From positions 7,072,580 to 7,136,579 of the forward strand of contig NZ_AP025018.1 of the NCBI RefSeq assembly GCF_019977735.1: DNA of 64,000 nt, written 5' to 3'. A program made the translations under genes and the position numbers. The stretch is from Calothrix sp. PCC 7716. Its GTDB lineage: Bacteria > Cyanobacteriota > Cyanobacteriia > Cyanobacteriales > Nostocaceae. Below, piece by piece: positions 1-64,000 of the stretch (positions within the stretch are counted from its first letter, which is position 1; each line of letters starts with the position of its first letter). The notes beneath the pieces are model-generated. The model searched no databases. It was given only the letters and a program-made list of their open reading frames with translations, and was not told the DNA's origin.

Positions 1-1824
1 TTTACATTTCAGCTAGTAACGGGTAAAGCCTCACGTCACGACAGTGGTTTACTTGACTGGTCTTATAAAGGTCCTCAAAACGATAAAGAATGGGCATGGT
101 TTTTCAATCGCCACTACCATTTGCTAGATTTATGTGTTGCGTATCAAAAAACTGGTAATTTAGATTATGTTTATTGTATTAATAACCATGTAATTGACTG
201 GGTTCTCTCTAGTCCTTGTAAAACAAGTCCTCAAACATGGGCAACTTGGCGCGGTTTGGAAGTTGCTTTTCGCGTTGTTCATTGGGCTACACTGTTTTAT
301 GCTTTGCAAGAGGTCAATGAGTTCAGTGACGCATCTCGCATTCTGATGCTGTCAAGTATTGCCGAACACGCTTCTTACCTTAAATACATGCATACTTGGC
401 GCCCGAACTTATTTATCCAAGAGATGAACGGTTTGGCGACAGCAGGCTTATGTTGGCCAGAGTTTAAAGATGCCAAGCAATGGTTTGAGTATGCTAGCAG
501 TCGCTTAGTTAATCAAAGCAAACAACAGGTTTATCCTGATGGTGTTCACAAAGAGCTAACAAGCCATTACCACCTGGTTACGCTACAAAATTTTGAAAAA
601 TTTGCTCAATTAAGTCGCGCGTCAGGTTATTTTATTCCTTCAGAATTTAAAGATAGACTGGAACGCATGTGGAACTATCTTGCTTACTCAATGCGTCCAG
701 ACGGTCACAGTTTGCTTAACAACGATTCTGACAGAGACTATAATCGACCTTTAGTTAATGAATTTGCAGCAACTTACCAGCGACCAGACTGGATTTATAT
801 TGCGACTAATGGCTCAGAGGGTAAAAAGCCAGAGGGTACACCATCAAGATTTTTCCCTTGGGCAGGTCAAATGATTATGCGAAGTGGCTGGAATAATGCA
901 GATCATTGGGCTTTTTTTGATATTGGTGCTTTGGGAACTAACTACCATGTACATTACGATAAATTGCACTTGTCTATTGCTGCTTATGGACGGGATTTAT
1001 TAGTAGACAGTGGAAGGTTTCGTTATGTACGCGATAATTTTTGGGGATACTTCCGAGAATCTGCTGGTCATAATGTAATTTTAATTGACGGCAAAGGTCA
1101 AAAAAATGACATTAAGCAACTCCACTCGCCTATAATTGGAAAGACTGCTATTGACCCCGAATTTGATTTTGCGAAAGGCACATTCAACGGAGGTTTTAGT
1201 GGCATCCAAGGAAAAGCAACTCATTCACGGGCTGTCGTCTACTTACGGGGAAAATACTGGGTAGTAGTTGACTATATTTTTACAAATAAGCCACGTATAA
1301 TAGAAGCAATTTGGCATTTCCATCCAGATTGTACCGTGACTGTTGAAGGACAATCAGTTGGCTCAATTGATGCCGATGTTGGAAATTTAAAAATTTTCCC
1401 AGTTTCCAATTTTTATTGGACAGTGGATATTGTCAAAGGACAAGAATCTCCTGTGCAAGGCTGGTGGAGTCGGGAATATAACCATATAACCCCAACCCCC
1501 ACAGCAATTTATTCGACAAAAATTGCAGCATCTACTACCTTCGCTTGGGTATTGGCGCCAGCTAAAGGTGAAATACCGAAAATCACCGTGGAAATTCTAC
1601 CTTATCCAGAAGCCTCATTATTTTTAACCATTAAAATTGACGGTACACCAGAAGAAAAAATTGCCGTTCGCATGAGTGGTCATGAAGTAATTAACCTGGG
1701 TGATGGTTTAGAGTTAGATGGTGATTGTGCTATTCTCCGTACTGGTAAAAAACCACTTGTTGCTTTGGGGTGCATTAGTGATAAAAATGGCAATATTATC
1801 GCCACATCAAACGATGTAACATAA
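1..1824 (+). CDS. Heparinase II/III-family protein (5' end outside window)
   Basis: The reading frame is open from base 1, so the start lies upstream; 607 codons are visible. The first ~260 residues are rich in W, H and Y and fit the alpha/alpha-toroid of heparinase/alginate-lyase-like proteins. The following beta-rich part carries the family signature around nucleotides 931-1020 (GTNYHVHYDKLHLSIAAYG, then LLVDSGRFRY). Such proteins cleave or modify acidic polysaccharides, and in cyanobacteria they sit in exopolysaccharide loci. It is followed 10 bp later by a glycosyltransferase in the same direction. Substrate and localisation cannot be read, because the N-terminus that would hold a signal peptide is missing. 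Family assignment is firm; function as a true lyase is inferred. Confidence 0.85.
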   Translation, partial: FTFQLVTGKASRHDSGLLDWSYKGPQNDKEWAWFFNRHYHLLDLCVAYQKTGNLDYVYCINNHVIDWVLSSPCKTSPQTWATWRGLEVAFRVVHWATLFYALQEVNEFSDASRILMLSSIAEHASYLKYMHTWRPNLFIQEMNGLATAGLCWPEFKDAKQWFEYASSRLVNQSKQQVYPDGVHKELTSHYHLVTLQNFEKFAQLSRASGYFIPSEFKDRLERMWNYLAYSMRPDGHSLLNNDSDRDYNRPLVNEFAATYQRPDWIYIATNGSEGKKPEGTPSRFFPWAGQMIMRSGWNNADHWAFFDIGALGTNYHVHYDKLHLSIAAYGRDLLVDSGRFRYVRDNFWGYFRESAGHNVILIDGKGQKNDIKQLHSPIIGKTAIDPEFDFAKGTFNGGFSGIQGKATHSRAVVYLRGKYWVVVDYIFTNKPRIIEAIWHFHPDCTVTVEGQSVGSIDADVGNLKIFPVSNFYWTVDIVKGQESPVQGWWSREYNHITPTPTAIYSTKIAASTTFAWVLAPAKGEIPKITVEILPYPEASLFLTIKIDGTPEEKIAVRMSGHEVINLGDGLELDGDCAILRTGKKPLVALGCISDKNGNIIATSNDVT

Positions 1825-1834
1825 ATAAAATACA

Positions 1835-3016
1835 ATGAATGACCAACGAATAGCTTGGTTACTAACCGCAGCACCCTATTACTGGCATCCTGTCTTCAGT
1901 GAGTTTGCACGTCAATTTCCCCAGACAATTCTATTTACAGCCAAATGGCCTAAATTTGCTCGCGGCTACGAAGATTCATTTACAGTTAAAGTAGTAGGAA
2001 ACCGCAAATTTTTAAAAGTCGGTTCTTCTACAACAGGGTACGGCGATACGCTGATGTTTCTATCTCCAAATATTATCGGTCATTTAATCAAATTCAGACC
2101 TCACGTAATTTTTGCTGATGGTTTTTGTTTATGGACTATTTTTGCTTTACTTCTCAAATTCTTATTTTGGTGGCGTATTGTTATTGTTTATGATGGTAGT
2201 TCACCAAGTGTTGATTACAAAAATTCAAAAATTAGAACATTTTGGCGCCGATTAATGGCTAGATTTATTGACGCTTGCATCACAAATAATAGTGCTGGAA
2301 AAAATTATCTAGTTGATGTGTTAGGGATAAACAAAAATATAGTCTTTGCTCGACCATATTTAGTGCCCGATGTTGAAGCATTGCTACATAGTTTTCAATC
2401 CCAAAATACCCTAAATAATATTATAGAAAATATCACAACACAATCACACCCAAAATATCCAGTAGTTTTTCTGTATATTGGACAAATTATTCCTAGAAAA
2501 GGAGTACGCGAACTTTTAGAAGCTTGTTTGATTCTAAAAACTCAAGGTTATTCTAACTATATTCTACTAATTGCTGGTGAAGGATGGCAGCAGCAGGAAT
2601 TAGAAAAATTCAGTATCAGCCATAATTTAGAAAATAATGTTAAGTGGTTAGGACAAGTAGAGTATAGCGAGTTGGGAAGCTATTTAAAATATGCCGATGT
2701 TTTTATTTTTCCCACCCATGAAGATGTTTGGGGAATGGCACTAACTGAAGCAATAGCTTTGGGTAAAGCTGTTATTTGTTCTATGCAGGCTGGTTCTTGC
2801 GAACTTGTAGTGGAAGGTAAAAATGGTTACCTTTTTAACTCAAAAAGTCCGGGAAAGCTAGCAGACTTAATGAAGTATTTTATAGATAATCCAGAATTAG
2901 CTATATCAATGGGTCGCTATTCAGAACAATTAATGAGCCAACATACTCCACAAATAGCCGCAGAATTCCTTACTCAGGTTGTATATAGCGTTTCCCACTC
3001 TCATAAGGTACAGTAG
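1835..3016 (+). CDS. GT4-family glycosyltransferase
   Basis: 393-residue GT-B glycosyltransferase. The C-terminal Glycos_transf_1 half starts near residue 205 with FLYIGQIIPRKGVRELLEA and continues to VFIFPTHEDVWGMALTEA, where the usual E-x7-E donor-binding motif reads D-x7-E, followed by GKAVICSMQAGSCELV. The N-terminal acceptor half (AWLLTAAPYYWHPVFSEFAR) is divergent. It probably adds one sugar to a polysaccharide repeat unit on the cytoplasmic face of the membrane. It lies 10 bp after the heparinase-like gene and 5 bp before the next glycosyltransferase, so the three are probably co-transcribed. Donor and acceptor sugars are unknown. Confidence 0.88.
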   Translation: MNDQRIAWLLTAAPYYWHPVFSEFARQFPQTILFTAKWPKFARGYEDSFTVKVVGNRKFLKVGSSTTGYGDTLMFLSPNIIGHLIKFRPHVIFADGFCLWTIFALLLKFLFWWRIVIVYDGSSPSVDYKNSKIRTFWRRLMARFIDACITNNSAGKNYLVDVLGINKNIVFARPYLVPDVEALLHSFQSQNTLNNIIENITTQSHPKYPVVFLYIGQIIPRKGVRELLEACLILKTQGYSNYILLIAGEGWQQQELEKFSISHNLENNVKWLGQVEYSELGSYLKYADVFIFPTHEDVWGMALTEAIALGKAVICSMQAGSCELVVEGKNGYLFNSKSPGKLADLMKYFIDNPELAISMGRYSEQLMSQHTPQIAAEFLTQVVYSVSHSHKVQ

Positions 3017-3021
3017 CAACT

Positions 3022-4155
3022 GTGAGTAAACCATCTGTTGTTATATTTAATAGTCTTTTGCTTCCGCCTTCTCAGACTTTCGTGCGTAATCTTGGAGAAA
3101 AACTGCAAAATTTTACTCCGTACTATGTAGGTTCGCGTTATGTTCGAGGATTAACTTTGCCAAAAGAGCATACCCTAGTTGTTAATCAAGGAGACTTTCG
3201 CGGTAAAGCAGAGGAGGGCTTGTTCAAGATTTTCGGATTTGCACCAAAGCTGTATCAAGAAGTAAAGCAGTTGAATCCAGTTTTAATCCATGCTCAATTT
3301 GGACTAAGTGCCTCGTTAGCACTACCTTTAGCACGAACATTAAAGCTTCCTTTACTCGTTCACTTCCGAGGTGCAGATGCTACACAACAAGAAGATTATG
3401 TTCGCTACTCCTCTATCAACCATTGGGTTTACTATCAGCGTTGTAAAAATCTCCAAGCTGAGGCACGGCTTTTCATTGCCGTATCCAAATTTATTCGTGA
3501 AAAGCTTTTAGAACAAGGGTTTCCTAATGAAAAAATAATTGTCAATTATGACGGCATTGATATAAAAAAGTTTCAGCCAGATGCATCAGTACTCCGTGAA
3601 CCAGTAGTACTTTTTGTTGGTCGTCTGGTTGAAAAAAAGGGATGTAAGTATTTAATTGAAGCAATGGCTAAAGTACAGACTGTTCTCCCTGATGTCGAAT
3701 TAGTAATAATTGGTGATGGTCCGCTTCGCAAAAGCTTGGAAGAGCAAGCGTCAAAACTACTTTACCGCTACCAATTTTTAGGAGTACAGGCGCCAGATGT
3801 TGTGCAAAGTTGGATGAATCGTGCCCGGTTACTTGTGGCATCAAGCGTCACCGCTACCGATGGAGATTCTGAGGGTTTACCTACTGTCGTTGTTGAAGCT
3901 CAAGCAATGGGATTACCAGTAGTAAGTACTATTCATGCTGGAATCCCAGAGGCGGTTATTCATGGAAAAACGGGTTTTTTAGTGCCAGAGCGTGATTTTG
4001 AAGGGCTTGCTAAATATATTTTGTGGTTATTAGAAGATTCAACTCTTTGGCAACTTTTTAGCTATGAGGGGCAAGAGCATATCCGAGCTAATTTTGATAG
4101 CTTTAAGCAAGCTAAAGTTTTAGAAAAGATGTATCAAGAAGTTTCTTGCTCTTAG
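3022..4155 (+). CDS. GT4-family glycosyltransferase (WcaL-like)
   Basis: 377 residues, GTG start 5 bp after the preceding stop. The N-terminal Rossmann half includes LLVHFRGADATQQ. The C-terminal half shows VVLFVGRLVEKKGCKYLIEAM and the full E-x7-E motif in EGLPTVVVEAQAMGLPVVST. The pattern resembles colanic-acid-type WcaL and related GT4 enzymes. Last gene of a three-gene rightward unit; the hairpin-rich repeat just downstream separates it from the convergent pectate-lyase-like gene. Specificity is not determinable. Confidence 0.9.
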   Translation: MSKPSVVIFNSLLLPPSQTFVRNLGEKLQNFTPYYVGSRYVRGLTLPKEHTLVVNQGDFRGKAEEGLFKIFGFAPKLYQEVKQLNPVLIHAQFGLSASLALPLARTLKLPLLVHFRGADATQQEDYVRYSSINHWVYYQRCKNLQAEARLFIAVSKFIREKLLEQGFPNEKIIVNYDGIDIKKFQPDASVLREPVVLFVGRLVEKKGCKYLIEAMAKVQTVLPDVELVIIGDGPLRKSLEEQASKLLYRYQFLGVQAPDVVQSWMNRARLLVASSVTATDGDSEGLPTVVVEAQAMGLPVVSTIHAGIPEAVIHGKTGFLVPERDFEGLAKYILWLLEDSTLWQLFSYEGQEHIRANFDSFKQAKVLEKMYQEVSCS

Positions 4156-4191
4156 AGGATGTTTGAAAATATTGCATTAGACCATAGCTTT

Positions 4192-4273
4192 AAAATCCCC
4201 CCAACCCCCCTTAATAAGGGGGGCTAAAAACCCTCTTGTTCCCCCCTTATTAAGGGGGGCTAGGGGGGATCAA
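4192..4273. repeat. C6/G6 palindromic repeat element, intact copy
   Basis: About 82 bp made of two hairpin units, each a run of C, then TTAATAAG or TTATTAAG, then a run of G, framed by outer CCCCCC/GGGGGG arms. It occupies the gap between two convergent genes and may act as a bidirectional terminator. The same element, in the opposite orientation and interrupted, is found at 42350-42414 plus 47206-47235, which makes it a dispersed miniature element. Confidence 0.75.
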
Positions 4274-4276
4274 ATT

Positions 4277-6175
4277 CTACTTATTGCCAACAAATAAAGG
4301 TAACAGACTACCGTTACAGCCACTACTAGGACTGCTACCTCGTTCAATAACTCTTGTATTGCTACCTTGCTTTTCGCTAATTAAAGTCTTGAAAGGATTA
4401 CCATTAAAATTGCATTCACTAATAGTTAGAGATATTGAAGAATTATCTAGGGCAAACATAGGCGTTTTTTTAGGAGCAGCAGTAGAGTAAATAAACCCGC
4501 CAGCGATTTCTGTTTTTCCACCCCCCTTAGTGTCTACAACGATACCATGTCGCTCAGTTTTGAGACCGAGTACCCAAAGTGTACCCTGATTGTTGACTAT
4601 TTTCGTTCCGATATTTTCGGGATTTAACTGTCTAGCCCATACTTTTTGATTATTAAAAGTCCAAGGTCCACCAACAACATCTTCAATAAATAGCTGACCT
4701 CCTCCTTTACTAGTGTAGCTTGCTTTACTACTGGTGTTAGCTAAAGCTGTGCTACTCAAAACCAAGGTTCTGTTGGAGTCATGTACAACACCGCTTCCCA
4801 ACCCATCAAACCGCTCGATGATAACAACTGGCGAAGAACCATCAACAAAATGAAAAACTCCTTTGCCTGAAATGTTGGCTTCTAAACCAATGATTCTTTT
4901 AATATTACCCCGAATGTAAATTGGGCGGCTAATGTTATATATGCCATTCGGGAAATATAGGGTAGTTTTACCCGAATCAATAGCAGCTTGAATCGCTACG
5001 CTGTCATCCCTTTTATCGCCCGGTTTGGCGCCGAAGTCGGTTGGGCTAACCCATTGACTTAAAGAGTCCCAAGCTACTTCCGGTGTCTCCTGTATCGGTA
5101 AATTTAATGTTTTCTGTGAAGTTTTAAATAAGCTGATAATCGGATGGGAGACAAATTCTTTAACCGAACCAGATGCAACGTTTTGGCGAGAACCTCGGTT
5201 ATTTTGAATAGCGGTTCCATAGCCTGGTGTAGTAATATTACGAGCAAGCAGAGATGAACCGTTAATTATTGCCTTCTCTGGAGATGATGTGCCAATTCTG
5301 GTTAAGTTAGCATCTAATAGTGTCATCAAGCCGTGCTTATTGTAGATAGCAGGGACAGAATTACGGCTGACTAAATTCCGAATGCTGATGACTTGACCGT
5401 CATTATAAAAGCCAAATTCTTTTTGGTTTTGCAACGTAATATTTTCAAAGGTTTGGCTATTTACTCTATGTCCCGTCCAAATACCACGATTAAAGCCAAT
5501 AACCTGCAAGTTTTTGATTAAAACAGGACCAACCTCATCGGTATATCTCATATCCAACCCAGCTACACCCTGACCGTCACCAGATTGAATATTGACGTTA
5601 CGTACAGTACCTTGATTACTTGCGTTAAATTGGATACCAATCGCTCCTGGATTGTCGTTACCAGTATCGACTGTCAAATTGCGAATAGCATTGCGAAAAC
5701 GCTGTGCTGGACTAGTTCCAGTCCAAATCACAGCTTTGGGTTTAGCTGGGTTTGTAAAATCTTTAGCGTTGTTTTTTAACTTAATAATTGTCTTAGTACT
5801 ATTCTGACCTTGTAGAATTATCCTTTTTTCTCTAGATGCTTCAACACCCTTTGCCCATCTTAATTGGTCTGAAATCAAATAAGTACCATTTGGTAGATAG
5901 ATAATTTTATTCCTATTAGGGTAATCATTTAACGCGCGTTGAATTGCTTGCGTATCATCCGTCACCCCATCTCCCTTGGCGAAATAAGGAGCATCCTTAA
6001 CATTAATTACACCAGCATTCTTTGGAAAAAGAATATTTTCGCTACTCGTACTTTTAAATGCTAGGGTAGGCGCCTTATCATTTAACGATAACGATTGCTT
6101 TATATTTATAATGATAGCTAAAAAAGTTATTAAACTACCTATAGCTCCTATAGCTAGTAAAGGTTTTTTATTCAT
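4277..6175 (-). CDS. Pectate-lyase-3-like beta-helix protein, membrane anchored
   Basis: 632 residues. One hydrophobic segment at residues 6-27 suggests a signal anchor or signal peptide. Two Pectate_lyase_3-type openings are visible: DAPYFAKGDGVTDDTQAIQRAL near residue 60 and PTDFGAKPGDKRDDSVAIQAAI near residue 375, each followed by a parallel beta-helix rich in N, G and I. Proteins of this fold bind or cut polysaccharides outside the cytoplasm. As the last gene of the leftward cluster it may trim or remodel the exported polymer. No catalytic residues can be assigned with certainty, so it could also be a structural or binding protein. Confidence 0.8.
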   Translation of the reverse strand: MNKKPLLAIGAIGSLITFLAIIINIKQSLSLNDKAPTLAFKSTSSENILFPKNAGVINVKDAPYFAKGDGVTDDTQAIQRALNDYPNRNKIIYLPNGTYLISDQLRWAKGVEASREKRIILQGQNSTKTIIKLKNNAKDFTNPAKPKAVIWTGTSPAQRFRNAIRNLTVDTGNDNPGAIGIQFNASNQGTVRNVNIQSGDGQGVAGLDMRYTDEVGPVLIKNLQVIGFNRGIWTGHRVNSQTFENITLQNQKEFGFYNDGQVISIRNLVSRNSVPAIYNKHGLMTLLDANLTRIGTSSPEKAIINGSSLLARNITTPGYGTAIQNNRGSRQNVASGSVKEFVSHPIISLFKTSQKTLNLPIQETPEVAWDSLSQWVSPTDFGAKPGDKRDDSVAIQAAIDSGKTTLYFPNGIYNISRPIYIRGNIKRIIGLEANISGKGVFHFVDGSSPVVIIERFDGLGSGVVHDSNRTLVLSSTALANTSSKASYTSKGGGQLFIEDVVGGPWTFNNQKVWARQLNPENIGTKIVNNQGTLWVLGLKTERHGIVVDTKGGGKTEIAGGFIYSTAAPKKTPMFALDNSSISLTISECNFNGNPFKTLISEKQGSNTRVIERGSSPSSGCNGSLLPLFVGNK

Positions 6176-6240
6176 AGTTTAATAGAGAACAATAATATTT
6201 ATAAATTATAATTTAAAAACAGATTTAATAGGGGAGTATT

Positions 6241-7626
6241 TCAACCCATTTCTAGGGAATGTGTAGGATTTGTACTCCCATATAGAGAGCGTTCTTTAAA
6301 AGCTTTGTTAATTCGGCGTTCCTGCCACTGTAAACCAATTAAAATAGTGACAACGAGCATATAGGCTGGCTCTTCCATTTGCGAGAAAATCAAACCGTTA
6401 ACCACTACATTGAGTATCAAAAACTTGGAAAAGTTATCAACGCAAAGTCGAGTCCAGACTATAAACAATATATATGTATAGGCCCCTAGACCAACTAATC
6501 CTAAATCTCCCCAAATACCTGCCCAACCGAATAAAGGAGAAAACATACTAGAAGCAGGACCAAGCCAACTGGCAGACACTGCATTCCATACTTCCTGACT
6601 GACAGGATGAATAGTGGCGCCTAATGGACTTAATAGATCCCAATATATTGGGAGCATCCACCCTCCTAATCGTCCAACTGTGTGTCCAGGGCCCAGACCA
6701 AACAGCCAATTCAAAGGTGATTTATAATGACTCATAATCAAGCGAATTGATGCCGTCTTAAGTTTTGTAGCCTCACCATCAGGTCCGTAAAGCTCTGGTC
6801 TGTTCCAGGTGTTAAAAGCGCGAAATAGTTCTAAGTTTTGCGTACACCATATTAATATCCAAACAATCAAAACTGCTGCTATTGTATATTGTATAGTTTT
6901 TCCAACATCTTTTAGGTTAATCACAATTACAATAAACCAAGATATCAAAGATACAAGAAGCGTCTGCTTGGCATCAGCAAATAAAAGCTGAAGAAAAGCA
7001 GCAAAAAAAACAGAAAGCCGCAACCACATTGGAGATTTTTTTGCACTAATTAAATAATATATTCCAAAAGATATGGAAACAGAAGCTCCTACAACATGTC
7101 CACTTCCCGATAAATAAAAAACTCCTTGAATATTATCGGCAGGAACTTTCATTGTAGTTAGCTTAAGAATGCCAGCGCTTAGAAGTAATTGCTGGAAGAG
7201 AGCCAAAAAAATGTGAAAACAGTTAAACCTTATAAACCATTTTCTAAACGATATAAAACTTGTTTGAGCCATAGGCAGACAAATCATCGCTGGTAGAAAT
7301 AAAAAAGGCTCAACAAGTAATAAAAACTGCAATAAAAGGTTGATTACTCCAGCACGATTAACTAGTGCGCTGGCACTTATCACCCCTAATAGAATTATCA
7401 GACTAGACAGCAGCGTCTTTGATATTGAAATCTGATTATAATTCTTGGTTCGCGTATTAAATAGTGCTAATACGCTTGCAAAAGGAACTATAGCAAAGTG
7501 AACAAAATTAATGATTGCTGGAAAACCTATTGTCTCGAGTAGGCGCGGGAAAAAGACAGTTGTAAACGCTATTAAAAGCAGCGTTGTACTCTTGAGCAAC
7601 CCTTGATTTTTCTTGAGATATGACAT
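6241..7626 (-). CDS. O-antigen polymerase/ligase-like membrane protein
   Basis: 461 residues with about ten to twelve hydrophobic segments and a long soluble loop in the C-terminal half containing LFGLGPGHTVGRLGGW, a layout typical of Wzy polymerases and WaaL ligases. I chose the internal ATG (MSYLKKNQG): it is preceded by AGGA at good spacing, whereas the ATG nine codons upstream has none. In this cluster it is the best candidate for the polymerase of the Wzx/Wzy pathway, acting in the membrane. Sequence conservation in this family is weak, so the assignment rests on topology and context. Confidence 0.72.
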   Translation of the reverse strand: MSYLKKNQGLLKSTTLLLIAFTTVFFPRLLETIGFPAIINFVHFAIVPFASVLALFNTRTKNYNQISISKTLLSSLIILLGVISASALVNRAGVINLLLQFLLLVEPFLFLPAMICLPMAQTSFISFRKWFIRFNCFHIFLALFQQLLLSAGILKLTTMKVPADNIQGVFYLSGSGHVVGASVSISFGIYYLISAKKSPMWLRLSVFFAAFLQLLFADAKQTLLVSLISWFIVIVINLKDVGKTIQYTIAAVLIVWILIWCTQNLELFRAFNTWNRPELYGPDGEATKLKTASIRLIMSHYKSPLNWLFGLGPGHTVGRLGGWMLPIYWDLLSPLGATIHPVSQEVWNAVSASWLGPASSMFSPLFGWAGIWGDLGLVGLGAYTYILFIVWTRLCVDNFSKFLILNVVVNGLIFSQMEEPAYMLVVTILIGLQWQERRINKAFKERSLYGSTNPTHSLEMG

Positions 7627-7787
7627 TTTATTCCTACATTCGCTTATACTCATTAATCATACAGAATATTTTTTATCAACTTACTATTTTTGCAATTTAT
7701 AGGCACCTACTTATTAATTTGAATAAGTACTTTACTTTATGTAACAAATCTAAACTATATTTATTTAAAACAATTAAGTTGATTAAT

Positions 7788-8951
7788 TTAGACAGATTTA
7801 ACTTGGGTATAAATCTCCATTAATCGCTGGTAATTCTTCTCGGCAGTGTATTTGGTTTCATACTCAGCGCGCGCTTCTTGGCGCATTTGGGCAAGCTCCG
7901 TTGGATGTGATACAGCCCACTCTACCTGAGCAGCTAACTTTTCTGAGTCACCAGGGGGGAAAAGGAGTCCAGTTCGACCAGAATCTACTAGCTCGGCGAT
8001 GGCGCCAATATCAGCAGCAATCACAGGTGTTCCTTTAGCAAACGCTTCTACTGCAACCCTACCAAAAGTTTCATACCATTTTGATGGAAAGATTAAAAAC
8101 ATCGCTTCTCCCATTAGAGTATAAACTTCTTTCATCGGTCTACGTCCCAGCCATTCAACTTGAGGAAGTCGTTTTGTAGCTGACTCCACCTCAGCAGCAA
8201 GAGGACCTTCCCCAATAATTTTTAGAGGGATGTGTCCACCCAGATGTTCCCAAGCTGCAAGCAGCGTATCTAACCCCTTTTCAACAGAAAGTCTTCCCAC
8301 AAACAGAGCATAGCCACCACTTCCAGAGCCAGAACCAGGATCGGGGTGGACAAAATTGGGCTTAACTACAATCTTGGATGCTGAGAATCCCCCTTGAATA
8401 AACTTTTGACGCGCGAACTCGGTTAGGGCAATATAAATATCCACCATGTTATCCCAGGTACGTAGAGTACGGTGTAACGTGAGCATGGTTGCTACTGCTG
8501 CGCTGGCAACTTGACTTTCTCGGTAACAACCATGTACAACACCTGGTAAGGGAACAAACTTGCCCACACAGTCTTCACAAACCTGCCCATCTCGAAAAAA
8601 CAGACCATTAGGACACAGCAAGCGGTAATTTCGCAATGTTTGTACTACGGGCACTCCTTGAGCTTTAGCTGCATAGTAAATCGAGGGAGAAATTAAAGGA
8701 AAAAAATTCTGTACGTGAATAAGGTCATGAGTATGCTTATTAAGTTGCTGTTTAACAGTTTGATATGCCTCTTGCGACCAAATCGTTCGGGATGCCACAT
8801 GTATGGAATTCATAGTAGCAATGCGGTCGTTGTGTTCTTCATAAACTTCAACCTCATGCCCCATTTCCCTTAGTAGACGTTCCTCGGCTTGGCGAGACTC
8901 ATCCTCACCTCCACGAATTTGATAGCAGTTATGTATACTGAGGATACGCAT
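7788..8951 (-). CDS. GT4-family glycosyltransferase
   Basis: 387 residues from the ATG of MRILSIHNCYQIRGG. A ribosome site AAGGAAG lies 8 bp upstream; a longer in-frame start at 8996 would overlap the preceding gene. The N-terminal half has the RGGED/LRNYRLLCPNG pattern and a Cys pair in VCEDCVG. The C-terminal half has ALFVGRLSVEKGLDTLL and E-x7-E in ETFGRVAVEAFAKGTPVIA. Predicted to add a sugar to the lipid-linked repeat unit. It lies 25 bp after the previous gene of the leftward operon. Confidence 0.9.
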   Translation of the reverse strand: MRILSIHNCYQIRGGEDESRQAEERLLREMGHEVEVYEEHNDRIATMNSIHVASRTIWSQEAYQTVKQQLNKHTHDLIHVQNFFPLISPSIYYAAKAQGVPVVQTLRNYRLLCPNGLFFRDGQVCEDCVGKFVPLPGVVHGCYRESQVASAAVATMLTLHRTLRTWDNMVDIYIALTEFARQKFIQGGFSASKIVVKPNFVHPDPGSGSGSGGYALFVGRLSVEKGLDTLLAAWEHLGGHIPLKIIGEGPLAAEVESATKRLPQVEWLGRRPMKEVYTLMGEAMFLIFPSKWYETFGRVAVEAFAKGTPVIAADIGAIAELVDSGRTGLLFPPGDSEKLAAQVEWAVSHPTELAQMRQEARAEYETKYTAEKNYQRLMEIYTQVKSV

Positions 8952-8976
8952 AATATAAACTTCCTTTGATATTAGG

Positions 8977-10275
8977 TTAAGTCCTAGCTTGAGCAAGAAC
9001 TTCTTTATAAAGCCGAGTCAAGAATTGTCCTTTAAATTCCCAACTATAAGATTCTTTGACTCGCTTCCTACCTGCCTCTCCCATACGTAACCTTAGCTCT
9101 GGATTGGTTGCGAGCTTTGACATTGCAAGAGCTATGCCGCTAGCTGCCTGTTCAGGAGTTTTGGCAGGGATTTTAAAACCGGTTTCGTGAGTTATCTGGG
9201 TTGCTGGTCCTCCTAGGTCTAAACAAATTACTGGGCGCCCTGCTGCCATACCTTCTAAGCATACTGTTGGCGAAAAGTCATGAAGGCTGGGGTGAATTAA
9301 AGCGCAGCATTGCTCTAGTTTTTGTAAAGTCTCTTCACGAGGTAGCGCCCCAAAAAAACGTACTCGGTCGGCAATATTTAGCTTACTAGCTAAAGCTTCT
9401 AGGCGCTGTCGTTCTGGTCCGTCTCCGACAACCCAGTACTCACCCCCTTCTAAATTTGCCTCAGCAAAGGCGCGTAAGCCTAGATGGAATCCTTTCCAAT
9501 GAAGCAAACGACCCATGCTGATAAATCGTACAGGAGTCTCCACTGACGAAACAGCTAACTTTTCAAACCTTGCAAGCTCTTGTTGATTAATTCCAGTTTG
9601 CCCAACTATAGTTTCAATTCGTTTGGTACCCAAGGCACTCAAGCAAGCAGAAGTTTCTGGTGTTGCCACTATAGCTACCGCACTCCTTCGAGCAGTTAGG
9701 TAAACAAACGGATCTCGCTCTCCTATCCAACGGCTCAAGTCCCGCAAGGTCTCATAAAATTTACCACTTAAACTGAAGTCTCTCCGGAAGCTTGACGGCG
9801 CCACTTCTCCACCACCGACTGGTCCCCAAACAAAGGGTATGGGTAAAAGAGAAAGAAACGACGGAGCGCAGTACCTACCGTAAGTTACGTGGTGTACTAA
9901 GTTGAAATTAATTTCTTGATGAAGTTTTCGAGCGACTGAGTAGGCACCAATTTGCCAGAAATAGTAATGGAGATGTACTCCCCTATCCCCTTTTTTCCAC
10001 CATCTAGCCCAGTAAGGTAGGTCATAGTATACAAAGTTAAGTCCAGGAATTGGATTTTTGGCAAGCTCAGTCTCGATACTTGAGCGATTTTCACTGCGAG
10101 TGATCACCCATACCTCTTTACAGTGCTTTACCAGTTCCTGAGCCATATTCCAGCCCACTCCTGGCTCAGAACCTTTATCTGGTCTGCAAGCGTAAGCGGA
10201 TATTAGAACTTTGGAACTTTCCAAATTATTATTACTACTACTACTACTATTATTGTGTATTTGCTCAACTATCAT
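8977..10275 (-). CDS. GT4-family glycosyltransferase with Ser/Asn N-terminal tract
   Basis: 432 residues. Residues 9-17 are SSSSSNNNL, encoded by a trinucleotide repeat, before the fold begins at VLISAYACRPDKGSEPGVGWNMA, a hallmark opening of one GT4 subgroup. The C-terminal half has FISMGRLLHWKGFHLGLRAF and HDFSPTVCLEGMAAGRPVI, where the first Glu of E-x7-E is Asp. Probable repeat-unit glycosyltransferase. The homopolymeric tract is probably disordered and dispensable. Substrate unknown. Confidence 0.88.
   Translation of the reverse strand: MIVEQIHNNSSSSSNNNLESSKVLISAYACRPDKGSEPGVGWNMAQELVKHCKEVWVITRSENRSSIETELAKNPIPGLNFVYYDLPYWARWWKKGDRGVHLHYYFWQIGAYSVARKLHQEINFNLVHHVTYGRYCAPSFLSLLPIPFVWGPVGGGEVAPSSFRRDFSLSGKFYETLRDLSRWIGERDPFVYLTARRSAVAIVATPETSACLSALGTKRIETIVGQTGINQQELARFEKLAVSSVETPVRFISMGRLLHWKGFHLGLRAFAEANLEGGEYWVVGDGPERQRLEALASKLNIADRVRFFGALPREETLQKLEQCCALIHPSLHDFSPTVCLEGMAAGRPVICLDLGGPATQITHETGFKIPAKTPEQAASGIALAMSKLATNPELRLRMGEAGRKRVKESYSWEFKGQFLTRLYKEVLAQART
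10225..10254. repeat. Trinucleotide repeat (ATT/ACT units) inside a glycosyltransferase gene
   Basis: Ten consecutive triplets of ATT then ACT then ATT on the + strand, read on the other strand as Asn and Ser codons. Because units are 3 bp, length changes would alter tract length without breaking the reading frame. Confidence 0.8.
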
Positions 10276-10345
10276 GTTTAGGTTGCCTCAACTGTTAGTT
10301 CTATTTGAGAAAATTAATTTTCCTTTATTACCCTGCATTACTAGC

Positions 10346-11491
10346 TTATAAATTCATCAGTAAATTTTTCACGGTTTGTCCGGCTATCGTCCAGTTAAGA
10401 CGTGATTTATATTCATGAAAACTAGAAAGTGCTAGTTTTTTGTATTCTGAGTAGTTTATAAATAAGTCTGAAATATATTTACAATACTCGTTTATATTGG
10501 CATCTAAAGTAAATAACTTACCATTAACATTATCTGTTACTGCTGTGGGAATACCGCCAGCTTTGGTAGCTAAAGATGGAACTCCAAAGGAACTGGCTTC
10601 ACAAAAAACGACCCCGAAGCACTCTGCTCTTGAAGGTAAAATTAAAAAGTGTGAATCAGCCAGCAATTGAGATATCTTTTGTTGCCCTTCTCTAGTGGAT
10701 TTACTAATAAAACCGAGATGCTTCACATAACTTGGAAGTGGTTCATCAATAATTGGTTTACAGCCAACGATGGTTAATTCCGTATCCAGACCTGACTGAT
10801 TTAAAGCTTTAGTAACTTCAAAAGCAATATCCCCCCCTTTACGAAACCAGTCAACACCAAGAAACAGCAATTTACACTTGTTTGATGGTCTAGACTCAAT
10901 CAAATCTTTAATTTCATCAAAGCTTTGGTGATTCTCAAGGTTGGCGCCAAAAGGTACGACTTTGACTTTAGATGGATCAGCATTGTAATCCTCAATAGCC
11001 GAACGAGCTGCCCACTCAGAGGCATAAATAGCTAATTGGCATTTCTGCAAGACAAGATTCTCCACCAAGTGCCCATGTTTAATTGTCTCTTTACAGAGAT
11101 TACTGTAGTGGGGATAGAAATTTAACATGGCTGCGAAAGTAGAATCTGCCCAAAATACCTTTGGTTGATCGCATTCCAAGTAAGCTATAGGATTAGGTGT
11201 TATGCTAAACACAATATCTGTTTTAATTTCAGATAATTTTTGATAAACTTGCTTTGCATATTCCTTCAAAATTATAGGCTCAGGGTCTTTAAGATATCTT
11301 TTTCTGTAAAAAAAATCATTGAAATGATGCTTGCTTTTACGCATAGCTTTCAAAAAAAACTTATCCTTTAACGGTCCTAGATACTCAAGAGGAATGGATT
11401 GCTGCTTGAGTGTTTGAGCAATATAATAAGAGAGGCCAGACCAATTCTTTATTTCTAATGGATCGTAATTTGTAACGTAAGCTAGATTCAT
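10346..11491 (-). CDS. GT4-family glycosyltransferase
   Basis: 381 residues. The N-terminal half is unusual (MNLAYVTNYDPLEIKNWSGLSYYIAQ). The C-terminal half is clear: LLFLGVDWFRKGGDIAFEVTKAL, then LPSRAECFGVVFCEASSFG with the E-x7-E pair. The KGG.DIA form resembles GT4 enzymes of cyanobacterial and proteobacterial exopolysaccharide clusters. AT-richer than its neighbours. Part of the leftward operon; donor unknown. Confidence 0.87.
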   Translation of the reverse strand: MNLAYVTNYDPLEIKNWSGLSYYIAQTLKQQSIPLEYLGPLKDKFFLKAMRKSKHHFNDFFYRKRYLKDPEPIILKEYAKQVYQKLSEIKTDIVFSITPNPIAYLECDQPKVFWADSTFAAMLNFYPHYSNLCKETIKHGHLVENLVLQKCQLAIYASEWAARSAIEDYNADPSKVKVVPFGANLENHQSFDEIKDLIESRPSNKCKLLFLGVDWFRKGGDIAFEVTKALNQSGLDTELTIVGCKPIIDEPLPSYVKHLGFISKSTREGQQKISQLLADSHFLILPSRAECFGVVFCEASSFGVPSLATKAGGIPTAVTDNVNGKLFTLDANINEYCKYISDLFINYSEYKKLALSSFHEYKSRLNWTIAGQTVKNLLMNL

Positions 11492-11608
11492 AGTTTTTCA
11501 TCTCACTAAATTTAAAACGTCAACTTAATCAAAAATATATAGACAATTAAAATGCTCAATGGTTATGTTTGAGTTGCCTCAGTTGTTAGTTTGATTTTTT
11601 TAATTCTT

Positions 11609-12736
11609 TTATTTACCGTGCATTACTAATTTTTCATAACTTTCAGCGACTTGTTCGGCTGTCATTTCCCAGGTAAATAATTTTGCTCTCTCAAGTCCTT
11701 TATCTCTAAGCAATTGCCTATATTCACCATCAGACTGCACACGACATACAGCTTCTACAATTGCCTGAATATCCATCGGTTCAACCAAAATAGCCGCATC
11801 TCCTGCCACTTCTGGTAAAGATGTAACATTTGAAGTAATTACAGGTGTTCCACAAGCCATTGCTTCTAGAATTGTCATGCCAAACCCTTCATAAAGTGAC
11901 GGTGAAAGCAGAATGTCGGCACCATTGTAAATTTTTACTAAAGTGGTTTTGTCTGGCTTTCCCAAATAAGTTATACAGTCTTCAAGGTTGTATGTCTGGA
12001 TAAATTCTTTCTGCTCGCTGGTGAAATCTGCACCTGTTTTTAAGAGATGTATCGGTACGCCCTTAGCTTTCAATGCTTCTAGAGCTTTTAAAGCAGTAAA
12101 AACGTTTTTGCGAGGATGATTTGAGCCAACGTTTAACAGGCAAATTTTCTCTGGCGAAATTTTATATTGCTGTCGGAAAACTTCTACTTCTGTTTGTGGA
12201 AGAGGACGAAATATGGATTCAACGGCATTAGGAACGACTGTTAAGCGTTCTGGCCTCACATTCAGGATTTGTACGACATCCTTAGCTGTATAAGCAGAGA
12301 CAGTAATAATACGGTTAGCTTTACGTATGCCTTTTACAGCAAGCTTCCAAATTGCCATGCTGATGCTGGCAATACGTGCTTCGGAAGATATATTATCTGG
12401 TTGGATAAAATTAATTAAATCGTGGCAGGTGACGATGATTGGCTTGCCAGTATTTTTTAGCCAGTATACAAAGTGACCATCGCTGTGGTCGATGATGTGA
12501 AAAAGGTCTGCTTCCTGCTTTTTGACTATTAGAGGATAGTGCAAGTAACGTTCATAATATTTCCACAAGCCATTTAACAAAGAATTTCTCTTGTTTTGCT
12601 TTTCTTCAGGTGAGGTGGTTAATTCAATAATTTCCCAGTTTGGTCGCACACTTTTAAGACCGCTGACTAATCCATCGGCATGAACATCCATACTGAAGGA
12701 AGCTCCCAGCGCTCTACGGACAATTGCTACACGCAT
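11609..12736 (-). CDS. GT4-family glycosyltransferase
   Basis: 375 residues. The N-terminal half contains [15 protein letters not shown] and [10 protein letters not shown]; the C-terminal half contains [20 protein letters not shown] and [23 protein letters not shown], with intact E-x7-E followed by [15 protein letters not shown]. This is a textbook GT4 pattern, similar to mannosyl- and rhamnosyl-transferases. It starts 13 bp downstream of the preceding gene's stop, so the two are likely translated from one message. Confidence 0.9.
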
Positions 12737-12749
12737 GACTAACTGCTCC

Positions 12750-13952
12750 TTACTTGCTTTGAATCCCCAAAGCCGTGTTGGGGTTAGATGTTGATACAGA
12801 TGGAACTAAGGTACCCTGCTGTTTAACAGCGTTGCTCCACAGGTTAATTAATCGTTCAGCTATTTTTTCATGACTGTAGTTTTGGTTTACCCTGTTAAGG
12901 CTGTATTGTGCTGCTTCTGATCTCCAACCAGGGTCAGAAATTAGGCGTGCCAGAATAGCTGCTAGCTCTTGGGCATTGCCTTCTGCAAACACAAGATCGG
13001 ATCGACCAATTACGTTGGGAATTTCTCCACAGGTAGAACCAACAACTGGTATCCCCGTTGCCATTGCCTCAATTAATACATGACCAAATTGCTCTTTCCA
13101 GGTTGCAATGGTACGTGAAGGCAAAACTAATACATCAAATTGTTTCATTTCCTGGGGAACTTCTTCGTGACGCAATCCACCCCGCCAGGTAATAAATTCA
13201 TCTACATTTTGTTTCTGCGCCTCTTGCCTAAAAGTAAGCTCATCAGAACCTGAGCCGCATAAAACAATTTTGAATTGGTAATTTTGTTCGCGTAGTAGGC
13301 GGGCTGCGGTAATCAGTGTGTTTATGCCTTTGTGGAAGGATAAACGTCCCACAAAGCCAATGCAAAGTTCAGAGTTTTCTACCTTATGTTGCTGGGGCGC
13401 AAATAGTGTAGTATCTACTCCCATTTGGGGCATTACCTCAACAGGGTTTTGATAACCCCATTTCTTTACCAATTCTCCGCCTTCGCAATTGCCAGCAATG
13501 ATGAATTTTGCTGTATTCATGACAAATTGGCGTATCCAGCGACGAAACCGCGATAGTTGTCGATCCATATTCTCCCAGCCGAAAAATACTACTGGCTTAT
13601 TGAGTAGTTTTGCCCACAAGGCGATTTCAAAACCTGAAAGTGAAAATACTTCTTGCTCGACTTGTATAATATCCGGACGAAAGTCAATTATTGCTTTCAA
13701 AACTGCCAAGGGGGAATAAATAAAGGCGCCAGCTCGTCCTGAAAAAAAGACTTGAGTGGGATAATATTTAATTCTCGGATAAGGCTTCTCAAGTTCAAAT
13801 TGCTTGTTCCACTGTACAGCTTTCCATCGCTTAGGAGCAAGCAAGCCCACTTCTGCGCCAGCTGCGGCGATTGCATCTAACTTACCCTGATTAACTCCGA
13901 CTACATATGTGTGACTAACAAAAAGTACTCGTATTGATGAAACAGTGTCCAT
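12750..13952 (-). CDS. GT4-family glycosyltransferase
   Basis: 400 residues. The N-terminal half has VLFVSHTYVVGVNQGKLDAIA and FRPDIIQVEQEVFSLSGFE. The C-terminal half has IGFVGRLSFHKGINTLITAA and E-x7-E in EQFGHVLIEAMATGIPVVGS. The opening pattern is shared with GT4 proteins of bacterial exopolysaccharide loci. Predicted cytoplasmic, acting on the lipid-linked glycan. The last ~20 residues are low-complexity (Ser, Asn, Thr). Confidence 0.9.
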   Translation of the reverse strand: MDTVSSIRVLFVSHTYVVGVNQGKLDAIAAAGAEVGLLAPKRWKAVQWNKQFELEKPYPRIKYYPTQVFFSGRAGAFIYSPLAVLKAIIDFRPDIIQVEQEVFSLSGFEIALWAKLLNKPVVFFGWENMDRQLSRFRRWIRQFVMNTAKFIIAGNCEGGELVKKWGYQNPVEVMPQMGVDTTLFAPQQHKVENSELCIGFVGRLSFHKGINTLITAARLLREQNYQFKIVLCGSGSDELTFRQEAQKQNVDEFITWRGGLRHEEVPQEMKQFDVLVLPSRTIATWKEQFGHVLIEAMATGIPVVGSTCGEIPNVIGRSDLVFAEGNAQELAAILARLISDPGWRSEAAQYSLNRVNQNYSHEKIAERLINLWSNAVKQQGTLVPSVSTSNPNTALGIQSK

Positions 13953-14066
13953 ATAAAATAACCAGATTTAAACATATTAATATAAATTGTCATTCTTTGT
14001 TTCACAAAGATTCTAGGTTTCGCGCAACACTCTCTAAGTAAGAGCTTTCTTGAAATCATCTCGTTT

Positions 14067-15143
14067 TTATGACTTAACAACCACTCTTTTACTAATTAAT
14101 AAGCGAATTGTGCTTAGAATTTGGGCGATTATCTTCGGACGAAAATGTGGTGCCAATAACCAATCGATGGCTGGTTTTGCCAAGGGTAAAGGCATTAGCG
14201 CAACCCAAATAAACCACAAGCTAAAAATAATTCGTTTCTGCCAGTTGTAAGTGGAATATTTCCAGAGCGCGCGAATACCCCAATACATAAGAACAATTGA
14301 GCGGTCACTTTTGACTAAATGTTCTTGTGGTTCGAGTTTTAAAGAAGCAAGACGCGACCAAACCCTACCAAAAAATCGTATATTCAAATCGCTAGGAACT
14401 TCATAACCTAACTCAGTAGCCTTTTGTTGTAGGAGCGCGCAACGTTGCAAATCATGACGTACAAACCTACGTATACGCTCGGCACTAACTGTGGTCAACG
14501 CCCACTGATTAGTAGTATGAATACGGTAAGCTCCTAATGATTCTTGGATGGCGCCAACTTCCCCATACAGTGGAATTAAAACAGATAAATAATCATCAGA
14601 AGTTGTATTGAACTCATCAGGGATAGGAAAAACATTCTCCATCGCCTTACGACTAAGTGCATTACCACTGGTGGGGGTACCTATATAAACCCCTACTGAT
14701 ATTACACTTTTCCATACTTCTCCAATCGAAAGCGGCTGATTTCCTTGCGGATAAGAAAAACCACGAGATTCACCCGACGCATCTACCACATTTAAATGGT
14801 AATGTACTTTGGCAAACTTTGGTTCCCACATACCAACAATGCGTTTAACAGCATATGGATACAGGTAATCATCAGCATCGAGAAAGATGATAATTTCGCC
14901 CTTACTAGCTGCAAAACCAGTGTTAAAAGCTTTACCTTGTTTGCCATTTGTTTGGAAGATGGCGATAATGCGTGAGTCATAACTAACAATAATATCGCGT
15001 GAGTTATCAGTCGAGCCGTCATCGACAACAATAACTTCCGTATTAGGGTAAGTTTGATTTAAGGCACTGTCGATTGCCTGTGTTAAGAATTGGGCGTAAT
15101 TATAGTTGTTAACAATAATGCTGACTAAAGGGCTGTCTGTCAC
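14067..15143 (-). CDS. GT2-family glycosyltransferase
   Basis: 358 residues, GT-A fold. The start reads PLVSIIVNNYNYAQFLTQAIDSAL, followed by VIVVDDGSTDNS (nucleotide binding) and the metal-binding DADDY. The C-terminal ~60 residues are hydrophobic (IIFSLWFIWVALMPLPLAKP) and may lie on the membrane. It is a paralogue of the next gene in the operon: both share QAIDSALNQTY and VIVVDDGSTDNSRDII. Probably transfers one sugar of the repeat unit. Confidence 0.88.
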   Translation of the reverse strand: MTDSPLVSIIVNNYNYAQFLTQAIDSALNQTYPNTEVIVVDDGSTDNSRDIIVSYDSRIIAIFQTNGKQGKAFNTGFAASKGEIIIFLDADDYLYPYAVKRIVGMWEPKFAKVHYHLNVVDASGESRGFSYPQGNQPLSIGEVWKSVISVGVYIGTPTSGNALSRKAMENVFPIPDEFNTTSDDYLSVLIPLYGEVGAIQESLGAYRIHTTNQWALTTVSAERIRRFVRHDLQRCALLQQKATELGYEVPSDLNIRFFGRVWSRLASLKLEPQEHLVKSDRSIVLMYWGIRALWKYSTYNWQKRIIFSLWFIWVALMPLPLAKPAIDWLLAPHFRPKIIAQILSTIRLLISKRVVVKS

Positions 15144-15278
15144 CTCTTACTCTCCTAAGTTCATCAAAATAACAATGCGTTTTTATATTTATGTCCAAAC
15201 CCTCACTGACATAATTTTCAAAAGTAAAACTGACTACAGAAATATTATTTATAATTAGCTTTTTAATGAGTTAACCAG

Positions 15279-16253
15279 CTATAATAGAGGAACAAATCCT
15301 AATTTTATAAAGTAACAAAAACTTTTTAAATTGGCTTCAAAACTTTCCATAAATGGGACAAGAGAAAAATATTTTTTAATTAATTCGTCATAATTTACTT
15401 CATTATTTTTGCTTCTCCAATAAGTTGCTAATCCCTTGGTAAATAATTTTTTGCTTAACTTTGAAAATTCCGGAAAATTCACTCGCATCCAATAAGCAGT
15501 AATCATATTTATTTCTGCATACATTCTTCTCTTTTTATCTTGAGAGATTGTTGAGTTAGAGTAAGTATTATTATGTAATCTAAAAACGCCTAAGTTATTT
15601 TTTATACTAAATCCTATACCCAAACCTACTACTAAATACTTGATATATAAGTCTGTAATAGCCATACCCGAAAAACCTTTAACTTCAGGTAGCGGAAATA
15701 TCTTTTCTAAGACTGCTTTGGAAAAGCATAAGTTTGATGTTGAAGGCGTAAAATTAGGTAGTTCTGCATTTATAATATTAGTTCTAAAATCAATTATTTT
15801 TGGTGATTCAGAGTGAATATTATAATTTTTATCAACTAGCTCTTTAAAATTAGTGCTAAATATTTCTTCTGATTTAATCGGAGCAGATTGATGAAAAACC
15901 CAATCAATATTTGGTTGAGATTTAAATAAATTAACTACCTCTGATACTTTTTCAGGTAAGAAGATGTCATCCGAATCAAGCAAACAAATAATCTCTCCAT
16001 GACTTGCAGCAAAACCCGCATTCATTGCTGATGCTTGTCCACCATTAAGCTTAAAAATAGGAATAATTTGATTGCCATATTTATTAATAATATCTCGAGA
16101 ATTATCTGTAGACCCGTCATCTACTACTATAACTTCAGTATTTACATATGTTTGATTCAAAGCACTATCTATAGCCTGTTTTAAATAGGGCGCATAGTTG
16201 TAGTTATTAATGAGAACGCTAACTAATGGTTGGTCTTTTTGATAAGAATTCAT
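15279..16253 (-). CDS. GT2-family glycosyltransferase, tandem paralogue
   Basis: 324 residues from MNSYQKDQPLVSVLINN. An ATG ten codons upstream is also possible, but alignment with the neighbouring paralogue favours this one. It has GT-A motifs VDDGSTDNS and LLDSDDI. The N-terminal 100 residues closely match the adjacent GT2 gene, while the C-terminal halves differ, which suggests duplication followed by change of acceptor specificity. The gene is notably AT-rich. Confidence 0.87.
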   Translation of the reverse strand: MNSYQKDQPLVSVLINNYNYAPYLKQAIDSALNQTYVNTEVIVVDDGSTDNSRDIINKYGNQIIPIFKLNGGQASAMNAGFAASHGEIICLLDSDDIFLPEKVSEVVNLFKSQPNIDWVFHQSAPIKSEEIFSTNFKELVDKNYNIHSESPKIIDFRTNIINAELPNFTPSTSNLCFSKAVLEKIFPLPEVKGFSGMAITDLYIKYLVVGLGIGFSIKNNLGVFRLHNNTYSNSTISQDKKRRMYAEINMITAYWMRVNFPEFSKLSKKLFTKGLATYWRSKNNEVNYDELIKKYFSLVPFMESFEANLKSFCYFIKLGFVPLL

Positions 16254-16366
16254 AATTTCACTAGACTTAAGTATATAGTTCATAATTTTACTGAAAGGTA
16301 TTGCAATTAGTGGAATAAGTTAGCATTTTTACAACTAATCATAGCTGATTAGAATATGACTTATAA

Positions 16367-17290
16367 TTATTCTCTTTTTGAAATGCCGCCAAAGTACAGT
16401 CTAAATTTTTCAACAATCACAACATATCTAGTAAAAAACATTACTCGAACGAATTGAAGTTTTTGTGAGGTTTCATTTAATTTGGGATTTTTCCAAATTC
16501 GATAAAAACTTCTAAAGGGGGGTTTAAAAATATCAATAAAATCCATTGCTATTTCTAATGATGAAGGATTTTTGCTCATCAGAACATCATGGCGCCCGCC
16601 CACAAATCTAGCAATCCTTTTTTGAAGTTGAGCAAACGAATATCGAGCAGGATGTTTTATACAAACATTATCTCCATAAACCTGCTTATAACCTGCTGCA
16701 AAGACACGCTCTCCCCATTCGCGATCGCCAGCAGATTTCAGCTTCTCGTCAAAATTGCCAACATTATCAATTACATGTTTGAATGTAAAGAGATTTGCAG
16801 TCACACCAAAGTGGCCATTTTGTACACAGAGTTCCTGATTAAAACCCAGTTCAATGCTTTCATAAAGTTCTACTGAAGTTGGTTGCTGGGGATTTTGAAA
16901 GAAAAAGTCTATCCTACCAGCTACTAATCCGCAGTTAGGGGTGCTGAGGATATTTTCTACACCTTTTTCAATCCAATCTAAAGCTGGGATACAATCAGAA
17001 TCGGTAAAAGCTAAAATTTCACCTTTTGCAATTGATATTCCTTTATTTCTAGCTACATAAGAACCAGGTTGGCTTTCATAAGCAAATTGTGTTTGACTAA
17101 ATTGAATAACTACACTTTTGAGATCCTCTTGGGAAGCATTATCAACGACTATTACCTCATATAAATCTTTTGAATAGGTTTGATTTTCTAGCGCTTGTAA
17201 ACAAAGCTTCAGGCGCTCGGAGTCATTGAAAACTGGAATGATCACTGAGACAAATTCTTGGACTAAGTAATTAGTAAGTGCATTTACCAT
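16367..17290 (-). CDS. GT2-family glycosyltransferase
   Basis: 307 residues with VSVIIPVFNDSERLKLCLQAL, VIVVDNASQ, the SYVARNKGI motif and metal-binding AFTDSDCIP, then the GDREWGERV acceptor-site segment typical of GT2 enzymes of exopolysaccharide loci. The first gene transcribed after a ~270-bp gap, so it may have its own promoter or be reached from the pyruvyltransferase gene upstream. Confidence 0.88.
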   Translation of the reverse strand: MVNALTNYLVQEFVSVIIPVFNDSERLKLCLQALENQTYSKDLYEVIVVDNASQEDLKSVVIQFSQTQFAYESQPGSYVARNKGISIAKGEILAFTDSDCIPALDWIEKGVENILSTPNCGLVAGRIDFFFQNPQQPTSVELYESIELGFNQELCVQNGHFGVTANLFTFKHVIDNVGNFDEKLKSAGDREWGERVFAAGYKQVYGDNVCIKHPARYSFAQLQKRIARFVGGRHDVLMSKNPSSLEIAMDFIDIFKPPFRSFYRIWKNPKLNETSQKLQFVRVMFFTRYVVIVEKFRLYFGGISKRE

Positions 17291-17508
17291 TGAATCAACA
17301 CCAAGGTAATAAATAAAAACGGTTGATTTTATATAGGAAACTTGTCTGGTTTTTAATTTTTTTCCAGATCAAACTCTTCTAAAAAGAGAATTTCAGTCTC
17401 ACTATATTTTTAAGAATAGAATTGGAGTGCAATATATATACTAAGCAGAACCACTTTAAAAATAGCTTACTATCACCTATTGCATGGCAAAGATTATTGG
17501 TGTGAGCA

Positions 17509-17530
17509 GCACAGCTTTTAAAAGCTGTGC
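17509..17530. repeat. Perfect 22-bp palindrome
   Basis: GCACAGCTTTT followed exactly by its reverse complement, in the gap just downstream of the leftward pyruvyltransferase gene. No U-run follows on either strand, so it is not a standard terminator. An RNA-processing hairpin or protein site are both possible. Confidence 0.55.
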
Positions 17531-17562
17531 CTTTCGTGTCTACTTAATTAGTCAATATTTTG

Positions 17563-18708
17563 CTAATTAGACAATAGATTGTAAATTTCTTCCCACATAT
17601 TAGATGTAAGTTTTTTTTGCTCTTGGCTTGCATATTCCAATCGTTCTAGTAATAAAGAACGATTTGGTTCATCAGTAATCAAATCAATTTTTTGCTTGAT
17701 TTCTTCTTCTGAGCTAATTGAAGCAATCAAACATTCGGGGCAATTATAATCTTTTAGGAGCATCTGATATTTATGACTCCATCCGCTTGCTATACTAGGA
17801 ATTCCTTGTGAAAGTGCATTTATTAAACCATGAAATCTAGAACTAACTACTGCATAGCAATTACCAAGTATACCTTTAATATACAAGGGATTTCTTTCTG
17901 AAATAATTTCAAGTGATTCTCCGAACTTTTTCTGAATACGAAATGCCAAACCACTATCTTCAGTATCATGAACTAAAATAAATGGCTTTAATTCTTTCTC
18001 AAGGAAAATTTTTGCACAAGTTTCTAAAAAGTAAATGTAGCGGTTTTTTACTTCTTCAGAGGTTTTATCAGTCATCCTGATATTAGGAATAATACACGCG
18101 CGTTTGAAGCTAGTGTCAAAGTAATCCGGTACAGTTCCTTTGACCAGATTAGTAAAGTCTGGTGCTATCTTAATGTGGGAAGATTCAATTCCTAACTCCA
18201 TGAGATATTTGTAAGAAATAGCTTCCCTTGCAAAAATCAAGTCGGTATTTTTTACTACTTCGATAAAAGCTTTCTTTACCTGTGTGTTTTCAAAAGGTCC
18301 AAAAGCTTGAGGCAGTAAAATAACTTTTTTACCCTCTTTTCGACATTTCTTGGCTAAATTCGCCATTACTGCTGATTTCTCAGCACCCCACTGATCCGAA
18401 TAATTAAAACCAGAAGCATCTAGAACTGCATCAATTTGCGAATAAGTTACTAAACCAAACGAATTTTTTGTTTTTTGAGGAATTAAATTTAGGAAGGAGT
18501 TAAGAGATGATCCAATAAGAGGGAACTTTTTATCTGACCATAAAAGTTGATAAAGCCCCAATGGAGATCTTTGGCGAAAAGACCCAACTTTAGGGCGAAT
18601 TGCCACAATATTCTTCTCATTCCACTCAGACATTTTTTGAACAACTGCATGGAGCATTAATTCAGCTCCTTTGTTCTCAAATTGTACTCCTCTAATCTCA
18701 GTAATCAT
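17563..18708 (-). CDS. Polysaccharide pyruvyltransferase family protein
   Basis: 381 residues. Starts MITEIRGVQFENKGAELML, the usual opening of PS_pyruv_trans (CsaB/WcaK-like) enzymes, with LPQAFGPFENTQVK and, near residue 310, VVSSRFHGLINALSQGIPSIA, the conserved His-containing motif. Such enzymes transfer pyruvate from phosphoenolpyruvate to a sugar hydroxyl to form a ketal, adding negative charge to the polysaccharide. The neighbouring nitroreductase-like gene is upstream in the same direction. The stretch 16.6-20.1 kb lacks the GGCGCC hexamer common elsewhere. Confidence 0.87.
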   Translation of the reverse strand: MITEIRGVQFENKGAELMLHAVVQKMSEWNEKNIVAIRPKVGSFRQRSPLGLYQLLWSDKKFPLIGSSLNSFLNLIPQKTKNSFGLVTYSQIDAVLDASGFNYSDQWGAEKSAVMANLAKKCRKEGKKVILLPQAFGPFENTQVKKAFIEVVKNTDLIFAREAISYKYLMELGIESSHIKIAPDFTNLVKGTVPDYFDTSFKRACIIPNIRMTDKTSEEVKNRYIYFLETCAKIFLEKELKPFILVHDTEDSGLAFRIQKKFGESLEIISERNPLYIKGILGNCYAVVSSRFHGLINALSQGIPSIASGWSHKYQMLLKDYNCPECLIASISSEEEIKQKIDLITDEPNRSLLLERLEYASQEQKKLTSNMWEEIYNLLSN

Positions 18709-18800
18709 TTTAACTCTCCATTTACATAAATATATGTTTGACTAAGATGAATCAATTGCATTAACAATCCATTTATTTATTCTTCACTAATTACTAACAA

Positions 18801-19910
18801 TCAGTTGTATTTACGAATTTGACTAAGAGGTTTTTTCTGCGAGTAAGCAACCATGCCGTCTGGATCGGGATAACCAACAGAAATTAACATAATTACACGT
18901 TCATCAGGCTCTAATTTAAGTAACAATTCCATTTTCTTTTCTAATGCTTCGATGTCTGGCCAATTAATAGGACATGAACTTAAGCCTAATGTTTCAAAAG
19001 CATACATTAATGACATAGAAGCAAGAGATGCATCAATATATATGACATGACGATCTCGCTCGCTAAAGTAAGCCCTTAATTTACCAACTACAACAATAAT
19101 GGCGGGAAAATTGTGATTGAAGCCTTTAGTACCCATAGGTATTGAGGCAACTTGTTTTACAAGTTCTGGCTCGTCAAAAATACGAAATTCAAAAGGCTGA
19201 CGATTGCAGGCACTTGGAGAAAGGGTTGCTGCTTTGATAGCTTTATCTAACAAATCTCTAGGCACTGGCTTTTGCAGATACCAGCGCACCGACCGACGTC
19301 GATGAGACAAAGCGAGGAACTGGTCATAGTTTACAGGAAGTGGGCTACTGAGGTCTCGCTTATAAGGAACAGATTGGTTGTTGCTATTAAGAGGTGGTAG
19401 TTCTAAAAATATTTTTCTCGCTTCGTCAATGGTTGGTTCTGAACCAACAATGCTGAAATACTGTTTTAGGACATCATATGCCCAGTGCAATTCGCTGTCA
19501 GTACTGAGAACTACATTCTGTTTAGCGAGCAGCGCATTTTTGTAGCTATTCACTGTTTCATCAATGTAGTCTCTAGCAAAGATATCACGAAAAGGTCTCA
19601 TCAGCAAACCTTTTTCCAAACGGTGGATATTGCGTCTAAGTAAAAAGTCACTGTCTTTTGCTAACTTTAACTCCTCAGAATACTTTAGCTTTCCGTATAC
19701 AACACCATAATGTTCTCTGCGGAAAGCTGGTGAAATAAAGGCATAATAAAGTGAACTTAAGAATGGAGAACGGACGCATGAAGATAAAATTAGTTCCGGA
19801 AAGCTTTGAGCAATTTGCTTCAACTTGATAATGCCAAATTCAGGAATTACAGTTTTGGCTATATATTTAACAACGTGGGCGATTTTTCTAGGACTAGCTT
19901 GAATTTCCAT
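18801..19910 (-). CDS. Nitroreductase-family protein
   Basis: 369 residues. The first ~185 residues are not recognised. The FMN-binding nitroreductase domain follows: RRRSVRWYLQKPVP, SPSACNRQPFEFRIF, and SLASMSLMYAFETLGLSSCPINWP, ending LISVGYPDPDG. The long N-terminal extension and location between a pyruvyltransferase and a flippase suggest a redox step on a sugar or cofactor in polysaccharide synthesis. The family covers many reactions, so the substrate is open. Similar extended nitroreductases do occur in exopolysaccharide clusters. Confidence 0.82.
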   Translation of the reverse strand: MEIQASPRKIAHVVKYIAKTVIPEFGIIKLKQIAQSFPELILSSCVRSPFLSSLYYAFISPAFRREHYGVVYGKLKYSEELKLAKDSDFLLRRNIHRLEKGLLMRPFRDIFARDYIDETVNSYKNALLAKQNVVLSTDSELHWAYDVLKQYFSIVGSEPTIDEARKIFLELPPLNSNNQSVPYKRDLSSPLPVNYDQFLALSHRRRSVRWYLQKPVPRDLLDKAIKAATLSPSACNRQPFEFRIFDEPELVKQVASIPMGTKGFNHNFPAIIVVVGKLRAYFSERDRHVIYIDASLASMSLMYAFETLGLSSCPINWPDIEALEKKMELLLKLEPDERVIMLISVGYPDPDGMVAYSQKKPLSQIRKYN

Positions 19911-19999
19911 TGTTTCTCTCTAGAATAACTACAGAATGTTAGATAGTTGAATTAAAATTGATAACGTTTTACATAGTTGTTTATTTTATCATTTTTGAT

Positions 20000-21463
20000 T
20001 TAACTTTTCTTCCACATAAACTTTGGTAAAATTGACCTAAACAAATCTGTTGCTCGCTTATAAAGCTGAGGTGCAATTAACATAATAGTCAAAATATATA
20101 CAACGGCGCCAAGCCCTATGCAAATAGTTAATAAAATCTGCAAGCTTACTATTTGACTAAGGAAATGTTTAACTCCAAACAGACTTGCTACCATAGCCAG
20201 CGATGCCACAAGTGGGGCAGCATATTGTTTAAGATAGGTATTAAAGTTGATACGAATTAGCTTGTAAACTACCCACAAGGTAATTGGTGCTGTCAAATAG
20301 GCACGAATCAGATAGGCTGACGCAACGGCTATTATTCCCCAACGGACTGCTATGGCAAAGCCAATAACATTGCCCACTGCTTGCAGACCGCTAAGACCCA
20401 AACCCCATGCAGGCTTCCCTAGTGCCATAATCATTGGGTTGTTATAGTTGAAACCAGCGTAGAGCAGACCGATGAGATTGAGAATTTGCATTACTGGAAT
20501 ACTTGGCTTCCACTGTTCGCCAAAAATAACAATCACTAATTCAGGCGCCAATACAGATAGTCCTATAAATACTGGAAAAGCAACTAAAGTGGTTAATCCA
20601 ATTGCAGTGTAAAAAGCCTGTCGTAATCTTTCTGGTTCTGCCTGTAACCGGGAAAACACTGGCAGTGCAGTTTTTTGGATAGTTCCGACCATTAATTGGT
20701 TTACCATCAGCAAAATGCGGTAAGCAACAGTATAATATCCTAGTGCTACAGAACCGAGGAAGTATCCGATTAAAAAATCATCAGAACGGGTGTTAAGAAA
20801 ATTCAGTGCATTGATTCCTACTACGTTGATTCCAAAGGCAAACAATTCGTGGAAGTGCTTTTTAGAAACATTAAAGCCTGGTCGCCAATCAGTACTCCAC
20901 CACAAAACCAAAACCCCAACCAACCCATTCGCCAACTGTTGACCGACTAGGCTCCAGACACCAAAGCCCGAAAACGCCATAGTTATACCAACTGCACCGC
21001 CTACAAGAGTCGCTATCAGCGTGCGTAAAGACAAAGCCTTAAAGGCGAGGTTGCGACTAAGAATTGCGCTTTGTACACTATTGAGGGCAGCAAATAAAAA
21101 ACTTAAAGAAAGCCAACGTATTATCGGTATCAGTTGCGGTTCTTTAAACAGGGTAGCTATAAGTCCAGCACCAACCATGCTCATTGCTGAAAGCAGCAAA
21201 GCAATGCTGATGTTAGTCCAAAAAGCAGTATCCAAATGTTCATTATCTACGTCTTTACGTTGGATAATGGCTTGACTAAATCCTTGGTCAAGAAAGACCT
21301 GCATGAAAGCGAAGAATACGCTAGCTAATGCTACCAGACCGAAAGTCTTCGGTTCCAACAGACGAGCTAGTAGTAAAAAGACAACAAATGAGATTACTCT
21401 GCTGCCCCAATTTTCAATTGCTGTCCAAATTACACCTTTAACTGCCTTCTGTTTTAAGTTCAT
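20000..21463 (-). CDS. Wzx-type polysaccharide flippase (lipopolysaccharide biosynthesis protein)
   Basis: 487 residues with about twelve to fourteen hydrophobic segments. Opens with LKQKAVKGVIWTAIENWGSR and LARLLEPKTFGLVALASVFFAF, the signature of the WzxC/polysaccharide-transport branch of the MATE-like superfamily, followed by LDQGFSQAIIQRKDVD. It should flip the undecaprenyl-linked repeat unit across the inner membrane for Wzy-type polymerisation. First gene of the leftward cluster; the 1.3-kb gap upstream presumably holds the operon promoter. Confidence 0.9.
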   Translation of the reverse strand: MNLKQKAVKGVIWTAIENWGSRVISFVVFLLLARLLEPKTFGLVALASVFFAFMQVFLDQGFSQAIIQRKDVDNEHLDTAFWTNISIALLLSAMSMVGAGLIATLFKEPQLIPIIRWLSLSFLFAALNSVQSAILSRNLAFKALSLRTLIATLVGGAVGITMAFSGFGVWSLVGQQLANGLVGVLVLWWSTDWRPGFNVSKKHFHELFAFGINVVGINALNFLNTRSDDFLIGYFLGSVALGYYTVAYRILLMVNQLMVGTIQKTALPVFSRLQAEPERLRQAFYTAIGLTTLVAFPVFIGLSVLAPELVIVIFGEQWKPSIPVMQILNLIGLLYAGFNYNNPMIMALGKPAWGLGLSGLQAVGNVIGFAIAVRWGIIAVASAYLIRAYLTAPITLWVVYKLIRINFNTYLKQYAAPLVASLAMVASLFGVKHFLSQIVSLQILLTICIGLGAVVYILTIMLIAPQLYKRATDLFRSILPKFMWKKS

Positions 21464-22749
21464 CTTCGGTAATAGGTTTGTAAATTAATGTTAATGAATA
21501 GTTTTCCAATTAGGCTTAGTAATATTATTGGTATTCACTCTCTAAAAGAATAATTTACAAAATATACAATACATATGGGAGCAAACATTTCTTTCCGATT
21601 TTCACAGTAGAAGATTTGATATCAAAGTTTTATTACAACACAATTAGGAGCTTTTATTTAATCAGTAACATTAATTAATCTGGCATATTTTTATGTATAC
21701 CTCAATTATTTTCTGAACAGCTTGCTATAAATTTGCATAATAATGCTATTATTGCATTTTTACAGTTTAAATTCTGATCTTTCATTTTTCACTGTCTATC
21801 AATTATTTCATTCAGTGTTTGCACGATCAGGATATTTACTTAATTTTATTTTTATATTAAAAGCAAGCAATGAGCGCCTATTTTCAGCTTTTAAATACTC
21901 TTGTGAGAGAATTACGATTAATTTATAGAGCGTATGTTGGTTCAAATTGAAGTAACGGTAATACTCAAAAATTATATTCGAAAAACCATATTAGAGTTTG
22001 AACAGTTACTGTAATATGTTATGCACTACTGTTACTGTTAGCAAAGCTAATCAAATTTTATTTTTCCTCCTACCTGATTTAGCACCAAGATATCTACCTT
22101 ACAAGTATTTTTGGATTAAAATCCTCCTACAGCTAAAAACTCCAGTTGATTCTTGTAATTTTAGTTACAAGATATACAATTATTGTAATCGTTGCTTCAA
22201 CTGCATAAGCTTGACTTATAATCATCTAGATAGATCATTAGTACACTAGTAATTTTGCTTGCAGTTACCTAGAAAATTGTGTCATATCTGTTTGCCAATT
22301 TGGCAACATTGCAAATATCTTTAAAATTACAATATCTATTTTTTGCTATATTTTTTACAGCAAAAAAGCTTCTAAGCACTGGATTTGTTAAGTCTCAATC
22401 CAAATTTTCACTCTACGAATGGCAAGTAAACTTTGTAGAGATTATATGAATTATTTAATTTTATCCGGATAAAGGCAGCAGAAGTTTGTATATAGAAAAC
22501 CTGTGGAAAATAAACCTTTAGCCGTAGCTCGTTGATTATTGATTTTCTGATTTGAGATGTATTAAAATGAATTATATTATGAGCAACGGGTGCCAGTTTC
22601 ATATAACTTACGGGCACGAGGTAAACCAAAAGCTGGTATCTTCAATTGCTTCTAACTATGCAGCTAAATGTAACACTTGTGTCTGAAGCGCATTTTTTGC
22701 ATTATAAATCCCTTCAAACACCTCAAAATTGGCGCCCATAATAAAATAC
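21464..22749. other. Long AT-rich intergenic region
   Basis: No convincing gene in nearly 1.3 kb. Short open frames here lack start context and recognisable motifs. A hairpin with T-rich arms (TTTTTTGCT ... AGCAAAAAA) lies at about 22339-22367. The left end should contain the promoter of the leftward polysaccharide operon. Confidence 0.5.
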
Positions 22750-23061
22750 TCATACCACACGTTTCAATAGAGCAGTCCACATATCAGAAGGATTTGCGTA
22801 ATAATCGATTTGCTCCACTTGATAGCAGCAAACCTCGGCGCCGTCCTGTAGAGTAATAAAATCACCAACTGCAATACCTTTACCTTGACCCGTCATATAG
22901 CCTTTAGTATCATTTTTGACTTGCTCAAAGACGTAGTCTTGACCCCGAATCTGGCGAGTATAGTCGTATGTTTTTTGCTTCTTGGCTTTCGGCTTGGTGA
23001 TGAAAAAGTTGAATAGCGCCGAAGTATTAATAAAATTTATACCAAATTTGGCAGATGACAT
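22750..23061 (-). CDS. Conserved hypothetical cyanobacterial protein
   Basis: 103 residues, no signal peptide or membrane segment. A basic linker KPKAKKQK precedes a beta-rich part (DYVFEQVKNDTKGYMTGQGKGI, VGDFITLQDG, YQVEQIDYYANPSDMWTALL). The style is that of a small beta-barrel, and I recall similar proteins being widespread in cyanobacteria, but I assign no function. Isolated, leftward, between the long intergenic gap and tRNA-Gln. Confidence 0.65.
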   Translation of the reverse strand: MSSAKFGINFINTSALFNFFITKPKAKKQKTYDYTRQIRGQDYVFEQVKNDTKGYMTGQGKGIAVGDFITLQDGAEVCCYQVEQIDYYANPSDMWTALLKRVV

Positions 23062-23313
23062 GGCTGGATCAAATAAGTATTTTACAAAGTGATTATCAGT
23101 ATAAAGTGCTACTATCTTTTAGACGTATCCTCACTATGCTATCCAGCATAGCCTCTTATGTCTATTTTGGCGTGCTATTGTGACGACATTATGCCAAATT
23201 GCCAACTTCTCTATGTCATTTGCCTTGAAGTGGTTTGTCATCGGTTATGGATGCGCGAAAATGCCCAACGCGCTCCTCAATAAAAGAATTCACAAAATCT
23301 GGCAAAAAAATAC

Positions 23314-23343
23314 TTGACACTATATGGAAGTCACTGTTATGTT
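23314..23343 (+). promoter_or_regulatory. Putative sigma70-type promoter of tRNA-Gln
   Basis: TTGACA at 23314-23319 and TATGTT at 23338-23343 with an 18-bp spacer, ending 17 bp before the mature tRNA 5' end. A consensus -35 box in this position fits a strong stable-RNA promoter. Confidence 0.7.
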
Positions 23344-23360
23344 ATTTAGTGTCAATGCAA

Positions 23361-23432
23361 TGAGGCGTCGCCAAGTGGTAAGGCATCGGGTTTTGGTCCC
23401 GACATCCCTAGGTTCGAATCCTAGCGCCTCAG
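23361..23432 (+). tRNA. tRNA-Gln(UUG)
   Basis: Full cloverleaf: acceptor stem TGAGGCG/CGCCTCA with discriminator G, D-arm GCCAAGTGGTAAGGC, anticodon stem TCGGG/CCCGA around loop TTTTGGT (anticodon TTG), and T-arm CTAGG-TTCGAAT-CCTAG. Length 72 nt, CCA not encoded. Flanked by its own promoter and a hairpin terminator, so it is a single-gene unit. Confidence 0.97.
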
Positions 23433-23437
23433 TAAAT

Positions 23438-23468
23438 AAAGGGTAGTCATTCAACTACCCTTTTATTA
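23438..23468 (+). terminator. Rho-independent terminator of tRNA-Gln
   Basis: Stem AAAGGGTAG/CTACCCTTT with loop TCATTCAA, followed by T-rich sequence, starting 6 nt after the tRNA. Confidence 0.8.
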
Positions 23469-23689
23469 TTTGGTATTTTCTAGAGATATTACATGTGAAG
23501 TCTCTGCTTGCAAAATATTAAATCCTCCATCTTGTGGGATGGGCATCCTTGCCCGTCTTATATGAAATGGCGCCACTGCCAATTCGTGACGCGACAAGAG
23601 TTAGTGCGTGACATTACAAGTCTTATCGCTACGTTGAGATTTGTTTTTAGCGTCACACACCCTACAGTTTTTATGTGTCAATTGCGTAA

Positions 23690-23810
23690 CTCACATTTTG
23701 TACCAGGCTTAGAAACCGGGCTTCTTGACAAAAATTTCGCCATAAAACCCTAATTTATCGTAAAGAAGCCCGGTTTCTTTTGGCTTGTTGAGAATGCTTC
23801 AAGATGTGAG
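23690..23810. mobile_element. MITE-like palindromic repeat, copy A (~121 bp)
   Basis: Outer ends CTCACATTTTG and CAAGATGTGAG are inverted, and inside them lies AGAAACCGGGCTTCTT paired with AAGAAGCCCGGTTTCTT around an AT-rich centre. Two further copies with the same plan are at 31140 and 47317. No coding capacity. Lies upstream of the Wzc-like gene. Confidence 0.75.
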
Positions 23811-24421
23811 GTAAGTCCTATATATTTTTACTCAACACTTTCTACTGAATTGGACTTAGTAGCTAATTTAACTATACACACGTAAATAATTTGTCAAATT
23901 TATATCACTGTTTTTATCCGGAAAATTGCAAATGAAATTGGTAATAATGGTGAGTTAAGTATATTTTAGTAAATATAAATACTTAAATTTATATTGCTTT
24001 TAACCAACCTAAAGCTTCTGTAAAGAGGCAAAAACCCTGAAATACCATACCTTAGCCCTAAGTTGAGGCAGTAACACTATGTATAAAATATCTATATATT
24101 TTTCTTAAACTACCAAAAAGGATAACCAATTTGTATTGCGTAATGCTACTGTAGATATAGTGCATCGCTCCAGATTTTTAGATACTCAAACCAGGGTAGT
24201 AGACCAGCCATAGTGCTTACCAATTGAACACACCATGCTTTCGAGGGCAAAATTCTCCGACACTCGTATAAGCTTCAAGCTGTTAGGAGCGTAACCAATA
24301 TAAAAACTCAGTCATTTACCTGCATGTGTCGCAAAGCTTGGCATATCAAATTAAATTAAGACGCAAAGAGTTTATCGAAGCGTCACATAGAAAAGTACAA
24401 ATTAATCAATATCACACATAA
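23811..24421. other. Upstream region of the Wzc-like gene
   Basis: About 610 bp without a gene. It is AT-rich and must hold the promoter and leader of the downstream co-polymerase gene. I could not identify a specific operator or riboswitch. Confidence 0.4.
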
Positions 24422-24433
24422 TTGACGAACGCT

Positions 24434-26641
24434 ATGCTGAAGTCAGAAAAATATCCCCAATCTTGGATACCAACGAATGCTGCCCAGCTAAATGATACTG
24501 AAGAAGGTGGATTGAATCTAGGTCAAGTCGGAGCAGCGCTACGTCGTCGGGCGTTTTTAATCGTAGGTGTAACTGGTGTAGTAGCAGGAGGCGCCGTATT
24601 AAGGGCAAAAAATGATCCTCCAGTTTACTTAGGTCAATTTCAGATTCTAGCCAAACCTGAAACTGGAGAGTCAAAGGCTGTTGCAAACGTGCCGCAAACG
24701 CTTAGTTCAGTTGCACCACCTGAGACAGCTGGTGAAACTAAAACAACAATTACAGTTTTACGAAGCCCTCGCTTGCTCGACCCAGTAGTTAAAAAGTTAC
24801 AAATCAAATATCCAGACTTAACCTACAAGAATCTAGTTAGCGGTTTAACTATTCAATCTACGCAGCCAAACGTACTAGCGGTTCAATACGTCAACGGTTC
24901 GGAGCAGCTAGTTAAAGATGTTTCTGAAGCGCTGTCGAAGGCATATCTAGATTACAAATTGGAAGAACAACAAGAAGATGTAAAAGAAGCGATTAAATTC
25001 GTTGATAAACAAATTCAACAAGGTGGATTAGATCAGCGAGTTGACGATTGGCAAGACAAGCTACGCAATTTACGCCAAAGAAATAATTTGGTTGAACCTG
25101 GTCAAAAAGCTCAACAAATATCAGGATTAATTGCGTCTCTAACTCAACAGCGCATGGACGCGCGTGTTGAGTATGAGCAAATGACGACTAAACTTAAAGA
25201 CTTGCAACGCGAATTAGCACAACAGCCAAGCCAACGCACAGGAAACTCATTACTTAGCGAGAACTCACGCTACCAAAAGGTTTTAGATCAAGTTCAACAA
25301 GCTGAAATTGATATCAAACAAGCAGCGCTCTTTACCGAAGATCATCCCGTTATGATTACTTTGCGTGAGAAAGAGGCACGTTTACTGCCAATGCTTAAAG
25401 TTGAAGAAGAGCGTGTTCAAAGAGACTATCTAAGTCGTATTAACGCTATCGTTGCGCGTGACTCATCTTTGGCAGAAAAAATTGATAAATTGAATCAGGA
25501 ATTACGAACTTTAGCGAGGGTGAATCGAGACTACGATAAAATTCAACTTGAACTAAAGATTGCCACAGAAAACCTCGGTCAGTTCCTTGCGAAAAAACAA
25601 GCTCTAAATATTGAGTTATCCCAAAAAGTACAACCTTGGAAATTGCTCGACCCACAACTCACTGAAGTAAAAGACCCAACCCCAGTCTCAGAAAACGCGA
25701 GACTTAACTTAGCGTTAGGAGGACTACTTGGGCTACTACTAGGTACAGGCGCCGCTCTAGTTATTGATAAACTCAGCAACATCTTCTACTCTTCCAAAGA
25801 CATCAAAGACGCTACCTCTTTACCATTGTTAGGCACTATTCCATTACGAAAAGAACTTGCAGTTTCTGCTCTGCAAGATAATAACGTTAACAGTCAAACT
25901 AAAAAGCCTGACCGCGCGTCATTCTTTGAAGTGTTCCGTTCACTATATACCAACATCCTTTTACTAGGTTCCGACACACCAATTCGTTCGCTGGTTATTA
26001 GTTCTGCGGCGCCAAGTGATGGCAAATCAACAATTGCCATATATTTAGCACTAGCAGCAGCAGCAATGGGACATCGAGTTTTGGTAGTTGATGCCAACTT
26101 ACGCTGTCCAACGTTGCACAAACGAGTTGGAGTTATGAATATTCAGGGATTAACCGATATTATCTCCTCTGACCTAGATTGGAGTAACGTCATTGAGCGC
26201 TCACCAATTGAAGATAATCTTTATGTCCTTAGTGCCGGTCAAATTCCACCAGACCCAGTTCGCTTGCTTGCATCACAAAAAATGCAGGACTTAATGAACG
26301 ACTTACATTCAAGCTTTGATTTTGTAATTTACGATACACCACCAATAGTTGGATTTGCAGATGCAAATTTATTAGCAGCCAACACAAACGGTATGGTGCT
26401 AGCAGCAGGCTTAGGAAAAGTCAAACGTACAGTCTTCCAACAAGCTTTAGAAGAACTTCAAGTCTCTGGCACACCAGTATTAGGAGTTGTTGCAAATAAA
26501 TCTAAAGAACCGGCGCCAGCTTCTTACACTTACTACGAAGAGTATTACAAAAAATCTCAAAGTGTAGAGCGCGTTGATACTGACGAAGAAGCCGTACATA
26601 CAAGCGCGTCATCAATTGTTCGTAAAATTCGAGGTAAATAA
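24434..26641 (+). CDS. Wzc-like polysaccharide co-polymerase / BY-type tyrosine kinase
   Basis: 735 residues from ATG; an in-frame TTG lies four codons upstream, and neither start has a clear ribosome site. Order: membrane segment ~40-58, Wzz periplasmic domain with coiled coil ~180-400, second membrane segment ~424-445, cytoplasmic BY-kinase. The kinase has Walker A APSDGKST (Lys 531), Walker A' VLVVD (Asp 553), Walker B FVIYDTPP (Asp 634), and a C-terminal Tyr cluster SYTYYEEYY (~697-705). It should control chain length and export of a Wzx/Wzy-made polymer by cyclic autophosphorylation. It stands alone, away from the Wzx and Wzy-like genes; no Wza or Wzb-type phosphatase is in view. Confidence 0.92.
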   Translation: MLKSEKYPQSWIPTNAAQLNDTEEGGLNLGQVGAALRRRAFLIVGVTGVVAGGAVLRAKNDPPVYLGQFQILAKPETGESKAVANVPQTLSSVAPPETAGETKTTITVLRSPRLLDPVVKKLQIKYPDLTYKNLVSGLTIQSTQPNVLAVQYVNGSEQLVKDVSEALSKAYLDYKLEEQQEDVKEAIKFVDKQIQQGGLDQRVDDWQDKLRNLRQRNNLVEPGQKAQQISGLIASLTQQRMDARVEYEQMTTKLKDLQRELAQQPSQRTGNSLLSENSRYQKVLDQVQQAEIDIKQAALFTEDHPVMITLREKEARLLPMLKVEEERVQRDYLSRINAIVARDSSLAEKIDKLNQELRTLARVNRDYDKIQLELKIATENLGQFLAKKQALNIELSQKVQPWKLLDPQLTEVKDPTPVSENARLNLALGGLLGLLLGTGAALVIDKLSNIFYSSKDIKDATSLPLLGTIPLRKELAVSALQDNNVNSQTKKPDRASFFEVFRSLYTNILLLGSDTPIRSLVISSAAPSDGKSTIAIYLALAAAAMGHRVLVVDANLRCPTLHKRVGVMNIQGLTDIISSDLDWSNVIERSPIEDNLYVLSAGQIPPDPVRLLASQKMQDLMNDLHSSFDFVIYDTPPIVGFADANLLAANTNGMVLAAGLGKVKRTVFQQALEELQVSGTPVLGVVANKSKEPAPASYTYYEEYYKKSQSVERVDTDEEAVHTSASSIVRKIRGK

Positions 26642-26760
26642 ATATCCAAAATATCTCTTGTGCAGTGGGCATCCTCACCCGCCCTAAATATGGAACGGGC
26701 AAAGATACCCATTCTACTCATTGTAGGAAGTTCCTATAAATGTAAAGTTATAAATTTAGA

Positions 26761-26793
26761 TGTAGAGATGCAATGTTCGTTGTGTCTCTACAT
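26761..26793. terminator. Hairpin between Wzc-like gene and AbiEii-type pseudogene
   Basis: TGTAGAGA ... TCTCTACA arms followed by a T-rich stretch, about 120 bp after the Wzc stop. Related TAGAGACGT-type palindromes lie at 38599 and 51884, so this is a dispersed repeat used at gene ends. Confidence 0.5.
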
Positions 26794-26816
26794 TTATTTT
26801 GTAATAAAATATAAAT

Positions 26817-27373
26817 TTATTCACATTTAAAATCAGCAGCACAAATCTTTAGTACTGTGCGTTCGCTGATTTTTAGAGTCGAAGAGGAATTAATGCCTTG
26901 AGGGGAAAGGAATAGGGCAGTCAGTAAGCTTGGCGCCATTTTCCAATAATGTGTAAGACATATTTTGGAAAAGAATATACGTATGGTAGTAAGCGAAGAG
27001 GTAAAAATTAATTCTCTTGCTCTTTCAATCATGCCGTTCTCCATCGTGGAGTCGCTTCTTCTGATTGAGCATCAACAACCACAATCATCCGAATTCCGTA
27101 TTGGTCAGTAGTTCTACGTCCTATCTGAATTTTACTTAAATCACTAAATAATGCTTCATGCCCATTGTCAAATACTAGTGTACGTAAATATTTATAACCT
27201 TCTGTATTAACAGATGATATAAAATCAATGTCTTTACTCCATCTATATTCATCAAAATCTAAAGCAAGAATGGTTCCGCCTCCAAAGTAAGCAGAACCAT
27301 TCTCAAACAAATTACAATTTAAAGATTGTAATATTGTCAAAATTTTGTTGTGGTGGTCTAATCTAAAATTCAT
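26817..27373 (-). pseudogene. AbiEii/AbiGii-type nucleotidyltransferase, internally deleted
   Basis: The 5' part (27029-27373, 114 codons) reads MNFRLDHHNKILTILQSL, AYFGGGTILALDFDEYRWSKDIDF, then IGRRTTDQYGIRMIVVVD, the N-terminal half of a cyanobacterial AbiEii-type nucleotidyltransferase, and stops early. In a different frame near 26820-26890, STLKISERTVLKICAADFKCE resembles the end of the same family as I remember it. The middle (about 100 residues) is missing or scrambled. The G-G-G/D-x-D core survives, but the protein is too short to be a normal toxin. It overlaps the intact small partner gene by 4 bp. Confidence 0.65.
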
Positions 27374-27606
27374 AAATCAGCTACTAACCATGATTTATGA
27401 TATCTGGCGAGTTCTTTAAGAAAATATAATTCTTCACCCTCAAGATTGCTGAACATATTGCGATATCGCCAACCACGTTCATAACGACTCAGCATTTCTT
27501 CTGGTGTAAAGCGATACACGTCCGCTGTTTGCCAACAAATTGATTCCAAAAAAGGTAGTTTTTTTGGAGGGTTGGCAAAATTAGTTGTTGTTGTTGCGGT
27601 TGCCAT
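27370..27606 (-). CDS. Small partner protein of AbiEii-type nucleotidyltransferase
   Basis: 78 residues from ATG; an in-frame TTG four codons upstream is possible. The core LPFLESICWQTADVYRFTPEEMLSRYERGWRYRNMF is one I recognise as a cyanobacterial small protein encoded directly before AbiEii-type nucleotidyltransferases. The stop overlaps the next start (ATGA), indicating translational coupling. By analogy with toxin-antitoxin operons it may be the antitoxin-like member, but this is inference. It is intact although the partner is degraded. Confidence 0.7.
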   Translation of the reverse strand: MATATTTTNFANPPKKLPFLESICWQTADVYRFTPEEMLSRYERGWRYRNMFSNLEGEELYFLKELARYHKSWLVADL

Positions 27607-27618
27607 GACTTTAATCAA

Positions 27619-28074
27619 CCACTCTAGATGACTGTAATTACGTGTGTAACTACATAATAGTCGATTTTAATTTAAAATCAACTTCTGTAACAGGTCAAAT
27701 CTTATGAATCGATGTCTAACACACATAATCCAGTTAAATTTACGTCTTGGGGATTATTTAAAATGTAGTACTGTAAGCTGTTGATATCAGCACAACAGTA
27801 GCGCTCAATTCTCAGTTAAGGCACCACTTGTGTCTGAAATGGTTAATTTATCGTTCAAGTGTGGGGTGTGACCCCGTTTTGCGCTCTTCTGTATCCTTCA
27901 GGGGCGAGATTATAGCAATATAAGTCCTGCTACCCGACCACCAACAGCCGATTGACTAAAATATATGTACCGATAAAATTAGCGACTTTTGACAGGCGTA
28001 CAGGCTGCGGTGGTTATCCTGGCTGGGCAGGAAAAAGAAATGGTAATTTATCCAAACGGTCGCTGGAGATTTCT
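27619..28074. other. Intergenic region
   Basis: About 455 bp with no convincing gene. It contains GTGTGGGGTGTGACCCCG near 27858, a GC-rich imperfect dyad echoed by GTGTGTGACCCGC near 28452. An open frame from 27952 runs into the DUF6887-type gene, but the ribosome site favours the later start. Confidence 0.4.
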
Positions 28075-28284
28075 ATGAACAAACCTAATTTCGCAACAAT
28101 GACTCGCTCGGAGTTTCATCAATACGTTCTTGAACACAGAGAGGACGACGAAGCTTTATCAATTTACGTAGAAAGATTTCGTGAACCAAATGCCAAGGTA
28201 TACTCGCCCGACCAAGGGTTTGATGACCCTGAAGTTGTACCAGTACTCAATAAACTGTTGGAAAAGCAGCGCAATCAAGATTGA
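28075..28284 (+). CDS. DUF6887-family small protein
   Basis: 69 residues. I chose the ATG of MNKPNFATMTRSEFHQYVLEH because GGAG lies 7 bp upstream. The pattern (K/N)PNF..MT..E...YVL.HR.D.EA...Y..R matches the cyanobacterial DUF6887 family. These often sit beside a DUF6888 gene; I do not see that partner downstream, where the next gene is a transposase. Function unknown; cytoplasmic. Confidence 0.7.
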   Translation: MNKPNFATMTRSEFHQYVLEHREDDEALSIYVERFREPNAKVYSPDQGFDDPEVVPVLNKLLEKQRNQD

Positions 28285-28497
28285 TATCAAATTCAAATTA
28301 CTGATGCTCGCTCGCGCTACGAGTTTTGGTATTGGTACTTTCTTTGGTGGCAATTGCCAACTTATCAACGTTGTAACTGGCGCCCAACTCTGTAGCTCGT
28401 ACTGTTATATTCGCAAGTAATAAATGCGTCAAGGGGGTGTGTGCCATCTTGGTGTGTGACCCGCTGTTGTAAAAAATCAAAAAATTACAACACTAAA

Positions 28498-29380
28498 ATG
28501 CGGCACCGGGATAGTTTTATATTCTCTCCTAATTTTAAAAAGTTAGACTATAAAGGGCGCCCAAGTGAGTTGAACCAGTATAGTAACATTTTAATAGAGT
28601 ATCTGAAGGAACACCCCCCTTCTACTGTTGCAGAAGCTAGTGATGCAATAGAAAAAATAACAGGAATTAAACGTAGCCCTACGCAAGTAAGAGATTTTTT
28701 AAAAAGAGAGGGTTTACGATGCTTAAAAGTTGGTCACGTGCAAAGGATTGTCTGGAGATAAAAATAAGATTAATGAACAAGAAGAATATAGAATAGAAAA
28801 GCTGGAGCCTTTACTAAAAGAAGCTTGTAACGGTGAAAAGGCTGTTTTCTTCCTCGACGCAGCCCACTTCGTATATAAATCCTACTTAGGGTATTTATGG
28901 TGCTTCGTGAGAACATTTATCTGTTCACCTTGTGGTCGTAAAAGATTTAATGTTCTTGGTGCTGTTAATGCAGTTACAAAAGAAATAATTATTTTAACCA
29001 ACGAAACTTATATTAATTCGGAAACAGTTTGTCAAATGTTATTTAAATTGGCATCATTAGGTCTAAATATACCTTCTTCGGTTGTTCTTGATAATGCTCG
29101 ATATCAGAGATGTAGACTTGTTCAAGACTACGCTGAAGATAATGGTATACAGTTATGTTTTTTACCATCGTATTCTCCGCAGTTAAATATAATAGAACGT
29201 TTTTGGAGGTATGTAAAAAAAGAATGTTTGTACTCTAAGTACTATGAAAATTTTGCCAACTTTAAGGCTGCTATATCTAACTGTATTGACTTAGCTAATA
29301 CAGATAAAAAAGAAAAGCTGAATAGCTTGTTAAATCTCAAGTTTCAATCTTTTCGTAAAGTTCAAATCTTAACCGTTTAA
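28498..29380 (+). CDS. IS630-family transposase in two overlapping frames
   Basis: Frame A (28498-28761) encodes the helix-turn-helix part (SPTQVRDFLKREGLRCLKVGHV). Frame B (28730-29380) encodes the complete DDE domain: FFLDAAHFVYKSYLGYLWCF, VVLDNARYQRC and YSPQLNIIERFWRYVKKE. Joining them needs a +1 shift between GHV (frame A) and SGDKNK (frame B). Some IS630 members are made by programmed frameshifting, but no classic slippery run is present at the junction, so a decayed gene is equally possible. I could not find terminal inverted repeats. Confidence 0.8.
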
Positions 29381-29429
29381 AGTATAACTAAAAAACTCTC
29401 AAAAAAAACTAGGTTTACAGTGATAAAAA

Positions 29430-29732
29430 ATGGCTAGAAACAAAGCAGAATTCAACGAATGGTTAACGCAGATAATTGATGACCTAAATGCTTCCGACAG
29501 TGTATCAATAGATGAAAATCAATTAGAGGCAAAGCACTGGAAAGAAATTTGGGAGATTTATGATCAACGTACTGAGCAACTAAGGGGAGCATCCACCAGT
29601 GACCGCTTAATCATAGAACAAGAATTTGCTATTGTGGCACAAGGCGTTTTACTTGAGGCATCTGGCACAAGTTTGGAGGAATTCGAGATTGACCAAGAGA
29701 TTGAGCGATTAATGGATAAAGATGACGATTGA
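29430..29732 (+). CDS. Hypothetical protein, acidic
   Basis: 100 residues, strongly acidic, mostly helical by composition (NEWLTQIIDDLNASDSVSID; EIWEIYDQRTEQL). No signal peptide or known motif. It begins 50 bp after the IS630 transposase and is followed by another small unknown gene. I do not recognise it. Confidence 0.5.
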   Translation: MARNKAEFNEWLTQIIDDLNASDSVSIDENQLEAKHWKEIWEIYDQRTEQLRGASTSDRLIIEQEFAIVAQGVLLEASGTSLEEFEIDQEIERLMDKDDD

Positions 29733-29878
29733 TTTGTAGTTTTAAATCATTTTAAACCACTATTGGAAGATGCCCAAACTGTCTTACTCCAAGTGGTACA
29801 AAGTTTGATGAAGCATCTTACAACCGGGTTCCTTACCAGCAGTAAAATCCGGTTAGGTGCAGTAAGACGGCATAAGAC

Positions 29879-30124
29879 ATGGCAAACAAGTTACTCAATT
29901 TTAGATGCCCCGAAACCCTACTGGAAGCCATTGATAAAATAGGACAGGAGTATTACCCTGCTGACAACGATAGCGGCTGCGATAGGTCTAAAACCCTTAT
30001 CGATATCCTTCTCGCAGGAGTGGAAGCACTAACAAATGGTGAGGTTGTTTTACAGAAGCCGGGAACCGTAAAACACGACGTAAGACAAATAACCGAAGCT
30101 GATATCGAGGTCGAGCCGAGATAA
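29879..30124 (+). CDS. Small protein, possibly ribbon-helix-helix-like
   Basis: 81 residues. The start LLNFRCPETLLEAIDKIGQ followed by DRSKTLIDILLAGVEAL has the strand-helix-helix rhythm of ribbon-helix-helix DNA-binding proteins, but similarity is only by pattern. Could be an orphan antitoxin or plasmid-type regulator in this accessory stretch. Low certainty on function. Confidence 0.5.
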   Translation: MANKLLNFRCPETLLEAIDKIGQEYYPADNDSGCDRSKTLIDILLAGVEALTNGEVVLQKPGTVKHDVRQITEADIEVEPR

Positions 30125-30410
30125 GGGCTAGAACGGAAATAGAGGCTGAAAACCCTTGATTTTTTGTTACCTACAATAGCGTTAAGTACAACAAAGTAGC
30201 AAATTTCCAAACCTATATGGAATAATCGTTTTGAGCATGAATTTCCGAAATTGCCGCTATCTCGGTTCAACCTCAATTACCTTTACAATCTGGTATGTCT
30301 ATTAGTACAAGTATTAAATTACGTCAGCGAACTGTTATGAGTATTTTCACTGAACAATTTAGTAAAAATATTGACGAAATTAAAAATATGCGCTGATTTA
30401 TAAGTTTTTT

Positions 30411-30510
30411 GTCATGCTGAACGTAGTGTAATCCGTAGGATTTCCCGCAGGGTAGCATCTCTATAAATTATCAGAACTTTGAAAGATTCTTCGCTACGCT
30501 CAGAATGACA
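30411..30510. repeat. Dispersed imperfect palindrome (GTCATGCTGA...TCAGAATGAC)
   Basis: About 100 bp with arms GTCATGCTGAACGTAG and CTACGCTCAGAATGAC, a type of dispersed intergenic repeat known from many bacteria, including the motif GATTCTTCGCTACGCTC. No coding capacity. Confidence 0.65.
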
Positions 30511-30519
30511 GTTTATACC

Positions 30520-30561
30520 AACTCCTAACTCCTAACTCCTAACTCCTAACTCCTAACTCCT
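30520..30561. repeat. Heptanucleotide tandem repeat (AACTCCT x6)
   Basis: Six perfect 7-bp units directly before the 3' end of the leftward gene. This is the STRR type of short tandem repeat described in heterocystous cyanobacteria. Confidence 0.9.
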
Positions 30562-30565
30562 AACT

Positions 30566-31045
30566 TTATTTATCTGGCGATTTTAACGCTTTATCAAGAA
30601 CTTGACGGGCGCCTTCAGCTTTGCTGCGCGCTTCTTGATAGCGAAGATTTGCCTGGGCAAAAGTCTTTAAAACTTTGAACCCTTCCTTTAAGCGAGTAAT
30701 TTCTTCCTCACTTACAGATTCGTCTGTAAAAAGAACATCGACAGCTTTACGAATATCTAAAGCTTCCGAACGCGACTCTTGAACTTTTAACTTAAGCGTC
30801 GCGAGGTTGCTAAGAACCTGAACTGCTTGTGTAACAGCGTCTTCGTCACCAGCATTATCAATGCTCGTTTCCTTTACTTCGATTAATTGTTGAGGCCCAA
30901 ATCCTTCTTCTAAGTCGGTAGGCAATTTACCTGAGTCCATGAGTTCCATCAACTGGTCCATTGCTTTATCACGGGCTTTGGCAGAATCTTTACCAGAAAC
31001 TGTAAGAATAATATCTGGGCTTTGAGCAAGAGTATACTGAACCAT
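30566..31045 (-). CDS. Conserved hypothetical protein, coiled-coil
   Basis: 159 residues. An N-terminal beta strand and helix (MVQYTLAQSPDIILTVSGKD, then AMDQLMELMDSGKLPTDL) are followed by a long charged helical part from residue ~75 to the end with coiled-coil spacing. No membrane segment or catalytic motif. I recall similar proteins in cyanobacteria but cannot give a function. Monocistronic, ends at the heptamer repeat. Confidence 0.65.
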   Translation of the reverse strand: MVQYTLAQSPDIILTVSGKDSAKARDKAMDQLMELMDSGKLPTDLEEGFGPQQLIEVKETSIDNAGDEDAVTQAVQVLSNLATLKLKVQESRSEALDIRKAVDVLFTDESVSEEEITRLKEGFKVLKTFAQANLRYQEARSKAEGARQVLDKALKSPDK

Positions 31046-31139
31046 AAATCAGGCAAAACTAATTGCAGCTATTTTTAGCTGAGGTATTTCATTTTAACTC
31101 AAAACGGTGCAATAAAAGCGTAGTTCTAAATTCCCTGCC

Positions 31140-31259
31140 TGACATCTTGCATATCGAACAGAAACCGGGCTTCTTGCCAAAAATTTTGCTATAAAACGTT
31201 GATTTTTCCTATAGAAGCCCGGTTTCTTTGGGCTTGCTGAGAATGGTGCAAGATGTAAG
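31140..31259. mobile_element. MITE-like palindromic repeat, copy B (~120 bp)
   Basis: Same plan as the copy at 23690: outer arms GACATCTTGCA/TGCAAGATGT and inner arms AGAAACCGGGCTTCTT/AGAAGCCCGGTTTCTT around an AT-rich core containing AAACGTTGATTTTT. Lies between two genes transcribed away from each other. Confidence 0.75.
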
Positions 31260-31429
31260 CTGCCCAAAGTTTTCGATTATCATTCTCAAAAATTCATTTG
31301 AAACAGTTGAAATAATATGCTTACCTCACCGGGTAAGTTTTATTTTACTCTTAATGAATAAAAAATTTAAGTGAAAAACCCTTGTGTGACTTAGGTACAG
31401 AATGTGGGATAAATAAGTCAATAATTAAG

Positions 31430-31610
31430 ATTCCGGAAACTTACTGTAAAGATTCAGTAAATTTAGTGACTGCCACTATAATTACATGAAATCTGACGTA
31501 ATAACTACTCACTTCCTTGCAAATACTTAATTACAGAGAGCAGATTAACTAAAATTAATATTGTAATACCGGAAACTACTGTAAATCTTTAGTAAATTTA
31601 CTAACAGAGA
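31430..31610. promoter_or_regulatory. Two direct copies of a TACTG/CAGTA-type dyad upstream of the second polysaccharide operon
   Basis: CCGGAAACT followed by TACTGTAAA ... AGTAAATTTA occurs twice, near 31434 and 31569, about 135 bp apart. Each copy contains a dyad (TTACTG-8 bp-CAGTAA in the first, TACTG-8 bp-TAGTA in the second). Position ahead of the rightward polysaccharide operon suggests regulator-binding sites. The rest of the ~650-bp leader shows a CTAGG-CTACGA-CCTAG hairpin near 31767 and a later T-run. Confidence 0.45.
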
Positions 31611-31910
31611 TTATACTTAAATGTAATATTAATAATAATTAAATCTTTGCTTGCTTGTAAAAATTTACAAACGAGCGCTTAGATTAACAAGGCAGTATTT
31701 ATTTTCTCAAGAGTATATATAATGACTAAGTAAGTATTCATACTCATTGCCCTTGGTGACAGCTAGGCTACGACCTAGAGCGAATTATTACTACAGCTTT
31801 TTTTTCAAAAAACAAGAAATTTTTATTTATCGTTTTTTTGGGTTGCTAAATACTAGATTTAATCTACCACTTTTCTACTCAATCACATCAAAAAACAGTT
31901 CAGGAATAAA

Positions 31911-33347
31911 ATGAAAATTGGTTCTGTTCTAGTTGTTGGCGCCGGTCCTGCTGGGTTAACTGCTGCTTATGAATTGGTCAAAAAAGGTGTTCAGCCAATT
32001 GTTTTGGAACAATCAGACAAGGTAGGTGGAATTTCTCGCACAGAAACTTACAAAGGTTATCACTTTGATATCGGCGGACATCGATTTTATACTAAAGTTG
32101 CGGAAGTGCAACAGTTATGGGATGAGGTATTGGGAGATGAATTCATCAAGACACCGCGTTTGTCGCGTATTTACTATCAAGGAAAGTTTTTTCAGTATCC
32201 TCTAAGTGCTTTTGATACTTTATATAAGCTTGGTATCTATGAAAGCTTATTGATTTTGTTGTCTTATTTTAAAGTAAAACAACAACCGCTACCCGTTGAA
32301 GACAACCTAGAGCAGTGGGTAACAAATCGTTTTGGAGTCAGACTTTACCAGACTTTCTTTAAAACCTACACCGAAAAGGTTTGGGGAATCCCTTGCAACC
32401 AAATTCAAGCAGAATGGGCGGCACAGAGAATTAAGGGTTTATCACTAAAAAAGGCAATTACTAATGCTTTATTTGGTAGTAATGATACTAAAACCTTAAT
32501 TAAGGAATTTAATTATCCCTTATTAGGACCGGGGATGATGTGGCAGCGATTTGCAGAAAAGGTAGAGACAGGTGGGGGCGAGGTACATTTAAATACCCGT
32601 GTACTCGGTTTAGAACATAATAATCGTCGCATCACAAAAGTTATTGCACAACAAGGTGACAATATACTTCAGTTTGAGGCAGAACATTTTATCTCCAGTA
32701 TGCCTCTCACAACCCTAATTAACAGACTCGACCCGGCGCCACCAAGTAAAGTGTTGGATGCTGCAAACCAATTGAAATATCGAGATTTCTTGATTGTGTC
32801 TTTGATTATTGACGCGCGCGACCTATTCCCTGATAACTGGATTTATATCCACAGTCCTGGGGTCAAAGTGGGACGAATACAAAACTTCAAAAACTGGAGT
32901 CCTGCAATGGTACCTGACGCGCGTAAGACTTGTTTGGGAATGGAATATTTTTGCAATGCCGGTGACTCTCTATGGGAAATGTCTAATGCTGAATTAATTG
33001 AATTAGCCAAACAAGAGTTGGGTATTCTCGGATTAGCCAAAGGTAAGGTAGTAGAGGATGGAGTCGTGATTCGGCAACCCAAAGCTTATCCAGTGTACGA
33101 CCATGAATATCGTCAACATCTGGGAGTGATTCAAACTTACTTGCAAAAATTTGAAAATCTCCAAACCACTGGTCGTAATGGAATGCATCGTTATAATAAC
33201 CAAGACCACTCAATGCTGACAGGGTTGTTAGCAGCAAAAAATATTTTGGGTGAGAAGCATGATTTGTGGGAAGTGAATACCGAAAGGTCTTACCACGAAG
33301 AATTTACAACCAAGCCAAAATCAGAAGACTTAATTGTACTGAAATAA
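31911..33347 (+). CDS. NAD(P)/FAD-dependent oxidoreductase, UDP-galactopyranose-mutase-like
   Basis: 478 residues. Rossmann FAD motif VLVVGAGPAGLTAAYEL at ~6-22, then LEQSDKVGGISRTETYKGYHFDIGGHRFY, the GG-type flavin-binding extension shared by UDP-galactopyranose mutases, amine oxidases and protoporphyrinogen-oxidase-like proteins. Conserved KTYTEKVWGIPC lies in the middle. In polysaccharide loci this subgroup probably acts on a nucleotide sugar. It leads the rightward operon that ends with the ABC exporter. Exact substrate uncertain; true mutases are shorter (~370-390 aa). Confidence 0.85.
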   Translation: MKIGSVLVVGAGPAGLTAAYELVKKGVQPIVLEQSDKVGGISRTETYKGYHFDIGGHRFYTKVAEVQQLWDEVLGDEFIKTPRLSRIYYQGKFFQYPLSAFDTLYKLGIYESLLILLSYFKVKQQPLPVEDNLEQWVTNRFGVRLYQTFFKTYTEKVWGIPCNQIQAEWAAQRIKGLSLKKAITNALFGSNDTKTLIKEFNYPLLGPGMMWQRFAEKVETGGGEVHLNTRVLGLEHNNRRITKVIAQQGDNILQFEAEHFISSMPLTTLINRLDPAPPSKVLDAANQLKYRDFLIVSLIIDARDLFPDNWIYIHSPGVKVGRIQNFKNWSPAMVPDARKTCLGMEYFCNAGDSLWEMSNAELIELAKQELGILGLAKGKVVEDGVVIRQPKAYPVYDHEYRQHLGVIQTYLQKFENLQTTGRNGMHRYNNQDHSMLTGLLAAKNILGEKHDLWEVNTERSYHEEFTTKPKSEDLIVLK

Positions 33348-33416
33348 GATTCTTTTTATGTAAGGTGGGCATTGCCCACCCTACAACTTTCCAAAAATTT
33401 TTACATATTTTATCCG

Positions 33417-34679
33417 ATGGAAGTATCACAAATTAAAACTACTAAATATAAAGTATTCTTTCTTTCAACAATTATTATTATCTATTTAATAGTATGTATT
33501 TCTCTTAATTGGCTTCAATTTACACCAAGGTGGGACGAACCACGTTTTTGGCAAACAACTTTGCTTTTTAGTAAAACTTTGATTCCCGACTTAAATTTAT
33601 TGAGAAATTACGGAGAACTCAATACACCATTACCATTTATTATTTTTGGAAATTTGGAACGCTTTTTTGGAGGTGGAATATTTGCCGGAAGACTTTTGAA
33701 TATGATTCTTTCGTTTTTTATTGTCTGTACTATCGGACTTTCTAAACCTAGAAATTATAAATCTTCACTGCTTGCAGTATGTGGTCTATTATTATATCCT
33801 TACTATTTTCAACTGAGTAGTTTTTTTTACACCGATATTATCGCTGCTTTCTTTGTACTATTAGGATTTGTCTTTTACATTCGCTCTTTTAATATTATCA
33901 GTAACATTGCTTTTATATTGGCAATTGCATCGCGTCAATATATGTTAGTATTTCCTGTCTCTATACTTGCTTTTGAATTATTTAATATTTTTAAAAACCA
34001 ACTAAATAAACCAAATAAAAATCACGATAATTCTCTTGATGAAAAGCAATTATCAAACCAAAGTACAAACATAATTAAGATATTATCAACTCGATTGCTC
34101 ATGCCATTAATTGCTTCATTATCAATTTTAGCCTGGTTTATTCTCTTTAATGGTATTGCTCCTCAAAATGGACTTGCTCTAACAGTTACACCAAAAGTAC
34201 AACAAAGTGTATTTTCTGTTGCACCAGATAGTAGTTTGTACTTTCTTGCTTGTGTTGGTTTATATTTTGTGATTCCTGAATTATGCTTATTTAGTACTCG
34301 CATTTTATTTCGCCCTCAGATTGCAATTCGTAAGCAACTAACACTAAAGAATTTTTCATTAGCTTTTGTCTTACTCATGCTTTTCGCTATATTTCCACCT
34401 CTACAAACTCACGGACTATTAACCAATTTAGCCAAATTACTACCAAATGATTTTTTTATCCTGACTTTATATTATGTCTTAGCGCTTATAGCAATTCTAC
34501 GATTTTCTCATCGGTTCGATATTGCCTTCTGGATTTTATTAGTTAACTGTGTTTTGATGATGAAAGCATTTCCTTGGGATAAATATCTCCTACCCTTACT
34601 TATTGTTTTCTGGTATTTAAAGTCTATTAACTCCTTACATCAAGAAACGCCTCAAAATGTCAAAACATATGTCAATTAA
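33417..34679 (+). CDS. Multi-pass membrane protein, probable GT-C-type glycosyltransferase
   Basis: 420 residues from the ATG of MEVSQIKTTKY; an in-frame TTG 15 codons upstream overlaps a small repeat and is less likely. About nine to eleven hydrophobic helices. After the first helix comes FTPRWDEPRFW, an acidic loop in the place where GT-C enzymes hold their catalytic Asp/Glu, and SRQYMLVFPVS resembles the ALG10/DIE2-type RQ motif. Likely uses a polyprenyl-phosphate sugar on the outer face of the membrane. Very AT-rich; no GGCGCC between 32.8 and 35.6 kb. Confidence 0.6.
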   Translation: MEVSQIKTTKYKVFFLSTIIIIYLIVCISLNWLQFTPRWDEPRFWQTTLLFSKTLIPDLNLLRNYGELNTPLPFIIFGNLERFFGGGIFAGRLLNMILSFFIVCTIGLSKPRNYKSSLLAVCGLLLYPYYFQLSSFFYTDIIAAFFVLLGFVFYIRSFNIISNIAFILAIASRQYMLVFPVSILAFELFNIFKNQLNKPNKNHDNSLDEKQLSNQSTNIIKILSTRLLMPLIASLSILAWFILFNGIAPQNGLALTVTPKVQQSVFSVAPDSSLYFLACVGLYFVIPELCLFSTRILFRPQIAIRKQLTLKNFSLAFVLLMLFAIFPPLQTHGLLTNLAKLLPNDFFILTLYYVLALIAILRFSHRFDIAFWILLVNCVLMMKAFPWDKYLLPLLIVFWYLKSINSLHQETPQNVKTYVN

Positions 34680-34724
34680 TGACAAGGCAAAATATAAATA
34701 CAAGCAATCATTAAATCAACTACA

Positions 34725-35753
34725 TTGACTCATTTGAATCCTTTAATCTCAGTTATCATTCCGGCATATAATGCAGAAAAATTTATATCAAGAACACTAG
34801 AATCTGTATTATCTCAAACTTATGAAAATATCGAAGTTTTAGTAATAGATGACGGTTCAGACGATAAAACAGTAGAAATTGTTCAATCACTTGCTCAAAA
34901 AGATAGCCGAATCATTTTATTCCAGCAACAAAATTCGGGAGTTGCAGTAGCTCGAAATTTAGGAATAAATAAATCTCAAGGAGAATTTATTGCACCAATA
35001 GATGCAGATGATATTTGGTATCCGCAAAACTTAGAAAAACAGGTGCGATGTATGAAGCAGTCAGACTCATCTGTAGGTTTAGTTTATTCATGGTCAGTTG
35101 ATATTAATGAACAAGAAAAACTAACTGGAAATTTCCGAGCTTCAAGTATCGAGGGAGATGTTTTCACAACTTTGATATGTCACAACTTTTTAGGAAATGC
35201 TAGTTCAACCTTGATTCGACGTAATTGTTTAGAAAAAATAGGCGGCTATAACTCTAAGTTTAAGGCACAAAATGCTCAAGGTTGTGAAGATTGGGACTTC
35301 TATTTACGAATTGCTGAACATTTTCAATTTAAAGTCGTTCCAGAGTTTTTAGTTGGCTATCGTAAGATTGCTAATAGTATGTCTGGTGACTATAACAAAA
35401 TGGCGAAATCTCATAATTTGATGTTAAAAGAAATTCAAAAAAAACATCCAGAGATTTCCACGGTATTTTATCGATTATCGAAAAGTAGTTTTTATATGTA
35501 TTTGGCGCAACAGAGCAGCGTGTATAAAAATCATCATAAAACTTTATACTGGCTATCCCAAGCATTAAAGGCAGATTTTATCACACCTATTTTTCGGATT
35601 GGTTTATATACCCTAACAATTAAAAGTTTACTTGGACTAATTACTCAACCTCAAGATATTACTATTTATAATTTTGACAAACGGCGCCTAGTCCGTATCT
35701 ATTTCAAAATTTTGCTAGGAAGAGCTTTTCATCTTTTATTACATAGTAAATAA
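34725..35753 (+). CDS. GT2-family glycosyltransferase
   Basis: 342 residues, TTG start, no nearby ATG. GT-A motifs: PLISVIIPAYNAEKFISRTLESVL, VLVIDDGSDDKT, GVAVARNLGIN and the metal-binding APIDADDIW, then CEDWDFYLRIAE. Predicted to extend the glycan exported by the ABC system encoded downstream. 45 bp after the membrane-protein gene. Confidence 0.88.
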   Translation: MTHLNPLISVIIPAYNAEKFISRTLESVLSQTYENIEVLVIDDGSDDKTVEIVQSLAQKDSRIILFQQQNSGVAVARNLGINKSQGEFIAPIDADDIWYPQNLEKQVRCMKQSDSSVGLVYSWSVDINEQEKLTGNFRASSIEGDVFTTLICHNFLGNASSTLIRRNCLEKIGGYNSKFKAQNAQGCEDWDFYLRIAEHFQFKVVPEFLVGYRKIANSMSGDYNKMAKSHNLMLKEIQKKHPEISTVFYRLSKSSFYMYLAQQSSVYKNHHKTLYWLSQALKADFITPIFRIGLYTLTIKSLLGLITQPQDITIYNFDKRRLVRIYFKILLGRAFHLLLHSK

Positions 35754-35795
35754 TTCGTATCTTGTTACTCTACCAATAATTAATAGATTAAATGT

Positions 35796-36683
35796 ATGTT
35801 GTGTCCAATTAAAGTCATAGATATTGAATTAAGCCTTCCTTTACAAGACATTGAAGGTTTAGATGGCTATATGCAAGTACAAGCGTTAGTGCGGTTGCAT
35901 GGTTTGCCAATTGGTTATGTGAAGGTGCCGATTACAAATAATAAGTGTCTAGCTACAGATTTGAGTAAGCTGATTCTGGAACAACATAGTGAATCAATTA
36001 TCAAACGTCTTTTAGAAAAAGGGTTAGCAGCACAATCAACAGCAACAAGCTTAAAAATTGAAGACTTATTTGATATACCACAGCCAGAATATCAAGTAAA
36101 CTTTCCATTAGTAACTGTCGCGGTATGCACAAGAGACCGTACTTCCGATTTAGCTTTATGTTTAGAAGGTATAAGGCAACTCGATTATCCTAATTTAGAT
36201 ATTTTGATTGTCGATAATGCTCCTAGTGATGATGCTACAAAACAACTAGTCGAGGAATATCCTGATATTCGTTACATTTGTGAACCTCGCCCTGGTTTAG
36301 ATTGGGCAAGAAACCGAGCAATTATTGAAGCTAAAGGTGAAATTATCGCTTACACCGATGATGATGTTGTAGTTGATGCTGGCTGGGTAAAAGCTTTAGC
36401 CAAAGTATTTACCGAAAATTCTGAAGTCATGGCGGTAACTGGCTTAGTAGTACCATTTGAATTAGAAACCGAAGCCCAAATACTCTTTGAGATATACGGA
36501 GGTTTTGGCAGAGGCTTTGAGCGCAAATGGTATGCAGTAAGTAAAGATGAAAAAATGCCAGATTACTTATTAGGATACTGCTGGCGATTCAGGGGTAACA
36601 CCCCACATTTGAACGAGGAATCAAGCATTTCAGCAATAAGTGGCGCCTCAAACAATGGCTCAGAAACCCTATTAAATCGTTAG
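35796..36683 (+). CDS. Two-domain GT2 glycosyltransferase, 5' fragment (frame broken)
   Basis: 295 residues. An N-terminal ~100-residue module (IDIELSLPLQDIEGLDGYMQ) is followed by a GT2 domain: VAVCTRDRTSDLALCLEGI, ILIVDNAPSDD, YTDDDVVVDAGWV, VTGLVVPFELET. The frame then runs through about 45 atypical residues (GNTPHLNEESSISAIS) and stops before the domain is finished; its remainder continues in the next reading frame 1 bp later. Either an insertion/frameshift inactivated a ~930-residue gene, or two proteins are made by coupling (TAG-G-GTG). Confidence 0.75.
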   Translation: MLCPIKVIDIELSLPLQDIEGLDGYMQVQALVRLHGLPIGYVKVPITNNKCLATDLSKLILEQHSESIIKRLLEKGLAAQSTATSLKIEDLFDIPQPEYQVNFPLVTVAVCTRDRTSDLALCLEGIRQLDYPNLDILIVDNAPSDDATKQLVEEYPDIRYICEPRPGLDWARNRAIIEAKGEIIAYTDDDVVVDAGWVKALAKVFTENSEVMAVTGLVVPFELETEAQILFEIYGGFGRGFERKWYAVSKDEKMPDYLLGYCWRFRGNTPHLNEESSISAISGASNNGSETLLNR

Positions 36684-36684
36684 G

Positions 36685-38595
36685 GTGAGGGGTCAGACCT
36701 ACCATTCGCCAGCAGTATCCTTATTAGGTACGGGACAATTTGGTACGGGTGCAAACATGGCTTATCGCCGTCGTGTATTTGATGAAATTGGTTATTTCAA
36801 TCCAGCCTTGGATGTTGGTACGATTACTAATGGGGCTGGTGATTTGGAAATGTTTTTCAGGGTTGTAAATGAAAGATATACCTTAGTTTACGAACCAAGT
36901 GCAATTATCCGTCACCGACATCGCCTCTCTTACGAAAAATTACGCAAGCAAATTGCTAATAATGGAAGTCTTTACACATACTTTGTGTGCGGTGCCTTAT
37001 CTTATCCAAAGCAAATTCTTTCTTTTGTGCGGCTAGGTATTTGGTGGATGTACTATTGGAATATCCGCCGTTTATTAATCTCCTTTATATATCCCTCACT
37101 TTTTCCGCGCGATTTAATCTTAGCTGAACTTTGGGGGGATTTAAAAGGTTTAACTGTTTATCAAAAAGCCTGCAATAATGTGGCAAATATTATTCAAAAA
37201 TACGGTGAATTTCCTTTTGCTAAATTAAAACGAGATTTTAAAAAAGTATCGTTAAAGAAAGTTTTTCATTATCAAAAACCTTTTGCTATAAATACAGTTG
37301 AATTATCTCAACCGATACAACCGTTAACTGATATTACAGATTATTCCCGCGTCCGAGTATTTGTGACTTGGAAGAATCTCCCTATTGGTAAGTGTGATAT
37401 TAGTAATCATCAGCAATCAATTAGCGCCAGCCGCTTGATTGAAGAAATTGTTAAACATCTTGGTGATAAGCTAATTGAAATTGAAGAAAACTGCAATCAA
37501 GCGGTAGCAGCATTAACTAAACGTTTAAAACCAATAGCACAATCTACTCAACTACCTACAAATATCCCTGTTTCTATAACAGTAGCAACGTTCGATAGAC
37601 CAGATGATTTACGTAATTGCTTGAATTACTTATTAGCTCAAAAAACGCGAAGACCTGTTGAAATTATTGTTATTGATAATAATCCAGCCTCCAGGTTAAC
37701 TCCAGCCGTAGTTGCAGAATTCCCTAGCGTGATTTTAGTCAACGAAAAGCGTAAAGGAGCAGCTTACGCAAGAAATGCAGGTTTTATAGCTTGCACTGGA
37801 GATATTGTTATAACTATTGATGATGATGTAACAGTACCTCAAGACTGGTTAGAAAAAATTGTTGCTCCATTTGCTAGAAATGATGTAATGATTGTTACAG
37901 GTAATGTATTACCTATTGAGTTGAGAACGCGCTCGCAATGTTTATTTGAAAACTACGGTGATGGAGGTTTAGGACGTGGTTTTAAAAGGCGAGAAGCTAA
38001 TAATGATTGGTTTACACAATCTCAGTTTATTGCTGTACCAACTTGGAAATTCGGTGGAACAGCAAATGCAGCTTTCCGTACTAGTATCTTTAGACATCCT
38101 GAAATTGGTTTAATGGATGAAGCGCTAGGTCCTGGTATGCCTTCAGGGGTAGGAGAAGATATCTATGCTTTCTATAAGGTTTTAAAAGCAGGTTATACCA
38201 TAGTTTATGAACCGGAAGCACAGGTTTGGCACAAACACCGTAGCGATATGAAAGCATTGCGGCGCCAACTGTACGGTTATAACAAGGGTATAGTCTCTTA
38301 TCTTCTCACGACTCTGCTAGAGGATGGCGATTTCCGCGCATTATCTAATCTGTTTGTATTTCTTCCTTTGTACCACCTCCAGCGCATTTACTATCGTCTG
38401 CGCGGTTGGAGCGATTATCCCATTAGTTTAATTTTACTAGAATTTACTGCAAATCTTGCTGGACCTTGGTCTTTGTGGCAGTCAAGAAGGCGCGTTAAGC
38501 GTGAAGGACGCAGTAATTTTGATATTCCGGTTTCCCAAGAGCAAAATCAAGCCATTCAAGTAGAACCCAAAACATCAGAACTAGTCATTAATTAG
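36685..38595 (+). CDS. GT2 glycosyltransferase, 3' part of a two-domain gene
   Basis: 636 residues from a GTG placed 1 bp after the preceding stop. It begins with the missing end of the first GT2 domain (GTGQFGTGANMAYRRRVF, DLEMFFRVVNERYTLVYEPSA), then a hydrophobic/linker region and a second module like that at the start of the 5' fragment (PIGKCDISNHQQSI). A complete second GT2 domain follows: ITVATFDRPDDLRNCLNYLL, IIVIDNNPASR, VITIDDDVTV, NAAFRTSIFRHPEIGL, IVYEPEAQVWHKHR. The second domain should still be active even if the first is split. Confidence 0.8.
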   Translation: MRGQTYHSPAVSLLGTGQFGTGANMAYRRRVFDEIGYFNPALDVGTITNGAGDLEMFFRVVNERYTLVYEPSAIIRHRHRLSYEKLRKQIANNGSLYTYFVCGALSYPKQILSFVRLGIWWMYYWNIRRLLISFIYPSLFPRDLILAELWGDLKGLTVYQKACNNVANIIQKYGEFPFAKLKRDFKKVSLKKVFHYQKPFAINTVELSQPIQPLTDITDYSRVRVFVTWKNLPIGKCDISNHQQSISASRLIEEIVKHLGDKLIEIEENCNQAVAALTKRLKPIAQSTQLPTNIPVSITVATFDRPDDLRNCLNYLLAQKTRRPVEIIVIDNNPASRLTPAVVAEFPSVILVNEKRKGAAYARNAGFIACTGDIVITIDDDVTVPQDWLEKIVAPFARNDVMIVTGNVLPIELRTRSQCLFENYGDGGLGRGFKRREANNDWFTQSQFIAVPTWKFGGTANAAFRTSIFRHPEIGLMDEALGPGMPSGVGEDIYAFYKVLKAGYTIVYEPEAQVWHKHRSDMKALRRQLYGYNKGIVSYLLTTLLEDGDFRALSNLFVFLPLYHLQRIYYRLRGWSDYPISLILLEFTANLAGPWSLWQSRRRVKREGRSNFDIPVSQEQNQAIQVEPKTSELVIN

Positions 38596-38598
38596 CTT

Positions 38599-38625
38599 TA
38601 GAGACGTAGCAATGCTACGCCTCTA
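38599..38625. terminator. Palindromic hairpin in the glycosyltransferase-wzm gap
   Basis: TAGAG(A)CGTAGC ... GCTACG(C)CTCTA, a compact hairpin 4 bp after the GT2 stop and 28 bp before the ABC permease start. Same family as the repeats at 26761 and 51884. Because the operon appears to continue, it may attenuate rather than end transcription. Confidence 0.5.
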
Positions 38626-38652
38626 CGATAAAATTAACTTTTTATTATTCAA

Positions 38653-39441
38653 ATGTCTTTAATCCAAAACCGCTTTCACTGGCGCCTACCATATCTCTAT
38701 GATTTACTCCGAGAATTAGTAAATCGAGAAATAAAATTACTGTATAAACGCTCAGTTTTAGGAATTGCTTGGACGCTAATTAGCCCGCTTTTACAATTAG
38801 GAGTTTTTGCTTTTGTATTCCAGTTAGTTGTACCAGTAAATCTACCTCACTACTCATCATTTGTGTTTTCCGGCTTACTAGTATGGAATTGGTTTCAAAC
38901 CTCCCTATTTCAAGCAACTGGAGTTATTATTAGTAGTCGTCCTCTTATTAGACAGCCAGGTTTTCCTACTCCTATCCTTCCTGTAGTGACTGTTACTACT
39001 GGTTTAATTCATTTTATACTAGCACTCCCTGTCTTAATTGCCTTTATATTAATTGATGGGATTAAATTAACGCCTTTAATTCTATTTCTACCAATTTTAC
39101 AAGTTCTTCAGTTCGCTGTAACAGTAACATTATCTTATGTACTTGCTGCACTTAACGTTACCTTCCGCGACACCCAACATACTATAGGTGTACTTTTACA
39201 ATTGTTTTTCTATTTGACTCCGGTTTTTTATGATATCGATACAGTGCCAAAAGCTTATCAGTCATTATATTTAATTAATCCAATGGCAAATTTGGTAACA
39301 GCATATCGGGATATTTTAATAAATGGAACTCAACCAAATTGGTTAGCATTATTATTATTAACTATATCAACAACAATAATTTTACCAGTAGGTTATTTTT
39401 ACTTTAAAAAACAAAGTGCCCGATTTGTGGAGGAAATATAA
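38653..39441 (+). CDS. Polysaccharide ABC exporter, permease (Wzm/TagG-type)
   Basis: 262 residues, ABC2-type permease with six hydrophobic segments. Opens LRELVNREIKLLYKRSVLGIAWTLISPLL, the characteristic cytoplasmic helix of Wzm/TagG proteins, and ends with INPMANLVTAYRDILINGTQP. It forms the membrane channel that exports a finished undecaprenyl-linked glycan. Its stop is directly followed by the ATG of the ATPase gene, so the two are translationally linked. Confidence 0.93.
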   Translation: MSLIQNRFHWRLPYLYDLLRELVNREIKLLYKRSVLGIAWTLISPLLQLGVFAFVFQLVVPVNLPHYSSFVFSGLLVWNWFQTSLFQATGVIISSRPLIRQPGFPTPILPVVTVTTGLIHFILALPVLIAFILIDGIKLTPLILFLPILQVLQFAVTVTLSYVLAALNVTFRDTQHTIGVLLQLFFYLTPVFYDIDTVPKAYQSLYLINPMANLVTAYRDILINGTQPNWLALLLLTISTTIILPVGYFYFKKQSARFVEEI

Positions 39442-40740
39442 ATGCAGGATGCAATTGTTGTTGAAAATTTAGGTAAAAGTTTTAAGCGCTATCAGGGTAA
39501 TAAACCGCGAACTATTATGGAAGCAGTACTGTCTGGTTTGCGGGGTTTAAATGCGGTTGACCGTTTCTGGGCATTACGCAATATCAATTTTACCGTGTCA
39601 CCTGGAGAAATGCTAGGCATTATCGGTCATAATGGCGCTGGTAAATCTACGCTGTTACAGATTATTGGTGGAATCGGATATCCCGATGAAGGAAAGGTGA
39701 AAATTAAAGGTAGAATTGGGGCTTTACTTGATTTAGGCGCCAGTTTTAGTCCAGATTTAACGGGAAGAGAAAATGTGTTCGTGGCAGGGGTAGTTGCAGG
39801 ATTAAGCCGTCAAGAAGTCGCGAAACGTTTGGATGCAATTGTAGAATTTGCGGAGTTAGCAAAGTTTATTGATAATCCGGTACGAACTTATAGTACTGGA
39901 ATGCAAATGCGTTTGGCATTTTCAGTTGCAGTGCATACCCAACCAGATATAATGCTAGTCGATGAGTTTCTCTCCGTCGGAGATTTAGCATTTCAAGCCA
40001 AGTGTTTGAAACGAATTCAGGAATTAAAAGCCTCTGGCTGTGCAATTATTTTAATTTCTCATAACGCCGAGCAAGTAGAACAATTGTGTGATAAGGCATT
40101 ATGGCTGCGTCAAGGTAAGATGCTGGCTTATGGCGAACCGAAATTAGTAACTTCACAGTTTGTCAATGAAATGCAATTGCAAACTCTTGAGCGCACGCCG
40201 AAAAAACCGTCTCAAACTAATGTATCGGGTGTGGAATTACGAATGAATGAAAACCGCTTTGGTTCTCTAGAAGTTGAAATCACCGATGTTCATTTGGTAC
40301 CAGATAAAGAAATAAATAGTGGTGATTCCCTAAGTATCATAATTGAATATTTATCACATGATAATATTGATGAGCCAATTGTCAGCATAAGTATTACTTA
40401 CAATAATCAAAAATGTCTTGATATAAATACTGCTGATATGGAAATATCATTACCGACAATTAAAGGGAAAGGGCAAATAAAACTTGATATTGATAGACTA
40501 GATTTATCTAGTGGTGAATATTTGCTTGATATTGGAATTTACAAAAATAATTGGGCTTATATTTACGATTATCATTCACAAGCTTATTCATTAAAAGTAC
40601 GTTCTTCTCGCATTAATAAAGGTATATTAAATCCACCCATGCACTGGGAATTTATACACCAGAATAATTATTCTCATGCGAACAACTTCTATGAAGATAA
40701 GCTTAACACGTGTAAAAGCGCCAACATTAAGGAAAACTAG
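39442..40740 (+). CDS. Polysaccharide ABC exporter, ATP-binding protein (Wzt/TagH-type)
   Basis: 432 residues. The nucleotide-binding domain has Walker A GHNGAGKST (~63-71), GALLDLGASFSPDLTGREN, signature YSTGMQMRLAFSVA, Walker B IMLVDEFLSVGD and switch ISHN. The C-terminal ~160 residues form a beta-rich Wzt_C-like domain (VEITDVHLVPDKEINSGDSLSIIIEY), which in characterised Wzt proteins recognises the modified end of the glycan chain. Powers export with the adjacent permease. Confidence 0.93.
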   Translation: MQDAIVVENLGKSFKRYQGNKPRTIMEAVLSGLRGLNAVDRFWALRNINFTVSPGEMLGIIGHNGAGKSTLLQIIGGIGYPDEGKVKIKGRIGALLDLGASFSPDLTGRENVFVAGVVAGLSRQEVAKRLDAIVEFAELAKFIDNPVRTYSTGMQMRLAFSVAVHTQPDIMLVDEFLSVGDLAFQAKCLKRIQELKASGCAIILISHNAEQVEQLCDKALWLRQGKMLAYGEPKLVTSQFVNEMQLQTLERTPKKPSQTNVSGVELRMNENRFGSLEVEITDVHLVPDKEINSGDSLSIIIEYLSHDNIDEPIVSISITYNNQKCLDINTADMEISLPTIKGKGQIKLDIDRLDLSSGEYLLDIGIYKNNWAYIYDYHSQAYSLKVRSSRINKGILNPPMHWEFIHQNNYSHANNFYEDKLNTCKSANIKEN

Positions 40741-40800
40741 AGGGAACCTAACCAAAACGCGCGATAATCATAAAAGCTTGCTTTAAAAAGGGAAGATAAC

Positions 40801-41754
40801 ATGTCATGTATCGAATTAACTTTAGACACCACGAGTGAAGCTGTTGACTGGGTATGTACGCTACTTGCTTCCACTAACTACACAAGCGACATTACTGTTA
40901 ATAAATATACTAATACTGACGAGAATAGGCGCCAAAACAATTGGACATGTACAATTAATTTCTACTTACCCAACAACACCCAAGCAAGTGTACGCATTCA
41001 AGAAATAGAAAATTTACTTTCACCCTTACATCGCACTGCATTAACAAGCACACTTGAAGCATACGTAATCGCAGAAAAACCCAATAAATCAGATATAAAA
41101 AACGAACCTATTCAAATTGGCGAAAGATTTGTTGTACTTAACTCTGATGCCGTTGACTTACCAAACATCTCAGAAAAAATCATTATTAAACTCAAAACAA
41201 GTTTAGCATTTGGTAGCGGTTTACACCCAGCAACAATATTAGCAATTAAACTTCTAGAACGTCATATAACCAATAACATGAATGTACTTGACCTTGGTTC
41301 AGGTTCAGGTATTCTCAGCGTTGTTGCTGCAAAACTAGGAGCAAACGTTTTAGCATTAGATAATGATGCTGTTGCAGTTGAAGCAACTCAAGATGCCATT
41401 ACTCGTAATGATGTTACAGATAAAGTACGAGTAATACAAGGAAGCTTAGGACGTGGTAGCGAAATGGGGAATTGGATGGGTGGCGCCAATACTGGTAATG
41501 TATCAAGTATTTCCCCTAATGGTAATTTTGATTTGATTGTTGCTAATATCCTTGGAAGAATACACACAACACTGGCGCCAGATTATCGACAAGCATTATA
41601 TAAAGAAAATCAAAGCAGCGGAATATTAATAACATCTGGCTATGACCAAGATTATGAAGAGTCAGTAACAAAAGCGCTTTTAACACAAGGATTTGAAATC
41701 ATTGATAGCGAACGACTGAACGAGTGGGTGGCATTAACTTACAGATTAATGTAG
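40801..41754 (+). CDS. prmA: PrmA-family (ribosomal protein L11-type) methyltransferase
   Basis: 317 residues. SAM-binding motif I VLDLGSGSGILSVVAAKLGA, the PrmA-specific AFGSGLHPATI just before it, and FDLIVANILGRI in place of the usual D-ANI-A, ending EWVALTYRL. Best match is PrmA, which trimethylates L11, but motif variation (GSGLHPAT for GTGxHPTT) and position behind wzm/wzt leave room for a paralogue acting on another substrate. A relic of a second copy's 3' end lies at 47269. Starts 60 bp after the ATPase gene. Confidence 0.78.
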   Translation: MSCIELTLDTTSEAVDWVCTLLASTNYTSDITVNKYTNTDENRRQNNWTCTINFYLPNNTQASVRIQEIENLLSPLHRTALTSTLEAYVIAEKPNKSDIKNEPIQIGERFVVLNSDAVDLPNISEKIIIKLKTSLAFGSGLHPATILAIKLLERHITNNMNVLDLGSGSGILSVVAAKLGANVLALDNDAVAVEATQDAITRNDVTDKVRVIQGSLGRGSEMGNWMGGANTGNVSSISPNGNFDLIVANILGRIHTTLAPDYRQALYKENQSSGILITSGYDQDYEESVTKALLTQGFEIIDSERLNEWVALTYRLM

Positions 41755-41825
41755 GGGCAAGTTAAGAAATGTAAAGTCAGTAAATTTATGGACTCTATAC
41801 TTTTATGCATCTTAATCAAAACTTA

Positions 41826-42180
41826 TAAAATTTTCGCCCGTTTAAATTTAGAAAATCTAAAATATAAGGGTCTTTTAGTAAAATATCGGGTGATACTTGT
41901 TGAGGAAAGGCGTAGTTCTTCTAAATCTTGACGTATGGTTTCTTTGGGTTTGCGGGATAGGGCAGTGCGTTCAAATAGCATGGAGTTAATACGTTCTTGC
42001 AGTTGGCGAACGCTCCATCGTTCTAGTTGAGTGATTTCAATATAAAATTCTCGTTTTAGTGGTTCGTCTATACCTGTTAAAAGTCGCAAATGTGACCAAC
42101 TCAATTTAGAACACAGTGTGTTCACAATCTCGATATTTGGAAATGTCTCTGCAAACTGTAGGCAATGTCGCAGTTTTCAC
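41826..42180 (-). pseudogene. YhcG/DUF1016-type PDDEXK nuclease relic
   Basis: Reading leftward, LRHCLQFAETFPNIEIVNTL is joined to LSWSHLRLLTGIDEPLKREFY and LERWSVRQLQERINSMLFERTALS, then the frame shifts near EELRLS to VSPDILLKDPYILDFLNLNG. These segments follow the order of the YhcG (PDDEXK nuclease domain) family. An in-frame TGA precedes LRHC, there is one frameshift, and both ends are missing, so the gene is dead. It lies just before the nested mobile elements. Confidence 0.75.
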
Positions 42181-42209
42181 TCATGCATAATACGTATTTT
42201 ATAACACTA

Positions 42210-42252
42210 GCTCTAAAAGCTTATAAAATAAGGCTTCTAGAGCTTTTATTTT
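42210..42252. terminator. Hairpin followed by T-rich tract
   Basis: GCTCTA..AGCTTAT paired with ATAAGGCTTCTAGAGC, followed by TTTTATTTT on the + strand. About 450 bp after the prmA-like gene; could terminate rightward transcription from the polysaccharide operon. Confidence 0.5.
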
Positions 42253-42545
42253 AGACACAAAAACTGTATTAACTTTTGGGCGCCCGTTTCCCACAAAGTC
42301 AACACCCTAGTGGTTCGTGTCATAAGTTTTGAGGTGTTGCTATAGGTTTTGATCCCCCCTAGCCCCCCTTAATAAGGGGGGAACAAGAGAGCTATTCTTA
42401 GCCCCCCTTATTAAGCTATCCATTACCCGCATCTTTCTCAACAATACTAAAACTTACTTAACTTAAGCTAAAACTTACTTAACGACAGTTTGGGTAGATT
42501 GCTAGGTATAGTTTTGGAGTGAGATAGTAATCAGGGTGATGGATA

Positions 42546-43907
42546 ATGGAAAGATGGGCTTCAGAAGAATTAAAACATGTAGACCTAGGAGATGCACGAC
42601 GAAATAAACGTCTTGTGCGTATAGTAGAAGACTTGGCTGCACAACCAACCAGTAGTGTTCCTCAAGCTTGTGGAAGTGTAGCCGCAACAACCGCAGCATA
42701 TGATTTTTGGAGTTCACCGTACTTTAAACCCAACGATATACGAGATGGGCATACCAAAGCGACTTTGGAAAGAATTAAAGAACACAAGATATTGTTGATG
42801 ATTCAAGACACAACAAATATAGATTTGACAACTCATCCAGCAACAAGAGGAACTGGATATTTAGATAACAGATATTGCTTTGGATTAAAAGTACATTCAA
42901 CACTTGCAGCAAGCATAGACGGAGTACCTCTAGGAATAGTAAACCAGCTAGTTTGGGCGAGAAATATAGAAGATTTAGGAATAGCGAAACAAAGACATCA
43001 ACGAAAAACAGAAGAGAAAGAAAGCCAACGTTGGTTAGATGGGTTAGAGCAAACGCAAGAGTTAATACCATCAGAAATAATAGTCGTAACAATGGGAGAT
43101 TCTGAAGCTGATATATTTGATTTATTTAACAAAAAACGTCCAAATAATTCACATATACTTATACGCGGTACTCACAATAGAAAAGTGAATCATACAGCCG
43201 AGTATTTACATGAGGCAATCCGTTCAACGCCAGCTTGTGGGAAAATAGTAGTATCACTCAAACGTAATCCAGAAACGGCTGCTAGAAACGCGGAACTAAC
43301 AATTAGATACGCAACAATTGAAGTCGATGTACCTCAGAATCATATTGCACGCTCACAATTAAAACCAGTTAAATTACAAGTAGTTTTAGCAGAAGAAAAA
43401 AACCCGCCCTCCGGAGTCACCCCGATAAGTTGGTTATTGTTAACAACTTTGGAAGTTAATAGTTTTGAGGATGCAGTACGTTGCGTCAAATGGTACACAT
43501 TCCGTTGGCTGATAGAACGCTATCACTATACTTTAAAAAGCGGTTGTCGAATTGAAGAATTACAGCTTGAAACCGCAAAGCGAATAGATATGGCCTTAGC
43601 TACATATTCGATTGTTGCATGGCGTTTGTTGTGGCTAACTTACGAAGCCAGACATAATCCAGATGTTAGTTGTGAAACTGTTTTAGATACTATTGAATGG
43701 CAAGCTTTATGTGCCACGATTACTAAAAATCCTGTCCCGCCTGAAAACCCGCCAACTTTAAGAGAAGCGATACGTATGATTGCCTCGCTCGGTGGTTTTT
43801 TAGGACGCAAAGGAGATGGAGAACCAGGTGTTAAAACGATTTGGAGAGGATTGCGGAGATTACACGATATCGCCGCAACCTGGAAATTAGCCCACCAGAC
43901 GCGATAA
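42546..43907 (+). CDS. IS4-family transposase, Tn5-like
   Basis: 453 residues. The N-terminal DNA-binding domain reads MERWASEELKHVDLGDARRNKR. The catalytic domain has LLMIQDTTNID (first Asp), VVTMGDSEADIFDLF (second Asp) and a perfect Y(2)R(3)E(6)K motif in YTFRWLIERYHYTLKSG. Length and motifs are intact, so it may be active. No GGCGCC hexamers occur in the gene, unlike the surrounding chromosome. Starts about 130 bp inside the left terminal repeat. Confidence 0.92.
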   Translation: MERWASEELKHVDLGDARRNKRLVRIVEDLAAQPTSSVPQACGSVAATTAAYDFWSSPYFKPNDIRDGHTKATLERIKEHKILLMIQDTTNIDLTTHPATRGTGYLDNRYCFGLKVHSTLAASIDGVPLGIVNQLVWARNIEDLGIAKQRHQRKTEEKESQRWLDGLEQTQELIPSEIIVVTMGDSEADIFDLFNKKRPNNSHILIRGTHNRKVNHTAEYLHEAIRSTPACGKIVVSLKRNPETAARNAELTIRYATIEVDVPQNHIARSQLKPVKLQVVLAEEKNPPSGVTPISWLLLTTLEVNSFEDAVRCVKWYTFRWLIERYHYTLKSGCRIEELQLETAKRIDMALATYSIVAWRLLWLTYEARHNPDVSCETVLDTIEWQALCATITKNPVPPENPPTLREAIRMIASLGGFLGRKGDGEPGVKTIWRGLRRLHDIAATWKLAHQTR

Positions 43908-44132
43908 AACCTTTTATTGACGCTTGAGAGTACCATAATAATATCTTTCTATTTTTTCTGAGTTACTATTACACTACCTTTATTAACTGTACCCATTTTT
44001 AACAGTATCGCTCAAATACTTTTGGGTTAATACATTCAAATACTCGTTTAAATGTACCTTTGGCGTCAAAAATATTTCTGCTTGTTATATTCTTGCGATT
44101 TATAAACATCAAACAGCTTTCATTTTTTTAAA

Positions 44133-44193
44133 ACCTGTTTTTGACTGACCTGAACGACCGTCAGGGAGTTCAGCTAGTCAGTCAAGAACAGGT
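44133..44193. repeat. Long hairpin downstream of the Tn5-like transposase
   Basis: Arms ACCTGTTTTTGACTGACCTG and GTCAGTCAAGAACAGGT pair over about 23 bp with few mismatches, closing on a short loop (GACCGTCAGGGA). It lies 26 bp before the insertion point of the second IS. Could be a terminator or another miniature element. Confidence 0.6.
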
Positions 44194-44305
44194 GACGGGT
44201 GGGGGTTTGGGGGATGGGCGGCAGCCCTCAATACTGCTCGGTTAAGGGAAAAAGGGGTCAAAGTAAGGGAAATTGTGTTCGCGTGTTAATAACGATAACA
44301 ATAGT

Positions 44306-44686
44306 TTATTTTTTCTCTTTAATACTTTCGTATAAGTCCACCCAGTTTTGTCTAAGTGAGTCAATACACGATTGCAGGTAATCAATTTGGATTCTTCTCG
44401 CCACAGAAATTACAGCATCAACATGAGCTTGAGTTCCAGCCTTGCCTAGATGTTTGTATTTAGTTAACTTGTTGGGTTGAGTTGTTGGGAAAACAGGAGT
44501 TGTAGCGTGTAATTTATAGTACCAATAAGTCCCTCTTTGACCACGTGCTTGGTAGCGCACAACGCAACAACCAGGTGGTGCCACTTCGCCACTCGACTTA
44601 ATTTGCTGAATTTGCAGTTGTAGGGTCGCAATTCCCTGCTGCAAAAGTTCAGCCCTGTTTATGATGTCATCTTGCTTTGTGGTCAT
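44306..44686 (-). CDS. Passenger protein of the inner IS element
   Basis: 126 residues, transcribed divergently from the transposase, about 100 bp apart. An N-terminal helix (INRAELLQQGIATLQLQIQQI) leads to a basic beta-rich core (PPGCCVVRYQARGQRGTYWYYKLHA, KYKHLGKAGTQAH) and a C-terminal helix. The core recalls small proteins of the DUF6788 kind often found beside transposases, but I cannot confirm membership. Being inside the terminal repeats it travels with the IS; a role in regulation or target choice is guesswork. Confidence 0.7.
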   Translation of the reverse strand: MTTKQDDIINRAELLQQGIATLQLQIQQIKSSGEVAPPGCCVVRYQARGQRGTYWYYKLHATTPVFPTTQPNKLTKYKHLGKAGTQAHVDAVISVARRIQIDYLQSCIDSLRQNWVDLYESIKEKK

Positions 44687-44784
44687 TAACAGATTTTGGC
44701 AATTTGTTCTCGTGTTGCTTACGAGAACTAATAGATGTTTAATATTTATTATCTCATAATAAATAATATACCACTCTGGGTGTC

Positions 44785-46194
44785 ATGCCACTAATCAATT
44801 TTGACGTACAAAAGTACTGTATTCCTCCTGAGCAACTGCTAGGTGCTTTGGAGACGGTAATTCCAGCTTCGGAAATTGATAAAGCAATTCAAATTACTTC
44901 TTCAGAAGAAAGTCGGCAACGAATACTACCAACACATGTAGTGGTAGCTTTAATTATCGCCATGAGTTTTTGGTCAAGAGATTCAATCGTCGATGTTTTT
45001 AAAAATTTGACTCATGGTTTGAGTTCGGTACTAATTCCTGAAAAAATACGTTTTAAGGCGCCGACTTCTTCATCAATAAGCGAAGCTCGGCAACGAATTG
45101 GTTGTGCAGTAATGACCCGTTTATTTGAAGTAGTTGCTAAACCATTAGCAACAATTTCAACACCAGGCGCCTTTTTAGGTGGTTTAAGAGTAATGGCAAT
45201 GGATGGAACAGTTTTTGATGTTCCAGATACAGAAGATAACGCAAGAGTCTTTAGTTATCCTGGTTCTAGACCTGGTACGTATCCAGCTTTTCCAAAGGCG
45301 AGATTAGTTTTTTTAGTCGAAGCAGGTACACGTTTAATAATAGATGCGTTTTGCTGCCCTTATCGAATTGGAGAAAGGAAGGGAGCTTTAAAACTACTAC
45401 GTAGTGTCTCTAAAGGGATGCTATTAATGTGGGATAGAGGTTTGCATTCATTCAAGATGTTTAATGCAGCAATAAAACAAGGATGCCACGTTTTAGGTCG
45501 TGTGCCGAAGAACGTTAAATTTGAAGTTGTTAAAAATCTTCCTGACGGTTCTTACGTATCATGGATTGTGCCCGATGGAAAATCTAGAAAGAAGGGTGCC
45601 ACTCGCCAGAAAGTTCGTGTAATTGAATATATTGTTGAAGAAAATGGAGTAGAAAAAGTTTACCGCTTGATAACTGATTTAATGGATATTGTAACTTTTC
45701 CAGCGTTACTTTTAGCACGTGAATACCATCAACGTTGGGAAGCAGAGAATACTTTGGATGAATTAAAAGTTCATTTGAATGGTCGTAAAATACCTATACG
45801 TTCTAAAAACCCTCGTGAAGTCATTCAGGAAATTTATGGCTGGTTGATAGGACATTACTGTATACGTTCTTTGATGTTTCAAAGTGCTACGGTTGCTAAT
45901 ATCTCTCCTTTACGCTTAAGCTTTACTGGGAGCTTGCGAGTGATTAAACGCGCTGTTCCACAATTCCAACAAATTGATTTAAAATCGTCAGATATAAATG
46001 TATATTATAGCTGGTTAATTTGGGAGATTTTAGCTTTAGAAATACCACCACCACAGCAAAGAAGCAATCCAAGAGTTGTGAAAAAAACTCGATGTAAATT
46101 TAAGAGTAAAAAACGATGCCATCGAGGTAATGGCACTACTAAACAGCAGTTATCTTTTAAGGTTTTTAAAACTGTTATTACTGCGTCTACGTAG
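44785..46194 (+). CDS. IS4-family transposase
   Basis: 469 residues. The N-terminal IS4-type domain reads CIPPEQLLGALETVIPASEIDKA and SISEARQRIG. The catalytic core has VMAMDGTVFDVPDT, LLMWDRGLHSF and a perfect Y(2)R(3)E(6)K motif in YHQRWEAENTLDELK. The C-terminus is strongly basic (KKTRCKFKSKKRCHRG). Full length with intact catalytic residues, so probably functional. Distinct from the Tn5-like transposase in the host element. Confidence 0.92.
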   Translation: MPLINFDVQKYCIPPEQLLGALETVIPASEIDKAIQITSSEESRQRILPTHVVVALIIAMSFWSRDSIVDVFKNLTHGLSSVLIPEKIRFKAPTSSSISEARQRIGCAVMTRLFEVVAKPLATISTPGAFLGGLRVMAMDGTVFDVPDTEDNARVFSYPGSRPGTYPAFPKARLVFLVEAGTRLIIDAFCCPYRIGERKGALKLLRSVSKGMLLMWDRGLHSFKMFNAAIKQGCHVLGRVPKNVKFEVVKNLPDGSYVSWIVPDGKSRKKGATRQKVRVIEYIVEENGVEKVYRLITDLMDIVTFPALLLAREYHQRWEAENTLDELKVHLNGRKIPIRSKNPREVIQEIYGWLIGHYCIRSLMFQSATVANISPLRLSFTGSLRVIKRAVPQFQQIDLKSSDINVYYSWLIWEILALEIPPPQQRSNPRVVKKTRCKFKSKKRCHRGNGTTKQQLSFKVFKTVITAST

Positions 46195-46422
46195 TACCAG
46201 AGTGTGGGTAAACTATCCGTACTATAAACAAATTGAAGTTTTTAAGTATTCTCAAAATAATCTATAAATATTACACGGGCGCCTGGGATAATCTATCTGT
46301 ATGTGCGTGGATTGTCATGCGTTTATATACACTTCAATATATTCTCGTGTTTTACACGAGAACATAATTCTCTTTATTTTACCTTTCATTCTTCCTTAAC
46401 CGAGCAGTATTGCGGCAGCCCT

Positions 46423-47181
46423 CCCCCAATCATATGCGTAGTACTAACGCGCTTTGAATTACTTCAAAATTATACGATTAATGAGTTTCTTGATCTCTCG
46501 CTTCAAATCTTGCGATTTCTTCAGCACATAAAGTCTATTAATTAATAAATAATTTTGCTTAAAAACATCCGCTCTTTTTATAGGCGCCGCCGTCGGCGCG
46601 CCGAGGCAACGAGCCATCCAGTCTGATAATAATTTTGTACTGAATTGACTCAAAATGAACGTGATAATTATTTTTTATTGGATAAATATTATACCGAAAA
46701 TTAATTTATTTACATCAACAGTTGTCCATGCTTGAAAATAAAGTTCGATTGGGGGCATCCAGTGAAAGGCAGATAGACTTTTCTAGACCAACCATATAGT
46801 AGGGTATAAGAGCGCCAGGTAATTATGTTTCTTCCATTCATTGGATGCTCCCAGTTAGATTTATTAACCCGCTTTGTGTGGGTCTAGTAATATATGTTGA
46901 CGTCGGGCGTAAATTTATGCGTTAGAGAAAAACGTTTATTTTTAGACTAAATTCTGACCGCCTTCGCATCAATACCGAGGCTAAAAACATGCTCGATTGG
47001 AGTAATATGCTCCCGTTAGACTTTTCTGTTAAGCACTTATACGCTCTAGGAATTATGAATCCACGCTCTTTTTTAGATACCAGCGCTTCTTTATTCAATT
47101 CCACATCTTGCTTTATTTGTCAAGCCTAATTCTCTGCCATAACCCTGAAAAGCCCTAAATGTAGGGCTTTGAGCTATATTA
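46423..47181. other. Right arm of the Tn5-like element, non-coding or decayed
   Basis: About 760 bp with no convincing gene. It has a GC-rich hairpin around 46583-46603 (GGCGCCG...CGGCGCGCC), an inverted pair near 46753 and 46840 (GGGGGCATCCAGTGAA versus its near-complement), a related GCTCCCGTTAGACTT copy near 47010, and AAAGCCCTA..TAGGGCTTT near 47150. These look like degraded repeat pieces. Confidence 0.5.
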
Positions 47182-47268
47182 AGAAAGATGCGGGTAATGG
47201 ATAGCCTTATTAAGGGGGGTTGGGGGGATTTAATTCTACACTCCAAAATTAATGACACGAACCACTAG

Positions 47269-47319
47269 TTTGAAGCAATAGACAGCGAACGATTTAACGA
47301 ATGGGCGTCATTAACACAC
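47269..47319 (+). pseudogene. Relic of a prmA-like 3' end
   Basis: The + strand encodes FEAIDSERFNEWASLTH, which matches FEIIDSERLNEWVALTY at the end of the prmA-like gene 5.5 kb upstream at 13 of 17 positions. Nothing else of that gene is visible: the outer repeat element abuts it on the left and MITE copy C on the right. It indicates duplication or rearrangement around the prmA-like gene. Confidence 0.75.
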
Positions 47320-47438
47320 ATCTTGCATCAGGTCTAGAAACCGGGCTTCTTGCCAAACATGTTGCGACAAAACGTTGATTTTTCGTACAGAAGCCCGGTT
47401 TCTTGCGGCTTGCCCTTGAATGCTGCATTCCGGTAAGT
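47317..47438. mobile_element. MITE-like palindromic repeat, copy C (~120 bp)
   Basis: Left arm ACATCTTGCATCAGGTCT plus AGAAACCGGGCTTCTT, right arm AGAAGCCCGGTTTCTT plus a degraded outer end (GAATGCTGCATTCCGGTAAG). Core AAACGTTGATTTTTCGTA is nearly the same as in copy B. Situated just beyond the 3' end of rfbD, where it may also stop rfb transcription. Confidence 0.7.
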
Positions 47439-47449
47439 TAAGACATAAA

Positions 47450-48340
47450 TTAACATTTTGAATCAAGCACTAATGCTAAACTCTCTCTCCAACCTGGTAA
47501 AGCTAGTTGAAATGTACTTGATATTTTACTAGTATCCAACGATGAATAAGCAGGTCTTTTTGCAGGAGTTGGATACTCAGTTGAAGGAATTGCTAATAAT
47601 TGTTTAAGTTTTTGTTGACTTGAGTTGGGGTCTAATTCAAAAATTGTTTTAGCAAAGCCATGCCAACTAGTTTGATTAGTAGCTGTGAGATGGTAAACCC
47701 CACTATAATCTCTTACTAACTCACGTGTTCCCAAAATTATATGTGTTGTTGCTTCAGCAATCATTCGGCTCCAAGTTGGGGCGCCTATTTGGTCATCAAC
47801 TACTTTTAGTTCTTCACGCTCTCGTGAAAGTTTCAACATAGTAAGTAAAAAGTTTTTACCCCGTAGCCCATATACCCAACTAGTTCTTAAAATTAAATAA
47901 GGTACTCCAACTGCTTGAATAGCTTTTTCACCAGCTAACTTGGTTTTGCCATATACATTTTGCGGGTCAGGTATATCTTGCTCGGTATACGGTGTTGCTT
48001 GAGTACCATTAAAAACATAATCTGTTGAGTAATGAATTACGGGTGCATCTAAAAGCTTCGCTTCTTCTGCAATTACTCCTGGCGCCACTCCATTAACAGC
48101 CATTGCTAATTCCGGCTCGGCTTCTGCTTTATCAACAGCAGTGTAAGCAGCAGGATTTACAATTAAGTTGGGCTTGACTTCACGAATTACCGCGCGAATT
48201 GTTTCAGGTACAGATAAATCCATCTGCAAACTAACAGAAGTTGCCTCACGTCCTACACAAATTACTTCACCCAAAGTCATCAAACTACGTTGCAATTCCC
48301 AACCTACTTGACCAGTACTACCAGTTAAAAGTATTCTCAT
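47450..48340 (-). CDS. rfbD: dTDP-4-dehydrorhamnose reductase
   Basis: 296 residues. Reduces dTDP-4-keto-L-rhamnose to dTDP-L-rhamnose, the last step of the pathway. NAD(P) motif LLTGSTGQVGWEL at 4-16, catalytic YxxxK in VYGKTKLAGE, plus IHYSTDYVFNG and LRTSWVYG, the RmlD hallmarks. Its start overlaps the rfbC stop by 4 bp (ATGA), so it is the last gene of the leftward rfbBACD operon. Confidence 0.96.
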   Translation of the reverse strand: MRILLTGSTGQVGWELQRSLMTLGEVICVGREATSVSLQMDLSVPETIRAVIREVKPNLIVNPAAYTAVDKAEAEPELAMAVNGVAPGVIAEEAKLLDAPVIHYSTDYVFNGTQATPYTEQDIPDPQNVYGKTKLAGEKAIQAVGVPYLILRTSWVYGLRGKNFLLTMLKLSREREELKVVDDQIGAPTWSRMIAEATTHIILGTRELVRDYSGVYHLTATNQTSWHGFAKTIFELDPNSSQQKLKQLLAIPSTEYPTPAKRPAYSSLDTSKISSTFQLALPGWRESLALVLDSKC

Positions 48341-48882
48341 AAGTATACCTCAGCATCTTTAATTAACTTACCCGCTTGGTCTTTGCCAGAAAGGATAGGC
48401 TGCAAATCAATTTTCCATTTAATACCAATATCTGGGTCATTCCATAAAATGGTGCGTTCATGCTGAGGTGCATAATAATCGGTAGTCTTATAAAGTACTT
48501 CAGCGTATTCAGAAACTACTAAAAAACCATGTGCGAAACCTGGAGGAACCCATATTTGATGCCTATTTTGCGCGTTTAATTTCACTCCTACCCATTGCCC
48601 AAAGTATTTAGAACTACGCCGTATATCCACAGCAACATCAAATATTTCCCCAGCTATAACTCGCACTAATTTACCTTGAGGTTGCTTAATTTGGTAGTGC
48701 AAACCGCGTAATACATTTTGAAGCGAACGAGAATGATTATCTTGTACAAAATGTGCAGAAATATTTGCTTTTTCTTGAAACGCGCGTTCGTTAAAACTTT
48801 CTAAGAAAAATCCACGCTCATCTTCAAACACACGCGGTTCAATTATTAGTACATCAGGAATTCTAGTTTCAATTATTTTCAT
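48337..48882 (-). CDS. rfbC: dTDP-4-dehydrorhamnose 3,5-epimerase
   Basis: 181 residues from the ATG of [16 protein letters not shown], which overlaps the rfbA stop (ATGA); an in-frame ATG eight codons upstream lies within rfbA. Cupin enzyme with [10 protein letters not shown], catalytic His in [17 protein letters not shown], and [11 protein letters not shown]. Converts dTDP-4-keto-6-deoxyglucose to the rhamno form. Tight overlaps on both sides show one transcription unit. Confidence 0.96.
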
Positions 48883-49742
48883 ACGAGAACATCCATCAAA
48901 TAACAACCATAACTACTTTTAGCTAAAGGTTTTGCTAGTTGATAAAGTTGCTCGGCGCCAATATATCCTTGACGAAATGCAATTTCTTCAATGCAAGCTA
49001 TTTTAAAGCCTTGGCGTTGTTCTAAGGTTTGAATAAAGCTAGCAGCTTGGTGTAACGACTCATGAGTACCAGTATCTAACCAAGCATAACCTCTACCTAA
49101 AAGTTCTACTTTTAACTGTTTTTGGTTAAGGTAAATTCGACTTAAGTCAGTTATTTCTAGTTCACCGCGTGCTGAGGGTTTAAGCTGTGACGCAATTTCT
49201 ACTACCTGAGAATCATAAAAATAAATTCCTGGTACTGCATAGTTCGATTTAGGAGTTACTGGTTTTTCCTCAAGACTTACTACCCGTCCAGCTTTATCAA
49301 ATTCTACTACCCCGTAATGCTGAGGTTCCGCAACTCGATAGCCAAAAATAAGGGCGCCATCACGTAACTGAGAGGCACGGTTTAGCACATCAACTAAACC
49401 ATGTCCATAAAATAAGTTATCACCAAGTATAAGGCAAACAGGTTCATTACCAATAAAATCTTTCCCTAAAATAAAAGCTTGTGCCAAACCATCAGGACTT
49501 GGTTGCTCAACATAGCTAAATTCCAAACCCCATTGACTACCATCTCCCAATAATTGCTTAAATAAAGGCAAATGAGCAGGTGTAGAAATAATCAGAATTT
49601 CGCGAATCCCAGCCAACATCAGAGTTGACAAAGGATAATAAATCATTGGTTTATCATACACAGGCATTAACTGTTTACTCATCACCTGTGTTAATGGATA
49701 CAACCTTGTACCGGAACCGCCTGCTAAAATAATGCCTTTCAT
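48879..49742 (-). CDS. rfbA: Glucose-1-phosphate thymidylyltransferase
   Basis: 287 residues. First step of dTDP-rhamnose synthesis: dTTP plus glucose-1-phosphate to dTDP-glucose. N-terminal nucleotidyltransferase motif [16 protein letters not shown] at 3-18, then [16 protein letters not shown] and [15 protein letters not shown], and [12 protein letters not shown] with the metal-binding Asp. Length is typical of RmlA. Separated from rfbB by a 110-bp gap holding a short palindromic repeat. Confidence 0.97.
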
Positions 49743-49780
49743 ATTTCGCTCCTCAATTATCTTACTTACGCAAAAATCCT

Positions 49781-49847
49781 AGAAACCTGGTTTCTTGATC
49801 GATAATTTGTGATAAAAACGACAATTTTGGGTAGAAACCAGGTTTCT
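49781..49847. repeat. 67-bp palindromic repeat inside the rfb operon
   Basis: AGAAACCTGGTTTCTT at one end and AGAAACCAGGTTTCT at the other, around an AT-rich centre; each end is itself palindromic. Similar copies are at 50951, 56093 and 59789. It sits between two co-oriented genes of one pathway, where it could affect mRNA processing or stability. Confidence 0.75.
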
Positions 49848-49852
49848 GTGCC

Positions 49853-50920
49853 TTATTTTCTATCACCATAATTTTTTGCAATCCAGTTTTGGTAATTACC
49901 TGATTGAACTTGTTCAACCCAATTGGAATTATTTAAATACCACTGAATCGTCTTTAACAAACCACTCTCAAAACTCTCCTTTGGTTCCCAACCCAAATCG
50001 CGCTTAATTTTACTGCAATCAATTGCGTATCTACGGTCATGACCAGGACGGTCTTTAACAAAAGTTACCAATTCCGAGCGAGACAAACCAGGTTGAGGAA
50101 CTAATTCGTCAAGAATTTCACAAATCTTCTTTACGACAGTAAGATTGTTTTGCTCGTTATTTCCACCAACGTTATAAGTTTCACCAATAGAACTTTGTTG
50201 TAAAACTAAATAAATCGCATCGCAATGGTCTTCAACATACAACCAATCACGGACATTTTGTCCATCCCCGTATATTGGCAACGGTTTTCCATTTAGCGCA
50301 TTCAAAATCATCAGCGGAATTAGTTTCTCTGGAAACTGATATGGGCCGTAGTTATTCGAGCAATTAGTCGTTACAGTTGGTAAACCGTAAGTATGATAGT
50401 ATGCACGCACTAAATGGTCAGAACCAGCTTTCGATGCTGCATATGGACTATTGGGTGCATAAGGTGTATCTTCGCGAAAAGCTGGGTCAGTTGGACTCAA
50501 GGAACCATAAACTTCATCAGTTGAAATATGTAAAAAGCGGAAAGACGCGCGTTTAAGAGACGATATATTTTGCCAGTAAGTTTTGCTTGCTTCAAGAAGT
50601 TGAAAAGTTCCAACTACATTGGTTTGAATAAAATCTATCGGACTAAGAATTGAGCGGTCAACGTGACTTTCAGCTGCAAAGTTAATAATTGCGTCGGGTT
50701 GGTACTGTTCTAAAATTTTGCTGACTAAATCTATATCTCCGATATCTCCACGCACAAAATTATATCCACTATCATCTTGCAATTCTGCTAAAGTCAGAGG
50801 ATTAGCTGCATAAGTCAGTTTATCTATATTTATAATATTAGCTAACTTTTGTTTTCTAGCTTTGAGAATGAAGTTGGCGCCAATGAAACCCAAACCACCT
50901 GTAACTAAAAAAGTTGGCAT
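49853..50920 (-). CDS. rfbB: dTDP-glucose 4,6-dehydratase
   Basis: 355 residues. Converts dTDP-glucose to dTDP-4-keto-6-deoxyglucose. NAD motif [15 protein letters not shown] at 4-18, [24 protein letters not shown], catalytic YxxxK in YAASKAG, and the substrate-binding [15 protein letters not shown]. First gene of the leftward rfbBACD operon; its promoter must lie in the 385-bp gap shared with the divergent acetyltransferase gene. Confidence 0.97.
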
Positions 50921-50950
50921 TTATTAATTCCTCAATTTCTCCTAAATCCT

Positions 50951-51016
50951 AGAAACCCGGTTTCTACGTAAAATTTTCATTTTTCTAACAGATTGTAACG
51001 AAGAAACCGGGTTTCT
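50951..51016. repeat. 66-bp palindromic repeat upstream of rfbB
   Basis: AGAAACCCGGTTTCT ... AGAAACCGGGTTTCT around an AT-rich centre, directly upstream of the rfbB start (30 bp). Same family as the copies at 49781, 56093 and 59789. It lies inside the divergent promoter region, so it could influence rfb expression. The rest of the gap (to 51305) is AT-rich with no clear motif. Confidence 0.7.
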
Positions 51017-51305
51017 GTTTTTTAACACAATTTGTCTTTAACATAATTTATTCTTTTGCTAAACATTTATATATCAAGTAACAACTTACTAAATTTTTAT
51101 ATTCATCTTATAGTAAGGAGTTGTAATTGACAATATAATTTTGTATCATTTGTTGATATTTTTCTGCCAAATTGGCATTTAAATTAAACTTAATATTTTA
51201 TGTATGTTTCTAGGGTTTAGTACTAATGCACAGGCAGAATGCCTATGCTACAAACGTCACGCGCGACTTTATAATTAAGATTGTAAATATGTCTTGATTG
51301 TTGTT

Positions 51306-51875
51306 ATGCCTTTGGAACTGCCGCTAATTACATGCACACGCATCATTATTCGCATGGCAACAAACGAGGATATACCTAAAATCCTAAATTACTTTAGCGA
51401 GAATAAAGCGCATCTCACTCCTTACTACCCATCTTGGCAAGATGGATTTTTCACTAGAGAATACTGGGAATTACAAATTCAAGTTAATTATCAGGAGTTT
51501 GCTAACGACCGTTCTTTGAGACTTTTTATTTTCCCCAAAGCTAACCCGAATCAAATTATTGGTACCCTCAATTTTAGCAATATTGTTCGAGGCGCCGCGC
51601 AGTACTGTAACGTTGGATACAGTTTGGCAGAGAACGAACAAGGCAAAGGTTTCATGACAGAAGCTATGCAAAGCAGCATTGAGTACATGTTTCAAGAATT
51701 TAACATGCACCGCATTATGGCAAACTATATTCCCCATAACCAGCGTAGTGGTACCTTACTCAGGCGCCTAGGATTCGTCGTAGAAGGATATGCTAGAGAT
51801 TATCTAATGATAAATGGTAAATGGGAAGACCATATATTAACCAGCATTACAAACCCCAACTGGAATCAGACGTGA
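51306..51875 (+). CDS. GNAT-family acetyltransferase (RimJ/RimL-like)
   Basis: 189 residues from ATG; an in-frame TTG four codons upstream is less likely. RimJ-type pattern: CTRIIIRMATNEDIPKILNYF, IIGTLNFSNIVRGAAQYCNVGYSLAENEQGKGFMTEAM with the Q/RxxGxG/A acetyl-CoA site as EQGKGF, then NMHRIMANYIPHNQRSGTLLRRLGF. Probably N-acetylates a ribosomal protein or another N-terminus. Cytoplasmic; transcribed divergently from rfbB. Confidence 0.9.
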   Translation: MPLELPLITCTRIIIRMATNEDIPKILNYFSENKAHLTPYYPSWQDGFFTREYWELQIQVNYQEFANDRSLRLFIFPKANPNQIIGTLNFSNIVRGAAQYCNVGYSLAENEQGKGFMTEAMQSSIEYMFQEFNMHRIMANYIPHNQRSGTLLRRLGFVVEGYARDYLMINGKWEDHILTSITNPNWNQT

Positions 51876-51883
51876 CATTGTAC

Positions 51884-51903
51884 AGACGTGACATGTCACG
51901 TCT
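51884..51903. terminator. Perfect 20-bp palindrome between convergent genes
   Basis: AGACGTGACA followed by its exact reverse complement, then CTACATTAACT. It fills the 28-bp gap between the acetyltransferase and SMI1/KNR4 genes, so it may end transcription from both sides. Related to the repeats at 26761 and 38599. Confidence 0.55.
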
Positions 51904-52563
51904 CTACATTAACTGTACGACTTGGCTGATGCTGCGATTTAACCAATTATCATACCACTCGTAAAAAGTTAAGGCTTCTTTTACCTCTTCTACTGACTCA
52001 TACAAATTATCTTCAATATCTGGGTCATCATGGAAAAAAGCTGCACAATGACAAGTTAAAGGATATATACCACCTTCCCCTACTCGGTCATCAATCCAAA
52101 TTTTACCCGCTTGTTCCCCTGTAATCACCAAGCGAGCTTCAATTCCACATCCATACTCGGCAACAAGAAGACTTCCTTGCACTAGCCTTGGGTCATAATA
52201 AGCGTTTGGAGCATCTCCGTTATTAGTTTGTAATAAATCTAAATTATTCCACTCTTCGTTTAAACAAAACGGCAAAGATAAAAAGTCTAACCCCAATATT
52301 TCCATTTTAGATAGTTCCACACTATCTATACCTATCAATCCATAACCTGGCCCAACACCACCATTTCCTACGTTTAACAAAAAATCACGAAACTCTTTTG
52401 GTAGTGTTACTTTATACTTAGCCTCTAATTCATTAACTTCAGCTTCACTCAAGCAAGGATTTAATCTATACTGGTGCGATTCCGAACCAAATACTTCAAA
52501 GCTTTTATCTAAACTTGTTAACCGAATAAGCTTATTTTTTAAATCTTGTATTCTATCACTCAT
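51904..52563 (-). CDS. SMI1/KNR4-family protein
   Basis: 219 residues. The family core is visible: LSEAEVNELEAKYKVTLPKEFRDFLLNVGNGGVGPGYGL, with later WIDDRVGEGGIYPL and a C-terminal acidic helix. SMI1/KNR4 proteins are often immunity proteins against toxins or regulatory adaptors. No toxin gene lies beside it here, so the role is open; it could be an orphan immunity gene. Confidence 0.85.
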   Translation of the reverse strand: MSDRIQDLKNKLIRLTSLDKSFEVFGSESHQYRLNPCLSEAEVNELEAKYKVTLPKEFRDFLLNVGNGGVGPGYGLIGIDSVELSKMEILGLDFLSLPFCLNEEWNNLDLLQTNNGDAPNAYYDPRLVQGSLLVAEYGCGIEARLVITGEQAGKIWIDDRVGEGGIYPLTCHCAAFFHDDPDIEDNLYESVEEVKEALTFYEWYDNWLNRSISQVVQLM

Positions 52564-52744
52564 AACCTTACTTTTTACGCTCTCTAATAATATTTAATCT
52601 TTCCAACAGTTTATATGACTGTAATTCTTAGATTTTAGATGCACTGACCTAAAATTCCTTATCTGTACCACTAAAAACTAACTTGGTCAACCATTCGCTT
52701 TCTTAGGTACGATGAAAGCAGAACCAATAATTGCCGTACTCGTA

Positions 52745-54205
52745 ATGACTTTGCCTGAAACTAACCTTAACACCTCTTCGCAAAACCCATTTCTTTCTCT
52801 AAACTACGAAAGTGCCATACTCGAACTGGGTGATGATTACTATGACGAAGTAGAAGCAGCAGAATTTCCTCAACTTATTTTACGATGGCGTAACGATGCA
52901 CTACTGTCGCGTATAGGTTTAGATGCAGCAAATGTCAGTGACGAACATTTTATCGAAGCTTTCGGAAAATTTGAGGTGCATAAACCCTTACTAGCATTGC
53001 GGTACCACGGTTATCAATTTGGTGAGTACAATCCGCAACTAGGAGATGGTAGAGGTTTTCTGTATGCTCAAGTTCGTGGAACTGATGGGGAACTCTACGA
53101 TTTTGGCACAAAAGGTTCAGGAAAAACACCTTATTCGCGTGGTGGTGATGGAATGTTGACTCTCAAGGGAGGGGTACGCGAAGTTTTAGCTGCTGAGATG
53201 TTACACCGAATGGGTGTTAACACATCACGCTGTTTGAGTATGATTGAAACAGGTTTAGATTTATGGCGTGGTGATGAACCTTCACCGACTCGTTCTTCGG
53301 TAATGGTGCGCTTTAGTAAATCACACATTCGCTTCGGAACTTTTGAAAGATTGAATTATATCCGGCGCCCTGATTTAATCGGCAACTTATTAAACCATGT
53401 TATCTATATATATTATTCGCATCTTGGCGCCGAGCCAGATAAATACGCCCTTTTCTACAGTGAACTAGTACAAAGAGTCGCTTTGCTTGTTGCACAGTGG
53501 ATGGCAGCTGGTTTCTGTCATGCAGTTTTAAACACAGATAACATGTCAATAACTGGTGAAAGTTTTGACTACGGTCCCTACGCATTTATCCCTAAATTTG
53601 ACCCCAATTTTACAGCAGCTTATTTTGACTACTACGGACGTTACAGTTATTCCAACCAACCAGGAATTTGTAAGCTGAATCTTGAATTGTTACAAAAACC
53701 ACTATCAGCAGTAATTCCCACAGCTGACATGGAACAAGGATTATCACAATTTGAAGACTGTTATCACGCTCAATACCGCGTGTTGATGCTCAAAAAATTA
53801 GGATTTACTAATTTAGAAGAGCTAGAATCTGGTGAATACGAAGAACTATTAAAAGCAACACTACGATTTCTAAATAATTATCCCGTTAGCTACCATGACT
53901 TTTTCAGCGACCTCGCTACAACTTTCTCGAACAAATGGCGTGATGATGCTAGCTTGATATTAAGCGGTTCAGAAATTGCTGTAGAACTAGGAGCATCAGA
54001 ATTATTCTTGCACTGGTCTGGGTTGTACCATAAAATTTTAACGAACATGGCGCCGGACGATATCGAAAAAGTCGGTCAAACTTTAATTCAAACCAACCCC
54101 AAAACAGTAATCCTGCGTCCCATCATAGAATCAGTATGGGAACCCATCGCACAAAACAACAACTGGGAACCCTTCTACAATTTAATCAAAGAAATCCAAA
54201 ATTAA
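52745..54205 (+). CDS. selO: SelO/YdiU pseudokinase, protein adenylyltransferase
   Basis: 486 residues from MTLPETNLN; an ATG 11 codons earlier is possible. SelO transfers AMP to protein hydroxyls using an inverted ATP orientation. Core segments: [55 protein letters not shown], and [23 protein letters not shown] with the metal-binding Asn/Asp. Length normal for the family. It ends at a heptamer-repeat hairpin shared with the convergent gene downstream. Confidence 0.95.
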
Positions 54206-54210
54206 AAGTA

Positions 54211-54352
54211 GAAAGTGCTGAGTGCTGAGTGCTGAGTGTTATTTAAAAGTAGAAAGTGCTGAGTGCTGAGTGCTGAGTGTTAGTTAAAACTACTCAGCAC
54301 TCAGCACTCATAACTCAGCACTCATAACTCAGCACTCATAACTCAGCACTCA
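54211..54352. repeat. Heptanucleotide repeats forming a large hairpin
   Basis: Two near-identical ~40-bp blocks of AGTGCTG units on the left and CTCAGCACT..CATAACTCAGCA units in inverse orientation on the right. The whole fills the gap between selO and a convergent gene and overlaps the latter's stop. A similar structure is at 63855. Confidence 0.9.
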
Positions 54353-54751
54353 ATACCAGTTACATTCACTTGTTGTAAATGGTTGATAAGCATTTGCGAC
54401 AATATTTTTTTGCCCTTGAAACTCTCTACCATAGAAACCATCCTCAAAACCGCGCGCAAATTCTCCACCTGCGGTACGCTCTTTATATGAGTTACCATTT
54501 TTGGCACTTTCTCGTCCTTGACGATAACCGTCAGAATAAGCGCGCGGATGATATCCTGGGTCTTGGTCTACATACCACCGTGTCACAGGGTAGCAATATC
54601 TTCTGGGATATACTTTGCGACGATAGAAATTACCGTAATGGTAGTTACGGTAGTGAGGGTGTCGATAACGATGTGCTTGCGCTGGTTCGTTATTGAGTAA
54701 AAATACTGATACAGTCGTTAAAGATAATAAAGTAAAAATAATCTTTTTCAT
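54350..54751 (-). CDS. Small secreted protein, Tyr/His/Arg-rich
   Basis: 133 residues. A clear signal peptide (MKKIIFTLLSLTTVSVFLL, cleavage near PAQA-H at ~27) is followed by a basic aromatic region (HRYRHPHYRNYHYGNFYRR) and a segment YSDGYRQGRESAKNG ... EFARGFEDGFYGREFQ with the Y..G..G.. spacing seen in glycine-zipper-like repeats. Likely periplasmic or outer-membrane associated. Function unknown. Confidence 0.7.
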   Translation of the reverse strand: MKKIIFTLLSLTTVSVFLLNNEPAQAHRYRHPHYRNYHYGNFYRRKVYPRRYCYPVTRWYVDQDPGYHPRAYSDGYRQGRESAKNGNSYKERTAGGEFARGFEDGFYGREFQGQKNIVANAYQPFTTSECNWY

Positions 54752-54885
54752 TCTCGACCCCCTTCAAGCCAGGGAACTCTAGATATTTCTAAGATATTAC
54801 TCTTGCGTTATATACACATCACCTGATGGGATGATTAGTGGTTCATAAAAGTAATAACTATTGCCTGATATAAGGTAAAAATGTA

Positions 54886-55707
54886 TCATAGTTTTGTTGG
54901 TGTTGATGGGTGGTAGAGTTTGACGAAGTTATGGTTTGCATCAATTTCTATTACTGAGTTTACATATTGTGGTGATGTTATTAGCGGTTTAATAAATAGT
55001 TCGGGATGTAATGCACGCCAAAAATAATTAACAAATTCTTCGATTTGAATATCGGTCATTCCTGGTCTACCGGAAGCTATCATTTTATGTTCAGCTTCTT
55101 TACGCCATTGAACCGAGTAACGGTAGTCTTGAGGATACAACACTATTAAACTATCTAACCGTTCCCATAAGGGTAGATAATTTGCTAATTCCAGGTTCAT
55201 GTCGCGTGCAAATGCTTTGTCTGCTGCATTAATAATAGGGGGTACAGGCGCCTCAAATTTCACGCTGTCAATTGGACGGGCGCCTACAAACCAACCTTCA
55301 AATAGTAATATATCTATATTTGTATAAGTATCTGGAGCTGTTCTATCACCTGCACCATTATGAATTGACTTGTCAAAGCGTGGAATGCTAATTGGACTAA
55401 TGCCATTGCGTACTGCCTCAAGAACGTTCAAACCCAAGTCTACATCGTGGGTTCCGGGTGGACCACGCCAAATTAAACGGGGGTCTTGTTGCTGTAGTGC
55501 CAAACGCTGATTATAAGTTTTGTACAAATCATCGAGCGATAAGGTGACAGTAGAATACCCCCTAAGCTCAAGAATTGAAATTAAACTAAGTGCTAACGTC
55601 GTTTTACCTGTTCCTTGTCCACCTAAAATGCCTTGGATAATAGGACGACCTGTGTGGGAGCGCAGTTGGGCTATTTGTGCTGCTAATTGTTGGTGGATAC
55701 TCATCAA
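54886..55707 (-). CDS. D-glycerate 3-kinase (plant/cyanobacterial type)
   Basis: 273 residues. P-loop GGQGTGKTT at 29-37, LSLDDLYKTYNQRLAL, RGPPGTHDVDLGL, IPRFDKSIHNGAGDR and DILLFEGWFVGARP match the GLYK family, which phosphorylates D-glycerate to 3-phosphoglycerate in the last step of photorespiration. Cytoplasmic. Its start is 2 bp from the end of the upstream ycf20 gene, so they are co-transcribed. Confidence 0.92.
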   Translation of the reverse strand: MMSIHQQLAAQIAQLRSHTGRPIIQGILGGQGTGKTTLALSLISILELRGYSTVTLSLDDLYKTYNQRLALQQQDPRLIWRGPPGTHDVDLGLNVLEAVRNGISPISIPRFDKSIHNGAGDRTAPDTYTNIDILLFEGWFVGARPIDSVKFEAPVPPIINAADKAFARDMNLELANYLPLWERLDSLIVLYPQDYRYSVQWRKEAEHKMIASGRPGMTDIQIEEFVNYFWRALHPELFIKPLITSPQYVNSVIEIDANHNFVKLYHPSTPTKL

Positions 55708-55709
55708 CT

Positions 55710-56039
55710 CTAAGAACCTAACTTAAATGCTTCAATAAACAAACTATAAGTCAAACCTATCTTAAAAATATTTAATGCTTCTATCCAAAATGATTCCACA
55801 CCAACACGGCGCCGATAAAATAATCTACTGACTAACTCAACTGCCAAAACAATAAGCGCTGCTACGTAAATATCTAGTTCTGCTCTTTGCCCTGCACTCG
55901 TCGAAATAGCCGTTCCTATAAAAATACCTAGCAGAAAACTGATAATAATTACCGACCAACGGCGCCAGGGGTTAGATAACCACTGCCCTAACCGTAGCGT
56001 AATGGTGCCAACCAAATTATTTAACCGTGTATTTTGCAT
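55710..56039 (-). CDS. ycf20: Ycf20-like protein (DUF565)
   Basis: 109 residues. RLNNLVGTITLRLGQWLSNPWRRWSVIIISFLLGIFIGTAI is the DUF565/Ycf20 opening, followed by a second membrane stretch (VAALIVLAVELVSRLFYRR) and ALNIFKIGLTYSLFIEAFKLGS. Found in cyanobacteria and plastids; the plant homologue is linked to thermal dissipation of excess light energy. First gene of a two-gene leftward unit. Confidence 0.9.
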   Translation of the reverse strand: MQNTRLNNLVGTITLRLGQWLSNPWRRWSVIIISFLLGIFIGTAISTSAGQRAELDIYVAALIVLAVELVSRLFYRRRVGVESFWIEALNIFKIGLTYSLFIEAFKLGS

Positions 56040-56092
56040 ACCTTATGCACACTATAGATATTTCAGAAAAAACAACTTATCATTAAGTATAA

Positions 56093-56159
56093 AGAAACCC
56101 GGTTTCTGAGCAAAATTTTTGTTTTCATTATAAGATATCGACAAAGAAACCGGGTTTCT
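56093..56159. repeat. 67-bp palindromic repeat
   Basis: AGAAACCCGGTTTCT and AGAAACCGGGTTTCT around an AT-rich centre, same family as at 49781 and 50951. Lies upstream of the leftward ycf20 gene in the gap shared with the divergent lipoprotein gene; the rest of that ~300-bp gap shows no clear motif. Confidence 0.7.
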
Positions 56160-56337
56160 AGGATAGTTTCTGTCTTAATATCTTCTTAACTTAGTCATAT
56201 TGTATGGGGGGTAATTACCCCTGTTAATTTCTGCTCTTAGTAGGATAATATACTTGCTCGATTCAAGAACTCGGCGTAATTCAGTTTAAAATATAACCTT
56301 TCAAGGTTTCCAATTCTTATATTTTTATATTATTGAT

Positions 56338-56850
56338 ATGGTGTCAAAATATCATCCAACCCTTTTAGCGGCCTGCTGCTTGGGTATATTAGGACTGTTT
56401 GCCGGATGCTACCAAGTCAGTGTTTCGTTTGAACCATCAGGTACCGAAGTAGCATCAACATCACCTGTAGACATTCCACCGAAAACAGTTTCAACGTCCC
56501 AAACATCTGAACTATTAAGTTATAACTCAGTTAAAACCAACAAAAATACAGGTGTTGGAATCTTACGTCTTAGCAACCAAACAAACCAACCCGTGCGTCT
56601 AGCTTTATTATCAAGAAGTAAACAAGCAAAACCCGCAGCACATTGGGACTTTGCACCGCAAGAAGGAAGCGAAAAAGGTTTACTCTTGTCACTTCCCGAT
56701 GGCAAACTCCAATTATCCAAAGGAGATGTCGTCGTCGCATTTGCCCAAGATGGTTCACGTCGTTACTGGGGGCCATATATTGTAGGTGAAACACATGAAC
56801 CAATGTGGAACCCCCAGCAAAAAGAATGGTGGTTAATTTTAGATAAGTAG
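56338..56850 (+). CDS. Putative lipoprotein
   Basis: 170 residues. Signal peptide LLAACCLGILGLFAGC with a lipobox (LFAG-C, Cys 24), then a low-complexity Ser/Thr/Pro linker and a beta-rich domain (GVGILRLSNQTNQPVRLALL; WDFAPQEGSEKGLLLSLPDGKLQLSKGDVVVAFAQDGSRRYWGPYI). Membrane-anchored and periplasm-facing. Function not recognised. Convergent with the DUF3598-type gene 1 bp away. Confidence 0.8.
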   Translation: MVSKYHPTLLAACCLGILGLFAGCYQVSVSFEPSGTEVASTSPVDIPPKTVSTSQTSELLSYNSVKTNKNTGVGILRLSNQTNQPVRLALLSRSKQAKPAAHWDFAPQEGSEKGLLLSLPDGKLQLSKGDVVVAFAQDGSRRYWGPYIVGETHEPMWNPQQKEWWLILDK

Positions 56851-56851
56851 A

Positions 56852-57694
56852 TTACCCAATTTTTCTTTCTGATGCCAAAGTCAAGCTCGTCCATTCTCCT
56901 TTATCATCATACGAACGAATCATACGCTGGCGCCAGTTTGGTTCAATAAGCCATCCGGTTTCTAGAAATAAAGGTTGTCGTGGTTGTAATTTGGTAGGGT
57001 AAGTTGCCGAGGCGCCGTCAGGCAACATTAATATGTGTATAGGGTTATTTGGGTTGCCGTCAAACTCAAGAATGGAACCGTTGATTAAAGCTGTTGAAGT
57101 GATGGTATGATTTCCAAAACTAAGATTTTGCACTAAGTGACCGTCTTCGAGATGCAGTTTCATCTTGGTTGTGGAAGTCACAGGGTTACGTAAATCTGTA
57201 AATATAGTAGTAGTTTCGCCTTCCCATTCTCCCAGTAAAGCTTCCACACTCAACGGTGGACGTTCAGCTTTATCGCTTCCTTCACTATGCTCCCTGATTA
57301 GAGTAAGTGACTTTAAATTACCTTCGTTATTAAATAATTGTACTAAACGCATACGGCGATTTTCGTGAATCAACCCAAATTCGGCGCCAAATTCTGCAAA
57401 CGGTGCGAACTGTATTGTCCCTTGACTAAAGGCGCCGTTTTTAAAGAATAACGTACTCCGTGCTATCGTACTAAATTCTAAAACTAAATCTTGTAATCCT
57501 TCGCGTTGTAATGTTAAGCGTGCAGATTGATTATTATTAAGTCCTTCGAGCGTTAAACGACTCGCACGGTCGTTAACTTGTTCTCCTTGGGGTGAGAACT
57601 GTGTAAACGAACCCACCCAAACATTCAAATTTTTTAGAAAAGATTCCCATTGATTTAACACAACCCTATCCTTTTGCGAACCGACGGACAGCAA
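56852..57694 (-). CDS. DUF3598-family protein
   Basis: 280 residues, beta-rich, no signal peptide. WESFLKNLNVWVGSFTQFSPQGE, FFKNGAFSQGTIQFAPFAEFGAEFGLI and LLGEWEGETTTIFTDLRNP match the cyanobacterial/plant DUF3598 family, which has a lipocalin-like fold. A role in pigment or lipid binding is suspected for the family but unproven. Its start overlaps the end of ftsX by 29 bp, so the two are translated together. Confidence 0.82.
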   Translation of the reverse strand: MLSVGSQKDRVVLNQWESFLKNLNVWVGSFTQFSPQGEQVNDRASRLTLEGLNNNQSARLTLQREGLQDLVLEFSTIARSTLFFKNGAFSQGTIQFAPFAEFGAEFGLIHENRRMRLVQLFNNEGNLKSLTLIREHSEGSDKAERPPLSVEALLGEWEGETTTIFTDLRNPVTSTTKMKLHLEDGHLVQNLSFGNHTITSTALINGSILEFDGNPNNPIHILMLPDGASATYPTKLQPRQPLFLETGWLIEPNWRQRMIRSYDDKGEWTSLTLASERKIG

Positions 57695-58568
57695 ACAAGC
57701 TCCCCATTAATCCTACCGTTGCACCGAACCCCAAAAGCACTAATGGTAAAAGTAATGTTTGTGCGAAGGATAATTTTAACCCTGTAGTTAAAAATTTAAT
57801 AAATTCGGGTTGGTTACGAAGTAGCTGGTTAACAAACCGAGAAGTCAAACTAATAAAACCCCATGCTATTCCACCACCAAATAATCCAAAAGCAACACCT
57901 TGAAAAATAAAAGGCAAGTATATCCACGTAGAAGTGGCCCCAACAAGCTGCATAATTTCAATTTCACGGCGCCGTGCCATTACAATCAAGCGAATCGTAA
58001 TACTCGTTACAGCAATAGCAGTCAAAGTTAAAATAACCGTAATAGTCAACGTCATCCAATTCAAACCGCGATTTAACTGAGCAATGCGTACAACCGCTTC
58101 ATCCACATATTGCACAGTTTCCACACCTTTCAACTTCGCCAACTGCGTTGCTAATTTAGGCACTGCATCAGCCGAGCGTGCTTTAACTTTTAATTCATCT
58201 ACCAATGGGTTAGTTCCAAGCTGCTGAGTGGCGCCTTCAATATCAGACATTCCCAACTCTTGCACCAACTTTGTCCAAGCTTGGTCTTTTGTAATATTTT
58301 CTACATTCACTACTCCCGGCATTTGAGCTACCATTGGCACCATAACAGCAGCCGAAGCATTACTCTCTAAATATACCGACACCTCCAACTGACTACCAAA
58401 CTGGTTCAGCAACTTTTCTAATTGCCAAGAAGTTTGCAGACTCATACCGAACAAAAACAGAAGTACTGTAATAGTACTAACAGCTGCCCAGTTCATCCAG
58501 GCGCCTCGCTTTAAACCCAAAAACGTCTCTTTAAGAAGATAATCTAACTTTGTAAATATTTTTAACAC
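57666..58568 (-). CDS. ftsX: Cell-division ABC transporter permease FtsX
   Basis: 300 residues from the GTG at 58568, preceded by AGGGG at 5 bp; an ATG 22 codons upstream lacks homology and ribosome site. Cytoplasmic start KLDYLLKETFLGLKRGAWMNWAAVS, first membrane helix, a periplasmic domain (LEVSVYLESNASAAVMVPM) and three C-terminal helices with MARRREIEIMQLVGATSTWIYLPFIFQG, all FtsX features. With FtsE it controls peptidoglycan hydrolysis at division; ftsE is not nearby in this window. Confidence 0.93.
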   Translation of the reverse strand: MLKIFTKLDYLLKETFLGLKRGAWMNWAAVSTITVLLFLFGMSLQTSWQLEKLLNQFGSQLEVSVYLESNASAAVMVPMVAQMPGVVNVENITKDQAWTKLVQELGMSDIEGATQQLGTNPLVDELKVKARSADAVPKLATQLAKLKGVETVQYVDEAVVRIAQLNRGLNWMTLTITVILTLTAIAVTSITIRLIVMARRREIEIMQLVGATSTWIYLPFIFQGVAFGLFGGGIAWGFISLTSRFVNQLLRNQPEFIKFLTTGLKLSFAQTLLLPLVLLGFGATVGLMGSLFAVRRFAKG

Positions 58569-58670
58569 GGTTTCCCCTGTGTGCCTAATTGCACTCAATA
58601 CCAGCCTACTGTTATAACATGAAGCAACAAGCAACAGTAAAGAGAGTATAACCTTTCTTCTTGTTAAACT

Positions 58671-58790
58671 CTTGTGGAACGGGCATCCTTGCCCGTCACA
58701 ATTGTAGGTTGGGTGGAGGAACGGAACCCAACACCATATTACTTTTTACCACAGAGACACAGAGGACACAGAGGAGGAATTAAAATTGGC
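58671..58790. repeat. Cluster of short dispersed repeats
   Basis: In a 415-bp gap upstream of ftsX: CTTGTGGAACGGGCATCCTT (with GCCCGTC after it), also seen in variant form at 23531, 26657 and 61841; then GGTTGGGTGGAGGAACGGAA, whose inverse is at 62335; then CCACAGAGACACAGAGGACA. All are non-coding mini-repeats. Confidence 0.65.
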
Positions 58791-58983
58791 GCCTCATAGT
58801 TTTTATCAAATTTACAATTTTATTGTTACATTTATACTATTCGAGAGAAATAGTTTGTTTTAACACTTAATATTATTTACATTCTGCCATCCTTTTCCTT
58901 TGCCTAACCAATGCTGCGAGAATTGTTAAGATTGAAGTAACATACCGTATAAAACTAGCCAGTTAGAGCGAGTGACTTTTCCC

Positions 58984-59547
58984 ATGCCATCTGATATCGC
59001 CGTTGAGAAGAAAAAGTTAAAAAATCCACCTTTGAAGTTGCACTACCTGGGAGACCGCGCGCTGCGTCAACCAGCCAAGCGAGTTACAAAAATTGACGAT
59101 GAAATTCGTCAACTCGCACGTCAAATGCTGCAAACTATGTACAGTAGCGATGGTATTGGGTTAGCGGCGCCTCAAGTTGCCATTAACAAGCAACTTATTG
59201 TTATCGATTTAGAACCCGACAAACCCAACAGTCCACCATTGGTTTTAATTAACCCTACCATTAAACAAACCAGCGAAAAATGTGACGTTGCTCAAGAAGG
59301 CTGTCTAAGTATCCCCAACGTTTATATGGATGTTAAACGTCCAGAAACCGTGGAAATTGCTTACAAAGATGAATATGGGCGCCCGAAAACGCTGAAAGCT
59401 GATGGTTTACTCGCGCGTTGTATTCTACATGAAATGGATCACCTCAACGGTGTGGTTTTTGTAGACCGCGTGGAAAATTCGCTTGCATTGGGACAAGAAC
59501 TATCTAAAAATGGTTTCTCACAGCAGGCTGTAAAACCAATAGTATAA
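58984..59547 (+). CDS. def: Peptide deformylase
   Basis: 187 residues from the ATG of MPSDIAVEKKKLKNPP; an in-frame GTG four codons upstream is possible. All three active-site motifs are intact: GIGLAAPQ (57-64), EGCLS (105-109, metal-binding Cys) and HEMDH (149-153, metal-binding His and catalytic Glu). Removes the formyl group from nascent proteins. Followed 15 bp later by a small membrane-protein gene. Confidence 0.97.
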   Translation: MPSDIAVEKKKLKNPPLKLHYLGDRALRQPAKRVTKIDDEIRQLARQMLQTMYSSDGIGLAAPQVAINKQLIVIDLEPDKPNSPPLVLINPTIKQTSEKCDVAQEGCLSIPNVYMDVKRPETVEIAYKDEYGRPKTLKADGLLARCILHEMDHLNGVVFVDRVENSLALGQELSKNGFSQQAVKPIV

Positions 59548-59562
59548 AGGCGGATAGTAAAA

Positions 59563-59766
59563 GTGTATTTAACTCCAAAAAGCGGTTTCTTCCTAGCAGT
59601 TTCGTGCGTCACTGCAATTGCAGCAGTTGGTTCTGTTTTTGAATTAAGTTATGGTCAACCTAACCTCGGTACGCAAACCACTGCCATCATTTTGGCTTTG
59701 AGCATTCCAGCAACTGTACTTAGCTTTTTAGCAGCAGTCAAGGACGCAAAAACGAATATGAAATAA
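59563..59766 (+). CDS. Small membrane protein
   Basis: 67 residues, GTG start. Two hydrophobic segments (FFLAVSCVTAIAAVGSVFEL and TTAIILALSIPATVLSFLAAV) joined by a short polar loop GQPNLGT. Same direction and close to def, so likely co-transcribed. I do not recognise a family; it has the look of a conserved cyanobacterial hypothetical protein. Confidence 0.7.
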   Translation: MYLTPKSGFFLAVSCVTAIAAVGSVFELSYGQPNLGTQTTAIILALSIPATVLSFLAAVKDAKTNMK

Positions 59767-59788
59767 GTATCACCTTTATTTTTGCCTT

Positions 59789-59822
59789 AGAAACCTGGTT
59801 TCTTCAAGAAACCAGGTTTCTT
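59789..59822. repeat. Compact palindromic repeat after the def operon
   Basis: AGAAACCTGGTTTCTT followed closely by AAGAAACCAGGTTTCT, a 34-bp hairpin, the shortest member of the family at 49781, 50951 and 56093. Could serve as terminator. The remaining ~270 bp up to the protease gene show no further motif. Confidence 0.7.
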
Positions 59823-60089
59823 CTGTATCTGTTTCCGAAATCTTCAAATTTGACCGTGTATAGCTTTAATTATCTAGCAGTATAGTAATTCATTTGACAT
59901 AAAGAGGGGTCATGCCCCCTTTTCGATCTGAAATTGAGAGGGCTATAAAGGTCTTCACTGTCTAAACTGATACAGTCACATGTACGATATCTAAATTTGT
60001 TTAATATCTCAAGTCACTTGGGTGATTAATCTACTACAGACATATAACTAAACAACTAACTAGTAAAAATTAAAATATAGAGGCTAAAA

Positions 60090-61817
60090 ATGAGACACGA
60101 AAAACTTTCCGCTGGACTTTTGCTTGCATACGAAGATTATCAAAATGAAGGTGAGCAAGCGTTAATACCACATAAACGTTCTCTTGGTATAGTTTCGGCA
60201 AAAAGTAATGTTAAGCCAACTAAGAGCGTAGTTTTTGTTTACTGCAATGAAAATGCCGACTTGAGTCACCTTGAACCATATGGAGTCCGAGTTAACCAAA
60301 GTACAGGCACCGTTAGAACAGCATATTTACCTATTGATGGTTTAGATGCATTATCAGAAGAAGACACAGTTCAACGTATTAAGCCATCACGAAAAATGAA
60401 GTTATTGATGGATGTGGCGCCTGGTAAAGTTAAGCTTCCTGAGTTTAAAAATAAAACAGGATTAACAGGTAAAGGTGTAGTTATCGGTATTGTAGACAGT
60501 GGTATCGATGCCAAACACCCAGCTTTTGCAGGTCGCATTTTGCGTATTTGGGACCAAACAATGTCTGGCCCTGGTGTTGCTGAAGGTAGTTACGGCGCCG
60601 AGTTTACAGGAGAGCAACTTACTATTTCTCCAGATACCGAAGGACATGGTACCCACGTAGCTGGTATTGCAGCAGGTGCAGATGAAAATTATGGTGGTGT
60701 GGCGCCTGAAGCCGAATTAGTAATAGTTAGAAGTGATTTACAAGATGCTCACATTGCTGATGGTATTCGCTACGTTTTTCGAGTTGCGCGCGAGTTAGGC
60801 AAACCAGCAGTAGTAAATTTAAGCTTAGGTGGACATGCCGACGCGCACGATGGTAGTGACTCACTATCTAAAATTATTGACGCAGAAACAGGCCCTGGAC
60901 GTATAGTTTGTTGTGCAGCAGGAAACGAAGGCAACGATAATATTCATGGTCAAGCTCTAGTGGCGCCTTGTTCAATGCATACAATGCGGTTCAACGTACC
61001 GCTTAATCAAGCTGGTATTGTTTGGTTAAACGGATGGTATACAAAAGACGCACAATTAGAAGTGCAATTACGGAGTCCTAACGATTTTGTTACACCTTGG
61101 CAAAAAGTTGTCACTGAAGGTAATCCTGCACAAGAATATACTTTGCCTGATGCGCGCATAAAAATCGTCACACCTGGCCCAGATGCAGCAAACGGAGACT
61201 ATAATTTCTTCGTCCAAATTCGCGGTACAGAATCTTCACAAGTATCAGGTGGAATTTGGCAATTACGCTTACGAAATCAAACATCGAACGAAACCCGTAT
61301 TGATGTATGGACAATTGACAACTCAGGCTCAGTATTCTTTACAGGTCAAAGCGTCCAAGATGCAATGAAAATTGGCTCTCCAGGTTGTGCAGCTTCTTCA
61401 ATAACAGTAGCCGCTTATACAACAACAAACAAGTACAACGACATCGACGGTAAAGAGCGCGAAGTTGGATTAAAGCTAGACGATATTTCTGATTTCAGCA
61501 GCGAAGGGCCATTGCGTAACCAAGCTCAAAAACCCGATGTTGCGGCGCCGGGAGCAATGATAGCATCAACAATGTCATCGGCAGCAGGTTTCGACCGTTC
61601 CATGATGATTAACTCCAAATTTGTGATGATGGCTGGTACAAGTATGGCATGTCCATTTATCACAGGTGTAGTAGCTTTAATGTTACAACGTGACCCAAGC
61701 TTGGCGCCTGAAAAAGCCAAAGAAATGTTACGCAGCAACAGCTATATTCCCGAACAACCTCAAAACACCTTCGACCCAAAATGGGGATTCGGATTAATCA
61801 ACACCGAAAACCTGTAA
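60090..61817 (+). CDS. S8-family (subtilisin-like) serine protease
   Basis: 575 residues. Catalytic triad visible: Asp 136 in GIVDSGID, His 186 in GHGTHVAG, Ser 518 in GTSMACP, with the oxyanion Asn in CCAAGNEGN. Between His and Ser lies a ~200-residue insert with a jelly-roll look (YNFFVQIRGTESSQVSGGIWQLRL), as in PA-like or tripeptidyl-type subtilases. Residues ~45-107 (VVFVYCNENADLSHL ... RIKPSRKMKLL) look like an inhibitor-I9-type propeptide. There is no signal peptide, so it may act inside the cell. The next gene encodes a protein like this propeptide. Confidence 0.93.
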   Translation: MRHEKLSAGLLLAYEDYQNEGEQALIPHKRSLGIVSAKSNVKPTKSVVFVYCNENADLSHLEPYGVRVNQSTGTVRTAYLPIDGLDALSEEDTVQRIKPSRKMKLLMDVAPGKVKLPEFKNKTGLTGKGVVIGIVDSGIDAKHPAFAGRILRIWDQTMSGPGVAEGSYGAEFTGEQLTISPDTEGHGTHVAGIAAGADENYGGVAPEAELVIVRSDLQDAHIADGIRYVFRVARELGKPAVVNLSLGGHADAHDGSDSLSKIIDAETGPGRIVCCAAGNEGNDNIHGQALVAPCSMHTMRFNVPLNQAGIVWLNGWYTKDAQLEVQLRSPNDFVTPWQKVVTEGNPAQEYTLPDARIKIVTPGPDAANGDYNFFVQIRGTESSQVSGGIWQLRLRNQTSNETRIDVWTIDNSGSVFFTGQSVQDAMKIGSPGCAASSITVAAYTTTNKYNDIDGKEREVGLKLDDISDFSSEGPLRNQAQKPDVAAPGAMIASTMSSAAGFDRSMMINSKFVMMAGTSMACPFITGVVALMLQRDPSLAPEKAKEMLRSNSYIPEQPQNTFDPKWGFGLINTENL

Positions 61818-61840
61818 ACTCTTGTAACCTCTTGTAACCT

Positions 61841-61868
61841 CTTGTGGAACAGGCATCCCTGCCTGTCC
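61841..61868. repeat. Dispersed short repeat (CTTGTGGAAC.GGCATCC type)
   Basis: CTTGTGGAACAGGCATCCCT with GCCTGTCC after it, preceded by two tandem CTCTTGTAAC units. Same family as at 23531, 26657 and 58671, each located just after or before a gene end. Forms a GGACAGGC/GCCTGTCC-type hairpin. Confidence 0.6.
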
Positions 61869-61952
61869 CAAATAACATTATCTCTTAAGATAGTTACGCA
61901 TACTAAATAAATCTTGTTAGTTTAATAGTGTATTGATTTTAAATACAAACAT

Positions 61953-62231
61953 ATGAACTACAAGAAAATTGATGCTGCTTTAGCAATGGCTATTGACGAA
62001 GTAGATACCTCAGAACAACCCAGCCTAATAGTATTTATTCATACTAACCAGCCACTTGAGGCGCCTGCAATTACATTTTTAGAAAGCTTAGGAATTAAAG
62101 ATGTAGCTAGCGACAAAGATATTTATACTGCCACCGTTTCATCTGGTACAGTTTCTCAACTGTCACACCAACCTTGGGTGAAGTCTATTAAGCTATCGCA
62201 AAAACTGCGCTTGATGAAAGTTGGAAATTAG
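61953..62231 (+). CDS. Small propeptide-like protein, candidate inhibitor of the adjacent protease
   Basis: 92 residues. SLIVFIHTNQPLEAPAITFL, the TATVSSGTVSQLSHQPWV stretch and IKLSQKLRLM parallel residues 45-107 of the upstream subtilase (VVFVYCNENADLSHLEPYG; RTAYLPIDGLDALSEEDTV; IKPSRKMKLLMD) in order, spacing and hydrophobic pattern. Inhibitor-I9-type propeptides fold subtilases and block their active site. A free-standing copy 135 bp downstream is probably an inhibitor or folding helper in trans. The match is by pattern, not by high identity. Confidence 0.65.
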   Translation: MNYKKIDAALAMAIDEVDTSEQPSLIVFIHTNQPLEAPAITFLESLGIKDVASDKDIYTATVSSGTVSQLSHQPWVKSIKLSQKLRLMKVGN

Positions 62232-62327
62232 TTGCTCAGATTTTGGCAGTGTTATTACTTATTAATGCTGGGTTAATTTGTCTTCAGTGAGTTCAGAAGT
62301 TATTTTTCTCTGGAAATATAATATTGT

Positions 62328-62368
62328 CATGAGTTGGGTTGCGTTCCTCCACCCAACCTACGTACAAG
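62328..62368. repeat. Dispersed inverted repeat in the glgC upstream gap
   Basis: GTTGGGTTGCGTTCCTCCAC followed by CCAACCTACG; the inverse orientation is found at 58705. It lies in the 335-bp gap before glgC, which otherwise is AT-rich and must hold the glgC promoter. Confidence 0.55.
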
Positions 62369-62566
62369 AGTGGTGCTTAGGAATATGACAATTATATTTA
62401 AATGTATTTTTTTATACTTACGGTAATAATAATCAAAGTGAAACTTTTATAAAAAAGAAAATATTGTTTATAAATAAACTCAATAGAATTTTGTAACCCC
62501 CTTATCAGTAGTAACAGAGAGTCATAAACTGAAGGTGGAGATGAACGGCAGTCGGGAGAAACCAGA

Positions 62567-63856
62567 GTGAAAAAAGTATTATCAATAATTCTCGGCGGCG
62601 GTGCAGGAACCCGCCTCTACCCATTGACGAAGTTACGTGCGAAACCGGCAGTGCCTGTGGCAGGTAAATACCGTTTAATAGATATCCCTGTAAGTAACTG
62701 TATAAATTCGGAAATATATAAGATATACGTCCTGACACAGTTTAACTCAGCCTCTTTAAACCGCCATATTGCTCGTGCGTATAGTTTTGCGGGTTTTAGT
62801 GAGGGTTTTGTGGAGGTGTTAGCAGCACAGCAAACACCCGAAAACCCTAGTTGGTTCCAAGGAACAGCAGATGCAGTACGTCAATACCTTTGGTTATTAG
62901 AGGAATGGAATGTTTCGGAATTCCTAATTTTATCGGGTGACCACCTTTACCGGATGGACTACCGATTATTTATAGAACGTCATCGTCAAACAAATGCTGA
63001 CATTACACTGTCGGTAATACCAATGGATGAGCGACGCGCGTCAGACTTTGGGTTAATGAAAATAAATGACTCAGGTAGGGTAATTGACTTTAGCGAAAAG
63101 CCAAAAGGTGATGCTCTTAAACAGATGCAAGTTGATACTAGCGTACTGGGATTAAGTGAGCAGCAAGCCAAGCTTCAACCGTATATTGCCTCAATGGGGA
63201 TTTACGTATTTAAGAAAGAGGTTTTGATCAAGTTACTCAAGGAATCTTTAGAACGAACAGATTTTGGTAAAGAGATTATTCCAGATGCAGCAAAAGACCA
63301 TAACGTACAGGCGTATTTGTTTAACGGTTACTGGGAAGACATTGGAACAATAGAGTCTTTCTATCACGCGAACTTAGCGCTAACGCAACAGCCACTACCT
63401 CCATTTAGTTTCTATGACGAACAAGCTCCTATATACACCCGCGCTCGTTACTTACCTCCAAGTAAATTATTAGATTGTCAAATAACCCAATCGATAATTG
63501 GGGAAGGATGTATCCTCAAAAATTGTCGAATCGAACATTCGGTACTTGGTGTACGTGCGCGCGTAGATTCTGGATGCATAATTGAAGACTCGTTATTAAT
63601 GGGCGCCGACTTTTACCAAACTTCTGTAGATAGAAAAGGTATTCGAGATGAAGGAAATATTCCTGTAGGTATTGGTGCAGAAACAATAATTCGCCGTGCC
63701 ATCGTCGATAAAAATGCACGTATTGGTCATGATGTCAAAATTATCAACAAAGATAACGTTCAAGAAGCTAACCGTGAAGCCCAAGGGTTTTACATTAGAA
63801 GCGGTATCGTAGTAGTACTCAAAGGCGCCATTATTCCAGACGGAACAGTTATATAG
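62567..63856 (+). CDS. glgC: Glucose-1-phosphate adenylyltransferase (ADP-glucose pyrophosphorylase)
   Basis: 429 residues, GTG start, with AGAAACC-AGA upstream but only a weak ribosome site. Makes ADP-glucose for glycogen. N-terminal [21 protein letters not shown], then [29 protein letters not shown], and [18 protein letters not shown], followed by a left-handed beta-helix ([21 protein letters not shown]) that carries the 3-PGA regulation site in cyanobacterial enzymes. Length exactly typical. Confidence 0.97.
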
Positions 63857-63928
63857 TGCTGAGTGCTGAGTGCTGAGTGCTGAGTAAAGAGTTAAAACTC
63901 AGCACTCAGCACTTTCTACTCAGCACTC
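63855..63928. repeat. Heptanucleotide repeats forming a hairpin after glgC
   Basis: Four GTGCTGA-type units, a short spacer, then inverse CTCAGCACT units. It begins at the glgC stop codon. It matches the arrangement at 54211 and could end transcription from both sides. Confidence 0.9.
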
Positions 63929-64000
63929 TTTTAGTTCGGAAATTGCCCTTTGACATTGAGCAAGAACCGCACTTAGTCGTGTTGAATTATTTGTTAAGTT
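63920..64000 (-). CDS. 3' end of a leftward gene leaving the window
   Basis: On the minus strand the last 81 bases read open as NLTNNSTRLSAVLAQCQRAI followed by SELKEC and TGA, a helical-looking C-terminus whose stop falls in the heptamer repeat. Only 26 codons are visible, so this is a tentative call; family unknown. Confidence 0.35.
   Translation of the reverse strand, partial: NLTNNSTRLSAVLAQCQRAISELKEC

Follow-up and report, generated by a model that had tools for sequence, protein, structure and literature searches.

To our knowledge, the cyanobacterial palindrome HIP1 (GCGATCGC) has no agreed function, and Xu, Lawrence and Durand are said to have reported selection on it. Alternate HIPs, methylase target words that supplant HIP1, have been described by Elhai (2015; PMC4390886), with GGCGCC in Calothrix PCC 7103 and D253 and, in one genome each, GCSGC in Cyanothece PCC 7822 and RCCGGY in Oscillatoria PCC 10802. 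The part of that paper that deals with these words considers them sporadic and non-persistent, gives the base methylated under the GRCGYC specificity as not known, and holds that two methylase copies may be critical; the non-persistence of the substitutes is one of two printed arguments for a selected HIP1 sequence (PMC4390886). For M.BsaHI, which has the GRCGYC specificity, the central C is described as the methylated base (PMC2413257).

Here we report GGCGCC as the alternate HIP of a single cyanobacterial genus, which comprises Dulcicalothrix desertica PCC 7102, Calothrix PCC 7103 and their close relatives (seven genomes examined) and in which HIP1 stands at or near chance level. The swap of words is not itself a new finding, having been published in 2015 for Calothrix PCC 7103. 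What is new is that the enrichment runs through the whole genus (seven of seven genomes, as against none of the 210 genomes elsewhere in the family), contrary to the published view that such words are sporadic.

Our starting point was a window of 64,000 bases (38.0% GC), analysed over its full length. Exact matching yields 75 copies of GGCGCC, or 1.17 per kb (Table 1), against 3.0, 4.9 and 4.5 expected under Markov models of orders 0, 1 and 2; an initial annotation by eye had put the count at about 75 and the chance expectation at three to five, and its nine example coordinates are correct to within two bases. Higher orders give 14.0 (order 3) and 38.3 (order 4). We dropped order 4 as a yardstick in favour of orders 0 to 2 because the 5-mers GGCGC and GCGCC mostly derive from the sites themselves, so that its expectation is inflated and the excess understated (75 vs 38). 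As had been noticed, the word occurs in genes and gaps alike, with 66 sites in open reading frames of at least 100 aa (1.28 per kb) and nine outside them (0.73 per kb). The first half of the window holds 28 sites and the second 47. HIP1, noticed once by eye, is indeed present in a single copy.

Table 1. Positions of GGCGCC and HIP1 in the window, located by exact word match.
Feature	Positions
Whole window, 75 GGCGCC, 1.17 per kb	1..64000
GGCGCC site	398..403
GGCGCC site	1554..1559
GGCGCC site	2244..2249
GGCGCC site	3789..3794
GGCGCC site	5027..5032
GGCGCC site	6069..6074
GGCGCC site	6616..6621
GGCGCC site	8001..8006
GGCGCC site	9234..9239
GGCGCC site	9797..9802
GGCGCC site	10943..10948
GGCGCC site	13725..13730
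GGCGCC site	14550..14555
GGCGCC site	16591..16596
Only HIP1 (GCGATCGC) of the window	16721..16728
GGCGCC site	20105..20110
GGCGCC site	20544..20549
GGCGCC site	22731..22736
GGCGCC site	22837..22842
GGCGCC site	23569..23574
GGCGCC site	24590..24595
GGCGCC site	25748..25753
GGCGCC site	26008..26013
GGCGCC site	26512..26517
GGCGCC site	26932..26937
GGCGCC site	28379..28384
GGCGCC site	28556..28561
GGCGCC site	30608..30613
GGCGCC site	31938..31943
GGCGCC site	32735..32740
GGCGCC site	35683..35688
GGCGCC site	36642..36647
GGCGCC site	38261..38266
GGCGCC site	38681..38686
GGCGCC site	39736..39741
GGCGCC site	40928..40933
GGCGCC site	41482..41487
GGCGCC site	41574..41579
GGCGCC site	42279..42284
GGCGCC site	45057..45062
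GGCGCC site	45166..45171
GGCGCC site	46278..46283
GGCGCC site	46583..46588
GGCGCC site	47780..47785
GGCGCC site	48081..48086
GGCGCC site	48954..48959
GGCGCC site	49353..49358
GGCGCC site	50876..50881
GGCGCC site	51591..51596
GGCGCC site	51763..51768
GGCGCC site	53364..53369
GGCGCC site	53426..53431
GGCGCC site	54049..54054
GGCGCC site	55247..55252
GGCGCC site	55279..55284
GGCGCC site	55808..55813
GGCGCC site	55961..55966
GGCGCC site	56929..56934
GGCGCC site	57011..57016
GGCGCC site	57383..57388
GGCGCC site	57431..57436
GGCGCC site	57968..57973
GGCGCC site	58230..58235
GGCGCC site	58500..58505
GGCGCC site	58788..58793
GGCGCC site	59166..59171
GGCGCC site	59378..59383
GGCGCC site	60416..60421
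GGCGCC site	60594..60599
GGCGCC site	60701..60706
GGCGCC site	60962..60967
GGCGCC site	61544..61549
GGCGCC site	61703..61708
GGCGCC site	62060..62065
GGCGCC site	63602..63607
GGCGCC site	63824..63829

Across the genome to which the window belongs (G000, 12.37 Mb) there are 20,380 copies of GGCGCC, or 1.65 per kb, which is 32 times the order-0 expectation of 629 (built on a GC of 0.385 from a 284 kb sample). HIP1 is not over-represented there, with 66 copies against 64 for its reversed control word. Since GGCGCC is thus far from expectation genome-wide and HIP1 is at control level, the proposal of the initial annotation that GGCGCC takes HIP1's place survives both ways in which it might have failed. 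The reversed control of GGCGCC itself, CCGCGG, is not a neutral one, as it has seven copies in the genome and is itself avoided; CCGCGG is the site of Eco29kI, and an Eco29kI-like endonuclease gene adjoins a methylase on contig C4. Of the words related to GGCGCC, GACGCC/GGCGTC (7 vs 46 expected) and GACGTC (4 vs 37) are depleted, while GGTGCC and GGCACC together are not (71 vs 46). We also considered the degenerate target GGYRCC and rejected it, for GGTACC shows no enrichment (25 vs 37) and a conservation near average, albeit in small numbers (15/19, 14/18, 9/12 and 2/8).

The swap holds throughout the genus. Its seven genomes carry 7475 to 20,380 copies of GGCGCC (1.15 to 1.71 per kb) and 31 to 163 of HIP1, whereas the other 210 genomes of the 217 in the family set have at most 1053 copies of GGCGCC, and 209 of them have 535 to 8803 of HIP1 (the remaining one has 30). 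Outside the family, genome G435 has 9489 copies of GGCGCC and a distant relative (55%) of the genus methylase described below, with only 37% matches in the three sister genomes tested. We dropped it as an independent replicate, as AGCGCC/GGCGCT is more enriched there (226 vs 33).

The initial annotation had further suggested a different methyltransferase in this lineage. A matching gene is indeed present in seven of seven genus genomes, but it is not peculiar to the lineage, as relatives at E 1e-60 or better, some of them fragments, occur in 55 of the 210 other family genomes, where GGCGCC is less frequent rather than more. This 5-methylcytosine (m5C) methyltransferase, which we call L010-type, matches PF00145 (E 2.2e-64), has PCQ and ENV motifs that are invariant in ten sequences, and has M.HaeIII as its nearest solved relative (E 6.8e-35). 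The copies of the six other genus genomes are 82-92% identical to it, as compared with 70% for the best match outside the genus, and in a tree of 46 sequences the genus copies form one clade with support 100/100. The gene lies at the same chromosomal place in all seven genomes, split by contig ends in G062; at E 1e-60, just one match each is seen in genomes G060 and G064. No endonuclease family was recognised among the seven neighbours scanned in G000, two of which match nothing, and the methyltransferase thus looks like an orphan. One gene near it, c8, occurs in G000, G060, G061 (Calothrix PCC 7103) and G062, intact at 435 aa in G061 and as a 178 aa remnant in G000; it was not seen near the methylase in G063, G064 or G065 and has no match in Pfam or PADLOC, and it could be an endonuclease outside all known models. 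Each genus genome has 9-17 PF00145 matches, fragments included. Among these, the L017-type methylase is found in all seven genomes but was set aside as the agent because 161 of the 210 other family genomes have it too, and the L033/L015-type was rejected as DmtC because its presence in only 37 of the 210 does not fit the near-universal HIP1 methylase.

The specificity of the L010-type enzyme was approached blind, by ranking 2080 hexamer classes for avoidance near its relatives. Loci were drawn from the top 80 of 408 relatives and divided by hand, on their record titles, into 32 non-cyanobacterial (507 kb) and 41 cyanobacterial ones. At the former, the three most avoided of the 2080 classes are GACGCC (8/128.3 observed/expected), GACGTC (4/58.5) and GGCGCC (9/77.0), and at the latter the same GRCGYC words rank 23, 7 and 18. 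From this avoidance outside the genus we infer that the subfamily target is GRCGYC, which the genus clade could have narrowed to GGCGCC.

An important aspect of the sites is the way in which they change. In a comparison of G000, G060 and G061 over up to 484 kb, 344 majority GGCGCC sites showed 39 C3>T and 28 G4>A changes (45.5 expected), while the other 16 single changes together numbered 14 against 151.6 expected; a further 21 sites had more than one change. As these expectations use average base rates, a codon-matched comparison is safer, although one codon may count there for two kinds of change and changes are treated as independent despite the sister position of G060 and G061 in the methylase tree. 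Protein-changing inner transitions were raised 9-fold (20/387 vs 12/2080 in the same codons elsewhere, p 2e-9), and outer synonymous changes were suppressed about 8-fold (6/238 vs 218/1022, ratio 0.12, p 4e-15). Synonymous inner transitions occurred at the normal rate (51/261 vs 191/891), so that a raised mutation rate becomes distinguishable from protection only when the codon classes are taken together. The suppression ends at the edge of the word, third-codon positions one to three bases outside it differing in 0.13-0.19 of cases against 0.15 overall. We infer that the excess of transitions at the inner C is the expected mark of GG-5mC-GCC. Some rarer hexamers (20-50 copies) are conserved as much as GGCGCC or more.

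Many sites are probably old. GGCGCC sites of G000 are intact in 79 of 102 cases in G063 and in 45 of 86 in G064; most are thus shared with the one and about half with the other, which implies that many predate the diversification of the genus. On two sister branches there were 82 losses against 21 gains, as compared with 298 against 366 for control words (in a smaller alignment), and losses exceeded gains in nine of ten species triples, the tenth having 7 against 11. This excess may reflect net erosion, or else a fixed set of sites that decays and is restored. G061 has the most losses (53 vs 8 gains) and a lower density than its sister G060 (1.53 vs 1.70 per kb, on rounded genome sizes), which would favour erosion. 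Fully effective selection and a present-day ratchet both fit the excess poorly.

Taken together, we consider it probable that GGCGCC is a genus-wide alternate HIP, a methylated landmark that deamination wears down and that some force specific to the word maintains. The L010-type methylase would place 5-methylcytosine on the inner C, which would raise C-to-T decay there; a force acting on the whole word would remove nearly all other changes, and the sites would now be held against deamination or be slowly losing to it. As to this force, selection that favours methylated landmarks is more likely than a repair bias of a general kind, although word-specific repair might have the same effect. The mark might be read in strand choice during repair, in the organisation of the chromosome or in some other process; by analogy with HIP1, we lean towards the methylated site serving in repair or in maintenance of the chromosome. 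More tentatively, and with some doubt, HIP function might lie not in one sequence but in methylated GC-rich palindromes that form a dense lattice. In that case the word of an orphan GRCGYC methylase would have been selected into the role when HIP1 was lost, and word-specific selection would since have preserved GG-5mC-GCC across the whole radiation of the genus, even as the methylated base goes on decaying.

The main rival is Elhai's ratchet, by which mismatch repair takes its cue from methylated GC, retains new GGC half-sites and so multiplies GGCGCC as a by-product without function. It calls for a methylated inner C, a condition that the decay pattern supports, and it predicts the depletion of GACGCC/GGCGTC and GACGTC beside enriched GGCGCC; moreover, spontaneous deamination would evade replication-linked repair, in agreement with the unsuppressed inner transitions. 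Methyl-directed repair, however, should span hundreds of bases, yet change is normal at third positions one to three bases outside the word. The predominance of losses and the near-random gaps between sites (sd/mean 0.99, with no even spacing) also count against it, and the single methylase matches in G060 and G064 suggest that two copies are unnecessary. We therefore regard the ratchet as rather unlikely. Very-short-patch repair by Vsr, which enriches Dcm sites in E. coli, would turn T:G into C:G and raise GGCGCC at the expense of GGTGCC. For eight of 15 majority GGTGCC/GGCACC sites (0.57 expected) the third species does have GGCGCC, a pattern that parallel or shared losses may mimic, but GGTGCC and GGCACC are undepleted, and PF03852 matches none of the seven genus genomes and one of 217 in the family, so that we give this reading very little credence.

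GGCGCC could also be an identity tag that tells own DNA from foreign, either in the manner of an uptake signal or as protection from an endonuclease encoded elsewhere in the genome. The word-specific conservation would suit such a tag, as would its presence on a plasmid (NIES-4105 plasmid 1, with 29 copies in 20.9 kb), but the word is palindromic and spaced near-randomly, and no endonuclease family was recognised beside the methylase in G000; we find a tag improbable. Finally, we can reject the idea that the word owes its abundance simply to base composition or to a bias in codons or codon pairs. GGC GCC (Gly-Ala) is the commonest frame (194 of 362 coding sites), but sites occur in all three frames and in non-coding DNA, outer third bases within sites change much less often than those of identical codons outside them, and relatives of like GC (0.40 in sampled stretches) have only 92 copies in 8.6 Mb (G003) and 326 in 10.7 Mb (G194).

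A genus in which HIP1 has been swapped for the word of another methylase amounts to a natural replicate. Its persistence genus-wide weakens the printed argument that HIP1 substitutes fail to persist. The case also names one gene to delete and predicts one methylated base, and its mutation pattern offers a means of distinguishing selection on the word from methyl-directed repair.

Among described systems, the closest is the alternate HIP of PCC 7103 and D253, with the same word, the same loss of HIP1 and, probably, a GRCGYC methylase in both (PMC4390886). Our results differ from the portion of that account devoted to it in that all seven genus genomes carry GGCGCC, a decay mark is seen on the inner C, and the methylase is single-copy in two genomes. 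The GCSGC and RCCGGY cases share the replacement of HIP1 by a methylase target, though each comes from one genome in Elhai 2015 (PMC4390886). Like HIP1, GGCGCC is a GC-rich palindrome of about one copy per kb, found within and between genes and linked to a methylase, but the sequence and the methylase are others, and HIP1 itself is at control level here. The BsaHI/HgiDI methylases resemble that of the genus, which is also an m5C enzyme and whose subfamily loci outside the genus avoid GRCGYC. It has TI at 233-234 for the TL motif, with an invariant Arg 12 residues and Ala/Gly 10 residues ahead of the Thr (spacing according to our reading of PMC2413257). It differs in having no recognised endonuclease family alongside it in G000 and in that the genus is rich in one of the target words rather than avoiding it.

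The window (GC 38.0%) contains exactly 75 copies of GGCGCC, for which its base, dinucleotide and trinucleotide content would predict 3.0, 4.9 and 4.5, respectively, and a single copy of HIP1, the classic iterated palindrome of cyanobacteria (GCGATCGC). These counts bear out the initial annotation, which had set about 75 copies against three to five by chance, had noticed HIP1 once and had given example positions that are accurate to within 2 bases. The genome-wide count that it had proposed as a test points the same way: Calothrix sp. PCC 7716 carries 20,380 copies, or 32 times an order-0 expectation whose GC value comes from 284 kb of sampled sequence, and HIP1 stands at control level (66 copies versus 64 of a control word). 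The spacing of GGCGCC is approximately random (sd/mean 0.99 over 414 gaps), with gaps of less than 100 bases being under-represented (37 versus 53.8 expected).

Across 217 genomes of the family, GGCGCC occurs 7475 to 20,380 times in all seven members of the genus set (PCC 7716, Dulcicalothrix desertica PCC 7102, Calothrix PCC 7103, HK-06 NIES-2101 and NIES-4105, and the metagenome bins C42_A2020_038 and FI2-JRJ7) and 0 to 1053 times in the other 210. HIP1 occurs 31 to 163 times in the former and 535 to 8803 times in 209 of the latter, the remaining one holding 30. Within the genus, GGCGCC density ranges from 1.15 (C42_A2020_038) to 1.71 per kb (FI2-JRJ7), and aligned PCC 7716 sites are still intact in more distant members (79 of 102 in NIES-4105, 45 of 86 in C42_A2020_038). 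Therefore, GGCGCC as an alternate HIP extends throughout the genus, contrary to the view, expressed in Elhai 2015 (PMC4390886), that HIP substitutes are sporadic and non-persistent. HIP1 is also low in three other genomes of the family, G194, G184 and G191 (535, 990 and 574), without GGCGCC replacing it; no palindromic hexamer exceeded about three times expectation in samples of G194 (60 kb) and G184 (40 kb).

Site changes were followed in alignments of up to 484 kb of PCC 7716 with its relatives, the aligned length ranging from 37 kb (NIES-2101) to 320 kb (PCC 7103). In the first alignment (284 kb), 246 of 293 GGCGCC sites were intact in PCC 7103, versus 485 of 769 sites of other words made up of G and C alone; in NIES-4105, the 79 of 102 compare with 127 of 229 for such words and 46% for all hexamers. 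GGCGCC is thus conserved well, yet some hexamers are conserved more. Third codon bases within the word are better kept than in the same codons elsewhere (in NIES-4105, 44/54 versus 52/108 for GGC and 46/53 versus 65/132 for GCC), the difference not being significant for some codon classes with few sites.

Among PCC 7716, PCC 7102 and PCC 7103, 102 of 344 majority GGCGCC sites had changed, 21 of them with multiple changes. Transitions at the inner C/G (bases 3-4) numbered 67 versus 45.5 expected, and the 16 other kinds of single change jointly 14 versus 151.6. When matched by codon, inner synonymous transitions did not differ from those elsewhere (51/261 versus 191/891), inner protein-changing transitions were 9-fold more frequent (20/387 versus 12/2080, p = 2e-9), outer synonymous changes fell to a ratio of 0.12 (6/238 versus 218/1022, p = 4e-15) and outer protein-changing ones showed no significant difference (2/611 versus 18/1746). 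The control codons GCG and CGC also contain CpG, and the inner excess can therefore not be put down to CpG context alone. Third positions differ among species in 0.03-0.09 of outer and 0.21-0.25 of inner cases within the word, and in 0.13-0.19 at 1-3 bases beyond it (0.15 overall); the suppression of change ends at the edge of GGCGCC.

An inner C-to-T hotspot with the other bases protected is what a predicted 5-methylcytosine at that position, combined with a word-preserving force, would give. As to this force, selection on the word fits the sharp edge better than methyl-directed mismatch repair does, since such repair should cover the flanks too, and some repair process specific to the word is also possible. 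Enrichment of GGCGCC by very-short-patch repair is disfavoured: Vsr has no match in any of the seven genus genomes, and GGTGCC/GGCACC is not depleted. Losses of GGCGCC exceed gains, with 82 versus 21 in PCC 7102 and PCC 7103 (outgroup PCC 7716), compared with 298 versus 366 for 60 control words in a smaller alignment; the excess recurs in nine of ten species triples, the tenth (outgroup C42_A2020_038) giving 7 versus 11. Most of the sites are thus inherited, and the set as a whole is undergoing either erosion or a cycle of decay and restoration.

The orphan methyltransferase that the initial annotation had suggested looking for has a candidate in an m5C methylase gene (L010 type) found in all seven genus genomes; no endonuclease family was matched among seven scanned neighbours in PCC 7716, two of which match no family. 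PCC 7716 holds 16 m5C family matches, fragments included, and the L010 copies in the other six genomes are 82-92% identical. The gene is flanked by a RuBisCO-like gene on one side and an S-layer/glycosyl-hydrolase gene on the other in PCC 7716, PCC 7102, PCC 7103, C42_A2020_038 and NIES-4105, the last with two small ORFs in between; in FI2-JRJ7 it adjoins the RuBisCO-like gene and a portion of the S-layer/glycosyl-hydrolase gene. NIES-2101 has a full copy on a short contig with other content, and its chromosomal gene is split by two contig ends (residues 1-89 on one, 213-315 on the other, the latter piece adjoining the S-layer gene). The seven main copies form one clade (support 100/100, tree of 46 rows). 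Second copies exist in some genus genomes; PCC 7102 and C42_A2020_038 have a single match only, and two methylase copies are therefore not required. Relatives at E 1e-60 or better occur in 55 of the 210 other family genomes (best identity 70%, some being fragments), where the median GGCGCC count is 1.07 per Mb versus 5.00 in the 155 without (p = 0.0009).

A scan of one genome per species (84,980 species) yielded 408 relatives of L010, and the best 80 of these, each extended by up to 10 kb on either side, were used to infer specificity from the avoidance of 2080 hexamer classes relative to an order-1 model. At 32 non-cyanobacterial loci (507 kb), the three most avoided classes were GACGCC (8 versus 128.3 expected), GACGTC (4 versus 58.5) and GGCGCC (9 versus 77.0), which jointly are exactly GRCGYC. 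They rank 23, 7 and 18 at the 41 loci from cyanobacteria of other genera, where other avoided words crowd in. Of the seven genus loci, five hold the main copy and two a second copy; there GGCGCC tops all 2080 classes in enrichment (244 versus 11.7), and GACGCC (7 versus 23.1) and GACGTC (1 versus 11.4) are low.

Near the L010-type gene, PCC 7102, PCC 7103 and NIES-2101 carry a second m5C methylase of 658 aa, accompanied by c8, a 435 aa protein of no recognised family that may be an endonuclease. PCC 7716 has no long methylase at this locus, only a c8 remnant, and thus seems to have lost a restriction-modification unit. Among other methylases, the L017 type is present in all seven genus genomes and 161 of 210 other family genomes, followed by deoC-like and recO-like genes in our ORF reading. 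The L015/L033 type is truncated in PCC 7716, interrupted by a stop in PCC 7103, fragmentary in FI2-JRJ7 and full length in PCC 7102, NIES-2101 and NIES-4105, with no E 1e-60 match in C42_A2020_038; we read it as a modification gene decaying within one genus.

Locations of the features discussed (G000, genome of PCC 7716; L161, locus handle)
Feature	Location	Remark
Window	7,072,580-7,136,579 of 11.42 Mb contig	genome 12.37 Mb
L010 methylase	at 10.95 Mb in G000	335 aa
L017 m5C methylase	G000:C1:831858-833045	
L015/L033-type methylase	G000:C1:11118734-11119681	and orthologues
c8 remnant in G000	L161:13125-13661	178 aa piece
ORF in repeated segment	window 44785-46194	looks like transposase

Other words and repeats were also observed. 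CGCGCG is a further enriched palindrome in all seven genus genomes (24 in the window; 132 versus 14.5 expected in 284 kb of PCC 7716, 133 versus 9.2 in NIES-4105). No protection like that of GGCGCC was seen at its 76 sites, where 27 single changes spread over all six positions, versus about 44 from average base rates by our arithmetic. GATC (37 versus 161) and GGCC (19 versus 85) are strongly avoided in the window and CTGCAG is missing from it (0 versus 14); GATC is also scarce around the methylase in the other genus genomes. At least 3.2 kb of the window (44001-47230), including GGCGCC sites, recurs at four further chromosomal places with about 100% identity, and short repeats of about 90-150 bases (about 47309-47455, 49764-49870 and 54199-54356) have many copies in several genus genomes. 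In G435, which belongs to a different family within the order (48.5 kb; loci L242-L244, L300 and L306), a different word family is over-represented: AGCGCC/GGCGCT 226 versus 33 and GGCGCC 100 versus 19.9, AGCGCT not being enriched (13 versus 13.8). G435 has a 55% methylase relative; three sister genomes reach 37% matches only.

The reading of GGCGCC as a replacement for HIP1 was largely right but not novel, since this word is already in print as the alternate HIP of Calothrix PCC 7103 and D253 (Elhai 2015, PMC4390886). That paper describes this alternate HIP as accompanied by loss of HIP1 and by two GRCGYC methylases, and states that for none of the enzymes with this specificity had the methylated base been established. 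A literature search for GGCGCC in cyanobacteria after Elhai 2015 found no further paper on the word. What we add is its genus-wide persistence, the blind inference of specificity, the inner-C mark of decay and the word-limited protection. According to PMC2413257, the central C of GRCGYC is the base methylated by M.BsaHI, and the Arg and Ala/Gly that precede the TL motif in BsaHI, with the spacing as we read that paper, are also found in the L010 type.
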